DNA of 64,000 bases from the NCBI GenBank assembly GCA_022496805.1, contig CM040107.1, forward strand, positions 6,964,501 to 7,028,500, given 5' to 3'. Origin of the DNA: Pohlia nutans (Eukaryota > Streptophyta > Bryopsida > Bryales > Mniaceae). Below the pieces are notes generated by a model. That model saw only the letters and a program-made list of their open reading frames with translations, was not told where the DNA came from and did no database searches. The position numbers were made by a program, and so were the translations under genes. Of the stretch, positions 1 to 64,000 are shown piece by piece. How positions within the stretch are numbered: the stretch's first letter is position 1; each line of letters begins with the position of its first letter.

Positions 1-670
1 GCTCTAATTCTTCCACCAAACTTTGCTTCTCATAGCCGCAAATGATTGCGCTCCTAGCGACAATAGCTTGCTCTCCTAGCCGCCAGAGCTTCAGCCCTTG
101 GTTGCAAAACAATACGACAAACACAAAAAAATTCCGCTGGTTGAGATTTGCTGTCAGTTGAAAAGCAACATTTGCTGTGAGTCGCTCTTTTGTCTTTTTT
201 GGCACGTGTCCTAAACCAATTGGCACACTATGTACAAACAGTACGCACTATACAATACCAATACAACCCTAAATCCTAATTGTTTTTGAGAGGCAGATGT
301 TGAAATGAGTGCTAAAATCTCTGATACTCCATTTTGGAGAGAAATCATAACTTTTTTTCCAAATCCATTGATAGGCCCCTCTGCAACTTAAGGTATTTTA
401 AAACATTATGAAAAAAAAGAACCAAAACTTGACTTTTAAAACATGTTTTGGCGCATTAATTGTTCATGCCCTATTTGTAGGATCTTGTGTTATATACTTG
501 TTTTAAGCATATAGAAATGGTTGAATATGGTAGTTGATGATTAGAACTTAAAATATGAATTTTCAAAATATAAGAATTCAAAGTATAACTTCACGAAATG
601 AGTACAATTATGTTAGCACTGAAACTGTGACAGTACAAACATTAAATGTTTGTACTCATTATGATGAATT
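1..670. other. AT-rich flank left of element E1
   Basis: I see no gene, RNA or clear repeat here. The DNA is AT-rich and full of stops in all frames. It ends where the candidate terminal inverted repeat of E1 begins. Confidence 0.6.
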
Positions 671-678
671 AGTGATAG

Positions 679-800
679 AAGGCAATATTCATTAAAATGA
701 CACAATGTGCAGTCTCATTTTAATTATGACCCCAAATCTCGAAGATAATAATCGGTCATTATATTGAGACAACTCATTAAATTGAGACTTAACTACGTTG
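679..800. repeat. Candidate left terminal/subterminal inverted repeat of E1
   Basis: The stretch from 681 matches the reverse complement of 16393-16423 in about 28 of 30 bases. A second piece at 773-788 matches inverted sequence near 16250. Both arms contain repeated forms of the same motif (CATTAAA or CATTAAAT followed by TGACAC or TGAGAC), typical of subterminal repeats. Confidence 0.5.
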
Positions 801-1277
801 GATCACTCATAGTCATCTATTAAATTAAGAGTAGTCGTATTTAATTGTTGAAGTCCTGAAACCTGTGTTGCATTTCTTTGAGCAATATTAGGAATGTTGA
901 CGCAACAATAATGGAATGTTTAGGGTACCATTCTCAAACTGGTACGAGGCATAACTAAGGCAATTATAATATTCTTGTCTCAGCCAACAATGATGTAATC
1001 AAATGGAATCACACTTATAATTGAAGATCTATTCTAAATGAGATATCAATGACAAATATGGTCCTCCCATCCATACATGTAATGTGAAAGCAGTACCAAA
1101 ATACAAAATTCAACATGCATAGTGCATAGGCACCTCGATAAATTTCAATGAATGTAATACAATGTTCTACAATAAGGACATCGCCATTGTAGTATTGCAT
1201 ACCGGTCTACATTTAAATCCACACAGTACGAATCACTACAAATCTCTCCTACACATACACCTACATACAAATCATCC

Positions 1278-4084
1278 TCAAGGCGGGGATGCCTCACTGA
1301 CGGAATCTGAGACATACGAGTCAATAGATGCTTTGATGATGTTGATTTGTGTCTGAGGGATTTTAATCCTTGGATCGGAAGTCTCTTTTCTTGTACGCGG
1401 CTTCCACGCTGTCATGTTACAATCTGTATGGGACCAATTTGGTTGGAAACACCTATCCTCCCGCCAAGAATTCCCCTCTTTTGTATCCCAACCGTCATAT
1501 GTGTCCATATCGACGTGTTGCCATGAAGCAGGTGTCCAATATTGCATCTGAATTAAATTCACATGTCCAGGATCAGGACTGGGATTTGTCAAGGCTTTAG
1601 CCAGCCAAAATGGTCGGAGGTCGTCATCTGCAGGGCGCACCGCGAGGAAATAGCCAGCGTACACATCACGACCAACGCAAAATGAAGGGGCTGGGCGGTC
1701 ACGCCAACGGCCTACAAAGGGAGCATCCTCGGCAGACTCCTCACGGACTGTCCCGTCGTCCAGAAATTGGTCCTCCATTTCAGGTGCGAACCTCGAAGAT
1801 GGCCAAAATCCATTTTGCAAAATCTCCCGCGCCGGAACTGGCGTGGTTAGCGCAGATCTCACCCCCTGCCAATAGTATTTGAGGGGCTCATTCATCCTCC
1901 TCAATTCTCCAGACAAATCCTCATTAGCCATAGTGCCCCATAGAGCAATGAATCCATCGAGGCCTTGCAAATCTCATGAAGGCATCACATCTGATTCGGG
2001 GCCAGTGGGCGAGGCTGTCCACTAGACACCATTGGACGTTCATCTGAAGTCTCCTTCTACAATCGAATTCCCCCACCCTCCTTTGGCAAACAATCGCTGT
2101 CTGTACAAAGAATTTTGTACTGCATTCAAGGCCACCCGTTGGAATCTTTGTAGAACTTGAACTGTTGAGCATTGGTATGACCTTGCAAAGCATCATTACC
2201 CGTGCACAAGTACCCTTCAATGAACCCTTTGAAGTTTGGTACTTCCTCAATAAGGTGCGGAATGACGGGCTGAGATTCAGCATCCATGAAGGACTTCATG
2301 AGCTTGGGAATCGTGGAGTAGTCATTTTCCCGCAATCTACAACTCTATCGACCAAAGAGGGCATCGATATCATCATGAGTGTGCCCCACGATGAGAAAAT
2401 TGATGAATATCTCGCGGAAGACACCTTTGTGTACAAGGAGGGAGCAAAATGCAAAGACCCATCGATCCTTGTTGTCTCCACACGCGTTGTCAAGCTGAAG
2501 AGTTAAAGTGGGAGGGAGTGGTTCCGCGATGACCGGCTCCCTTGGAGGAGGTGGGAGGGATTCCAAGCAAATCTCCGAACCTAGCAACAAGGCCTCGGAG
2601 AGATCAAAAGACCTACTCCCAGTGAACAACTCCAGCATTGAATACTTTGGCGGCTTCTCCAGATCCCGTAGTAATTGGGCAATTGAACCCACGATATGAT
2701 TTGAATCACTCGGGTAAATGTCTAGGCCATAATGTGCATATCTAATGTCTCCGTGGCCATGCGCAATCATTCCAGTCACCGCAACCGGCAACTTCATGAA
2801 GGAATCAACTGCCTTGCTCTTGTGAGAATAATGCAGTGAGGCAGTCTTTGAGTGGTCCATTTTGTCATGGATGATGGTAAGTAATTTGTTCGGGAATTTC
2901 TCAGACTGATCCCTATTACCATAATACAGCTCTCTATGAGCCCTTTGTTCATTTATGTGGGCTTTGAGTTTCGTAGTCCATAGAAGGGACGCACGAGACC
3001 CTGACGTGCAAGTGGAACGGAGCTGTTTAATCCTATCACAGGTTCCACATCAAGAAAAATTATCCCCAGGAGCCTTTGGTGCAAATTCAAGAAAAGACTC
3101 GCTACGAATTCTACTCAGTCCGCTGGATGACACATTCGGCAAATCAAAGCGCGCGTTGACCTCATTGATCAAAGGCAATGTCTAGTTCCACCGAAAGGAG
3201 GACGGGAGACACATGGACACGACTTTCTCACCAGACAGAAGTGTCTTGGACTTGTGAGGCATCTGATCTGCGGAGTTCTCGAGCAACGTTCGAAGAGTGG
3301 CAGTGGCTTGCAATGTTTGCAAGCGGGGCTTCTTTGTCCCAAGGTTACCATGCGGCTCCGGGCGCACACCAAATTTTGTTGGACCCTTGTAACGATGGTA
3401 TGTAGCTCTCGACACCGAATGAATGAGACACCATGTTGTAGGGCACACCTCAATTCCCTCCAAGGTAATCATCTCTTTGCCGTTTGCATCTCGGTGAATT
3501 TGACGGTGCACTTCCAGCAACACATGCTTTCGAAAGTATACGTTACCAGTTATGTATAATTGGGTGCGAAGGGCTTGGATCTTTGCCCGCGGAAACGGCT
3601 GTACACAGTTTAAAGGACAACAGACATTGCTCGATACAGCGTTAATCGACTGGGCAGAAAGTAAGAAGTCCTTCTTGAGAAGGGTAGCCGGCTCAGTTCT
3701 CTCGCGTGTGGTCTCGTAAGGCCTAACCCTTTTCCGGACACGCCTCCTCGATGCATTCAATTCTGCCATATATATGGCTGTTTGCTCGTGGTCGTACAAG
3801 CTCGCTCCATTGAGGAAGACCCTGGAGATATGCTAAGATCGCATAGACCACGTTCATACGGACGAAACCTCCTCCTCAACGAGTGATTTTGCAATGTGAA
3901 TCGCTACGCGCTCATTGCCAAGAGGCAAACTGTCTGTGTCAATTACGAGCTTCGGATCAACACTATGGCAGATACTCTTTGCAACATCGATTCCATCCGC
4001 GTTGGTGATCGTAACGCCCCTCGTGGTCCATGATGAACGTGGAACACCCTCACATGGTGCCACGCCTAGGGGCACGGTTGGCAC
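1278..4084 (-). pseudogene. DUF7869-type transposase-like protein of E1, degraded
   Basis: This intronless reading frame on the minus strand belongs to the family of eukaryotic transposon proteins annotated as DUF7869, probably an RNase H-like integrase domain. The segment with VCPTTWCLIHSVSRATYHRY lies near 3390-3450. The core has LQLDNACGDNKDRW at about 2460-2500 and FLIVGHTHDDID at about 2363-2400, where acidic residues likely form the active site. The C-terminal part (1278-1970) has a small barrel-like segment, YFLAVRPADDDLRPFWLAKA. From 4084 to 2126 all pieces stay in one frame but are cut by stops at 3854-3856, two before 3799, 3182-3184, one near 3050, 2345-2347 and 2126-2128. One frameshift lies between 2126 and 1970. 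It is 25-40% similar by eye to the copy at 28138-32333. It is divergently oriented to the ParB-MTase gene at 11.6 kb, as in E2. The family call is firm; the catalytic reading is inference. Confidence 0.75.
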
Positions 4085-4191
4085 CCTTAGCTCAAACGCT
4101 GGATGCGCAACCGTCTCTATTCTGTCACAAGACAGATCACGTATCAGACAGTGAGCTGCATTGTAATGGTGTGAATGTTGTGCAAACTATG

Positions 4192-4525
4192 ATCCTCGGG
4201 TCGAGGATAATGCTATTGGCTGTAATGCTTCCGGGCTCGGATGTCGCATATTATAACACCGTCTATAGTATCCTCGAGTGGAGGATAACTGCACGACAAA
4301 CTCTACGAAATTTCATTCAGCCCGGAACCCGTGCATAGACTGCCCAAAACCGAAGGCGTACTTCTTGTCTGTAAGAAGAGTCAGCGTCTACGTGTATCAA
4401 AGTGATCCATATCCTCGACATGAGGATATGGTTATAGGATACTGATGATAACGTGTACGTCATGTCTGGACTTTTGGTTTATAGTTCGGGGAGACATGAT
4501 GTCCCTATCAACTTTATCCTCGACT
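4192..4525. repeat. E1 palindromes upstream of the DUF7869-type gene
   Basis: Imperfect copies of the E1 palindrome lie at 4192-4208 (ATCCTCGGGTCGAGGAT), 4269-4287 and 4410-4428, with a half site at 4514-4525. They occupy the presumed leader of the minus-strand gene. Confidence 0.85.
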
Positions 4526-4529
4526 CATG

Positions 4530-7500
4530 CACTCCAATTTCTCATCTATCATGCACTTCTTGCAGTGTGAAATTTTTATTTCAAACTTATCTGGAAAGTT
4601 GGATTATGCATGTGTGGTCCCATTAGAAACGGGATGACTTGTGAAAGTTGAATGCCTCATTTCATGTTGTAGTGCTCCACTACTCATTTCGAAGATTTTA
4701 TTCCAAAGGTGCTCTTGAAAAAGTGAACTACCTAATATATGCTACGTAAAGAATGCCAAACATTACTACACTTAGACTATTACATTTGAACCCATCGGAA
4801 CCCCAAAAATGCATTACTAGATTGTCAATATTTTATTTGTACTAATTGTAATTGTTACAAACAATCGTTACATTTTAAGTTCGTAATATAATACACAAAT
4901 ATCGGTGATAGCCATTGCCAAAGTAATTGTATGGATAGAATCCATAATTAATTATGTAAAACTTTTATTCATTCATGAAAGACAAAATATCCCTCTTACT
5001 TGCTTTTTGTTATGTATCCTTTTAAATCAGCCAAGTTTGAAAAGAGTGAGAACATGAAGGGGTTAAACTATAATTATTTCAGACTATACTAATCGCGATG
5101 AACATATTTGGTTTTAAGGGATAAAAATTTAATTCGACATACTATTATTCAAGTCCAACATACTTTGAGTTGCATGTGACATGTGATAGAATGGTGATGT
5201 CGATTGCAATGTGTTCTTAGCTGCTACATAGTTAACATATAATAACTCATAATACAAATTTTATAAAGTACAAATAAAATGCTACTTATTCAATAAATAT
5301 GACCAAAAACGTAATAATTTCATAATTGTCATACGGTTAATTATTGGAACCTTTGCTGATAGGGTCTCGCGTTCGGAATCTATACATTTCATCTATATAT
5401 AATTTCTAGATTATTTTTATATATAGTAAAATAGTTTACTATTTTTAGGTTCATTAAGGTGTATTACACCTATATCCTATGAATATATCTAGAATTCCAG
5501 AAAATTGGTTTAAAAAAACCAAACATTACTCATATCAAATTAAAATTACTTTGTAGGTCTCATGTATAAAAGACACCCCACATTTTTTGGGTGAACGTGG
5601 TGATCTATTATGTTGATAATTATTTTCCTAGAAGAAATCAAAATTTAAATTTCTTTAATATAAATCTGTAAATTTGAACAACATATATGTTAATTGCCCC
5701 TTTAGCGGAATGTGCAATTGCATATCCCGGGGTTTGTTACTTAATTTACTTAGGATTCAATAATTTGTCATCGTTGTCTTCAATTTAATTTGTAAAAATA
5801 AGTAAGACACCTAAATGTTTATATTGTAAGAAATTTCCCATAATTGGTGATAATTTATAAATAGCACTACATGATGGTGAAATTCATAAGCACTATCCTA
5901 GGTACTTAATTACCCTAAATCATGTCCTTACTTCAATCTTTCATATGATAATTCATTATTCATATGATAAGAGTACAGTCATGACGTACATAAGATATAC
6001 TTCATGCATATGCTATGATTGAGCTCGATGTACTTGTAGAAGGGGGATGCACATGAATGCAAATCATTAATGCTTGGATGAAAATCATTAATGCTTCCAT
6101 GAAAATCATCAAATGAATATTTGGATGAGAATTATCTAATTTTTTGGCGGTTTGTCACTACGTTGTTGTCCTCTCTAAATAATGATCCTATTTAACTATA
6201 TTTCATTATGTGTTTTGCTAAAAAAAATTTTGTAGAAGTATGCGATCAAAGAACGAAAGGCACACCGCGTGCAGTCACAAATCAGGACTGAATAAGATGT
6301 CCAACGTCTAGGGTAGTCTCAAAGTGCTTGGCTGATCAAGTTAAGGGAGAAGAACAAAATAAAGGAATAATTTCATCGCTTGCATATGTATATCACGTTT
6401 CTAGAATAATCAGGAAGAACCTTGTGTACTTGAATGAAATACCATTTAAGATTTTGTACTTATTCTTTAATACTCAAATGAATTCTTTTTAATGAATTTT
6501 TTAGGTTACGGTCAAAAAGATATAGAATTATTGTCTTACTTAAAAAATTCAGAGTGTTGGTTTTTCTAAAAGTTATATTTCAGCTGAATTGATTTTAGAG
6601 TAATATTTAAGCTGTAAATGGGAAGTTGTTCTTCACCTAATAATTTTTCAACTTCTTTTGTAATTCAACACTTTTATAGTTTAGGGTCAACAAGACGAAA
6701 AGTTATTTCTTTAACCCATATAAATGCCTATAGTAAACCCTTCTAAACAAGGCTTATATGTATTAATAGATGATTCTAGATTTTGAACTTCGAAAAGCAA
6801 CTTTAACGCCTAAAGGTACTAGGGTGTCCATGGAATTGACGGTGCGAGAAAAATGATCCTGAATGACTATTTAGAAGATTATTTTGGAATTGATATACAA
6901 ATGAAACATCTAGATTTTGAATCTTAAATTCCAATCCATCCATACGGTTTGATTCACTAATATTACCATCAATATTTAATACTAAAATCTAGAAGTTAAA
7001 ATTTGTTTAGCGAACGTGATAACGATTTGAATCTGTTAATTGATTAAAGTGTTGACGTTTAGGAGTTAATCTATTGTGCGTTAGTCGATGCACTATAATT
7101 ATGTTATATTCGTGGTTTGTTGCATCACAGGCATTCAAAGGTTCATTTACGGGGTATGAAGCCAAATGCGATTATTCTATGATATAAAATAATACCCATA
7201 GTATATTCTATGAGTATTATTTGAAATTATTTTGAACCCCTAACCCTAAAACCAAGCATATTTTGCATGATGTACAGATTTCATCTATAGTTTCACATCA
7301 ATCATGCACTTTTAGCAGTGTGAATTTTTAAACTGAATTTTTAAATGGGAAGTTCACTTCATGTATGCGTGCTCCGATCAAAAAGGAAATAGTTTTAAAA
7401 AAAAAATTTGCCTCATTTTGTGCTGCACTGTTTCATCTAAAATTTGGAAGGTTTTTGTTTGAAAGTGTTGTTGAAAAATAAAACTCTTAAAATCAAGCAT

Positions 7501-9480
7501 CGAAAATGTCTCAAAAAATCAGTACACCTAGAGTACTACATTATAACCCATCACAACAAATTTCATCCACATACTGTCATTCAATATATTATTCATAATT
7601 GAATTCAATTTTATTTTTTATTTTTTTTATGTTTCAACGTGTTTTAGAAAAATACGAGTGATAGCAATTATAGATCTAACTGTATAAATAGACTCCAAAA
7701 TTCAAATTGTATGACTTTTATGCTTCTTTGCAAACCTCCCTAAATTGGACATAGGTGAGGACGTTTAGCGGTTAAGCATCCTATGTTATTAATAATATCA
7801 CTTGACCATTCCACTCAGACACCCACTTGCTTCACTTAATATTATAGTTATTACACACTCTAAATTGGAACAGAAATTTAACTTGAATTATTAAATCATA
7901 AAATAGTTAAAATAAGAATTGGTAATTTAATGATTAAAGTAGTATCCTAGTAGGTTGCTCCAAAAATTAACCATTATGTCATGACTATGTGTCTAGAATG
8001 GGGATTAATTAAGTCATCAATATACATAGGATACACACTAGGCATACTAAAATTATATCAGAAATGAATACACATATAGGCATTTAGGAATGCCAGAAAA
8101 CCGTACTTCTTAGAAAAGGGTTAGAGATACATATATAGAATCTCCGGCCTCTTTTGGGGGCAACGTGAATAAAATGTCTATTTGTAATGTCAATCTACTA
8201 GTGTCCACCCGACAAACAGTACTACAAAATACTTTGATCATAATTATCAACAGGCAAATGTTGAAAGATCGTGGCACGCATTTCTTTGTATTTTATTAGA
8301 AGTTTGACGTAATTGCATTTGTAGGCCCCTCCAAAATTATCAACTGCTCTACGTCGCAAGAAATACGCTAAGAAAGGGACTTTCATAATAGTGACGCGAG
8401 GTTGTATGAGAAAGTTCAAAGGCTTAGAATCTATAATTCTTCGTGAAAAATGGTTGGACGTGTCTAATAATTCCAAATAGAATTTAGGATTTTGTTTTTC
8501 ACCTTGGTTTTGATAGAATTACCTTTATTAGTATTGGTGCACCTTTTGATGCGCCAGCCTTCATTTTCTAGACGTATGAATTCTGACGCGTCCCTTCACC
8601 ACATACGGTGATATTCTTCATCCATCCAAAAGTCTCTTGATTCTTGTGCTAGTTAAATACCATTTGAACGGTATGGATCTTCAAAATAAGATGACGTGAA
8701 TTTTCAAAAAATTGCAAACGAAGTTCCTCAAGTAGTTTCTCTGAAATTTCAGTTTTAGTTCAGGAAGTGAGAACTTACACATTTTCAATTATAATTATAG
8801 TCAAACAATGGAGACCTTACCATCTTGTATTGCGTGTTATTCCAATCTCCTTGCAATATTTTTCAATTTTTGTTTATTTCTTGGGATTTTTAATTAAGTT
8901 TCAAGCAAAAACCGTGCAAAATTAATTAAAAATATTGAGATAAATTTGATGAATCCAATTGTACAGACATTTCTCTTTATATTGACAATTACAACTTTGC
9001 TTTGTAGATCAACTCCATTTTTGTTTTTCATCAAACATTTTAGAACACATCTTTGATAATAGTGTTCAATCAATACACTGAAGGGTAAAACAGAGAAGGA
9101 AAAAAAAATTTAAAAAAGAAATTCAAATTTAGAGTACATATCGTATTTAAGCTTTCAACTTATATAATAAAGTATTGTTCATAGTATTTTTGAATCAAAT
9201 CGTACGGGTTAAATCCACGATGCGTAATCTGTAACTTTTTTTGTATACCAATTCTGTGGGATTATACCCAGGCAACAAGTTTGACGTTATTACCTTTAGA
9301 GGCCTCTCGAATATAATCAACAATTCTCCTTCGTAAGAGATTTATTGCAATTGGTACAAAATTTAATAGGCTTAGAAATATGACTTGGATGAAAGAGATG
9401 CGAGGTACTCTAAGAAAGTTGCAAGGCTTTGAATCTGTTCGTCATCCAGTTTCTAGATGCTGGGACATTTAGGGGTTAAA
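4530..9480. repeat. AT-rich block with diverged internal duplications inside E1
   Basis: No gene is supported and no E1 palindrome occurs here. By eye, 4544-5600 and 7297-8180 are collinear diverged copies (for example CATCTATCATGCACTT against CATCAATCATGCACTT, and the TTTTTGGGTGAACGTGG region at 5585 against TTTTGGGGGCAACGTG at 8155). A second duplicated pair is 8309-8475 and 9279-9465 (AGTTTGACGT, then GCGAGG, then AGAAAGTT). The block separates the two E1 genes and looks like a later insertion or nest of non-coding elements. The piece 8540-9070 is also related to the DNA on both sides of E2. Confidence 0.6.
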
Positions 9481-9514
9481 AATAATAGCATTGCCTTTAT
9501 AGGCTTGGCCTACC

Positions 9515-10520
9515 TATGCTGGGGAGCCAACCTTCGGTGCCGACCCTAACACCTCAACTTCGGTGCCCTGCTTAAAACCCGAGCTTCGGTGCCGAGCCTA
9601 AGACCAAGCTTCGGAGCCAAGCCTAGTGCCCAAGCCAAGCCTCTTGGTTCGGGCTACGATTGGGAGGTCGTCTTTCTCCCCAAGCACCCGCAAGTTAGGG
9701 TTTTTGGAATTTCTGCTTGCTCTCAGTATCCTTCGTCGCCTCTTCTCGCTCGCATGACTCCATGCTTTCTTCTTCCTCCCTGTACATCTTGATTGTGAAT
9801 TTGCGCTCCTCCTCTGTACATTTTCATTGGGCGATTGGGCGATTGGGCGATTTGTAGTACAGTGACGTGCTTGGCAGTAGAAGCTCTCTTCCTCTTTTTT
9901 GTTGTTGTGGATGTGTGCGCTTCAAGGTGGACCTGCTCCATCTTCCTGAGGTAATTGAACCCTCCTTGTTTTGGTTTATTTTCTTGTTTGCTTCCCATTG
10001 TTTATTTTTGCTTGTCTGCTTGCTTTAGGGTCTTTGCTTGTCTGCTTCCTTGTCTTGTTTGCTTTTGCTTGTCTGCTTCTTTAGGGTTTACAGTTCTAAA
10101 TTTCAGAGGTGTTAGAATTGTAAGAACTATTAGAATTGTTAGAATTTTGTTAGAATATGGTGAGAATTTCACAAACCATGGAATCAACTCAGAAGCAGTG
10201 TAGGAGACTTTGACTAAGCGAGGCTTTTGAATCTTGAATCGATTACTCATGTTCAGGTATAGACATATAATTTTTCATTTAGTGATGATTTTGTAGTGTG
10301 GCAAAGATTAAAAGGAACTCAGATTCTGGGAATGAAATTCTGGCAATAAGGCAAGACTTTGTTCCTAATTTGTGATATAATTGGGTTGACAGCTTTAGCA
10401 TTGCAGGAGGGTTTCTCCAAGTGGAGGTGGGCTGCGAATTATTGCAGAGGAGGGAGCTAGAATTTGAAGGACAAGCACCGAGGTTTTCAGAGGTACTCGT
10501 CACATTTTAGAATGTTGGAT
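9515..10520 (+). promoter_or_regulatory. Probable promoter and leader of the E1 ParB-MTase gene
   Basis: A sudden GC-rich stretch at 9515-9660 holds five or six copies of a CTTCGGTGCC or CTTCGGAGCC motif. Pyrimidine-rich sequence typical of plant 5' leaders follows (9665-9800, 9880-10090, with repeated GCTTGTCTGCTT). A good splice donor (CCTGAG|GTAATT, about 9950) and a possible acceptor (ATTGCAG, about 10407) suggest a non-coding leader intron. Promoter identity is inferred from position only. Confidence 0.4.
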
Positions 10521-10600
10521 TTCTTGTAAAAGCTACAGATTAATAGATCATGAACTCTAGGAAGGTAATTATCTTCGAAATTAGTGCAAGTGCCATGCAG

Positions 10601-10771
10601 TCGAAGATAATTATCTTCGACTCGAGGAGAATTATCTTCGATTTGAGGATAATTATCTTCGGCTCGAGGATAATTATCTTCGACTCGAGGATAGTTCTCA
10701 TCGACTCAAAGAAATTTATCTTCGACACGATGCTATTGCAATCCAGCACAATTATCTTCGACTCGAAGATA
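10601..10771. repeat. Tandem 21-bp array of E1 palindromes
   Basis: Units of exactly 21 bp (consensus TCGACTCGAGGATAATTAT plus CT) start at 10617, 10638, 10659, 10680, 10701 and 10722, after a partial unit at 10601. A separate copy ends the cluster at 10750-10771. The 21-bp step equals two DNA helical turns, so all sites face the same side. Long open frames on both strands here are a by-product of the repeat. Confidence 0.9.
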
Positions 10772-10835
10772 TATCCTAATACCACTAGCGCATATGAGAA
10801 CAAAAACCATAACAAATACAAATCACAAACATAGA

Positions 10836-11552
10836 ATTATCCTCGACTCGAAGATAACAATCAACCAACCCAATCAAGAATTGCAAATTTGAAATGTATG
10901 ACACTTGGAACAAGAAATTATCATCCCGGCCCATACCATTATCCTCGACCCAAAGATAAATATCACTCGCTAGCAGACGGCGCAGACAAAAACCATAGTA
11001 CAAAAGTAACTCCCCGCACAAAAATCCACGAAGATATCCTCGAGTCGAGGATAATTCTCAATGACAAATAACCAACATCTGTCCTAAATAGAATCTACTT
11101 TACACATAATGAAAACCAGCAAGCTTATCCTCGAATCGAGGATATAAAGAGTACCAAGTACATTGACGAAATTCACGATATCAATAATTTTCCACACCAG
11201 TACAATGCGCCGGCATGTGCAAACCCATTACCGAGTCACAGGAGTCGTAAAATATTATCCTCGACCCGAGGATAATAGTGTCATATCCTCGACGCGAAGA
11301 TTTCAACCATCAACTGCACAGAAGATATCCCGAAGATACAACAGTAAACCTGATCGCCTTCCCGATTCTAGACAACGCAAGCGGTTTATCTTCGACCCGA
11401 AGATACTCATAACCGAGTCCGCAATGCTAACAATGATTAGAGCTGAATTATAGTGAACCCAGACAAGTTTATCCTCGAGTCGAAGATAAAGTCCGCATAT
11501 CTTACCACACCTAACACATCCCAAAGACAAAACCAATCCTCGGGTCGAAGAT
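10836..11552. repeat. Dispersed E1 palindromes in the leader of the ParB-MTase gene
   Basis: Copies of the palindrome stand at 10836-10857, 10939-10959, 11035-11053, 11125-11144, 11254-11276, 11283-11301, 11385-11405, 11468-11490 and 11535-11552. Arms alternate between ATCCTCGA and ATCTTCGA. The sequence between copies is unrelated, so this is not a simple tandem array. Confidence 0.9.
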
Positions 11553-13061
11553 ACTATAGTACTGCACGATCGCTAACAAACCGTATTCCCAATGTCATGT
11601 GCAGGACTATTCCAATGGCTCCAGCGGACACTTATGACTATTCCTCAACACTTCCATACATGGAGCCATTTGAGAATCCATTTGAGTCGGAGCCTTTCAT
11701 CCCACCAGAGATGGAGTCCACCCACGGAACTCTGTGGAAATTCAAGGACTGCGTGAAAGCTTGGACATTCAGGGTGAGCCAATTCAAGAAATATGTTTAT
11801 CTGAAGCACCTTGAGAAAGGAGGACCCGGATTCCTAGTATAGAACAACAATGAGAAGGTCACAATCGTCAACTCGTACCACAGCAATTTTCTTGTCATCA
11901 CCCTCAACGAAATGGATGACAGCGGCAGAAATAAATCTCACCTCCACTCCTTGGTCATCAAAGTGCACGAGTATGGGCCGAGGTTTGACATGGACGACCT
12001 CAGCGCTTCCATGAGCCAATCCACGCCAGAGTTAAGGCAAACTTTCGAAAAAATCAGCGACTAGAAAAACGCTAAAGCAACAATCGTGTCGCGAAAGCTC
12101 AACCTGATATGGATGTCGCTGGACAAACACGCGGGTAGACAATCAACGAGAACGCCCGCCTCAGCAATCCGAGAAAGGCGACCCCGCGACCTAGAAACTT
12201 GCGATGAAAACAGATCCCAGTCGGGAACAGAACGTGGAGGTAGTCGCGCTAGTGGGGGTAAGAGAGCCCGCTCAAACCCCCGAGTGTCAACAGCTGAAGA
12301 TGCTCCGGCAGTTGAAGTGAGGAAGAAGAGGAGGATTTCAACAAATGCCGCACGACCCTCATCCGCGGGTAGCTCGGGCTCCGCATTGACGGAGGTGGAG
12401 AGAAGACCTACCAAAGAGCCAATGCCAGCAGCAGAGTACCTCAAGTTCGCGCAACAACGCATAGAGTTCTGGGAGCAGCACGGTGACTGCTACATCTTTG
12501 GCAAGGACGCAAAATTCCCGGTATCCATCAACCAGTGCAATCCAGCACATGAGGAGTACATCATCTTAAAGCTGGAGAAGCATATGCTGGAGACGTGCAA
12601 GACTAAGCTCCTTCAACTTGCAGACATCAAGCAGCGGCACGTCGTGTGCCTCACTCCCGTCGACAATGACATGAAGTTGCTAAAGAAACTGCCTGCCAAA
12701 TGGGAGGACATCCAGCTTGGTAAATTCATGATTATTGACGGCCAGCACAACATTTCAGCTTCAATCGAGCTTCAGCGAGGGCATTGTGACGAGAAGCGGC
12801 GTGAAGAGCTCAGAATGTGGGATGCCTACATTGTCTGGACATTGGACCCGCTGAAGTTGCACAACATCTCAAAATTCTATAACACCAACAATCACCTCGA
12901 ACACGCCCAACCAACATGGGGAAACCAGATCATCAGCGGCCGTCTAATCTGGATACACTTCAAACGGCCAACCATGAATGGGGCAGAGGCACGGGTCCGG
13001 GGGAACAAGGCGATCCAAGCACCATATAAGTGGCAGGTATATACTATCACATTGTATGAGT

Positions 13062-13236
13062 AATTATCCTCGACTCGAGGATAAGGCCTCACGCTCTTCG
13101 TTGAATAGTTCAAATTCCCAAACATTCATATCATTACCCCCATCATTTGCTAAATATATGTAATCTCGTAATGTGCTCCTGAGACAAGCGGTTTGCAGTT
13201 CAAACTTAGAGCCATTATCCTCGACTCGAGGATAAT
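13062..13236. repeat. E1 palindromes in intron 1 of the ParB-MTase gene
   Basis: Two perfect copies, 13062-13084 and 13214-13236, lie within the 250-bp intron 13037-13286. The corresponding introns of E2 and E3 also carry copies of their own palindromes. Confidence 0.9.
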
Positions 13237-14634
13237 CACATCAATGTCTGCCTCTTACATCAGATATGATCTTGACTGTTTTGCAGACCTTTGTGACTAT
13301 GATCTTGAGTCGATTTCAGAGTATCAACCCCAACAAAGAAGGAAACAACGTGAAGGGGATCACTGATATCAAACATGACGTTCGAAGACGACCACTACGC
13401 CATGGGGGAGATTTTTCTGACCAGGTACACCGACGGGGACATCGTCAATCCGGATACGTCCCTGCCTTACAGACAGAACAAGGGCGTAGAAAAAAGGTAC
13501 GAGTTGAAGTGCGAGTTCTTCAAGCATATCGGGCACTTCACAGACGACGACCTCAAAATTTACGTGTAACATCTGCTCGGGAGGACCCCCAATAGAACGC
13601 TGCCATACTCCAAAGTCTCCGTTCAGAAATCGAAAAAGCTGGTCCTGGACAACTACTGTGCTAGTGAGTGGGTTGAGCGCCGGAAGTGCAAGAAGGTCAT
13701 TCTGGAGGAGTTGGTGAATGCTGACAAGTCCCTCACATTTGTGAAGGACGACGGCAATATGGACAGGCAGAAATGGAGAGACTGGAAGAAGACGTGCTCT
13801 TTCTCCTCAGCGATATGGGACTTTCTTCTCGCCACTCCCAGCAAAACATACTCCGCGATGCGCCGGACAAACAAGGCGGTCAACCAGCGGGCGAATGAGA
13901 TGGGGGACAAATTCATAGAGTTGAGAGACATGTTCAGTCGCTTTGTTTCGCTGAAGAAAAACGTACCAAAGTGGACTGGCAAGATTGAACTACGTGCCCA
14001 TGATGGACCGTCCATGGCGTTCGTCATGAATCCAGCGTCGTGGGACTACGCTCTCAATACCAGGCCTCTGAGCTTGGGGATTGCAGATCTCCGGGACGTT
14101 CCGAAGCAAAAAAAATCCGACAACCCGGTCGCTCCGGCTCCGGTTATGCCATTCCTCGAGAAGCTCCACCAACTGAATGACCCGTCAATAGAAGAGCCCA
14201 AAGGATGGCTCTGGATTAGGGCGGACACATGGGATGATGCAGCGGCGGTTGTGTTCATCGGGGTTCATTTCAAGGACTGGGAATACAAACAATCTGTCTA
14301 CAAGGAATGCAAAGCTGAGCGGCTGTATGACATACCGATTCGGCAGGCTGCGCTGCCCTCCGATAATCTCCACTTCTTTTATCAGCGAGATGTTCTATCA
14401 TACATTCTTGGGCTCATCAAGCCAGAGTACATTGCAGCCAATATTGCCTACTACAATGATCCCCGGGAGAACCACGAGTCCAATTTTCGATCGAACTCAA
14501 GCGAGCTGCGGATGGAGTTCTACTTGGACATTATCCAGAACTTTGCTTCTCCGGGAGAGAACTTCTTCGGCGTCTACACGGGTGCCAAGTGCATGCTAGC
14601 TGCAAAGGTAGTGCCTCCCACCATTGGTGGACTG

Positions 14635-14770
14635 TTATCTTTGAGTTGAAGATAATTCCAGTCGTTATAATGCCTGCACTGCATGTATGTTGGTCCACAT
14701 GTGTGCATTTGAAGTGCAATTTCCCAAAGATTTATGCTCTCACTCCTCCTCTATCTTCAAGTCGAGGATA
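14635..14770. repeat. E1 palindromes in intron 2 of the ParB-MTase gene
   Basis: Two imperfect copies, 14635-14655 (ATCTTTGAGTTGAAGAT) and 14752-14770, lie within intron 14608-14849. Confidence 0.85.
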
Positions 14771-15470
14771 AGTCTCGAAGCTCAACCACCTATAGCGTGC
14801 CCCCTGTTCATACAAATCACTAATCCTAAACCGCTTGGTGATTCTGCAGATGTATGGCTTGCACTACTACGGGATCGCCAGCAATGTGGGATTACACAAA
14901 CTCAAATCCCTAGTGCAGAAGGTGAAGAGCTTGGACATGAAGGACTTCCTGTTCGGAAATTCCCCGTACATAGGGAATTACATCAAGCCCGTTACAGAGG
15001 CAATCCTGCGCTCTAGCGACGAGGAGTCATTTGCCCCTCCTGCACGGTCCAATGATGTATGTCGCCAACAGGTGGAGGACGTCAATGCGGAGCTGGGCTG
15101 TGACGAGGAGGACCATGACCGGGCGGATCTTAAGCGCAACGAGGAAGACGAGGACGTCTATAAGGAGTTCAACCAGTACGGGACTTATCTTTTTGGCCGG
15201 CGTGGCGAGGAGGAAGATGATGGAGAAGATGAGAAGCAACAAAAGGCAACTCACAGTACGATGAGGTGATCGCCAAAGCCAAGCAGGATGCAGAGGCCGA
15301 AGCCAAAGAGGAATTTATAGCAAAGTTGAGGGCCAAATACTTGAACAACCTTAGGAGCTCCCAAACCGCGGGTTCTTCTACTCCGTCTGCTGGACCCTTG
15401 AATTTGGCGGTGAGCACCACCCCTGCTACTCAAGACTCGGCCCTCCACCTTCCCACTTACGATGCTCCCG

Positions 15471-15709
15471 TGATCCTCGACCCGAGGATATGTCTTGCTC
15501 CTTGCCTGCTCCAGCTGCGGTTGCATCTGCTGCAGCACTTCCTGCTTCTCGGAATACCGTTGGCAGCGCTCCCCCTCGGGCTCAACTGAACGATCATCAT
15601 GAAGAGATCCCCGCGCGTACCTCCCCGGTACACCACCATCCTATAGTTGGGGATAACTCTCGACATCCTCGACTCGAGGATAATTCTGGACATCCTCGAG
15701 TCGAGGATA
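15471..15709 (+). repeat. E1 palindromes inside coding sequence
   Basis: Copies at 15471-15491, 15664-15683 and 15691-15709 lie in the disordered C-terminal part of the ParB-MTase protein. All three are read in the same frame, as DPRPED, HPRLED and HPRVED. Confidence 0.85.
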
Positions 15710-16224
15710 CTGCTGCGCCTCCTCCAAGTCCCAAGGATGCCTCCCTCGCCTTGCCTCCTGCGGTCGAGACTCAATTCGATGTTGTGTGCTCGACTCCCCC
15801 GCCTGTTGATGCAGAAGTCGGCGGCTGTCCTCCAGCTGCCTTAGATGAGGAGCTTGTGGACTACGAAGATGACCCTCCGCTGCTGCAGCCCGAGCTGGCA
15901 CCGATCGTACTCGCCGTGGAGTTCGTCGACAGCGACTCACACAGTCTTCTAGATCTGGTTCACTCCGCTGACCTTTCAACCCTATATCGCCAAGGGCATA
16001 TTCGAATATCTCATTTCTAACTGTATCATGCACTACTAGTACTAGTCATACTTGTATACTCTAGGACGCATTATCTTCTAAACCTGTGTACATGAGCACG
16101 GTTCTGGAAATTCCCACGCTCCCATACATCAAATAATACGTGCAAACTTCCACAAAGTAGATGGCATCAGTGTGCTCTTCATACTTTTCACTTCAAAATG
16201 TGCTTAATTGAATGGGTTGGTGTA

Positions 16225-16430
16225 TGGAAGTCTCAAAATGTGCAATTTGTCTCAATTTAATGAGCATTAATTTCTTTCCTTTATCTTTGATTGCAATGAG
16301 TTCAAAGTAACTACTACTTCTTTTATCTTTGGCTTCAACAACTATCCTTGAAAGGACGCCCGCAATAGAGGGTTGGGAGTCTCAAAATGACCATTTTGTG
16401 TCATTTTATTGAATATTGCGTTAATAGGCA
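16225..16430. repeat. Candidate right terminal/subterminal inverted repeat of E1
   Basis: Two related direct units (AGTCTCAAAATGTGCAATTT at 16229 and AGTCTCAAAATGACCATTTT at 16379) match the left arm in inverted orientation. Confidence 0.5.
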
Positions 16431-19260
16431 AAATATTCAAATATAAAGGCAATATAATGAAGCAATGGGTTCGAATTTGAATTCCATAAGAGTTAGCAGT
16501 TTTTTAAGCATACATTACTTGGAACCTACTAGACTAACTTCATTCAATGGAATCACAATCATAATTTAAGAGCGAAAGACCACGTCAATTTTCAAAAACA
16601 AATTATCACAAAATATATTTTACAATTTATATTTTATAAACCTAGTTAGAGGAGAAAACTCACTGAGAGGGACTTCTAAATGCTCCGCTAAACAACCACC
16701 CGTGACAGCGTTCTGATGGACCATAGACGCACAGTTCAGATCCGTGACACCAACAGAGGGGATACTGTACATGGAAAGGCGAAGATTCCGAGAGCCACTA
16801 ATGGAGATGAGTGTGACCGAGATGGACGATAAAAAAATCACTGAAATTTAGGCCCACTCGATCCTGGAGAGGGTAAACTTTGCTTACCTTAATCTTGGCG
16901 CTCTAGATGCCGCAGTGGCGATGTTCTGCTCCAAGGTGCTGTCATCCCAGACATTCCAACGACCCAATCCACTTTCAGATCTGTGAGAGTCGATGCACGC
17001 CATAGTCCCACGCTGAAACCCTCAACAACGATCTATTTCCTGAAAACAATGAAAACTGTTGCGGCGTTGGATCGGCATCATCTTTAGCTACAAACCACGC
17101 ATGCACGACGACCGACCTGAGGGGAGAACAACGCACCGGCTACCTTCACTCAAAATTTCCTCACTCGTGGTCACTACGGCAACCACCCAACACGGTATGG
17201 AAGAGGAAGAACAACAATGCAGCTCTCTGCAGGCGCCGCAACCATCGGAGGAGAGGAGACGGGAACAGAGGAATGTGGCGGACTGTAAGCCGTGGTACAA
17301 GAGCTTGCCAATAGAAGGAAATTTCAGCCATCCGATGGACAAGACGGATGGATGGTTTGGCAGTCCGCCACGTGCCGCCGGGCGCCATTGCCGTCAAAAA
17401 AGCAGCAGCCAGAAGCATTCATTGCTGAAGGGGACCCTCGTCTCGAGCCAAGTGATCTCAAAACTGGTTAATATTAGCTGGATTTCTACCAAAAACATGT
17501 GGCTGCTCAACATACAAAGAAAGAAAATGAAAAAACATTTCAAATGTAGCGAGAATGCTCATCGTGTTATAACGATGTACCAAGGGTATCATTATGGTAT
17601 CACCATGGTATCACCTTCATATATCAAGGGTATTGCCGGATATTATAGAAGTATCGTGAGTAGTACATTCAGAAAGTACCAACAGTATCTACCATTTCTG
17701 TGGGAGGTAGCACGCGGTGCTAGATGTCATAAAGTGGTTCTCAGAACACTGTTTCAGCCAGTGTTGGGTTTGAGGAAGGGCTCGCCTCGTCACTGTCGTC
17801 GATCTTGATCAACAATGGAGATCTCGCTTATAAAAGCCCCGTGCATTGGGGGATGTGAGAGGAAGCCCAGATTGGGAATGTCAGGGATTGCCTTATCAGG
17901 GGTCAATAAAGTGAGTAAGTCAAATTAGGTGAGGCAACGCATGCAATGCTACGAGGTAAAAAGAACGAAGCACAAACGAAGGGGGATGTTTTTCAACTTC
18001 ATGAATGAATAAAAATTGTACGTTATAAATTATTCACATAGTTCGATTTGCGATTGTTATCACCAAAAGTTTGTATAAAGCCTAGAACTTAAAGTATAGA
18101 GCTCTTCTGTAAAATGATTACAAATAAGATATTGACAATCTAATGATGGAATTTGTTGGGGTGGGTTGATATGTATTACTGTAAGTGTAGTATTATTGGA
18201 GATATTATGGTTAAGTTGTTTAACCCCTAAAGGACCGGAGTGTTTTTCCTCCAAAAACACTCCAATGCTGCCATTTTTACTCCCCCATGCAGAAAATCCA
18301 AAATCCCTCACTAATTGAGTTACATCTTATTTTTAAATGTGAATATCTCTAAGTTGAAAGCATTTTTTTAATGAAAACAATGTAGCTTCAATCCTCCATT
18401 GTTAACATGTGGGAATCTAATTTTGTTCAAATTAGACGTGAAATTGCTCATCAACTAAAGGACAATCCATCTAGGGATTTTTTTTCGTAACAGGCCCAAA
18501 CAATCAAGTGTTTTAGCTTTGTTTTCATTAGATGTTTAATTTGAGTTTAGATACATCTTTTGACCATTGAAATTCGAGTATAGATCTCATTTGAAGATAT
18601 TACGCATTGTCAACAAATTTGAAGTTTGAATGTTCAAAATACAAGGGCTTTCTAAGAATGCTCCAATCATGCGTCTCATTTAATTTCTTCACTTTCATCT
18701 TTTAACTATTTCTAAACATAACTTTTATCAACTTTATATATTATTTTTAGCCTCGTTTCATATTGCTATGATTCACCCAAAAATTTAAGGTCTCTGTTGT
18801 AAAGGGCTTTTTAAAAAACCAACTCATAAAATCAAACTTGATGTCAACTTAAAATAAACTTGATGTACAAGTTTTATTTATTCATCAAGCTCAAACTATC
18901 CTTCATAGTTGCAATGTATTATGCATCTTTGCAATTCTCCAAATTTTAGAAGGCTGTAGGCACATAGGGGTGTGGGCACTTTTTTTCATGAATTACAATT
19001 CATTCTTTTAAAGCTGTGAAGGTTCATTACATTCTATAACGATAGGGTTTGCACCCCCTACTGCTTGGTTTTATTATTACCGGTACAATAACTTCTCTTG
19101 GAACTAGAGTAGAAGATGGCACTTGCCACTATATGAGGGAATTTAGTAGGATTCAATCAAGTAACACGAACTGAAAATTCCAAAACAAAGCGCAACCAAG
19201 AGCATTGGAAAAAAATTTATAAATTTTACAATGTTACAATGTTCTTACGAGATGGGTACA
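16431..19260. other. Spacer between E1 and E2, no supported gene
   Basis: AT-rich DNA with a GC-richer stretch at 16.85-17.8 kb. An open frame of 249 codons at 17059-17808 has no recognisable domain, and its second half is a dispersed repeat. A perfect hairpin lies at 18237-18263 (GGAGTGTTTTT and its complement, 5-base loop), next to TTAACCCCTAAA at 18219, an end motif shared by several MITE-like repeats here. A TATA-like TTATAAAAG stands at 17827. Confidence 0.5.
17430..17660. repeat. Dispersed repeat, copy 1
   Basis: AACATACAAAGAAAGAAAAT and the surrounding 200 bases recur in the same orientation at 36850-37100. It continues into GTATCACCATGGTATCACC-like sequence. Function unknown. Confidence 0.65.
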
Positions 19261-19299
19261 GTGGTTCAATGTTATTATAAAATGGATGCATCACCAAAA

Positions 19300-19500
19300 C
19301 AACCCTTTGACGCGCTAGCGTCCATTTTATAAACGTTGGATGATTTCCGACGTGTCCCTTCACCACCTGCGGTGATATTTTTCATCCATCCAAAATTCTT
19401 TATGTATAATCAAATAATGGAAACCATACAATCTTGTAGTGCATGTTATTCCAATTTCATTATAGGTTTTTAAAATTTTTTATTTTTTATTTTGGCTTTT
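19300..19500. repeat. AT-rich repeat interrupted by E2, left part
   Basis: 19305-19440 is a diverged copy of 8540-8840 (CCCTTCACCAC then GGTGATATT then TTCATCCATCCAAAA). The continuation of the 8.5-kb copy is found beyond E2 at 36.36-36.52 kb, so E2 appears inserted into this repeat. Confidence 0.6.
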
Positions 19501-19546
19501 AACTAATATTTAACTAATTATGGGCAAATTCGTAGTCCATAAATAA

Positions 19547-19755
19547 GTCGGCCCTCAGCCGAAAAATGCCAAATATGCAAAGGATGCAGAAATCAGACCA
19601 GGAATATAGAAATTGGTTGAATTTTCTTTTTGTTTTTTGATTTGAAAATTAAAATCAGTACACAAATACAAGTTGCTGAAATGGAGTGTTGGCCTGCAAC
19701 CGATACCTGTATCCTAACAAATGGAGCAAAAGCTAGTTGGCCCGCAGCCGATACG
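19547..19755. repeat. E2 palindromes near the left end
   Basis: Degenerate copies at 19547-19564, 19691-19707 and 19737-19755 (GGCCCGCAGCCGATACG). Confidence 0.75.
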
Positions 19756-19761
19756 TCTAGC

Positions 19762-20508
19762 CTAGCATAAAGAATAGGAAGGAATCTTGTACTTCAGGGC
19801 ATGTGCAACTTTGTAGTGTATCTGACCAGATCTATGAGTATGCTTCATATAATCACTAACAGACTCAAACTGATGTAAGGGATAAATGAAGGGAATAATA
19901 TCTGTTGCAACATTAGAAATAGTCCTGCTTGATGCGGTGAAGTCTCCCTGAAATGGCCATGGCATGTAGCACGCAGAATCAGGAGTCCTGCATAGAGAGA
20001 GAGGGCTAACATCAACGAAGAGGACTTGGTCAGGCTTGCATACATCCCTGGAATGGCGCTTATAATAAAAAGTGTCGAGAACCTTGTAAGACCAGGGATA
20101 ATGTTTTGGACGTTCACAATATTCTCTACCAAAAACAAAGGATAGCCTATCTAGAACGCCCTCCGGGAGGATAAAATTTAGCAAGAGCTTCAAGTCTCGG
20201 ATGGGCATTTTAGACCAGAGGCCAACATGGAATCGCTCCAACAACATTGTGAACAACTTCCTAACACCGGGCCTCTTGACAACATCTCGATGAGTATTCC
20301 AACGATCCGGCATAACATTAGGATTGATGTAGCAAAGCAATCCCAAAACACAGAGAACGATACACTTCTTGACGGCATGAGGTTGAGCAAAATGAGAGTC
20401 CATGAGGCAATCTCCCTGAACAAAAGCAGACGAATAACTCATGAATAAGGTGGTTAGAGAAAGAGCAAAAGCGGACGACAGTGAGAGAGAATGTAAGTAG
20501 CGGAACAT
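19762..20508 (-). pseudogene. NIF/FCP1-like HAD phosphatase-like protein B of E2, nucleophile lost
   Basis: From about 20385 downward the frame follows the plant FCP1/NIF (NLI-interacting factor) phosphatase fold: KKCIVLCVLGLLCY where the family has its DLDETL nucleophile motif, RPGVRKLFTMLLERFHVGLW, KVLDTFYYKRHSRDV, VLFVDVSPLSLCRTPDSACY (family: LLIDDSPYK) and a closing FQGD. The first motif here reads CVLGL, so both catalytic aspartates are missing; the protein, if made, should be inactive as a phosphatase. The upstream residues look like read-through of non-coding DNA, so the true start is uncertain. It follows a second NIF-like gene (21118-21914) on the same strand. A captured host gene duplicated within the element is the likeliest origin. 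Confidence 0.65.
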
Positions 20509-20512
20509 CTTG

Positions 20513-20624
20513 ATCGGCAGCCGACAACACGATAGAAGCTAGAACATTGAACACATATCGGCCCGCAGCCGACAACATAATAGAAGCTAGAATATGGAGC
20601 AGATATCGGCTGGCAGCTGACAAT
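20513..20624. repeat. E2 palindromes between the two phosphatase-like genes
   Basis: Copies at 20513-20529, 20557-20576 and 20605-20624, each followed by ACAAC or ACAATA-type sequence in short tandem units of about 46 bp. A further copy lies at 21016-21035. Confidence 0.85.
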
Positions 20625-21117
20625 AGTATCAACGAGAAATCCAGTTGAATGGCACAGATTGAGAGAGTAAGAAAGATACCAAAATAAAAAGAGACAAAGA
20701 ATGATGTGAAATTGGGCAGAAACGCTCATAATATTAAACAGAAGAAGAGCCATCGAAATGATAATTCGAACAGTCATTCCTCTATAAAAATGATACAGTA
20801 TGAACAAAAAAAGGTCCTCAAAATGTACATTTACAGGATAACAGCGTCCTCACAACTACATAGCCCGCAACAGAGTGACCAGCTACAAAAATAGATCCTC
20901 AACATTTACAATTAGTCGGCATTAAGTAGGTCCTCAAAAGTGCATTCTCTACCAAAATGTACACCTATGCTAAAGATATATAACCTAGGTGACTAGGTAC
21001 GCTGGGAGAGAGTCTATCGGCCGGCAGCCGACAAGTAGAGCCTCATGAACTTCGAGGCTGCTAGGTGCCGAAACTTGAAAATCTCCGACGCAAAAAGAAA
21101 GGTGGAGAGAAGTCAAC

Positions 21118-21914
21118 CTATTTGGCTAGCTCCGTCAGATGTGGGTACCAGGCATCATCTGGATAAACGCGGCGTTGCCCAAAAGTTTGGTGGGCCTGCA
21201 TGAACTCTGGAACAGATTGTCCAGAGCAATACAGCTTATACAAAAGGGGCATCAGAGTTTGCAGTAAGAAAGGCTTGCGACCCTTCTTCAGCTTTGTCTC
21301 CGAGTACATCGTGCAGGTAGGTGGGTGAACAGCATTAAAGGGATTGTTCAGGGCGTTCTTATATGGGGAGTCATCAATGAGGAGGGTGTTCTCCACAGTG
21401 CTCCACGCTTCATGAAATCAGGACGGAGCTGAAACAGGTGCTCTAAAGACTTCAAAAAAAATGGCTTGTCGAGAGCGTTCTTGTCTCTATAAGCACTGAC
21501 CTTGCAAGTTCTCTGACCAAACTGCAAGCAGTTTTCTGGAAGGTGAGGGACTTTGCCCCGGATGAAATCGATCCGAGGAGCAAGGTTGTGCTCCATGACA
21601 CAAGACCAGAAACAAATCTCCATCCCGGCGTCTAGAACCCAACCCAAGAATTTTTCTAGACCCGGTCGAGCCCTGGACTCACCCTTCTTCACCCTTTTGC
21701 CACCCAGTATTTTAGGGTTGGAGAAGTGAATGAGAGTCCCATTGACGTCGAAGAGTAGAAAATATTTCATAGGAACTACCTGCGGTGTGAGGATAGTCGG
21801 AACTGGCCCTAACGCTAGGACTTGAGCAGCATCACCCTCGCCGTCAATATCGTCCTCTCCGTCGTCACGATCCGGTGACTCGTACTCAGAGAACTCTGCA
21901 AGAGGATGAAGCAT
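21118..21914 (-). pseudogene. NIF/FCP1-like HAD phosphatase-like protein A of E2, frameshifted
   Basis: The frame has an acidic N-terminal stretch, then KYFLLFDVNGTLIHF (family DLDETL; here D-V-N-G-T, so the second catalytic aspartate is asparagine), RPGLEKFLGWVLDAGMEICF, and KNALDKPFFLKSLEHLF. A one-base frameshift at about 21398-21410 separates this from the second half, HEAWSTVENTLLIDDSPYKN, which holds the conserved IDDSPYK motif. A stop at 21118 follows PHLTELAK. The order of motifs is that of plant NIF-domain phosphatases, which act on phosphoserine or phosphothreonine. It lies downstream of the ParB-MTase gene on the same strand. The family is clear, its role in the element is unknown, and the copy is broken. 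Confidence 0.75.
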
Positions 21915-22012
21915 TCATTCGATGAGCGACAAGATAGCAAACAAGCACTCCAGACTCAATAGAAAATGAATGAGGTAGGATAGAAGTGAATAACTGACGA
22001 TTATAATATACT

Positions 22013-22181
22013 TCGGCTGGAAACCGACATTGCAAGCCTGTCAGCTGGCAGCCGATACAAAGCCAAGTAAAGGCAGTGAACAAAATGCTCAAAACCATGG
22101 CTACACTAGATTGAAAGAAATCCTGCTATTTTGTATCGGCTGGCTGCCGACATCAAAGTCTTGTCGGCTGGCAGCAAATAC
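22013..22181. repeat. E2 palindromes downstream of the ParB-MTase gene
   Basis: Copies at 22013-22031, 22040-22057, 22133-22152 and 22161-22181, in two tandem-like units of about 120 bp that also share GCAAGCCTGTC or AAGTCTTGTC and AGCAGAGTGCTCAAAA-type sequence. Confidence 0.85.
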
Positions 22182-22578
22182 AAAGCAAAATAAATCTAGT
22201 GAGCAGAGTGCTCAAAATTGTACAGGCTATAGACACTAAGGAATCCTGCATATATAAACGCGGAAGGTTCTAAATGAGGACTAAGACGATGCAAATCTTC
22301 AGTGGTAGTGCAGAATCTTGGGCACTCTATAAAAATACACTAAAACACTACTCCGTCGACTGGGACAAACCTCCAGTTGGCCGCTGACGCTTTGGAGAGG
22401 ACTGAGTGGCGGGCGGCGGTGATAGCTGCTCATTCGGCTTGTCAAGATGTGCCGCATTCTCAGGGAAGTCCGCCTCCGTGATCTTCGTCAACAGCAACCG
22501 CTTCTTGGACGTAGCCTTCTGCGAATCTGCATAAAGTCGGGATTTTCTTCCACCTCCCCCCGGTAAAGAAGCCGAGGA

Positions 22579-23051
22579 TGTCGGCTGGCGGCCGACATAA
22601 GCAGGACCGGATTGCAATGAGGACTTCCTACCCTCCACCGCCTGCTTATGACGAACATCGGCGCTTCGCGATCCAGGCACGATATCCGCCAAACGCTTCA
22701 TGATAACCTCGGAAGAAGGAGTATCACGCAAATCCACTTGCATCGAGGCAGCACCAAAAATGTTGAGATCGACTAGGCCATCTAGCGCTTCCTCTCTCGG
22801 TGATGCAGTATACGACATGGAAGAGGAGTCCTTCGTGGACTGCGAGGAAAAGATACCATGCCCAGGCGTCCAAGGAAAGCCCGACGTATCCATTGGTGGC
22901 GGAGATAAAGCAGTAGCGCCACCCCAGACATACGATGCCGGCTGAGAAGATATGGTGGTGGCAGGCGTGAGAATCGAGGGAGTCTGATCAACCTCCTCCG
23001 CCTCTCCCAGACCCACATTGAGTGGGCCGTGTCGGCCGGCAGCCGACGAGG
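22579..23051 (-). repeat. E2 palindromes in the C-terminal coding exon
   Basis: Copies at 22579-22598 (coding VGRQPT on the minus strand) and 23032-23051 lie in the last exon of the ParB-MTase gene. Confidence 0.8.
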
Positions 23052-23360
23052 GGGTCCCGCTGCTGGCCCAGCATCATCTTCGGTCTCCATGTTATCGTCT
23101 ACCGCTTGCCTAGCATCTTCTTCGGTTTCCATGTTGTCCTCTGCGGCTGCCCAATATTATCCGCCGGTGGCCCAGCATCTTCATGGGCTTCCATGTTATC
23201 GTCATCGTCTTCGTTTGACTCGCTAGACAGAGCCTGCAGGACCATGTCCAAGTTCAGCCCCTTCACTCGGTGATGCGCCTTCGCTACATCCTCCTTGCAA
23301 CGAGCAAATTCGAGAACAGACCTGCCATTCCTCTGTACATGAAGGGGAAATGATTAGCAG

Positions 23361-23380
23361 TGTATCGGCTGGCGGCCAAT
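23361..23380. repeat. E2 palindrome in the intron equivalent to E1 intron 2
   Basis: TATCGGCTGGCGGCCAATAT stands within the intron 23440-23333, whose position matches intron 2 of the E1 and E3 genes. Confidence 0.85.
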
Positions 23381-24825
23381 ATAGACAATAAAAGACGTCA
23401 GAAGATCAAGTAGGAGAGGATGATGGAGTGGGAAGCGTACCAGGCCGGTCTCAGTTACGTTACGCCACCCCAGATGTTGATGATAGTGGCATTGGTTGAC
23501 GAACGCAGTGAGGGCTTGATCAGCTTCTCCAGGGTCTCATGGTCGACGCCGCAATCTCCTTTATTATAGTCACAAACTCCCTCTGGACACGTCTGGAACC
23601 AATCAACGGGCTTCTAGATTTCAGTCAATTTCTTGAAAACTTCGAAGCCTCCCTCCAAAGTCTTGGGATATGACAACGACATTGTGACAAGCGGATAAGA
23701 GTCCATATCCGAATTCTTAAACCCAGCGCGCCTGGAGGGGTGATAGTACACACTATGCACCAGCCACGAAGAATCATTCGATCCCGTCACATTTGAGAGG
23801 ATATCTCGCAACTTAGAATCACCGATGAAGAGCATTGGGACAGGAATCTCGGGATGCACAGGGCGCGTAGGCAAGCTGCCCTCACTGTCGTCAATGAAGG
23901 CTGAATCGTCGGGTTTGAACACCGCGCGCTTCGCAAGATCCATGATGTTTTCTCTCCTGACGGGTGTAGGGTCTCCTGAGGATGAGTATGCAAAGAGCAC
24001 AATGAACTTGGGGCAGTCGGTGATGGGGACAATGCATGCTTCACCCGAATCCAATGCAAGGAAAACGTCCTTGATGGAGTCCGCCTCTAGGCAGTCATAC
24101 CGCTGTTTCGTACCAGTGGATGGCACGATTGGAACTGAGACCTTCATGTGGGCCTGGATAAGTTGATTAAAAATTAGAGGCGCAACACCATTCTTGGACT
24201 TGTCCGTCGTGGGATTCAGTGCATTCGCGCGTCGCTTCAACCACTGAGACCCGTCCGTGTACTTCTTGAGGTCACTCCAGACATTGCTGACCATGTCACC
24301 AGTAAAATTCTTCTCCTCTGCCAAATCATCCCATTCTTTGTCGGCATAGAGAGTCCAGCCCGCATCCTTGCACGGTAGCGGGTACTGCTTTAGCTTCCAC
24401 ATCAGCTCGTTCTTAATCACGCGGTCGAGCTTCGTGTCACGGCACCAATCTGGCAACGTTAGCCTGTCACGGGTCTTGCTGTTGTTCTTGATGCAGATTC
24501 TCTTCGCAATAATTGCCTTTGCGCACTTGATGAGATCAGAGTCACGCAAACCCAAGGTTGAGACGACGTCGGTCTTCGTAATGTCCGTGAGCGGCACACG
24601 CTTAATCAACGGTGATGGCTCTTTACCGTCCTCTCCGATCAGCTCTCCAGCCTCCCATGCATTAAAAACTTCAATCCAGCTGTTCCAAGCCTCGTCGGTT
24701 TTGCATAACACAAGGACAAGCTTGCTGGCTACCTTCTCCCCAACAAAATGTGCCATGACTTGGGCCTTTGCAGTCTGCAAAATAGACAAGGAGATGTGTT
24801 AGGACATATATCCAAGATGCGCCTA

Positions 24826-24960
24826 TATCGGCTGGCAACCGATACATAAATCGAAGGAGCATAGCAAAGCTCATATGAAAACCTCTCGGCTGGCAGCAGA
24901 CACATGATATGAACAGTGAAGCAAAGGTGAAGTGAGATCCTATCGGCTGGCAGCCGACAG
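24826..24960. repeat. E2 palindromes in the intron equivalent to E1 intron 1
   Basis: Three copies, 24826-24844, 24884-24902 and 24941-24960, about 58 bp apart, in intron 24981-24775. A further copy at 25521-25538 lies in the short upstream intron. Confidence 0.9.
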
Positions 24961-26488
24961 CCACGAAGTATGATGAATTACCTCAAATGCTGCTGAAGGC
25001 TTGCCACCACCTCGGTGTGGCTCACGGCGTCCGTTTCTGATCGAAGCGGCCCTACCAAGCTCGGCCCATGAGCGGAATGTTTCCTTTGCAACCTTCTACG
25101 CGATGTTCAAATTTAGAGCGTTGGAGACTCTCACGCAGACCTGAGTATCACGGGTAAAGACCGAGATCACCTCGAACTCGAGCAGCTCCTTGCGTGCTTC
25201 ACAATCAGCCGGGAACTGCTCTGCAAGCTCATGGCATGCGGTAAGAGTGTCCTGAACACCAATTATGTACCAGTGGGTATCCGGATGCTTCCACCACTCA
25301 ACCTTGTATCCACCGGTCATCAGCATCATGGCATTCTCCGCGGGCATCGAGTCCATGACAGGATGCAAGACCTTTTCTCCTATGTCCGTTGGCTCAGGCT
25401 TCCGCTTGAGCGGAAGAGCATGGATCTCAGGCTTCTTCCTGATTGCTCCATAGCCCTTGTAAATTTTCTTTACCTGCCATCACGCGATGAAGTGGGTCAG
25501 CTGAGTCGAATTGAAAGATGTTGGCCGGCAGCCGATACGACGAAACAACACATACAGAAGGACAGAGAATAATAATTTACCTGGCCCAAACGCGCGGTGA
25601 CAATTTTCCTATACTTGAGCTTGTCCGGCGCAATGAAGAGCTTCTCGGACGGAATCACCCCTGAAAGCCTCCGTTTCTTGTAGGGAAACGCATGCCCAAG
25701 TCCCGCCTCTAAAGCCTTGTAGATCGCGTTGACCTCATCGTCCTTTGTTTTTGTCGGCAAGCGGTTTCCACGCGATAAGGCCTCGTCCAGTGAGAGCTCT
25801 AGCGGTTTCTTCCTGACAGCGGCCTTGCTCTTCCCCTTCCGCTTTGGCTTGCTGCTGCCCTCACCAGTTTCTTGAGCCGGCTCCGGATCAGCCTCTTCTC
25901 CCATCTCCGGAGCACCTGTCTTCTTCCGCGGGGTGGCCTTCTTCTTCCCTTTCTCCTTATCCTCCACCGCCTTCTTCGCTGCCTCTTCGTTGGCCTCAAA
26001 GTCATCGTTAGCTTGGATTCGGGCCGCATTCAGTGAATCCCACGAATCCATGAATTCATCGCGAGATTCGGGGTATTCGCCCGCAAATGTCATACCCTGC
26101 TCCTTCGACGCCTGGCCACGGACATTTTCGGAGCACTTCCTCCAGGGAATGCATACTGCTATGTTGTCGGGCTGCCCCGTGGGGTCACTGATGGGCATCA
26201 AGCTGATTAACAGATCGACGTTCTCGAACTCTAGCCCCTCTTCCACCGCAAGAACGCATCCATGCCCAGGCTGGCAGCATCCCTTCAGGACGTACGTGTA
26301 CACTATGTCGACTCGTTTCATCCTGTTCACCCTCCAACAAAGACCCCATTGTTCACCTTCCTTCTTTGCTTCCCATACACTGTGCGGAACAAAGTCCTCG
26401 GCTGTCACATTCGTCGAGGCCCGCGGAGACCCGAGGAGCTTAGTGAGGAGACCCGGGTTTCTGCACGATGAAAACAGTTATAAGTCTC

Positions 26489-27190
26489 TATCGGCTGCCG
26501 GCCGATACCCATCATCAACAGCACTACAACAGGCCGACACAACAGAGAGTCCTCGCTCTATCGGATAGACCTTACTCTATCGACTGCCGGCCGACACACA
26601 ATAAGGATCACATGACAAACCAACTACAGTGCCTTGCATACTCTATCGGCTGCCGGCCGACATATTGCCACCATATGCTGTTGGAAAATACTCAGAGAGT
26701 ATCGCCTGCGAGCTGATACATCACGATAAACCCTATGAGACCACCTAAGAGTTCAAAGATAAGAGATGAGACTAGTACGCGCTATAGTATGTCTTGGTCC
26801 ACTACGATGTGTACTTGGTTATGATTGTATCGGCCGGCGGCCGATAGGAATTACTCTATCGGCTGCCAGTCGATATAATCAAGCCAATTACAGCACAAAC
26901 AGGAATTCTCAACGAGTGGTGTATCGGCCGGCAGCCGACATACGCTAAGACTATCGGCTGCCAGCCGATACACCGGTCAGCTGAAATGATGCGAATGATA
27001 AGAAATACGCATACCTAGGTTGCGTGGCCATCTGATCTTGCGCTCAAAGTATCGGCTGCTGATGGTCACTGTGTCGCCTGCTGCACTCCCCAATATCGGC
27101 TGCTACACTCCACGTATCGGCGGGTGAATCAAATGTGTTAGGTGCTGCCCAAAGTGTATCGGCTGCTGCAGCAAAGCGAGCACTCGGCTG
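26489..27190. repeat. Dense E2 palindrome cluster in the ParB-MTase leader
   Basis: Copies at 26489-26508, 26578-26596, 26644-26662, 26700-26718, 26829-26847, 26857-26875, 26922-26940 and 26952-26970, followed by single arms (TATCGGCTGCT) at 27049, 27094 and 27158. Position corresponds to the leader arrays of E1 (10.6-11.55 kb) and E3 (47.68-48.5 kb). Confidence 0.9.
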
Positions 27191-27199
27191 GCCGCTAGC

Positions 27200-27720
27200 A
27201 TGTAATAAAGGAGGGAGAGAAGAAGAGGGAGGGTGAGAGCAAAGGGAGGTGAGAGGGAGGAGAGAGGCGAGAGTGAAAGTGAGGGAATGAAATGAGGAGA
27301 AAATGAGAGGGGCAGGGAGAGTAACCCCTCACCAGCGCTCTTCCAAGAAATGATGGCGGGGGCCTGCCACGTCACACCGTAGGCCGTCAAATCGTACGCC
27401 GCCAATGGTGTCAAATCAGTCATTTCATCCATCCGATCGGACGCCCAACTACAAAATTTCATCCACCCTAACTCTCTAGGTGGCAATCATCATCAACGCA
27501 AAAATCCATCCCAAGAACTTCATCGACGATCAAACTCATTCCAAGAACTTCCAAGGAATTTGAAATTTTCTTGATTTGGGCGCCAATCGCGCATGGGAAT
27601 TCCCCTAGGGTATCCATTCTGCTTCCATTTTCGTCGTCTCTCTCTAGGATTGTTGCGCCAGCTGTGGACTTCCTTGATTTGGATCTCTCTCTCTCTGTGA
27701 TACACTTTTGTTCCAATTTT
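27200..27720. promoter_or_regulatory. Probable divergent promoter between the two E2 genes
   Basis: 27208-27322 is purine-rich on the plus strand, so a pyrimidine-rich leader for the minus-strand gene. 27600-27705 is pyrimidine-rich (CTCTCTCT runs) for the plus-strand gene. The unique DNA between (27.33-27.6 kb) is the likely bidirectional core. Inferred from layout only. Confidence 0.45.
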
Positions 27721-27903
27721 GATTGTCGCGCGTAGATTGATCCTGCATGGGGGTTTGTAGAGTGTAGAATTATGTGGCTATTGTAATTCTAGCATTTGCA
27801 TTGAGCTGGCAAGGTTACTGGATTTGTTTTCTGTGGCTTAAATGAGCATTCTGAGCAATCATCTGGTGTAGAAACTGACATTCTTGCTAGGCCTGCTAGC
27901 GCC

Positions 27904-28132
27904 AGCCGATACAGTTCAGCACTCCAGCCGATATCCTTACTCTAAACCCGCGGTCACTTGATCCCTGTCGGCCGCCCGCCGATACTAAGTTTAACACGTA
28001 TAGCGTACTAGTCGACTGGAGTTTTTAGGGTTTGGTGAAGAATTTCTAGGGTTTAGTGCCACCATTTCCGCGCTACGTAGTCGTTGTGTTTGCTAAGTTG
28101 TAGTGTCCACCCCTATCGGCCGGCAGCCGATA
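27904..28132. repeat. E2 palindromes in the DUF7869-type gene leader
   Basis: Half sites at about 27901 and 27923, a full copy at 27967-27986 and a perfect-type copy at 28114-28132, which ends 5 bases before the proposed start codon at 28138. Confidence 0.85.
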
Positions 28133-28475
28133 CAGTCATGAAGAGGTCACTAACTTCGACGTTGGACACTGAACCAATCGACGCGTTTACGAAGAACGGT
28201 GGCTTTGGGCGAGGAAAAGTGGGTAAGGGAGTGGTAGTCGCGTTAACCCACTCCGGATTCTACTATGCCGGACGTGAAGTTATCAATCGTATTGTCTCCC
28301 GCGACCCGTATCTCCTCGATGTCCGGGTTTTGGATGTTGCTGACAATAATGAGATGATCATACCTTACCCAACGGGTGACCTGAAATATCTCAGTCAATG
28401 TGCTGGGAGAAATATCGTGTAGGAGGAGCAATATGTGTATCCATATTTTCCTGAGAATGATACTGCTCCCACGCC

Positions 28476-28840
28476 TGTCAGCTGGCAGCCGACACTGGAC
28501 GCTACTGAGGAGAAGCCCATCGACCAGTTCCTTACTCTCACGATGAACATGGAGGTAGCTCTCTTGCATAGTGACCATCATTGTGCTGGAGAGGGAATCA
28601 TTGTGGAGTGTTCTTCTAAGGGAACGTGGGAGGGATTCCGTGTTCCTCATAGTTTTTTCGTCATCATACGACTCATGACGGTGAAGAAGCATTTCTTAGG
28701 CTTGCCGGCATACTGCGAGAACTCAGATCATACTTCCCTTGGAGAGTGCCTCGGATATAGAGTCCTTTGGAGCGGTTACAAGGTCCGGTCGTTGGATCCA
28801 TCCACTGCAGACGAATATCCTATCGGCTGGGAGCCGACAC
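28476..28840 (+). repeat. E2 palindromes inside the DUF7869-type coding sequence
   Basis: 28476-28495 and 28821-28840 are read in the same frame as VSWQPT and IGWEPT, in regions with no E1 counterpart residues that I can align. Confidence 0.8.
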
Positions 28841-30066
28841 TGCCTACACTAAAGAGAGTGAAGGTGGAGGCAGACGGTAGTGGAGTGAACGGTGATTCTC
28901 CAATGATCGAAGGCTGTGGTAGCACTGGGAATGCACAGTCTGGTATCGGTCTCATGGAGTCCGAGCGCAGCGATGATGGTGGCTCGCAGACGGATGTTCA
29001 TTCAACCCCACTCCACCACAGCGTCGATCCGAGCAATGGCTCTCAAAGTGATAGCTTAGGAGACGGAACTACTCCCATCTCCTCCTTTTCAACTGAGAGC
29101 AACAAAGCGGGTTCAGATTTGGGTCTGCCATATCCTGATCGGCCCCTCTGGAGAAATAAGTACTGCGAGCTTCTGAACGAGGATTTCTCCATGTTTGGAA
29201 GGGCAATGATACAAGTCAGTCTGCCAGATGAGGCGTGCGATGAGAATGTTCTTGGCGATAAAGATGTTGGTGTAATGTTCGTGTCCGAGCATGAATCTCT
29301 GCAAATGACGACGATGCGTTGGCCGTTATCTCGCACCAGACTCGAGGGTGGTCGACTTCTATCTGACATTGTAACGCTTTGCTCTGAGGCTGCTAAGACG
29401 GAAACTACGGACTGTGCGGGGCTTCAAGGTATTCCTCGAAACCCCTATAGGTTTGTTCGTCGAAAAATCTTATCAAGAGATCAGCCCCATGTATCCAAGT
29501 TGAAATTCAAGACTTTGGAGGATGGGGTTCGAAAGGTTAGTTCGCAGAGGTGTTGCAAGTATCGGTGTTGTTAGACGTTTCCATGGGAGTCCACTAGGAT
29601 TCTCCGTCGAAAGTTCTACTCTTGCTCATTTGAGATCAGGAGAGAGACAACGTATGCTGTCCAAAGACAGCTTCATGTTCGTGCTCTCAAGGGAAGGAAA
29701 TTCATTACCCTTGAAGCAGTAGACGTCTGCGAGAACGCATGGTACATTATTCACGGAGTCTCAAGATCTGCTTACCACGTCTATAAGGCTGCAGCTGTGG
29801 GATGATGCGTCAGTGGGTCGCATGGAAATTCAGGATCACGTCGTCCTCGTCCCCACACTATTCAGGCCCGAGCCACCCTGCAGAAAATCATTGACAAAAA
29901 TGCTGACCAGATGCCTAACGAGTTCAGGCTTGTTGGAAATAAGCGTGCGGATAATCTGAACATTGTCCCCTCCGCAATGAATTGGGACCATATGCGTGAG
30001 CAAGTGAACCAAGTACATCTCAGCCCCCATATCTCCCTGCTCATTGTCGTGTTGTTTGCTTTTGTC

Positions 30067-30268
30067 TGTCGGCTGCCAGCCGACACAACTATCCCGATTT
30101 GAGTCTTTGCTGGGTCTAGGCACTTCGCCACGTCCGTTGGGCATGCGACGCTTCATCTCATTGTGTGCTTGTGCTTTCCGACGATGGGCGTGTCGGCCGG
30201 CAGCCGATACATTATGCAATCTCCTGCATATTGATTCGATATCAATGCTTGTCGGCTGGTGGCCGATA
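30067..30268. repeat. E2 palindromes in the E2-specific intron
   Basis: Three copies, 30067-30086, 30191-30210 and 30250-30268, within the 345-bp intron that the E1 homologue does not have. Confidence 0.85.
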
Positions 30269-32342
30269 GACTTCTCTTGCCCTCGCTCTAACACCCTCTC
30301 TTGCATCCGGCTATTAGCTCAATGAGAAGTGTAATCACAAACCTGTCTCGCATTTATCTATGAGTGTGCTGCGAAAGAGCCATTTCAGAAATGTCGAGGT
30401 GAAGGTTGTTGGGAGCAACTTCTTGAAGTGCACTGAGTGTGACTTCCTTGTTGAGTGCATTGCAAAATATCCGAGAGGATGTGACGAGTGGCAGGCATTA
30501 GTCGATGACAGAGAGCGCCATCTAAATTACCAACGAGCTTGCCGAAACATATATGCGGGTTGGAGTGCTGTGTCCGTGCAGAATCTGTCTGAGTTTCTAT
30601 GTATTATCCATGATAAGATGTATACGACTAAGACAACCATTCCCAGAATGCAGAGAATCACAAAGGCCACGGCGGGTCTTGGTCAGATTCCTATTTCCTG
30701 TACAGGGATGTTGACTCATGGCCACGGCGATGGTGCGTATGCGCACTATTCTACAGCACTGTGGCCGGGCGATTCCAATTTCACGATTTCCTCCTTGAAT
30801 CGTGTCTTGCGAGCGCTGGAGAGGCCACCAGTTCGTGAATCCCGGGAGTTGTTTCCCACGCCACCACAAAAGAGCTTCTTTCAAGCTCTCTTGCATGGCA
30901 AGTCCAGATGCTTATCCTCTATTCCGCCCGCTACTGGAATATGTACAAATCCTCCTCTCCCTGGTCGCCCGGCGGTGCCTCTTCCTAAGAAGCTCTTCTT
31001 GCAACTCGATAACTCCGCCAAGGACAACAAGAACAGATTTGTAATGGCCTTCTGCTCTTTGCTAACTACAAGACGCATATTCAAGGAAGTCACTGTTGGA
31101 TTCTTGATTGTTGGTCACACTCATGAGGACATTGATGCACATTTCAGTTACTTGTCCAAGCTTATCAAGAGGAAGAACACCTACGTTGTAGCAGATCTCA
31201 TGAAGGCATTTCATGGACTTGCAGAAGACGGTGGCCTTCATTCCCGAGTTTGTTCAAGAGGTAGCAGATTTCAAATCATACGTTAGAGACTACCACCACG
31301 ACGGTGTCAACAAGATCATTGGATTGGGCGATATGCACCTCTTCAAATTTTTCGTCGAGGAGGACGGAGTTGATAGAGGTTGGCCAGTGATGAGATACAA
31401 GAAACAAGCAACTGATTCATCGTGGCTCCCACCGGGGCCTGCAGTCTAGATGTGGACGGCTGATTGCCACGGAAGACCTCGTCTTCCAACTAGAGATCCA
31501 CACTCTGTTCCATTTAAGCCATTGTGGGGAGTTACGGAGGTTAATCCGAGGAAATTGAATTCCGAGAAGGAGCATGCCCGGGCTATTGAATGCACAGAGA
31601 AGCAGGGATATATCAAAAATGGAATCTCCAAGTATATCAACTTTTGGAAAGCCGGTATGGCCCGCAACAGAAGATACTCTGAGGAGATGGTAGGATGTGT
31701 TTCTTACTGGGAGCGAATCTACTCGGAGATCAATTCTCCGTTGCCCACCGCGCCTGCAGCACTTGCGGAGGGATTTTGGCCGGTATGAGATTGGACTCGT
31801 GATCATGCTCGTGCATTCACGGACCCCGGATCTAGTCCAACTAATCCCAGGGACACTACGCCCGAGGACAATGTTGACCTTATTCCATATTGTGGTCCGG
31901 CAAAGGGGAGACCAAGGTTAACATTCAATCCATACCGAGACGTGCTGCTTGGAGACTTTGTTCTTTGTCGACCAAGCGATGACCATTACCTTCCTGTTTG
32001 GCTTGGACGGGTGCTAGACTATGTGGACCTCACCCCAGGCCCCAGATACGGTAACTTTCAGGTAGAATGGTGGATTCCTTTGAGATCAAAGAAGGAGGGG
32101 AACAAGGTTGTCGCTAGGAAGTGTTGGACACGCCGTTAGCAGAAGGAGCAATGTCTCCCTCAAGTTGTGAACGCTAGCATTGTCTTGTTTTCACATAGAA
32201 TGCCCTCGCATGCCAAGAGAGGACCACCTGCTATCCATCTAATTCCAAAGGCGTCCGTATCAGCTGCATTGGCGAATCTTCAGGCCGCTGGTGCTGTGAT
32301 GGAACAGGATATTGAAGATAATGCGGACGACTAGGTGCCCCC

Positions 32343-32740
32343 TATCGGCCGGCAGCCGATATACGTATAACCTATATGGGGATTGCAGCCAGGGCGTGCT
32401 CGCCTATCGGCCGGCAGCCGATACGCTTGTGACATATCGATCGGACTGGGCCTTCAGCCACGGTGTTCGAGCCCTTTGTGGAGTGGACTCTTCAGAAGAT
32501 CTATGTGTTGGACTAGCTATCGGCTGCCGGCCGATACTCCTCTTCGTAATGCACGGCATTGCCTTGGAGTTCATTTCCTCCTATATCATTCTCTGTGGCC
32601 AAGTCGTCTGGAGATTTGTACAAGACAACGTTTACTTTGGCTGGAGACAATGCTTGGAGACTGCATGCGTCGTAATGGATTGAGACGATGACAATGATGC
32701 ACTGATACCAACTACCAAGCGTCGGCCGCCGGCGGATACC
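32343..32740. repeat. E2 palindromes downstream of the DUF7869-type gene
   Basis: Copies at 32343-32362, 32405-32424, 32518-32537 and, degenerate, 32721-32740. The first begins 10 bases after the stop codon. Confidence 0.9.
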
Positions 32741-32759
32741 TCATGCCACGTTTTGTTCT

Positions 32760-33440
32760 TTGTCGACCTTCTGCCCCTTTCAACCTCAATATTGTAACCT
32801 ACCTCTGTTTGCGGATTGCCTTGCCACTCACTGAGGTTTCTCTAATCTGCAATTCAATGGAATGTTTTGATTTTTGTATTGTATGAATTTTGTCTTGCAT
32901 TATCTCTGTCGTTGACTTATCATCAAGGCCATTTAGATTATTTGTTGATTAATTGTAATAAATGTCCTTAAAACAATCAAAAGAAGTGCATTATTTGATC
33001 ATTTTAATCATCTAATTTCCCTCATATCTTATGTATTATGTATACAATTGTTCTCGAAGAACTTTGGGATTTAATAGGTCATTTCTAAATGTATAGTTGT
33101 ACTTGAATTTGAATAAAATAGTAGCCCAATATTGTCCACTAATATTAACCTTGTCTATTAGCCAGTCTTACCAGAGTCAAAGATGATTTATTTCTTTTTT
33201 TATTTACTCTCACTTGTGGATGTGTAGTACTGAGTTTTCTTATGTATAATTGTCTATCATGAATTTTGGGAATTAGATCTGCAATTGAATACAATCGGGG
33301 ACAATTATTAGCCGTCTTTGTGAATGCATGCAATTGAGAGGGCTACGTACGTAGCCTACTATAGGGTAATCTACGTACTTTGTGTAGAATGGCGGCTCAC
33401 ATGAGAGTGCAATTCATTTGAAGTGTGAGCTCCCCTTTTC
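32760..33440. other. AT-rich stretch within E2, nothing recognised
   Basis: No gene and no palindrome is visible between the transposase-like gene and the small frame at 33580. TGTAATAAATG at 32955 could serve as a polyadenylation region. Confidence 0.5.
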
Positions 33441-33579
33441 CTACATTTTTATATCTGGATGTGTGAGCTGCTTCTTCTTTACCATTCACTGCATTCCCAT
33501 CCTCAGTCACCTCCCTTGCTTCTGTTGTCTATCATTTGGCCTCCTCCATATCTTTGCATTATCTGTATAGCCATCTCCA

Positions 33580-33869
33580 TGGACTCTAGACTCCCTCCCC
33601 AATCTGAGCCACCTCTCCCTCCTCATCCAGGGACTCGGGGTGCATTAACTGGATACCTCTGGTTCGTATACAATTCTGATGCAGTTGATCATCTTCCTCC
33701 TCATCCATTGTTGCAAGGGCTTGTTAGTGGCGAGCCCTGGAATTGGAACTACAACTATACTCTAGAGATGGCACGTCTGGAGGCTCATTCTGACATTGCA
33801 TGGGATGATGTTTCTGACCTTGTGAATCATCCATCCTCAGATATGCTTCGGGCCGTGCCGGTGATATAA
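33580..33869 (+). CDS. Small hypothetical protein in E2 (96 aa)
   Basis: I do not recognise this protein. The frame starts MDSRLPPQSEPPLPPHPG, is proline-rich at first, then has aromatic-rich YLWFVYNSDAVDH and WNWNYNY segments and an acidic end. A TATA-like ATTTTTATATCTGG at 33444 and a pyrimidine-rich leader (33466-33550) precede it, which is why I chose the ATG at 33580 rather than the upstream one at 33459. It is intact, in contrast with its neighbours, and lies on the same strand as the transposase-like gene. Its composition and leader suggest a real gene, but it could be a chance frame. Confidence 0.35.
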
Positions 33870-34212
33870 CAGGCATGCGGGTGCGTGCTCCTTGATTTCT
33901 GTGATTGCTCATGGACATCAGCGCTTGCTTATGGACATGAGCGCCTGAAAGCACAAGGAACGAAGTCATTGAGATATCATCGGATACATCTCTCTACATC
34001 TCGGGGCAGAACGATGAGGCAGGAGCTTTGGATAACGCATCGGTGAAGAGCAACCACCAAGCTTAGAATTCACATTGCTAGCACCTCCCGGATTACTCGT
34101 CTTGCGTTTGATTTTGGGTTTCGGGGTTGCGCGTGCAAGACTTTTGCCCTGCTCATACCAGTATTTCGGCACCAAGGATTTTTAATTTTGCTGTTCTGAA
34201 GTACTGTATGTT

Positions 34213-34600
34213 TTTTGTTGCCCAGCTTGGTGGCCTTTGCTCACTGGTTAGGAGCATGTACATTTGTTTTATGAGTATATAGTAATACTGTTGATGTTGG
34301 CTGCCAGCCGATACCTCTAGTTTCTTATAGGCACTACCTCGAACATATTTCGTTTAACGGATGATTTTGAAATTTTAGCAGCTACCTTTTGGTTAGGGCA
34401 GACAACAGTTTCTCCCGCTTCAGAGCAGTATTTCGAATGTTTTAGCACCTTGGTTTTAGTATTTTCATGATATGAAGTAGTGTATGAATTTTGTTGGCCA
34501 TTTTTGTGTTCTTTGCTCACTGGTCAGGAGCATGTACATTTGATATATCAATATTTTGTAATACTACCGATGTCGGCCGTCAGCCGATACCTCTAGCCTA
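34213..34600. repeat. Two direct repeats of about 110 bp with E2 palindromes
   Basis: 34213-34325 and 34490-34602 share TTTGCTCACTGGT, AGGAGCATGTACATTTG and the palindrome followed by CCTCTAG. The palindromes stand at 34297-34314 and 34571-34590. Confidence 0.8.
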
Positions 34601-34905
34601 CTTGTTATGTTTCGGCTTTGTTCTTTGCCTTTAGTTCTCATATGTGTATCTCGTATCGGGTGCCGGCGTTTGATTTTGGGTTATTCACAGTCTTTTTAAT
34701 CTGGTCGTTCCTGATCATGTACTCCGTCATATTCGAATTGGGCTGTGTTTCTTCTGGAATTCTAGAGACATCAATTCATTCTATGAGGGAATCTCCTTTT
34801 CCAAATGAATTTTAATTGTATGATTGGTGTGGCCTGTGTTTGCATTCATGTATTCCCTGAATTGGATTTTATTGGAGTGATCTCTTTCCCATTGTTTACT
34901 GTTTT

Positions 34906-35322
34906 AGGGTCTAGGGTTTTAGGATTTAGGGTTTAGGGTATAGGTTAATTTAGTAATAATTGTGTCGTATGCCGGCCGACTCTTTTCTTTGACTTCTTTG
35001 CCTTAGTTTTTCTACATTGATTGTTTGTATAGGGTTTAGGGTCTACGGTGTAGGGTTTAGGGTTTAGGGTTTAGGGTATAGGTTAATTTAGTAATAATTG
35101 TGTCGTAGGCCGGCCGACACTATTCTTTGTCTTGTTTGGATAAGTTTTCTCTACATTAGTTGTTTGTTCAGGGTTTAGGGTTTAGGGTATAGGTTAATTT
35201 AGTAATAATTGTGTCGTAGGCCCTTCGACTCTTTTCTTTGACTTGTTTGCCTTACTTTTCTGTACATTAAATGTTTTAATGGACTTAGTTTCTATGGACA
35301 ATGTGTTGGCGGGCCACCGATA
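34906..35322. repeat. Subterminal repeats of E2 with TTTAGGG units
   Basis: Three units share GGGTATAGGTTAATTTAGTA and then GTGTCGTA with a GGCCGGCCGAC-type palindrome core (34968, about 35098) that has decayed in the third unit (about 35217). Each unit starts with telomere-type TTTAGGG repeats; the middle has four in a row. A last palindrome is at 35304-35322. Confidence 0.85.
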
Positions 35323-35488
35323 CATTCGGTGAATGTGTTCATAATTTCTTCATATTCAAGTGTTTTCCAATTTTTGCTTCCTCATTTTGGGCTTTATCTA
35401 CAATTTTCGGACATATTTCACCATCATAAATTGTATGAATTTGTCCATAATTAGCACAATTGTCCATAAATAGTTAAATATAAGTTTT

Positions 35489-36348
35489 TTTAACCCTTAA
35501 CTTTGTGGGCGACCTAAAATGGGTCGCTCAAGAAATAGAAAAGGTTGTAAAACATGCTTACAGTGTCCAAATTGAGTGTTTCAAAAGCCTAACCTCTTTA
35601 GAATAAAGTTCGCTATAAGAATATGTAATTGGATCACTGAAAATGTTGTTAATTAATTTTATAAGAAATAAAGAAATTTGGTCGTTCATGTGCCTGAATC
35701 AACCTAAAGAGTTGTCCAATTTGCAAATGTTTGAGAAATTGCATGATAATGCATAAATTTTGCAAAGATATACAAAGACCAATTCTGGATTATGAATTAT
35801 CGTTCATTTCTATCAAAATAGATTTCAAAAATTGATCATAAACAATTAGATATATAATTGTACACCTATAAACTAGCAGAATTCATAAGAAATACAAAAT
35901 TAATAATTATTTATTAAATTTCATTGAATTTGGCCCAAATTATAAGTTTCATAAGATGCTTAAATATTCATTAGAATTCATCTCGTTTAAAGTGCTTATT
36001 TTAACCAATTCTTGTCTATAATTGTTTAAACTGGTGTTTCTACAAATAAAATATCCTACATCTTGGCATCTCATAATTATGTTATAAACATTGCACTTTT
36101 AGCTAACTATTAAAAAAAATTGAAAAAAATTTCTTTTTTTTATTTTCTATGAATATTCAAGGTTTTTCTTTTTAATTTCATTTATAAAAATTCCAACGTC
36201 TGTTACTGGAATTTAATTTTATAAATAGGATCTATACATTTTGCAGCACAACTTTCATGTTCTATGGAACTTCGAAAAAGTAATGTAACGCATATTTTAT
36301 AGCAAATTTAGTTTATGGCAAAACCCCTCAAGAAGTTAAGGGTTAATT
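35489..36348. mobile_element. MITE-like element abutting E2
   Basis: TTAACCCTTAACTT (35490-35503) and its perfect inverse AAGTTAAGGGTTAA (36334-36347) bound about 858 bp of AT-rich DNA without any gene. The ends lie exactly between the E2 right arm and the resumed AT-rich repeat at 36.36 kb. It could alternatively be the true right end of E2. Confidence 0.5.
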
Positions 36349-36359
36349 GAACTTCTAGA

Positions 36360-36520
36360 GAAAACCATGCAAAAGTAATTAACAAATGTTAATAATAAAG
36401 ATGACAAATCCAACCATGCAGATGTACATTGACATTTACAAGTTTTCTTTGTACAGCAACTCTAGTTCTATTTTTCATCAACCATTTTATAATGAGTCTT
36501 TCAAAACACTCTTGAATCCG
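36360..36520. repeat. AT-rich repeat interrupted by E2, right part
   Basis: This stretch is a diverged copy of 8900-9070 (GTACA-GAC-TT, then TTTTTCATCAA then ATTTTA). It completes the repeat whose left part is at 19.3-19.5 kb. Confidence 0.55.
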
Positions 36521-36849
36521 GACCTTGGGTTTGCTCTGGCCCCTCACGAACTGGAGCATATCGCATAATTTAATTACTTCAACTACTTATAATGGGGCTT
36601 ACTTAATCATAGGGCTTCATAACTTACTTCATTTTAATTTACTCGGTGATGGGGCTTCAATCTAATTTAACTGCAATTACTCTCCATGATTTCCTGACAT
36701 TCCCCACAAGGCATTCCCTGACTACTCAGAACTCTTCCATTTGAAGCCAACTCATCCGCTTCTAATCTTGTCGCAGTCGATGGCCCTGAAGCCCTCAGCC
36801 TTTGCTCAAACTGAGCTCTGGCTCGTTGCTTGGGCAGGGGACCGCCGCG

Positions 36850-37100
36850 GCAGCACGGCTACCCTCGTCACTAGCCTACCTCGAGTGAGAGGCAGTGATC
36901 TCAACACAGGATAAACTTAGCTGCATTTCCACCCAAAAAAACGGGGCTTCTAACATACAAAGAAAGAAAATGATTTTTTTTTAAATGTAGCGCGAATAGT
37001 CATCATATTATAAATATGTAGCAACTTCATGAGGTGGTATCCGCGGATATCATCATCGTATCACCGTAGTATATGAAAGGGTATTTTCGGATTTTACAGA
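36850..37100. repeat. Dispersed repeat, copy 2
   Basis: Second copy of the repeat at 17430-17660, same orientation, sharing AACATACAAAGAAAGAAAAT and the following 120 bases. Confidence 0.65.
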
Positions 37101-37177
37101 GGTATCATGAATAGTATATTTAAATAATTTATATTTATTTATATAGACATTTTTTCTAATTTTAATTTCATGTGCGA

Positions 37178-37375
37178 CTTATGTTACTAACCCCAAAATT
37201 GAGGTCAGTGACATTAGTCACACATGATAATGAAAGCAAAATTTAGTGTGATTATTGTCCCTAACCTCTATTTTTGGGGTTAGTGATGTTTGTCACATTC
37301 GAGATGTTTTTTTTCACATCATTAGTGACTAATGTCACTAACTCCAAAAAAAAAGGTTAGCGGCATAGTCCAAAT
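37178..37375. repeat. Foldback repeat
   Basis: ACCCCAAAATTGAGGTCAGT then GACATTAGTCAC at 37188-37222 returns inverted at 37327-37370 (GTGACTAATGTCAC, then AACTCCAAAA). A related GACATTAGTGAC motif is repeated at 38345-38455. Confidence 0.6.
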
Positions 37376-37379
37376 TGAT

Positions 37380-39000
37380 ATTGGCAATATATAATTGGAT
37401 TACCCCCTAAATAATTGAACACCTTTCATTTTTTATTTTTACTTCCCAACCAAATTTGATATTGACAGTCTATGTTGTTTGTATGATAAAACTTGTGAAT
37501 GTTTAAAATATCTTCCAATCTTGTTGAATTTTTTGTCAATCAATCATATTGTTGATCGCTATCTATGAGAAGTTGAAAAATAGAAAAGATTTTCATTGCA
37601 GAAAAGATCATAGTCGAATATTATCATTTTGGGTGCCCCATGTACCCTTTCATGCAACATGTAGACTTAATCAAAACGTTTGTAGTGAAATCAATAATTT
37701 TTAGCGTGGCAAATGAGTATACATTACCTCTATATATATTTGTTAACATTGTCATGCTCTGTGATATTTCTAACTAGGCAATGTTAAACTTTCAGCCTCA
37801 CACATCAAAGCAAGCCCGACTGACTTTTTGGTATTTTGGAGAATCATGCACATAACTTCTACTACATTGAACCAAATGTGGATATTTAAATGGCAAATTG
37901 TTGGGTTCCAAAAGAATCTTGGGTGTGGGAATCATGCAAGCCTTGTTCTTGAAGGGTTCATTGTGATCAAAATTTGACTCTTTTATACCCCATTCTTCGT
38001 TAATTTCAGCTTTACAAATGTGAAGTCATTTTAGAACACAATATTCACCACTAATTCCAACATTGAAAAAAATTGCCGTTGCATTTTGGATTCTCTAATT
38101 TGTGTGCCACTCTCGTAGACTGTAATGGTTCTGTTCGGGAATTTCACAGTCACGTTCCGCGCTCTGTGCAACGTTCGATCTTGTCCACTTTGTTGTTTTT
38201 AACTTACAGCAAAGGTGAATATTATCTTAAATGAGACGTTAGATAACGTGAATGATATTGCACTGAAATATTAGTTTAATATTGTTCAAAATTTGACGTC
38301 TATACAACATGATTATAATGACATACATTGTTTAATGATAATGATATTAGTGACGTGAGTTAAATTAATGACATTAGTGACTTCAATAACATAACTGACA
38401 ATCATTACTAACATTAGTGACATTAATGACATTCATGACAACAGTAACTATATTTAATTGATTTAAACTTTTCTATATTACTTGTATTCTATTAACTATA
38501 AAATATTATATATTTTACCCACTTATAATTAAAACAATTACATTTTTTTAGTAATGTAGTAACGTCGTCAACTCCTGTTGTTTAATGTCAAATGCATTGC
38601 GTCACAGTATAATTAGAAATTATTTTTAACATTTACATCATACATAAGTACGACAATAGTAGTTCGTTTTCATTTAAATAACGCTATTAACATCGTTAAC
38701 GTTAACAATCAAATTAAAGTTGCGCTTGCAATTATTATGTCATATGCTTTAATTTATAGCGAATTACATCCTTGATTACGGAGACCTGCTCCAAGTCTTG
38801 TTTGGCATTTCTCGACATACTACGCGCTTCACCCTCAATCCCTTAAACGAGCAAGGGGATGAAATGAACTAGTGAGTCTCGCCGTCTAGTATACAAAATT
38901 CTTATGTTTCATCATCAACTTAAACTGGATAATTATCCTTAACCTTTATGCTTGTGTGTTAAACCTTTAAGCCCACATGTGTAAACAATGCACACTGTAA
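37380..39000. other. AT-rich DNA, no supported gene
   Basis: Nothing beyond short repeats of GACATTAGTGAC (38345-38455) and the first copy of a 130-bp direct repeat (38635-38765) is visible. Confidence 0.5.
38635..38765. repeat. Direct repeat flanking the SINA-like exon, copy 1
   Basis: About 130 bp almost identical to 39560-39690. Both begin ATCATACATAAGTA and include AGTAGTTCGTTTTCATTTAA. The two copies flank 0.8 kb that holds the RING-gene exon. Confidence 0.85.
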
Positions 39001-39064
39001 CGAGCTTGTGAGTTTAGGCTTTACAAAAGGAAGGTGTTCAGATTGCGCGATTACAGAGCTAGCC

Positions 39065-39238
39065 ATGAGTTCTACGGCATCACGGGCGCAAGAGGATCTT
39101 CAACGTGCAGCAGCAGAGGCCTCCCACAAGCGAAAGCATGAAGATGCTGAAATAGTTGTAGAGCGGAGGTATGGCCTTAATCGTGACATTCTTGCCTGCC
39201 CCATCTGCATGAAGCCTTTCTCTCCTCCTGTGTACTAG
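39065..39238 (+). pseudogene. SINA/SIAH-like RING protein, first exon
   Basis: MSSTASRAQEDLQRA leads to a basic stretch (HKRKHEDAE) and NRDILACPICMKPFSPPVY, the start of a SINA-type RING finger (E3 ubiquitin ligase family: CPIC..PL.PPVFQC). The exon ends at TAG|GTACCC, where the family has Gln; the stop is best read as CAG to TAG in the last codon before a splice donor. The matching rest of the RING lies at 62366 on the same strand. The first exon has no full-length continuation nearby. It sits between the two copies of a 130-bp direct repeat. Family call is good; functional status is doubtful. Confidence 0.7.
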
Positions 39239-39559
39239 GTACCCGCATTGCACCGCCATTCCCTATTTCTACTTCATGTTGATACAAACTGAATGAGCTA
39301 CGTACACTAAAATCTCATTTCATCTTTTAACTCCAAGCAGTTTGTAGGCTACAATTATTCGAAGGTGTACGGTTCTTTGCTAGGCAGAATAGGAATTCAA
39401 ACCTCTATTCCAGAAGGTGAGTTAATCCTGTTTACTATGTAATCTTGTTGATCATGTCATCTTGTAAGCAAAATTGCTTCACTGTTCTGTGGAAGTTCTC
39501 TCTGGTCATTTTCAAGCTAATACTACTCAATTTGGGCTAATATGAAACTTTACCATTTA

Positions 39560-39690
39560 AATCATACATAAGTATGACAATAGTAGTTCGTTTTCATTTA
39601 AATAACGCTATTAACATCGTTAATGTTAACAATCAATTTAAAGTGACGCTTGTAATAATTGCATATGCTTTAATTTATAGAGAATCACCT
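39560..39690. repeat. Direct repeat flanking the SINA-like exon, copy 2
   Basis: Second copy of 38635-38765 with few substitutions. Confidence 0.85.
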
Positions 39691-39865
39691 AGAACTGTTA
39701 TAAGCAGCGAGCTCGTCTCTTTTAAAGTCTTCACGTGCATTTTGCACGTTCACTTATTTAAAATATTTACATCCTATAAGAAGTGAAATGCATGTTTAGG
39801 GTATAGAAGTGAAGGAAAGATTGTTATGAAAGTGACTGGTCGGTACAAGAAACTAATAATTAGTA

Positions 39866-40846
39866 GCAAAAGGAGTGACAAGCCGGTTTAAAAATACGAT
39901 GTACCGCCAAAATCAACAATGAAATCATAGAGGTACGAAATTGGTAGCTGAAAAGGTAAGACATTGGTAGCATTTCCTTCCAGTACACAGCAAGAACATG
40001 GATGTAACGACGTTCAAAATCTATTAGTTCGTGAGTTCATCACAATTACGTAAACCTAATCAAGAAAAAAAGAAAAAATGAGGGGTGCTAGAAATGATCA
40101 AATTTTAGTATAAAAGCTCGCATCGTTTCACCATGAAACTTGATTACCATCACAAAGCTCAACTGGTTTAGCACAATGACTTTTAGACCGTATGCAAGCA
40201 CACACTTCATCGTGAAAGCACAAATTCATTGTAATGAAGTTTACGAGCTTGCGGGGTCAATCTTACAGCACATCAAAACTGAAACTGGAATAGAAAGAAC
40301 ACAGAAACCCGGGGGATACCTGAGTGTAGACAACACTATGGGGAACCACAATATATGTTTTCTCAACCGCTTTGCAAAGTTTGTGGTATTCACACAATCC
40401 AAGCGGGCGACTTCATGCAACGGGGAGACCTAGCTAGCGAGGAAACCTCGGGGGGTGCACTGTACTAAACATGTATGAGTATACGTGAGTGCACAGTACT
40501 AAACATGTATGAGTATACGTGAGTGCACAGAAGGGGTATTAATTTGAACACTACCGTATTACGTATACATACAATAAACACATTTAGAGCTAAAAATATT
40601 CACGTATACTTACACTAAACATATATTTAAAACAGAATACATCTGTATACAAAGGTATTTTAGACATACATCTTCTTGTATATAGGGGGTTTTTAGAAGG
40701 AGTCATGAACGCACATGATTTTCAAACACAAGGTAGAGTGCACCTCCCGAGGAGGAAACATAAGATGAGTCACTTCCTAAAGAGTGAGGGAGGGAATGAT
40801 TTTGGCTCTACATCGTATTTTTAAACCGGCTTGTCATCCTAAGGAG
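39866..40846. mobile_element. Non-autonomous element with 36-bp inverted ends
   Basis: GACAAGCCGGTTTAAAAATA followed by CGATGTA (39872 onward) recurs inverted at 40802-40840. About 980 bp lie between and encode no recognisable protein. A third, direct copy of the end follows at once (40847-40900, GATAAGCTAGTTTAAAAATC), suggesting nested or tandem insertion. A 34-bp tandem duplication is inside (GTGCAC at 40455, 40489 and 40523). Confidence 0.7.
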
Positions 40847-40899
40847 TGATAAGCTAGTTTAAAAATCCGATGTATAGCCAAAATCAACACTGAAATCAT

Positions 40900-43800
40900 A
40901 GAGGCAAAGGTGCCTAAAGCAGCAAAGACTTCTCGAGAGTACAAGTTTTCTACCCCTCCATATTGGTACTGCATACGTTTATACACTTAATTCAAATATT
41001 TGAATTGGAATCCTCGACTACTTTTATAATTGAGAATAATAGAAGTTTCAGATATTTTTAGCATATTATGCTTCAAGAGAACACAATTGTGGGAGACATA
41101 ACTTTAAATTACGATTGAAGGTTAAAGAGAGAATTCATGACTATATTTTTTTTTTACTCTATTGGACTATGATACTTTCATGTTCTCTTTTATGGCAAAT
41201 AGTTTGATATGATACTCTCATATTGGTGTTCCTTGAATGTAATGTTTGATGTTTTCTGATTCTTCGTATAGCTCAGTGCATCGTGTAGCATAATTGTTGA
41301 AATTCAACCTTGTTTTGGATTGTAGTTTCTGTTAACGACTTCTCACTTTAAAAACAGAAGTCGAGCAAAAATTAAATAGATGTAAAGACCATTGTTAGAA
41401 GATTGAATTTCATGATGTAATGATTACTATAGGGATTGCTAGATTGTTACATTGAAGCATACTATATACGATAGGACTATGCAAAATATTTTTAAGTTCT
41501 CTATTGTCTCGTTGCATACATCTAATGTCTTCATAAAGCATACAATCAGATCCTAAATTTTATAATTCGCATAAATGTTAAATTTTAAAATCATTCATGT
41601 TTTGTAAAAATTCTAACCATAGTTGTCCCCATAATTTTGAGAGCTTTCGCTATTGGTTTTGTAATTACTCGAACATTTAAAATTATTGTTCAAATTATAC
41701 AGTATTTATTGTAAACATTAGGAATTATACATAGTATTGGAAAAAATTTGATATTCCCATGAGTTTAACATGTTGAAATTGTTTATAACCTATAGGATTT
41801 GGATTTAGGGTACGTTTACCACCTAAAGCTGTTAATCCTATATTCCATTAGAAATTTTAAAAATTATTCAAATACAAGAAATTATTTAGAACCTTTATCT
41901 TCTATAGATTCATAGGAATGCATATGAACTACCATTTGGAATAGTGAAGGGGATGATTGTGAATCAGTGTGACTATCATGAACCTTGGACATTACGGCAT
42001 TGGCAATAATGCCTTCATGCAGACTAGGATTCCAATGTAGGCTTCGAAATTTTGTTCAAGGAGTGGCGTGAACCCTCAATCCAAGAAAGAAAATCAATTA
42101 ATTTTTTTTTTCCTATAGTTTTTTTAAAGGACAAAGAAGAAATATTAGACCAACATCGAAAAAAATAATAATTAAAAAAAGAAAATAGAACAAACAATGA
42201 AGAGAGACGAATAAAGATAGAAAAAAGATATTTTTTGTTTTGTAAAATGAAAAAGAAAAAAGAAGAAAGCACGAGAAAAATAGAATAATTGAAAAAAGAA
42301 AGAACAAACAACCAAAAGAAAAGAATGAAGAAAGATTTATCTATTTTGTAATCGTAAATTTTCATAACACTCGAGAACTTCTACAGGTTCACTTGGCATA
42401 TATATATATATATATATATATACATAGTTTTAAAAATTTCTATGATATAATATAATGTTCATAGGATCGGGTACCGTGCAGGAAAGCCGCGCGTGGAGAG
42501 AAACCGGGAAGACCTCTGTGAGATTTTAGATACTTGACTACAGTGACACGTGAATTTTACTCCATTCAATCATTCATTTTCATATGTTTTTATGTCGTTC
42601 TTTATACATTAATTATATAGTTATGCTATTATTTTTTATCAGTTCGTATGCATGCTAAAATCTACGATTGTTTAGGGTATCTGCCAATCATATTAAATTT
42701 TTTGTCATATAGTTCACCTCAAGTTGAAGCTAGACATATCCATTCCCAACACTAGTCACTCATATTACAGTATGTTCAATTTTTTCCTAGCTCTAAAATT
42801 GTTTATATGCTTTTAAAGCTCAGAAAATTAAGAAGATATTATTATTCTTTGAATAGAAAAATTCTTTTATGGAGGAAATATTGAAATTTAAAACTGTAAT
42901 ACCAATTTATAAATTGTCTCATGAAAAGTAACAAAACAATAAAATATTTCGAAATAATAATTTTGATGGGAAGATACTAAGATTCAGACCTTTATACCGT
43001 AATTGGCAACACCATGTTCATTACACTGAATACACATGGACAAAATGTGCAGACGAGTGTTAACCCCTACAAGGTCTCCCCTGTTTTGTAAATGTCAAAG
43101 CCTTACAATTTCCATACTCGAAATATCACGTGGTATGATGGTTGATTTATTATAGATAGTCATTAACATTATGAGGTGTGACAAATATTTAACATGATTG
43201 TAATATTTACAAGTTCTATCATGTAAATAAGATAAAATTTGGAAATAAATATATTTCTGAGAATTTTAATACAGAAATTTATATTTCAAGTGGATGAAAG
43301 ATATGTTCACAAGTAGATGAAAATTGAAAGTGAAGAAATTCATAGAGACATGTGACTGAGACAGCCTTGAAAAAGCCTTTGTATTTAGAATGATGACATT
43401 TCAAATTTATTAGGGTAAAATTTTAGTTCAATGTGAAGAACATGTGAAAATAGAAAAAATAAAATAGAGATGTATGACGAGGGATACAAACCTTTGAGAT
43501 CAACTCCAGTAGATTTGATCTCTGGAGCAAATTGATGTTGGGCTCTAGCTCTCATGCCCATCCATGCATGCCCTACATGCCTCCTAAATAGTGTCCTGCT
43601 GTACTTAGGCTTAAATCTCACCATTCGCTCGGCGCTATGAGGGGGAGTGGGAGGCGAACCCAGACCCAACACAGCCCGGTACCCGGGACTTCAATGCCAA
43701 CGGTTGACAACAACGCTGACCCTAAACCCTATATCCGGTTCTTAGATATACCTTACACCTCATTAAACCCTAATCCCTTGTTGTTGATTTAATAATGTAA

Positions 43801-44340
43801 AAGTGTGTCCCGTAGTTGACCAATCCAAATGTGCGTTCCGTAGTTGATCAATCCAAAAGTACATTCAGTATAATTCAACTGTGGTGTAGATAAATTGAGG
43901 ACATATAATTAAAACTCAAAAACTGTGAACGAACCATCGTGTTGAACTGTATCTCATTTCAAACGCATTCGAACTAATCGCACAGAAGAATTATGACATT
44001 TCTGTTTGAATCAAATTTACGAAAAAATTCTAGCTATAGTCCCTGAATGCCGGAGAAGGTAATGGCAATTAGAAATGACCGTGCCTAAAGCCTCGGTACT
44101 GACATTTTTAAAATACAATTTAAACCAGTTGAAACATTTATGAAGTGACTATGGCTATTACAATAGAACAAGTGTGAAAAATATTATAAACTTTCTTGAC
44201 CGTTATAGAAGTATGAGATAGTATATGTAAATAGGTGTGAGAATATATTGTATAAGAAACATACTGAAGAAAATTGTCATACACTTGAAAGTGTTAGAAT
44301 TTGTTGAGGTTTTACCGGATCAATGTAGTCATGACGCTTT
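40900..44340. other. AT-rich DNA with low-complexity tracts, no supported gene
   Basis: Contains a (TA)n microsatellite at 42399-42422 and a long purine-rich tract at 42120-42330. A GC-richer stretch at 43490-43690 has an open frame on the minus strand but no domain that I can name. Confidence 0.5.
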
Positions 44341-44342
44341 AT

Positions 44343-45431
44343 GGTTAACCCTAAAAGGACCAAGTGTCCTAAGTAGGATATATGCAGAAATTGGTTGAAA
44401 GTTTTTAAAATATTTGTTATGAATAAAAACTATTATTTTAAACTAAAAGCTTTTATTTATATTAGATAATAATATTTTAAAGTAGAACTTTAATTTCATA
44501 AGGATAGTACATTATTTAAATTTTTGAAGTTTGTTATCATTTTAAAACAGTAAAATGAAAACATTCAAATCATCCAATGAGGGACTGCTACGTGGCATGA
44601 ATTAGTGAAATGGAATTATACATAGATGTTTGGATCAACTATTAGCAGCATTTAGAACAGTACTTCCATACAGTTGGATGAATATTAATTTCCAAACGAA
44701 GTTCAATTCATGCATTAAAAAATTGATAGTGAAATTGAATATAATTATGAATGTGAATAATGAATGCATTCTTTTAGCCAGTACTAGCCATGATGGCCTC
44801 ATTCTTTTTGCCGATTCTACGATTTCTGTAGTGTTTAGTCCACGATTTTCGTTCTCTTCTATTTTCTTCCGTTCTCCTTCGGCTCGTTGTTGATTGCACT
44901 TTTGTTGCTTTCAACAATACCGTATGATGAAGGCAGGATGCGCACTGATTTGTTGAATAATTATTACCAGTTCAAACTGTGGTGATCGGCACGTTCAACA
45001 AAAATTATTCAAAATTCGGATATTAATGTTTGTTGTCTACAGTTGTTGTTGATTTTATTCTTGTTGATTTAAAAAAAAAAACGTGATAAATACATTTGTT
45101 ATTCTCGCAATGTTTTAAGGAATTATTTTTTGGCAACACTGCCTTCCTAGTACAGTATACTGTAATGTATGACTTCATTTTTGCAAGGCCACAGTTGAAT
45201 TATACTGAATGCTATTTTGGATAAATGAACTACGTGACAAACTTTTCCATTTTTAATTTCAGATACAAACGTGTATTGTAATAAGACTACATCCAACCAT
45301 TAGATAGAGCAACAATTTAGTATAGTATTTCAAAAAATTGGATGACTTTCATGCATGCAGTAATCAAAACGTAGAGTGGATTTCAATCTGTTAGTCGGGT
45401 GAAAACTACACAATGTGACGTTTAGGGGTTC
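44343..45431. mobile_element. MITE-like element with TTAACCC ends
   Basis: TTAACCCTAAAAGGAC at 44343 and GACGTTTAGGGGTT at 45418 are inverted repeats. The same end motif occurs at 9465, 18219, 35490 and 46128, so it marks a family of AT-rich elements in this window. No protein is encoded. Confidence 0.45.
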
Positions 45432-46660
45432 TCCGTTAAATGTACCATGCCTTTGAACACAAGTATATGTTAGCCTCAAAGATAGATATTAGCATGGCGC
45501 AGATGTACACGAGGTATACATGAGAGGTCCACTGCAAACAGAACAAATACCCTACATTCTTGACGGACCTGTACTGTTCACAACTATGTTTCTCTCCGAA
45601 CTCTCTAAAGTATCCTTTCTCATAAGAAGACACATATTATTTCATCTAAAACCATGTTGACCAATCCAACCGTAGGATATTACAATGAACTTGAATTTAT
45701 TACAACCTAAAAAATTGCAACCGTTGAAGAATCTTCGATAGTGAGATTATAAGCTTCAAAGTTGGTAGCAATTTTTTTTGGTTTGTTGACCAAGTTTGAA
45801 ACTTTCTGAAAATGTTTTAGGGTGCACTGTTTAGTCTCTGATTTGGTAAAATCAATTCGGAAGTTGTGTATATGGAGGCGTTAGCTCAGTGTGTACAAAA
45901 ATTCAAATGAAGAGCTCATTGTATGAAATTTTTTCTGGAGATGCCCGCAATTAGGTTTTCCACCTTTACATGATTGTATCTATTGATCTATACATAATGT
46001 ACGTACGCAAATTACTATCCCATCTTCGTGACAAACATTAGAGTCACCACAAAAAATATCAATAAATGACGATCAATACTCATTCCGTATTGAGCCGACC
46101 GAACGTGGAAAATTAGCCCTAGTCGTTTAGGGGTCAACCATTGTTTGACCAATTTTGAAATTTGAATTGTTCATATCACATTGAACTAGTAGTGTGCACG
46201 AGATGCTTTTTGTAGGTCTTGTTTTCTACTTTTCTTAGAACAGTAAGATGTTACAATTATGGATGCCGTGAGTCCGTGAATAGAATCCAATTGTACTACT
46301 CTAATCAAACCTTTATGAAACACGTGTCATGTAACCGCAAAACGTACTAGGGTGTCCTTGGAATTTACTATTTCCGAAATATCATCATGAACATCTATGG
46401 TGAATCATGTGTTGGAAGTGATATACAAACTGTCAGAAGTCACCACAATATCTTTTTTACTTTTTGTTTTTACATTTACTTTTTACATTTTAACGATTTT
46501 TATAACAATGTTTTTACTTTCGTCTTCTCAATTTTCCCCTGCACGTTTGAACAGTCATATGTTTATGTAGCATTTGAGAGTAGGTTCTATGTAGACTTTT
46601 TTTGTTCATTTGTTTTTTTTTTTTTGGTTCCCACAATATGCATTGTGTTGAATTCATGCC
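45432..46660. other. AT-rich flank left of E3, no supported gene
   Basis: Apart from another GTTTAGGGGT motif at 46128 and sequence related to 6720-6900 (TACTAGGGTGTCC then TGGAATT), nothing is recognised. Confidence 0.5.
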
Positions 46661-46689
46661 ATTGATATAGAATTTAGTATCATCTGTCC

Positions 46690-47640
46690 TATGGTTGGGT
46701 ATTGTCGAATGGCCGGATATCTGCCATTGGCCGGGTTTCATCGTCAGGCCGGGTATCCTTTCCGTAGCCGGTTCTAGATTGGCATTGATTGCAAAAGGCG
46801 GCGGTGGTCACCCGGCACGGGCCGGTTCTCGAGTTTGGCCGTGTATGGCCGGGTATCGGGTTCGCCCACCCCCGTCGACCCCCCCTGTGTTCCTCATTTT
46901 GCGCCGCCATTTCCTTCCACTCCGTTTGCTCGCTCTCTCTCTTGTGCCGTTACTCTGCCGCCGTGTACAATTTTCCGTTCTAATCGCGTTTGCTGCTGTC
47001 CGAGTGCCTGCTGCTGTGATCGTTCTCCTTGTGTTCCGTCATGTCTTGTTAGCGCTGCAAATTTTGTGTTTAGTTGTGTTTGTGGAGACCGTGCTAGGGA
47101 ACACGCGCGCTCTCAGGTGTCCTGCTCGCCGCGTTGTCGACGTTTGCGTGGTGCTGCGCGACTGCGGCGTTGGAGCGACTACGGTGCTGTTGCTGCTGTG
47201 GTGCTGCGCAACTACGTCGCTACAGCTTTTGCTGTTGCGTGCACTTCTATTCCAGACCTTCAGAACTCAGCCTCCGCCATCTTGAACGCCCCTCTGCTTG
47301 CAGATACGCAGAGTTATTGAAGTGATTTCTAAGAGCTTCAGTTCATGATTCTGAGTTGTACATTCCGCTAGCATTTCTCAGGTTCGGGTAGTTTGGGTAG
47401 TAGGGTCTTGTGATGGTCACCGCCGCCATGTTTGAATTGGTGTTGTCTGCAACCGAGTGACGCCAGACTAGTAGACCGCGGGCAACTTCCTTTTAGTCGT
47501 GTTGTTTCCTACAGCTTCTTATACGTTGTGTGTTCAGTCCATTTGAACCTCACTCTTTTTTGCGTGATGCTAGAATATTGCAAAATCTATACGTGTCTTA
47601 GATTTCAGACATGGCACTATGCGTGTACTCGGGAGTAGTG
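46690..47640 (+). promoter_or_regulatory. Probable promoter and leader of the E3 ParB-MTase gene
   Basis: GC content jumps at 46690. GGCCGG followed by GTAT, GTTT, ATAT or TTCT occurs six times in 46708-46860, then a pyrimidine-rich leader with CTCTCTCTCTTG at 46931. This parallels the CTTCGGTGCC array before the E1 gene. Several open frames in this GC-rich segment lack recognisable domains. Confidence 0.4.
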
Positions 47641-48010
47641 CACCACTCTAGGACATTTAAATGTACAACTACCATGGACTCAGTGGGCAACTGACCACTG
47701 CATCTATGACAGTGGTAGATTCAAAAGAGCCAATGTGTTGCACTACTCCACACGAAGTAATCAATCTCATGTCTGATATCTATGACATGTATAGAATTTG
47801 TAGAGCTAGCAGAATCCATACCTGTCGTAGATTTCAGGCATGGTAGACTTGCGTACAATGGGCAAGTGACCACTGGATCTATGACAGTGGTAGATTTCAA
47901 AGCCCCACTGTGGTGCACTACTCTCCGTTAAGTGTAGAATATCATGTCTGATATCTATGATAGGTGTAGATAGCGCAGCGTTAGCACAATCTATACATGT
48001 CGTAGATTTT
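47640..48010. repeat. Tandem repeat with degenerate E3 palindromes
   Basis: Units of about 175 bp share GGGCAACTGACCACTG (47684) or GGGCAAGTGACCACTG (47858), then ATCTATGACAGTGGTAGATT, GTGCACTACTC and CATGTCTGATATCTATGA. Confidence 0.85.
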
Positions 48011-48209
48011 TCGATAGTGTATATCGCAAACATGTCCTCTCATACTATGAGCTAGTTTTTACATTTTTTTTTCTCACCACAGCGGGTATTTCTTTTGTAG
48101 TTAGCGGATGTTATATGGAATTTCCTTTTCCATATACGATCGGATATACGTTAGGAAATCGCTTATAATACGGTGGCAAATATAAATTTCTGGACGAGGC
48201 AGAGGCCAG

Positions 48210-48512
48210 CCAGTGGACAATTGCCCACTGGGGTGGCCACGAGCAAGTTTCGACATCAGAAACATGGGCTCTGCGCAACTTTGCCCGCTAGTTCCTGCCC
48301 ACTCAAGCAGTGGCCACTCACGAACAAGTATTGTGAATGTTGTAGTCAGGTATCCCGGTCCAGAACGCAGGGTGCATTTGCCCACTCAGTTACCAAGTGC
48401 AATGTGATTCCTGTAGTACCCGATGGGCATAGACGCAGAGGATGTAAAATGCTGCAGAGGTAGACAGTGCAAGGTTGTGAAGAACGCTCCCCGGTGGGCA
48501 ATTGCCCACTGG
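48210..48512. repeat. E3 palindromes in the ParB-MTase leader
   Basis: Copies at 48210-48231 and 48491-48512, with half sites (GCCCACT) nearby at 48297 and 48379. Confidence 0.9.
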
Positions 48513-49541
48513 ATTAGAATGATGTTGAAGGCTGCAGTTATTGGCATAGAGTGTTGTGGTAGTCTGTAACTCCCATGTATTGATTACCCACTGGCATTGG
48601 CAACAGGGCAAGGCACGGACTAATCTAGTGGTGAATTGGCCATTGGCCGAACACGATGCGTTGCACGAATTCCACAGGAGAGTCTAACAACGGTGTCTTT
48701 GGGCTGCAGGTGATACAGAATGGGGAAAGATAAACCCCCAAAAATTCCATACAACGGACATCTAAAAAAGTTTTTCCAGCAAGAGTTGAACGCGAACATA
48801 CGTGGCGAGTTCTGCGGTGGCAAGGTGTACAAGCTGAAGGGTGTTGTCCACCACCAAGGCAGTGGTTGCTGCTGGTGACGGAGTTAGCCGTCTCGACATG
48901 GGCGCTGCGACTATGGACGAAGTGCGTTGTCCCACCCAGCGTAAACCCCGAAGTATCGAATTTCAAGTCGGTCGTGGTCATAGAAGTGTTGTACTGCAGG
49001 CCACACATAATTGTTTGGGTGCAGAACGGCTCCGGCAGTCAAGCCAACTTCCTCTTCAATGAATTAGACGGCGATTTCTCACCCGATCAGTTTCATAAAA
49101 GCGTGGATGATGCTGCCGTGCCTATGTTGGCCTATTGGCCCAACATGCTCCTGGAGGTTAGCGACCTCGAGGACTTGCACAAAGGATCTGAGGCAGTAAG
49201 CATGGTGCTCAAGGAAGCTCTGCACAACATAGGAAAAGTGAAGAGTGCGATCAGGGCGGCTCCTGCAAACCCGGCTCTTGCAAACCGGGCTCCTGCAAAC
49301 CGGGCTCCAGCGGGAGCTCGAAAGAGGACTGCCCTAGTCACGCCAGTTCCACCTACGCCGAGCACGGATGCACGCAGCCGCAAGAAAGACAGAACTCCAG
49401 CATCAGCGGAGACGACCCTTGCACCATAGGAGACGCGTGTGGCAGAAAACACAGCCGTTGCAGAGGAGACGGGGGTTGCAGTAGCTAGTCGCCGACGAAA
49501 GTGCCTGAGCCGCGCATCCTAGGGCAAGGCAAAAGCAGGTC

Positions 49542-49562
49542 CCAGTGGGTAATTGCCCACTG
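49542..49562 (+). repeat. E3 palindrome inside coding exon 1
   Basis: The copy reads PSG-stop-LPTG in frame; the CAA of the consensus palindrome has become TAA. The intact coding copy at 56260 reads PSGQLPTG in the same register. Confidence 0.85.
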
Positions 49563-50440
49563 GCGCAAGCGATGACGCTACGGAGGAGGTCACTCCTGCT
49601 ACTCAACCCACGAAGCGCAGGATGAAGAAGACGCCCACAAACGGGAGATAGAAGGATTTGGCAGAGGTGACTAGCCAAGCATCCCCAAGGACCATGGGAA
49701 GGCTGGAGGAGGCATTCCGTGAAGGGTGTGGGGTCGCGGCGGACCGAAGCGCGGTCCCAGGAAGAAGGACACCAAAGCGCGCTCCCAGAAAGAAGCAGGC
49801 CCTGCATCCAATACGAGTGAAAGACGAAGGGGACGTAGTAATCACAAAATGCCAGAGCGAATTGTATGAGTTCAAGTGGCGCACCGCCCACATTTACCCA
49901 CTCGGACAGGAGTTCACGAAGGCTATCCACGTGGACAATATGGATCCTGCTCCCCAGCAGTACAAGTACAGGCTACTTCAAGAGGGCCTAGTGGACACAC
50001 TGCTGCAGGTGCTGCTAACACAGCTCCACCTCAACAAGTGGACGCTGACCCTGATGCCCAAGAGTAAAGTTGTACCCACGTCCTGGGAGGATATTAAGGA
50101 TGCCTAGTTCTACATCATCAACGGGCAGCACACGTTGGCAGCTGTGAAAGGCATGTTCGAGAGTACGGAGACCGAACAGGTACTCAAGGACGACTACGAG
50201 TTCTGGAAGTGCAACTTTGTGTGGACGAAGGACAAACTGGCGCTCTCAGAGTTGTCACGGCGCATTAACAACACAAACCAGTTCAAGTGGGAGTCGCCCG
50301 AGTACCTCGCACACATTCAATATGCTCAAGATTTGTGGACGCAATACGGGATGCCGACGCTAGCCAGCCAGGATAATTTCAAGGTAACTTTTCATTGGAT
50401 GTGGTTGCGCTCCTTGGATTTGCAGAGGTCACGATCTCGT

Positions 50441-50559
50441 CCCAGTGGGCGATTGCCCACTGGGAATCGTATAATGCCAGTCGATGTAATGTTTCCATTC
50501 CATGTGCAAGTGAGCAGTCATCACGCTGTTGTCGTCCCAGTGGGCAATTGCCCACTGGG
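50441..50559. repeat. E3 palindromes in intron 1 of the ParB-MTase gene
   Basis: Near-perfect copies at 50441-50464 and 50536-50559 in intron 50384-50606. Confidence 0.95.
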
Positions 50560-51180
50560 AATCGAAACCCAATACAATCCAAACTGATTTCAATGTGCTG
50601 TCTCAGGAGTTCTCCTTGAAGGCAGTGGAGACGCTCAATGCCATGGCTTGGAAGAACATGAACAAGAAATTCCTAAACTACCCAGGCGAGTTCCGTGTAA
50701 TCACCGCTCCGGCTGAGATATACGACGCAATACTGCAATGCTTCCGATGGTACGAGAGTGGCGACTTGATAAACCCCGACTCAGGCAAATAGTACAACGA
50801 GGAACTTGGCCCCAACAAGACGTGGAAGAGGAAATACACTGTGGCCTTCAACAGTGGTGCGCTTCATCAACAACAGGTGGACAAGCGACATTTGGGAGGA
50901 TAGTGACATCAACTTCGATAGGTGGAGGACGTTCAAATTTGACGTGGGCTTCAATTCTGCCCACAGGGACGAGTTGCTTCGCAGAGGCACGAGAAAGTAC
51001 CTGAGCAACTTTCTCAAGACCAGCGATACGCCAAAGCGGGAGCAGGAACCTCCACCGCAGGAATTCACTGCAGAAATCCTCCGAGTGGTGGAGAAGGCCA
51101 AGACGATTGACATGAAGCCTCACGATTGCATGATTGCCGAATACGTAAGTTTCCACCCCCTTCCTCAGTTCATTGTTATG

Positions 51181-51201
51181 CAGTGGGCAATTGCTCACTA
51201 G
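51181..51201. repeat. E3 palindrome in intron 2 of the ParB-MTase gene
   Basis: CAGTGGGCAATTGCTCACTA stands 36 bases after the donor at 51145, just before the E4 insertion. Confidence 0.9.
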
Positions 51202-51410
51202 GATAAAGTGCGGCTCTTGTCAAACCTCGTTTTACCGAAAGCGGCTAGTTAGGGTTTCTAGGGCAACTAGGAGTAGTCTTTCCGCCATAAATAAGAGAAG
51301 TAATGGCCATAACGGCCCCGTTATTTATTTAGAGAGAGAGTACCATCCGCGCGCAGCCTAGAGGAATTATTACAGGACTAGACTGACAGCAGGTTCCGGA
51401 GGAAAACCGG

Positions 51411-52454
51411 ATGGGAGACCGGATAGGTGAGGACGGGTCTCTGATGGACTCGGTCACGGTCCGAGCATTAAAGTGGGCCGCTCTAAACTGGGCGACCCAC
51501 TGTTCATTCACTCTCTACAGCTCCAGTTGTCCGCGCCAGCAGAATTTCGAGCTTCCGGATAGCCGTAGAATTGATAGTGTGGGACCGGAAGTAGAGAGCA
51601 TTCAGCGACCGTATTGTGCAGATTCTGAGCGTCAGGGAGTGAGAGAAACTGAACACCCGGTGAGAAACAGCGACGCAAGGTTAGAATTTGAAATACGCAA
51701 GCCTCCGGACAGTGCGCACCGCCATTTCCGGCGGAGTTTGAGGAAGAAAGGAAGTGCGCAGCCAGGAAAAGGGTCGCGGGGTCTCCGGGAGGTTAGAAGA
51801 ACACCACGGAAGCGGAAAGGGAAGCGCCTGGAGCGGGAGGCGCGAGGTTTACCGAGGAAAGAGAGGGCGCATCCAGAGAAGGAGCTGCGTCACATCCGGA
51901 GGAGTGAAGAATTCCGCCCGGAGTCCGCAGCCATGGCACGCAGGGAAACCGGAGCCAAGATTCCGGAGAAACGTATCTGCCCGGACATCCCGCAACACGA
52001 ACAAGACTTCGACGAGTTAATGTAGGACATCCAGAAGATGGGGTGTTTGGGATTGTTTGGGAGAGTGTGGGATGTGCAGGACTCCCGGATGCTGGAGGAA
52101 ATCGAGGGCGGGCCGATGGTGAACGCCTTCCGGACAACCATCCGGGCGAAGTGTGGCAGCTGGACCCGGGAGATGTGGCGGGAATTGTACGACTTCCCGG
52201 ACACCAACGAAGACCTGGAACCGGGAGGCAAGGGCGACACGGACTGGGTGAAGATGCGGTTCAGTCATCTCTCGGACAAGTGGAGAGAAGACCAAGTGGA
52301 GAGAAGACCGCCCGGAGGGAGGCCGACCGGGTGGCGCCAGGCCGCAACAGGAGGAGCGGCAGGAAAGGAGAAGGGACCCGGGGCTAGAGTGACCAGGTGG
52401 GGCGAGACCTCAGCCGGAGCAGAGAACAAGGGCCCGGGAGGGGAATCCGGATGA
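51411..52454 (+). pseudogene. E4 first gag-like frame, one in-frame stop
   Basis: One frame runs from MGDRIGEDGSLMDSV to the TGA at 52452, broken only by a TAG at 52023 (DELM-stop-DIQKMGCLG), probably once CAG. The first half is highly basic and arginine-rich. The second has a short globular part (GLFGRVWDVQDSRMLEEIEG; WTREMWRELYDFPDTNEDLE; DWVKMRFSHLSDKW) and then a proline- and glycine-rich tail. No zinc knuckle or enzyme domain is seen. The composition is shaped by the recurrent CCGGA motif (Pro-Glu, Arg-Lys, Ser-Gly). It may encode a gag-like structural protein; I cannot name the family. Confidence 0.4.
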
Positions 52455-52944
52455 GGAAGAGGATTCTCCACAACCGAAGCTAACCCGGAAGAAGACGGCG
52501 AGAGGACAAGAGGCAATTCCTCAACCGGAGATAGGCGGTCCTTCCCAGACACAACCTCGGGTGGATCCGATCAAGGAGTCTAGGCCAGAGGAGGAGACAA
52601 GGCCTTCTCCACCCTAGCCCCAGGGGCAACCGGTAGAGGGACCCGGACCAATGGAGGAAGATTCTACCCCGGCGGCTCCACTCGAAAGTATGGGAGAAGA
52701 GAACCGGACAGACCGGGAGGGAGGTCCGTCTCAGCCGCGATCTTAGGGACGGAAGAGGAAGTTAGTCCTCCCGGTTGAAGGAGAGGAAGAACCGGAAGGA
52801 CCGGATACCACACCTGGAAAGAAGAAGGGACCGGCCCGGAGGAAGGTGACCCCACTCAACAAACGTCCCAAGGAAGCAGGGGAGGACGAAGAGGAAACCG
52901 GAGATGAGTGGGACCAGGAGTAGGGAATCCCAGCAAGAGCAGAA

Positions 52945-53823
52945 TTGGTCCAGGAGGCAGGCCCATCCGGGAATGTGCCAGCGGAACAAAGAGAACCGCT
53001 CCTGATGGAGGACATGTTACTGCAGACACGGGTGGCACTGGACATGGTTACAGAGGAGTACAACCCCATGTTCGCTGCTCTCTGGGAGACAGGGACTCTT
53101 CTCCGGACGAATGACGCTTTGGAGTATCCGGCGCGGATTCGGAAGCTCCAGAGGAAACTCATCCGGAGCAGGGAAAGGGAGAATGAGCTAACCGGACAAC
53201 TGCAGGGTATCCGGGAGGCAGAGAGCGAATCGGCGGCTCTCTTGAAGGGATTTGAGGAGGAGCTGCAACAAAAGGTAGCCTACATTAACAAGATGGAGGC
53301 CCACGTACAGAGGAAGGAGTTGCAGATCCGGGAGCAAGAGGATACCATCCGGAGGGTGGCAGAGACAAGCCGGCAATGCGTCTCCAAGCTATCCGGGTTG
53401 TTTCAATCGGATGGGGAGGCACAAACGAAGGCCCGGTTGTACGACGAGCGGGTACTTCGACCGGGATTGGAGGGAGCAGCCCGGATGAAGAATGTAGTCC
53501 GGGAGTACTCGGACAAGGTAGAAGCATATTTGGTGGAGTTCCGGGTACTGGCGGAATACATCCGGGAGAGCTCTTCGGAGGAGGAGTCGGATCAGGAGGA
53601 ACCTACCTCCCGGACCGTGGTGGATGTGGAGCCAATCCACATGGTCCGACCCGCGGGAGTAAGCCTAGAAGAAGTCCGGGATTTGAGCGAAGGTATGGAG
53701 GCAATGGATGTCCACCTGGACAGGGCGGACAAGCAACAGGAGGGACCGCCGCCAGGGTGCGGAACTCGGGGAGATAGGCCGGCGGATTCAATCTTGGTGG
53801 GGAGCCTGGAAGATGAGGAATAA
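52945..53823 (+). CDS. E4 coiled-coil protein (292 aa)
   Basis: The intact frame begins MVQEAGPSGNVPAEQREPLL. Residues about 55-135 form a strong predicted coiled coil (RKLQRKLIRSRERENELTGQ; EEELQQKVAYINKMEAHVQR; LQIREQEDTIRRVAETSRQ). An acidic serine-rich linker (ESSSEEESDQEEP) and a short C-terminal tail follow. No catalytic or zinc-binding motif is visible. It lies downstream of the basic first frame, with about 490 bp of broken coding-like sequence between. A gag-like or structural role is inferred from the coiled coil and the mobile setting. The upstream frame may once have been continuous with it, so the start codon is uncertain. Confidence 0.45.
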   Translation: MVQEAGPSGNVPAEQREPLLMEDMLLQTRVALDMVTEEYNPMFAALWETGTLLRTNDALEYPARIRKLQRKLIRSRERENELTGQLQGIREAESESAALLKGFEEELQQKVAYINKMEAHVQRKELQIREQEDTIRRVAETSRQCVSKLSGLFQSDGEAQTKARLYDERVLRPGLEGAARMKNVVREYSDKVEAYLVEFRVLAEYIRESSSEEESDQEEPTSRTVVDVEPIHMVRPAGVSLEEVRDLSEGMEAMDVHLDRADKQQEGPPPGCGTRGDRPADSILVGSLEDEE

Positions 53824-54008
53824 CAGCCGCAAGTAGGCCAGTAGCTGCCCGGAATCATCGGAGTCCCGAAATCGGTGGCCCGGACTTAGTGGATCCGGCC
53901 GCTTTGAACGGGCCCCTTTTTGAGTAAGTAGGGTAGGACTCTGTTTGGGAGTTAGTTTTTAGGATTCTAATGTTAGTTGCAGTGTAGGAAGATAACTAAA
54001 TCGTGGGG

Positions 54009-54200
54009 TGGCCCCCCCCCCCCAGTTTTTCTGGATCTGCGGGTTTCCCGGATCTGGTCGGCTTTGTGTTTTCTTTTTATCCAGGGATGTTCCTCATTCC
54101 TGGTGTCTTCTTTTGTGTACCATTTTCTCTTTGTAAATGATCATAAGCATACTCTTCTATGGACCGGAGCGTTTGTGTGTGTGTGTGTGTGTGTGGTTGT
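54009..54200. repeat. Poly-C run and (GT)n microsatellite
   Basis: A run of 12 C at 54012-54023 and alternating GT at 54172-54195, both in the non-coding right part of E4. Confidence 0.95.
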
Positions 54201-54264
54201 TGATTGAGATCGTGGTCCAATTAAGTCCCTTGGTAACCGGAATAGTTGATCGGATTCTGTTGTA

Positions 54265-54625
54265 GATCTAGTTGTTCTGTGCTCGGTTGCAAGGTGTAAT
54301 TCGGGTTAGTGGCTGAGTGGGTAGGATGGGGTACTCCAGTCCTCTCAGAACTCCTGGACGGGTAGTCCGGTTGAGGTGCCATCACCTGGGTAGATCATGT
54401 GACAGAAAGGCATGGAATAGCTAGAGTAACCGGGTTCTGTTGTAGATCCAGTTAAGAGTCTGGGTATTAGGCAAACTTAGAGTTTGTTTGAAGGTGGGTT
54501 GTTCTGTGCTCGGTTGCAAGGTATAATCCGGGTTAGTGGCTGAGTGGAAAGGAGGGGGGTACTCTGGTTCTTTCAGAACTCCTAGACGGGTAGTCTGGTT
54601 GAGGTACCAGCACCTGGGTAGACCA
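54265..54625. repeat. 140-bp duplication in the E4 non-coding part
   Basis: 54268-54408 and 54497-54635 share TTGTTCTGTGCTCGGTTGCA, GGGTTAGTGGCTGAGTGG, CAGAACTCCT and CACCTGGGTAGA. Confidence 0.85.
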
Positions 54626-56259
54626 TGTGATAAGGAGAGCGGGAATGATCAGAGTAAAATGAACGATTAGAAGTCGAACCAATTCCAGATACCCCGGGTA
54701 AATGTCTATACCGGTTATCAAGTCGTTGTAGTAATTTTTAGAAGGGGGAAACCTAGGATGTGCTTAAGTGACCGGCTGTGGATTTGGGATGAATCTGCAG
54801 CTGAAGTACAGTACGGGAATTACCCGGATTAAGGAGTGGAGTTAGGATAACCGGAAGGTAGTGAAGTTCCTATCACTTGAATTAGCAGGAAGGGTGTGTC
54901 TTTAAATCCAGCACCGCTAAATGTAAATGGAGAACCCTCTGAAGGAAAACATAGGTTAATGTAAACCGGTTTAAGTTTTTGGATAGACCGGATAGAGTAG
55001 GGTTGGATAAATTCCCAACTTGGACGACAACCGGATCTAGTCGTAACCGGGTCAGTCAGTAGGAGAAGGCCCGGTTTGGTAGGAAAGAGGAATTCAGCTG
55101 GTGACAGAGAGAGAGAGAGATCACCAGGCCCAGACCATCTCCGGAAACTTCCCACTTCACAGAGTCTCCGCAGAACGATAACCCGGAAATCACCTCTACG
55201 AGCGTTTCTAATACGAAAAAGTGCGTTCTAGGGGAATATCCGGTATCACGTGCTACGACAGCTCTGCAAGATTCTACCGTGGTAGGGTCGCCCCATTGTT
55301 GGAGCGCAGATGGCGGACAACATGTATCTGAGCCAGCACCAGCAGGGTCACTCGTTGGGCAACCAGCTCGTCGGGTTTGAGCACCTGTTGCACACTGGGG
55401 TGCCTACCGATGACTCAATCCCTGCTTATGATATGTGGGCACCTGAGAAGCAAGACGCATTACATGAGCCAGAGGGCTCAATATCTGACGAAGAGGAGTC
55501 GAACGTGGATACTCCAGAGGTACGGACGAAGATGGCACAAGACCGTGTCGACGAATCCGACTCGGGATCGTGAAGAGAGTCCGACGCACGGGAAGAGGTG
55601 GACAATACAGGGAAGTCGGACCAGTCCCACACAGATGATGAGGGGGACGCCATCGCAGATGAGGGTGGGGCCATCGCAGATGATGATGGTGGGGCCATCG
55701 CAGATGATGAGGAGGTCTCCGCAGATGACGAGGCCTCCGCAGATGACGAGGAGGCACAGTCGCGCTCCGAGGTTGAGACGGACCCGGGAAACCGCGTCAA
55801 GAGGGAGAGAAGTCCAAGTCAGGAGATGGAAAGTAGCTTTAGGATGCGCATGAACGACCAGTACGAGCGGAAGCCGGTGATTAACAACATGGCGAGCATT
55901 GAAGAGGAGGTGGACGGGCTGGACGTTGATGACACCACTCCCATCGCAGGAAGCACGGACAATCTGACGCTGCCGATGTACGTTGGCCTCGCAGAAGGAA
56001 GCAGGGAAATCCCTCCGACAGTGCCATCGCCTCCCCTATCGCCTATGGAAGTTGATAATGTTCTACTGGCAGGAGAGAATATTAATCCCGGTGGTAGCCT
56101 CCATGAAGAAGATATTATACCCACTGGGAGCGTCCATGAATCCTCGGTGCCCATTGCTTTAGATGACACAACAGGTGCAGCATGAAGCTAGGGCGAGCCA
56201 GAGAGTCTGCACCCGGGCACGCCGAGTCCTGTCTTCGACAATGGCTCGGCAGAGGTCAT

Positions 56260-56283
56260 CCCAGTGGGCAATTGCCCACCGGG
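56260..56283 (+). repeat. E3 palindrome inside coding exon 3
   Basis: The copy is read as PSGQLPTG. A half site (TTACCCACTGGCC) follows at 56313. Confidence 0.9.
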
Positions 56284-57579
56284 GAGCCCGCTGGAGACGA
56301 CCCTAGTGCGTATTACCCACTGGCCAGCACGCTCGACGTTGTCGCGCATGTTGCGTACGAGCATCAGACAGCAGAAGTCATCGAACTGGCTGCGCGAAGT
56401 GTCCCAGCAGACGTATCGGTGACGACGGAGCCGCAGCCCGGCGAGCCGACGACTCCGACGAAAGCGATAATTGTTGGAGTCACCCTGGGCTTGGTCACAG
56501 TCAAAGTGGAGAAGATGTCGGTGCCGCTCGTGTCCAACGTTGGCGATCCGATCCTCATTGACAGCGATGAGGATGACCTCCTGTGGAGGACCGTGAAGCA
56601 GCTAAACCCAGAGCCCCCGGTGTCTGACTTGTCCGACGGCCCAGAGGAGCCTTCGGCGGCAGAGGGATCAGATAGGAAGATGTCCCTGGGCAAGGCCTTG
56701 CGAGTGCAGCTGTCAAGGATTTCCAAGGACAAGCTATCAAAGAATCGGGAAATACTGCAACGTAACCGGCAGCTTGCCTTTGACAACATGAAACTGCAAA
56801 GGGAGACGGCGAAGTTGCAGGAGCAGTTGGCGAAGGCGCAGGCGGTCATAGAGAAGGAGACAAAGGCACGGGAGGAAGCAAACGAGACCCTCCGGAGCGC
56901 TGGCATAGCACACGAGGAGTTCATATCCTCCCCTTCAGGTCCCCTCACTCAACTGACAATGTCTGTTGCATCCGCCCCAGAGTTGTCGGGATCGGAAGCG
57001 CTAAATCTTTCACAGCCTGAGGTCGTTCCCAAAACGGAGGGCGTACCGGAGACAGAGATGGTCCCATCAACGCAGGTACAGAAGTGAGGAGGACCGTGAG
57101 TTGCATCTTTTCTTTCAAAACCCCACACACATACTTAGGCTACTGTCAAGCAGGCCAATGCATTAGACTACATTAAATCTGTCGACACTCTTGTGCAGGA
57201 TGCTGCCATACTAGAGTGGTTTGCGGCGATGCGCACGGACGCTCATACACAAGTCAGTTTATCAGCACAACAATTACAACTGCAATTCACTGCGATTCAA
57301 CTCTTGTCCAGTCGGTTTGGTAGTGTGTTGATTGATGAATGGGAGGTCGAATTAATGGAAAAGGGCGGGGTTTGTCTACAAGGAAATTGATCGTCTTTGT
57401 AGGGAGGCGTGAACCTGAAGACAGCGTCTCCGTCCTCAGCATTGTGAAGACAGCCGTGTAGTTTTTGTACATTTTTGTAATTAGTTCTTGTACAGACGTA
57501 GTCTATCTCAAGCAGTAGTGGACTGTGGCTCTGCAAGACGATTGTACTTGGGAATAGAAGTAGGCATTTATATTTTGGA

Positions 57580-57604
57580 CTAGCGCTCAATAAAATTTGA
57601 GCGT
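57580..57604 (+). promoter_or_regulatory. Candidate poly(A) signal within a hairpin
   Basis: CGCTCAA and TTGAGCG form a perfect stem around AATAAAA, about 190 bases after the stop of the E3 gene. A poly(A) signal fits the position; the hairpin may be chance. Confidence 0.45.
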
Positions 57605-57609
57605 GATAA

Positions 57610-58420
57610 ATTTTCATGACTCGTTAGCCTATCGGACTAGACATAATTCCACAGTAATAAATATCATTTACCACATAATGCGCGAGCTGTGTATGACTGT
57701 TGATCGATTGGTGTCAATGGCTTTACGCAATACACGGTCGTCGTGGACCACTGTTTTGATACTTTCCCTGTCAATTCTCAGGGAAATAGGCCACGTGTGG
57801 ATCGTGCCCGTCCGATAAAGGTAAGCTGGACTGTTGCGCGTCCATGACTTTTCATTAATGTGCGATCGAGATTCCTACATCTTCACAAGCTCTTGTTATC
57901 GTCACGTTGGAGGCTTGACATGATCGCGCTCTCTGTGGATATGAATCCTGCAGCGTACAAGAGAGAGTGTGCCGGAATGGAAACTGCATAGTCGGCGAAA
58001 GCTAAATAGGTACATCCCTAATACGGCGTCATCATCGTAAGGGCTGTACGAACATATTGTATCGCAAGTGTCAGGATATTCATGGCTCAAGAGTCCTTGC
58101 TGCGGCACCAGAAACCGATGCAACTCGAAGCCAACCCTACTTGAGCGTAGTCACAATTTATAAAAGCGTGCAACTTACATTAGTAAAGATAAAATTCTGA
58201 GTACAGCACTGCATCGAAATGTTAGTGGAGAGCACCAGCATTTGGTGCCCCGTTGCAGTGCTCTACGATTAGAATCTACAGTAGTTTGCGAATGTTAAGT
58301 CAAAATTGAATTCATGTACGTTTTTAAAGATGGAAGCGGTTTCTCTAGTCTGCAGTATAGTACTCCGGTACTGCACTACTGTGCGCACACACGATCTAGG
58401 CAGACAGTGGAGATGTGAAC
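57610..58420. other. E3 3' region, no supported gene
   Basis: No domain-bearing frame and no palindrome copy is visible. Confidence 0.5.
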
Positions 58421-58448
58421 CACTTTGCCCTGGACATTGTCTGCAGAT

Positions 58449-58470
58449 CTAGTGGGCAACAGCCCACTGG
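58449..58470. repeat. E3 palindrome downstream of the ParB-MTase gene
   Basis: CTAGTGGGCAACAGCCCACT, with one arm base pair changed at the centre. Confidence 0.85.
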
Positions 58471-58924
58471 GTGGGTACGGAGTCGGCCTCGACAAATTTG
58501 ATTGTAGTGCCACCTCCAATGCAGATAGCCGGGTCCAAGTCACATCTGTGATGATGGCATACGTGGAGAACGACTGGAAATATTCACATCGACCGGCATC
58601 AATGAGGAAATATACAAAGCATCAGCAGACCCGAGTCAAGGATGTTGCCTGGCCCAAGCCGCCCCCAAGCACAAACAAGTCTGCCTACAGTGGTAGAGGA
58701 CGAACCAGAGCATCACGACATTGAATGGAAGTCTCGATGTCGGCCTGGAATTGTAGGAGATTCAATACATGTTGTCAATGTTATTTGCGGGCATAGGACT
58801 GGGAGAGGTGAAAGATGTCGTAGAAGAGTAAGACACCAAGATACTCGTTGTTCCTATTGGGTAACGGTGCGAGGAGACTGCAGCAGGGAACTCATGCTGG
58901 ACACCTCGAAAGAGTGCTAAGAGT

Positions 58925-59500
58925 GAAGGAATCATTTGTGGTTGACACTGTAGCAGGATATTGGAGCCAAATGGAAGAGTGGGAGGATGAAACATGGCAG
59001 AGATGGGAAATGTGAAGGCCAAGAAAGATCAGACTTGTAATCACAACGACGACGTCACAGCATCGTGCAAAGGTGATTTTCACCCTGCAGTATACAACGG
59101 TCTGCATAGTCTATGCAACATGATTAGCCCCTTATCGTACACAACATTTTGTCCACGTAGGGGCACGCATTGTTGTAGCGTGGAATCATGCACAGTCATC
59201 TATGCAGCTGTGCATGATGAATGACAGTGTATGATGCTTCGCTAAGAGCAATTATATCATGTTGGATGGGCGGAACGAGATATGGGGTGACCACGGTCTA
59301 AACTATTGTGCAGATAGTTGTATACTACAGGGTGACAATCAGCTATGGACAACTCTGGATTGTCGCCCTTTACAAGGGTTTGTTCTTACTCGGCTGTCAC
59401 ATTTTCCCCCCTCTGCCATGTTTTGTCCTCCCACTCCCTTGTTTGGTTCCCAATATCTTGCTGCAGTGTCAACCAAAAATGATTCAGTCATTGTCAAAAA
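58925..59500. repeat. Inverted repeat with arms of about 180 bp
   Basis: 58925-59106 returns inverted at 59305-59498 with roughly 75-80% identity by eye (GTGTCAACCA, TTGGCTCCAATATC against TTGGTTCCCAATATC, CCTCCCACTC, CTCTGCCATGTTT, GTTGTATACT). The 200-bp loop has no gene. It may be a foldback element or a source of small RNA. Confidence 0.75.
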
Positions 59501-60671
59501 GGGTTTATATGGTTTCCTAGTTCTGTCACACGTTCCCTTTGCACTTGCCAGTAGACAAGAACGCACTACATGCTTCAGGAATGTCCCAACGTTTGAAAAT
59601 AGACCTTCCCTTGACACTCCTTTGTAGACTTGTTTGCATTAATTTGAACTCTCCAGCAGTCCTACAGCTCGCAGGAAGCCAGAGAGTATGTATTGAATAT
59701 TCTACGGAAAGCTTAGAACTCCAGTCCTTCAATATGCACAACAGCGAGACTTCCATCCATTGTCTTGATGTGCAGGCTCGTAATGAGCGTCTTGGGTATA
59801 CAACATGAAAATTTGAGTGATCGCCAATTAGAGCTTACGGTGGATCTCATTCTTCCTAATAGCATTCAGTGCATGGGAGCGTAGGGAAATGGTATTGACT
59901 AGACCACTCCATATTGTGTTGTACATTCAAATGTATCTGTCTATAAGACTATAAATAAAAATGTTGTGGGCGATTCAACACTTTATACAAGAATGTATGT
60001 AACACAAAACTTATATGGTCATCAACAAAGTATAGGAATCCAACCACAGTCGCTGTAACACGTTGCACGGAAGACTGATGAATAGAACTCAAAGAATATA
60101 GTCATGGTATTGGATGCACGACGAATGTATTTGGAAGTAGTGGGTTCATCGTCCGTATTCTAGCATCTCTACATCATGTCCGACTGTAGCACCTCTCTGT
60201 CCAACTAGTTTATCTTCCCTATGCTTCTCTTGTCATGGCTTGGATGAAGAGGACATGTCATGTTGGTGGCTGCAACCCTTCCAGACCCCCTCTACGTATA
60301 GATATTTTGCACTTCGCTCAGCGTGGTCCCAATACGGTGGAAAGTACCAATTCAACGAACAATGCCATACTGTACTTATTCCCGCCATTCACCTCCTCCA
60401 CGGATATCTCTGTGAATGACCTCAAATACCTTTTTTAAGGACCCCGTGTACGAGATGTCAAGCACCTTCTCTGTGTCTCTACTCCCTATATTTGTTTCCC
60501 ACATACATTACTCTTTGTCAATAAATATAATACTGCTAAGAATTTTCAGTTCATTATTCTACAATTCTTGATCATTTGCCAAGGGCTGAAGAATTTCGTA
60601 CACTTAGTTTTCATGAACTATCGTCTATATTGTTATCGTCTTCGTTGTAGGACATTTACATTCTTGCGAAC

Positions 60672-61116
60672 CCGGTGTGCAATTGCGCAGTGGCTAACGC
60701 CCTCAATCCGTAGCACTAATCGAGGTCTTGACATTCCTGCCACCCCAGTCTGCAATTGCACACTGGCTACGCCCTTCAACGCATGCTATACAATTTAAGG
60801 GCTACATTGTACCGATTGATTCAAAATTGACATAATGCCTAGTTCAACATGTTACAGGATTTAAAACCCTACAAGTTTTAAATTTGCAACTGCTCACTGT
60901 GTATCCCAAGCGCTACTCTAAACTAGCTAATTCTTCATTAGTAATGTACTGGGCAAGTGGGCTGCAGCGCACTGATACAGTATTCCTAAACTGCAGTGGT
61001 TTTGGACAATGTAACCCCATACTGTTAATGTAGGCAGTTTGTCATTCGTAATCGCGGCCAATACTTGAATTCACTCTACAATACTTATTGACTAGTCAGT
61101 GGGCTATTGCCATTGG
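60672..61116. repeat. Degenerate E3 palindromes at the right end
   Basis: Copies at 60672-60692 (GGTGTGCAATTGCGCAGTGG), 60744-60766 (CAGTCTGCAATTGCACACTG), a half site near 60882 and 61097-61116. The core CAATTG stays while the arms drift together, keeping symmetry in the second copy. Confidence 0.8.
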
Positions 61117-61119
61117 CGA

Positions 61120-62360
61120 GCACTGTGCTTTTCATTATGTTCATCTGGCTCTACGATAGACGTAGTCCCTGTCCATCATGTAGGCCTATGCTGAAGTTAT
61201 TTTCTAGAATGCTATGTCTGATAGAAACAAACATCACTCCCCGAGTTTATCTAACAGCAATAGTTGATTCAGTGAGCAATTTCGCACCAACTATTGTATT
61301 GATAGACATTCCTATACGCTGCAGTGCAATAATGTGCACAATATATTCTACAGATGTATGTTATTTACGTTGATTTGTATTTCTTTCCCTTTACAAAATG
61401 CAATTATTATGTAAACATGTATTGACGATCAATCATTCCCTTCACAGGGAATGACGATATTAGATTAATTGGGGCTCGTCATCGTAATGTGACTCTTCGA
61501 AACCTACAAAAGGCATAGATTCTATGGGCAATTTTCTACTAAATCTTTACCATGAGTAGAATCAAAGAAGTCCAATATAGTAGAAAGTCAGAATTGTCCG
61601 ACTATTGCCATTGTATCATATTAAATAATCTTATTACAATGAACAGTTTGTTTCCACATACAACGCAACGGATTGTTTTGTTTCATTAGAACTTGTGCTT
61701 CCGTATAGCAGGTTTTGAAGTTGGAGTCTACAATCATGAAGGATTTGTACACAAGACTGCAAGCATAAGTTGTATGCGCTGCAGCAACCAAAAGTACTTT
61801 ACGTGACACACATTGTCTACCATAAACCAATGCACAGGGGTTCACAATACATTGTAGACACCGGCAACCCCCGCAACCACGCGCACACAGCCTTTGGATG
61901 ACAACACACACGGAAGAGGAATGTACACAACAGATAAAACGAAAAGCACAAAACTGGAGGCGAACGAAGAATGAAAGTGGGTGCACTGAGACGTGCAAGA
62001 GAAACCTACAAGAAAGCACTCATATGTGCAAGCGAAAGAGAGGAGAGAAATCAGAGCAAGAGAGCATATGTAACGTCACATACGTTTTCTTTGGAAATAA
62101 CAACCTCGATGTCAAAGTGTCAAATTGTTAGACGCATTCAAGTGCTGAACATTAGGACTTTATAGTTGAGAGTTTTTAAATGGTCCTCTTCCTAATCGAG
62201 AGCACTTGTTTCCAGATGTGCTAATTTAACAAATACTACAGTCTGCCAAAGTGGTGCTTCAGAAGCTATAAGTGCTTTCTTTTATAGTATGAACCTACCG
62301 AACAATTATATGCTGAAAGAGGTCCTCCAGTCCAGAATGCACTATTTGCTATGTTGGTTT
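61120..62360. other. Flank right of E3, no supported gene
   Basis: A perfect 8-bp stem hairpin (TCATTCCC and GGGAATGA) lies at 61432-61453. The rest shows no recognisable gene. Confidence 0.5.
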
Positions 62361-62365
62361 TACAC

Positions 62366-62650
62366 TGTGAAGCAAGACACCCCGCATGCGACGCTTGTCA
62401 CGGGCGTGGCCAGAAGTGTAGTGAATGTCGAATGGCAGTGAGTTTTCAAAGAATTCTGTAGTTGAAGAAATAATGAACTTAGTATTGGTGATTTGCAAAT
62501 TTGGCAATCTCGGTTGCAAGGAAGTAACAAATTGGAAGGATATCAAGCATGAGAAGAATTGCTGTTTTGCACGTAGAGTTTGCCCGATGCCAAGTTGCAA
62601 TAAGGCTAGGGTGACGAATCTTATGTATGCTACAAACACACGTGATGTTA
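62366..62650 (+). pseudogene. SINA/SIAH-like RING and zinc-finger fragment, frameshifted
   Basis: The frame reads CEARHPACDACHGRGQKCSEC, the second half of a RING finger (C-x3-H-x2-C-x2-C-x6-C-x2-C), then RMAVSFQRI. One base is missing at 62455-62458, after which VVEEIMNLVLVICKFGNLGC and KEVTNWKDIKHEKNCC with CPMPSCN give the SIAH-type zinc finger. The substrate-binding TRAF-like domain that normally follows is absent. The base before the fragment is AC rather than the AG of an acceptor. The first half of the RING is at 39065-39238, same strand. Together they give one complete cross-brace ligand set, so they look like one gene split by insertions. Confidence 0.8.
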
Positions 62651-62776
62651 GCTTTTAATAAAAGGTGCACCCCTTGGGACAGTGGCCTTGGACACCATGC
62701 TTTAGCAATATTTTTTATAGCGTTCGCACTAATGATTGGTACCGTCATATATCTTGTTGAAAATTGAGGTCCCATT

Positions 62777-63690
62777 TGTAATGAATGAAATACTGCGGAT
62801 CTGTAGGGTTAAATCTGCATATCGCATGTAATAGCAGAAGAGTATCCATTGGATGTTTAAGACTGAATCTTCATATCGCTTGTAATGAATGAAGTACTAT
62901 GGATATTTAGGCCTAAGCCATCATTTCATTTGTAATGAATGAAATACTATGGATCTTTGGACTTAAATCTTTATTTTGCATGTAATAAATGAAGTACTAT
63001 AGATGTTTAAGACTAAATCTTCATTTTGCATGTAAGAAATGAAGTACTATGGATGTTTAAGACTAAATCTTCATATTGCTTGTAATGAATGAAGTACTAT
63101 GGATGTTTAGGCCTAAGCCATCTGATCTCATCTGTAAGAAATGAAATACAATTGATATTTAGGCCTAAGCCGTCATCTTGTTTGTAATGAATCAAATTCT
63201 AGGGATATTTAGACCTAAGTCTTCATTTCATTTGTAATGAATGAAATCCTATGGATGACTAGGCGTAGTAAGTCTTCATTTCATTTGTAACGAATGAATG
63301 AAATCCTATGGATGACTAGGCGTAGTAAGTCTTCATTTCATTTGTAACGAATGAATGAAATCCTATGGATGATTAGGCGTAGTAAGTCTTCAGTTCATTT
63401 GTAATGAATGAATGAAATCCTATGGATGATTAGGCGTAGTAAGTCTTCAGTTCATTTGTAATGAATGAATGAAATCCTATGGATGATTAGGCGTACTAAG
63501 TCTTCATTTCATTTGTAACAAATGAATGAAATCCTATGGATGATTAGGTGTATTTAGTCTTCATTTCATTTGTAACGAATGAATGAAATCCTATGGATGA
63601 TTAGGCGTACTAAGTCTTCATTCCATTTGTAACTAATGAATGAAATCCTATGGATGATTAGGCCTACGAAGTCTTCATTTCATTTGTAAT
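62777..63690. repeat. Tandem array of 50-bp then 57-bp units
   Basis: GAAGTACTATGGATG-type units step by 50 bp (62991, 63041, 63091). From 63241 on, TGAAATCCTATGGATGA units step by 57 bp (63304, 63361, 63418 and on). About 17 units. The longer units gain a duplicated GAATGAAT and GCGTAGTAAG. The later units are nearly identical, so expansion there is recent. Confidence 0.95.
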
Positions 63691-64000
63691 GGTAATTTGT
63701 AAATATGTCAAACGGGGTTGCAAAGTCATACTTCAGATTACATTCCTGACAGTCCTAGTACAATCTGCGTTGGAACCGCACAATGCAGTGGTCGTATGTC
63801 TGCATGTGCAATAATTGAATATTAATATGCCTACTGATGCGAATGAACGTACAATACTTTGTTCGTTAGTTGGCTTCATCACAATATCAATGTACAGACT
63901 GCAGGCCTTTCTCTCTGCACAGAAGCATGCAACTAACATCAAAAAAAATTGCATGTATGCAACTCACATGTGTGCAATAATGAAAATGAGATCAACTTTT
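63691..64000. other. Right edge, no supported gene
   Basis: AT-rich DNA after the tandem array, with nothing recognisable. Confidence 0.5.

Follow-up and report, generated by a model that had tools for sequence, protein, structure and literature searches.

Three related elements (E1, E2 and E3) were found in the window, i.e. the whole stretch of 64,000 nucleotides analysed here, and each of them carries its own palindrome (P1, P2 and P3, respectively). The palindromes are private to each clade of the ParB-like protein encoded by the elements, are present many times per element, are better kept than adjoining non-coding DNA, and are replaced jointly when the protein clade changes. They are somewhat more probably than not (about 0.55) the binding sites of the element's own protein, which is predicted to combine ParB-like and methyltransferase folds, each family thereby addressing its own copies only.

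Structure and gene content of the elements

The likely limits of E1 and E2 were taken from imperfect inverted ends (Table 1). The local score of the ends was 44 for E1, where 30 single-base shuffles reached no more than 31, and 39 for E2, where the shuffle control stayed at or below 33. The same search across the window gave no inverted ends above chance for E3, and no secure target duplication, expected to be 4 bp for a Sola-type transposon, was seen at the element ends in the window. Runs of the TTTAGGG type were observed at positions 34905–35276.

Both E1 and E2 contain a DUF7869 gene and a ParB-like gene in divergent orientation. DUF7869, for which the literature search yielded no paper, is presumably the Sola transposase, and the DUF7869 genes of both elements likely encode Sola-type transposases. 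This assignment agrees with Sola1 of Ectocarpus, which also carries a ParB-methyltransferase gene on the opposite strand. Decay is evident in the window copies: the ParB-like genes contain in-frame stops, and E1 has at least one frameshift. In the reading used here, the last exon of the E2 gene (23320–22302) joins out of frame. Reading of TAA and TAG as glutamine was considered, as E1 and E3 have ParB-like frames of 639 and 650 codons, respectively, that are open only under translation table 6. It was ruled out by the many genomic copies with long exon-1 frames and no stop inside the match, and by the relative P0001, which has tryptophan at both TAG positions of E1. A viral origin was also rejected, none of the 14 pattern stretches found in viral_contigs being a relative.

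Table 1. Features of elements E1, E2 and E3 and positions of their palindromes in the window
Feature	Position	Strand	Basis and remarks
E1 element, likely limits	679..16422		imperfect inverted ends 679-705 / 16396-16422, 25/27
E1 DUF7869 gene, decayed, likely Sola-type transposase	1278..4186	-	Pfam PF25273, E 1.7e-31, ORF 2348-3049; exon limits not fixed
P1 sites, n=3	4191..4428		between the two divergent E1 genes, on the DUF7869-gene side
P1 sites, n=14	10612..11553		leader of the E1 ParB-like gene
E1 ParB-like exon 1, two in-frame TAG	11615..13036	+	relatives P0001-P0024; ParB fold predicted for P0001
P1 sites, n=2	13065..13234		E1 intron 1; equal offsets in many E1-clade copies
E1 exon 2, methyltransferase-like, one frameshift near 13377	13287..14607	+	fold match via relative P0028
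P1 site, n=1	14752..14770		E1 intron 2
E1 exon 3	14850..15266	+	splice-site reading; frames downstream broken
P1 sites, n=3	15472..15709		E1 coding-tail sequence
E2 element, likely limits	19501..35486		imperfect inverted ends 19501-19527 / 35460-35486, 24/27
E2 NIF-type phosphatase-like gene	19765..21914	-	Pfam PF03031, ORFs 19765-20538 and 21351-21914, barely above cut-off
P2 sites, n=32	20556..34589		spread across E2
E2 ParB-like gene	22302..26477	-	exons about 26477-25581, 25473-24982, 24774-23441, 23320-22302; genomic relatives
P2 intron sites	24826, 24884, 24941		all in one E2 intron
E2 DUF7869 gene, likely Sola-type transposase	28138..32335	+	Pfam PF25273, E 1e-37, ORF 30318-31283
P2 coding-sequence sites	28476, 28821		E2
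E3 stretch with the 11 P3 sites	47681..60765		site positions; ends not located
E3 ParB-like first large exon	48635..50383	+	open only with TAA/TAG read-through; start not fixed
P3 sites, n=2	50443..50557		likely intron following the E3 ParB exon

Predicted folds of the ParB-like protein

Searches of Pfam and NCBIfam assigned no family to the ParB and methyltransferase parts of the protein, and a sequence search of the PDB with exon 2 gave no match. In structure prediction for exon 1 (relative P0001), ranks 1 to 11 were all chains of ParB, Noc, the RK2 repressor or ParB-N, the best E-value being only 1.2e-3. The predicted structure of the methyltransferase-like region (P0028) matched beta-class amino-DNA-methyltransferases such as CcrM, M.RsrI and the rotifer N4CMT. 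Both folds proposed in an earlier note on this DNA are thus backed by predicted structures, with a modest match for ParB.

The CTP-binding motif of bacterial ParB is of the GERR type. At the corresponding place, no such motif is present in the 23 homologues of alignment A4 or in E1 to E3; IINGQH is invariant in the homologues (23/23), and the window proteins read IIDGQH (E1), IINGQH (E3) and IIGVQD (E2). The E2 protein of the window therefore has no ParB-like GQH motif, though the E2 clade keeps P2.

The methyltransferase-like domain is likely a non-catalytic reader, because the DPPY-type catalytic motif ([DNS]PP[YFWH]) is missing in 25 out of 25 relatives. Nor does it occur in the joined readings of the three window genes, parts of which are out of frame. 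An altered yet active site may nevertheless exist. Methylation of adenine or cytosine within the protein's own palindromes, as proposed for other algal ParB-methyltransferase transposon genes, would mark the element as self. The Ectocarpus paper proposes binding and epigenetic modification of the element's own sequence (PMC12477816), and the enzymes matched by the predicted fold are in line with such a role, but the missing motif makes it quite improbable here. The marking of sites by methylation, one of the uses suggested in the earlier note, was thus not backed.

Distribution of the palindromes in the window and in the genome

The palindromes are 19–20 bases long and part of them lie in coding sequence. 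Allowing up to three mismatches on either strand, all P1 (23/23), P2 (32/32) and P3 (11/11) sites of the window were located within E1, E2 and E3, respectively. In 50 Markov resamplings of the window, the mean number of sites was 0.02 for P1, 0.02 for P2 and 0 for P3, with maxima of 1, 1 and 0. All three palindromes announced in the earlier note and their variants were recovered at the positions given there, and the placement of copies in leaders, introns and coding sequence was borne out in E1 and E2 by the site coordinates (Table 1). Some P1 sites form short tandem runs (10612–10693).

E1 to E3 are members of large families, probably of long DNA transposons, in a genome of 698 Mb. The ParB-like gene gave more than 400 matches in the genome assembly, most of them on chromosome-sized contigs. 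A parS-like system for segregation, a use also suggested in the earlier note, or for copy-number control of an extrachromosomal form would fit the predicted ParB fold; it is contradicted by this chromosomal location, a Pfam search with 20 ORFs detected no ParA-like family, and we regard it as highly improbable.

Genome-wide, 277 exact P1, 1552 P2-type and 153 P3 sites were counted, while the reversed-pattern control gave none for each palindrome. Among the sites listed, 82 of 100 (P1), 28 of 50 (P2) and 31 of 50 (P3) have a listed ParB copy of the matching clade no more than 20 kb away. The others (18, 22 and 19, respectively) are further away from any such listed copy and speak against the proposed binding-site role, as do the many listed purine-type sites that are scattered singletons. 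The claim that no site occurs outside its own element holds for the window only. Among the copies listed, exact P1 accompanies 22 of 23 pyrimidine-type ParB copies at a distance of up to 20 kb, compared with 0/33, 0/31 and 0/26 copies of the other clades. Exact P3 was found near none of the 21 E3 relatives at 44–54% identity, some of which have variants.

The sites could instead be read by the DUF7869 (Sola-like) transposase, being dispersed like subterminal motifs and fitting the ParB tree only through co-travel of both genes. The two genes are indeed linked, as 33 of the 45 listed genomic copies of E2-type DUF7869 are less than 25 kb from an E2-type ParB exon (20 of these at 5.4–5.9 kb), and P2 sites occur both inside the E2 DUF7869 gene and next to it. 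This explanation seems rather unlikely, however, as the E1 sites are densest in the ParB-like gene's leader, the sites of E1 and E2 run along the element and not only near its ends, and the ParB fold is known to read palindromes.

Co-variation of palindrome type and protein clade

The earlier note had proposed comparison of palindrome type with protein clade, and the co-variation is clear. When mapped onto a tree built from 74 ParB copies, the four palindrome types require three changes, the minimum possible; here L073 and L081 (less than 150 aa) were left out, scoring was limited to the four types already defined, E2 is a single row with its type taken from the window, and several labels (L047, L079, L082 and L083) come from a single site each. 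P2 was present in 7 of 7 fetched introns of the E2 clade, over 56 to 92% protein identity. Relatives of a single type from other public assemblies (n=11) obey the same rule; the peptide patterns used in this comparison were set after some tails were known, and patterns of five residues can match by chance. The tree of this comparison, with 24 proteins and 25 of 75 loci, needs 10 changes if 'none' and 'both' are treated as separate states.

In palindromes of the E1 lineage, base 5 of each arm switches from pyrimidine (521/532 arms) to purine (124/126) following the protein clade, and it does so jointly at nearly all sites of an element. Relative P0010 is mixed-site. Mere passengers, spread in an ancestral element and inherited since, would account for the short tandem runs and for intron 1 of E3, where the 66% and 53% clades share no site and no aligned palindrome base. 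The joint change of base 5 argues against this, as do the intron positions of sites conserved within the E1 clade and the palindrome bases, better kept than neighbouring bases in 6 out of 6 comparisons by a measure somewhat biased toward palindromes (sites were chosen in one sequence by consensus match). Passive inheritance is thus very unlikely. Agreement of tree and sites alone is no proof of contact, because protein and sites are inherited together.

Proposed function and comparison with known systems

If it is the ParB-like protein that binds the palindromes, a dimer would sit on each of them, and the numerous leader and intron sites would allow the protein to coat the element. The methyltransferase-like domain, without its usual catalytic motif, would act as reader or scaffold and not as an enzyme. 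By analogy with VANC of Arabidopsis, the most likely use would be protection of the element's own promoters from host silencing, acting in trans and on related copies only; such clade-restricted anti-silencing would also allow sister families to coexist. Assembly of transposition complexes would be the next most likely use.

A ParB-methyltransferase accessory gene was already reported in the Ectocarpus Sola-1 transposon, without palindromes (PMC12477816). The resemblance, drawn from description, extends to a long DNA transposon with both domains in one protein, encoded opposite to the transposase strand. The Ectocarpus protein has 1104 aa and the joined E1 reading 1044 aa, the end of E1 not being fixed. 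In that paper the word stem 'palindrom' has no match and an active enzyme is predicted, whereas the families of the window have private palindromes co-varying with the protein and no catalytic motif. Among the papers listed by the literature searches, no private palindromes of ParB-methyltransferase transposons were found; green and red algal cases are also cited in PMC12477816.

The VANDAL/VANC system (PMC5735166) likewise relies on an element-encoded factor and on short motifs, numerous in introns and upstream regions, that vary among related families and evolve with the protein. A private motif co-evolving with the element protein is the VANC-like feature of the E1–E3 families. The motif of VANC21, a word of 9 bases, occurs in same-orientation arrays and tandem repeats, and 'palindrom' is absent from PMC5735166; E1 to E3, in contrast, have longer, palindromic sites and a ParB-like protein. 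Bacterial ParB-parS and KorB/Noc share the predicted exon-1 fold and palindromic sites. They differ from the E1–E3 families, where this fold is joined to a methyltransferase-like region, sits in elements of a large, intron-containing, eukaryote-like genome, and has IINGQH instead of the GERR-type motif. Fungal transposons with TET/JBP dioxygenases (PMC12730594) are also DNA transposons with a possible anti-silencing gene; they use another enzyme family, and private sites are not mentioned in the parts of the paper available.

A broader scenario can be offered tentatively. Transposons of a plant or alga may have taken over a ParB-methyltransferase protein of bacterial origin and made it a sequence-specific self-recognition system without catalytic activity. 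Dozens of private palindromes would serve as parS-like sites in the nucleus at which the protein is loaded, and by spreading from them it would shield the element from silencing. Sister families would then split by a joint switch of protein and palindrome, as suggested by the base-5 flip and P0010.

If binding of the palindromes by the ParB-like protein is true, target sites could be assigned to an accessory protein of algal transposons that was suspected but unexplained, and motif-guided self-recognition by transposons would have another case beside VANC, built independently. The protein-DNA code would become open to direct tests through this natural series, in which sites match protein clades and one step changes a single base per arm, and these families may be a source of orthogonal DNA binders of the ParB type.

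Private palindromes in the window and in the genome

The earlier note had assigned three palindromes (P1, P2 and P3) exclusively to three related elements (E1, E2 and E3, respectively). The palindromes and their variants were found where it had located them, and the exclusivity was confirmed within the window: allowing up to three mismatches on either strand, all 23 P1, 32 P2 and 11 P3 sites lie in their own element. Fifty Markov resamplings of the window gave a mean of 0.02 P1, 0.02 P2 and 0 P3 sites, hence the palindromes are real and far beyond chance.

In the whole genome assembly, 277 exact P1, 1552 P2-type and 153 P3 sites were detected, together with 295 sites of the purine type (E1-lineage clades are named pyrimidine- or purine-type after base 5 of the palindrome arm). 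The reversed pattern of each of the four gave 0 sites. For 82 of the 100 P1 sites listed, a pyrimidine-type copy of the ParB-like gene, which encodes a predicted ParB fold and a methyltransferase-like region, is found at a distance of 20 kb or less. P1 is present near 22 of 23 transcribed pyrimidine-type copies and near none of the other transcribed copies (0/33 purine-type, 0/31 E3-type, 0/26 E2-type). For P3, 31 of 50 listed sites are near E3-clade copies; seven of eight such copies have P3, against 0/21 of the E3 relatives at 44-54% identity. For P2, 28 of 50 listed sites are near E2-type copies; all four such copies have P2, and none of the three purine-type and four E3-type copies on the same genome stretch does. 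The remaining listed P1, P2 and P3 sites are away from listed ParB copies and may stem from copies that went unscored or have been gutted. By inspection rather than by tally, scattered singletons are common among the listed purine-type sites.

Co-variation of palindrome and protein clade

Genomic copies were collected via the ParB exons, 150 being scored for each element (of 879 candidates for E1, 850 for E3 and 210 for E2). Around E1- and E3-type exons, 75 loci of about 3.6 kb (the best 30 per search, among them L009 and L054 from the window itself, plus 15 by identity band) were submitted to a motif-blind palindrome search. The P1 family ranked first in 43 of 45 loci of the E1 lineage; in the E3 lineage, P3 or a close variant did so in 26 of 30. 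The E2 clade was sampled by seven pieces, each below 500 bases, and all seven (56 to 92% identity) contain P2 two or three times within the intron that follows the ParB exon. The co-variation that the earlier note had proposed to check was clearly obtained: on a tree of 74 copies, the four site types need 3 changes, which is the minimum (shuffled mean 32.7).

The finest contrast is the base-5 split within the E1 lineage. A pyrimidine occupies this position in 479/490 arms of copies at 87-100% identity and in 42/42 arms near 62%, a purine in 48/48 arms near 57% and in 76/78 near 52%. The switch is concerted, nearly all sites within one element changing together.

Exon 1 was matched by 24 proteins from other public assemblies. 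Palindrome-coded peptides were found in 12 of them, where reading continues into the intron: five pyrimidine, six purine and one, P0010, both. The patterns were defined after some tails had been inspected, and short ones can occur by chance. A joint tree of the 11 single-type rows and 25 of the loci accounts for the three types with 2 changes; P0010 is placed close to where the purine clade begins (support 80-83). Some rows (P0001, P0006 and P0020) are nearly identical to copies in the Pohlia assembly; their source may be this species or a sister of it, and the protein rows are therefore not all independent.

In introns and leaders, all six comparisons show palindrome bases kept across clades more often than the remaining bases (0.85 against 0.51 in one case and 0.81 against 0.49 in another; the remaining bases range over 0.40-0.67). 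Sites were chosen in just one sequence of each pair, yet the alignment still favours palindromes somewhat. Limiting the measure to sites present in both sequences gave the same direction where sites are shared; intron 1 of the 66% and 53% E3 clades had no shared site in this version. The ParB-like protein evolves as a unit with its private palindromes, which look constrained.

Structure of the elements and candidate readers of the palindromes

Candidate inverted ends match at 25/27 bases in E1 and 24/27 in E2, from which each element would measure about 15.8 kb. Both carry a DUF7869 gene (PF25273) and the ParB-like gene on opposite strands, with palindromes at both sides of the space separating them. 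Genome-wide, 33 of 45 transcribed E2-type DUF7869 copies have an E2-type ParB exon no more than 25 kb away, and for 20 of these the distance is 5.4-5.9 kb, which shows that in E2 the two genes do form a unit. DUF7869 is likely a Sola-type transposase domain. This link agrees with Ectocarpus, where a ParB-methyltransferase gene is reported to be opposite in strand to a Sola-1 transposase (PMC12477816).

E3 has the ParB-like gene, and no DUF7869 match was obtained among the six ORFs searched outside its right part.

The simplest cause of the joint evolution would be that the ParB-like protein itself reads the palindromes. Reading of the palindromes by the linked transposase is a serious rival explanation.

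Many contigs also carry a second DUF7869 family, which is numerous and shows about 60% identity; by eye, its copy at C7:20553271, taken as an example, has no adjoining ParB copy from the three lists. Contig C23 (16.7 Mb), which holds the window, has 25 of the 40 best E1-type ParB matches and may represent a sex chromosome or a heterochromatic one. In-frame stops of decayed ParB copies are, by eye, mostly TAG. Both TAG stops of E1 exon 1 align with Trp in P0001, a TGG to TAG change of the kind expected when methylated DNA is deaminated.

Further features of the window
Feature	Position	Element	Remark
NIF-type phosphatase-like ORFs	19765-21914	E2	P2 sites among them; cargo or accessory gene
TTTAGGG-type runs	34905-35276	E2, just inside right end	three-copy stretch
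G+C-rich stretch with long ORFs	51200-55300	E3	follows P3 site at 51181; perhaps an inserted retrotransposon
AT-rich inverted pair	4764-4997 and 17979-18192	one within E1, other outside	similar stretches
Tandem array	62776-63691		period roughly 50-57 bases; staggered self-matches

Comparison with known systems

The VANC proteins encoded by VANDAL elements in Arabidopsis bind to short motifs that are specific to the family and located in introns and upstream regions. They also bring about a loss of DNA methylation across the whole element, and they evolve together with their own motifs (PMC5735166). The motif layout of E1-E3 is alike, and for this reason silencing escape in trans is placed first among the purposes that site reading might serve, before a transposition complex and, last, self-methylation. 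Accessory genes of the ParB-methyltransferase type have already been described in algal transposons (PMC12477816). Private co-evolving palindromes for such genes were not found in the literature searched, including the available portion of that paper, which does not prove their absence. The co-evolution data for the protein and its palindromes are unusually clean in the present case.
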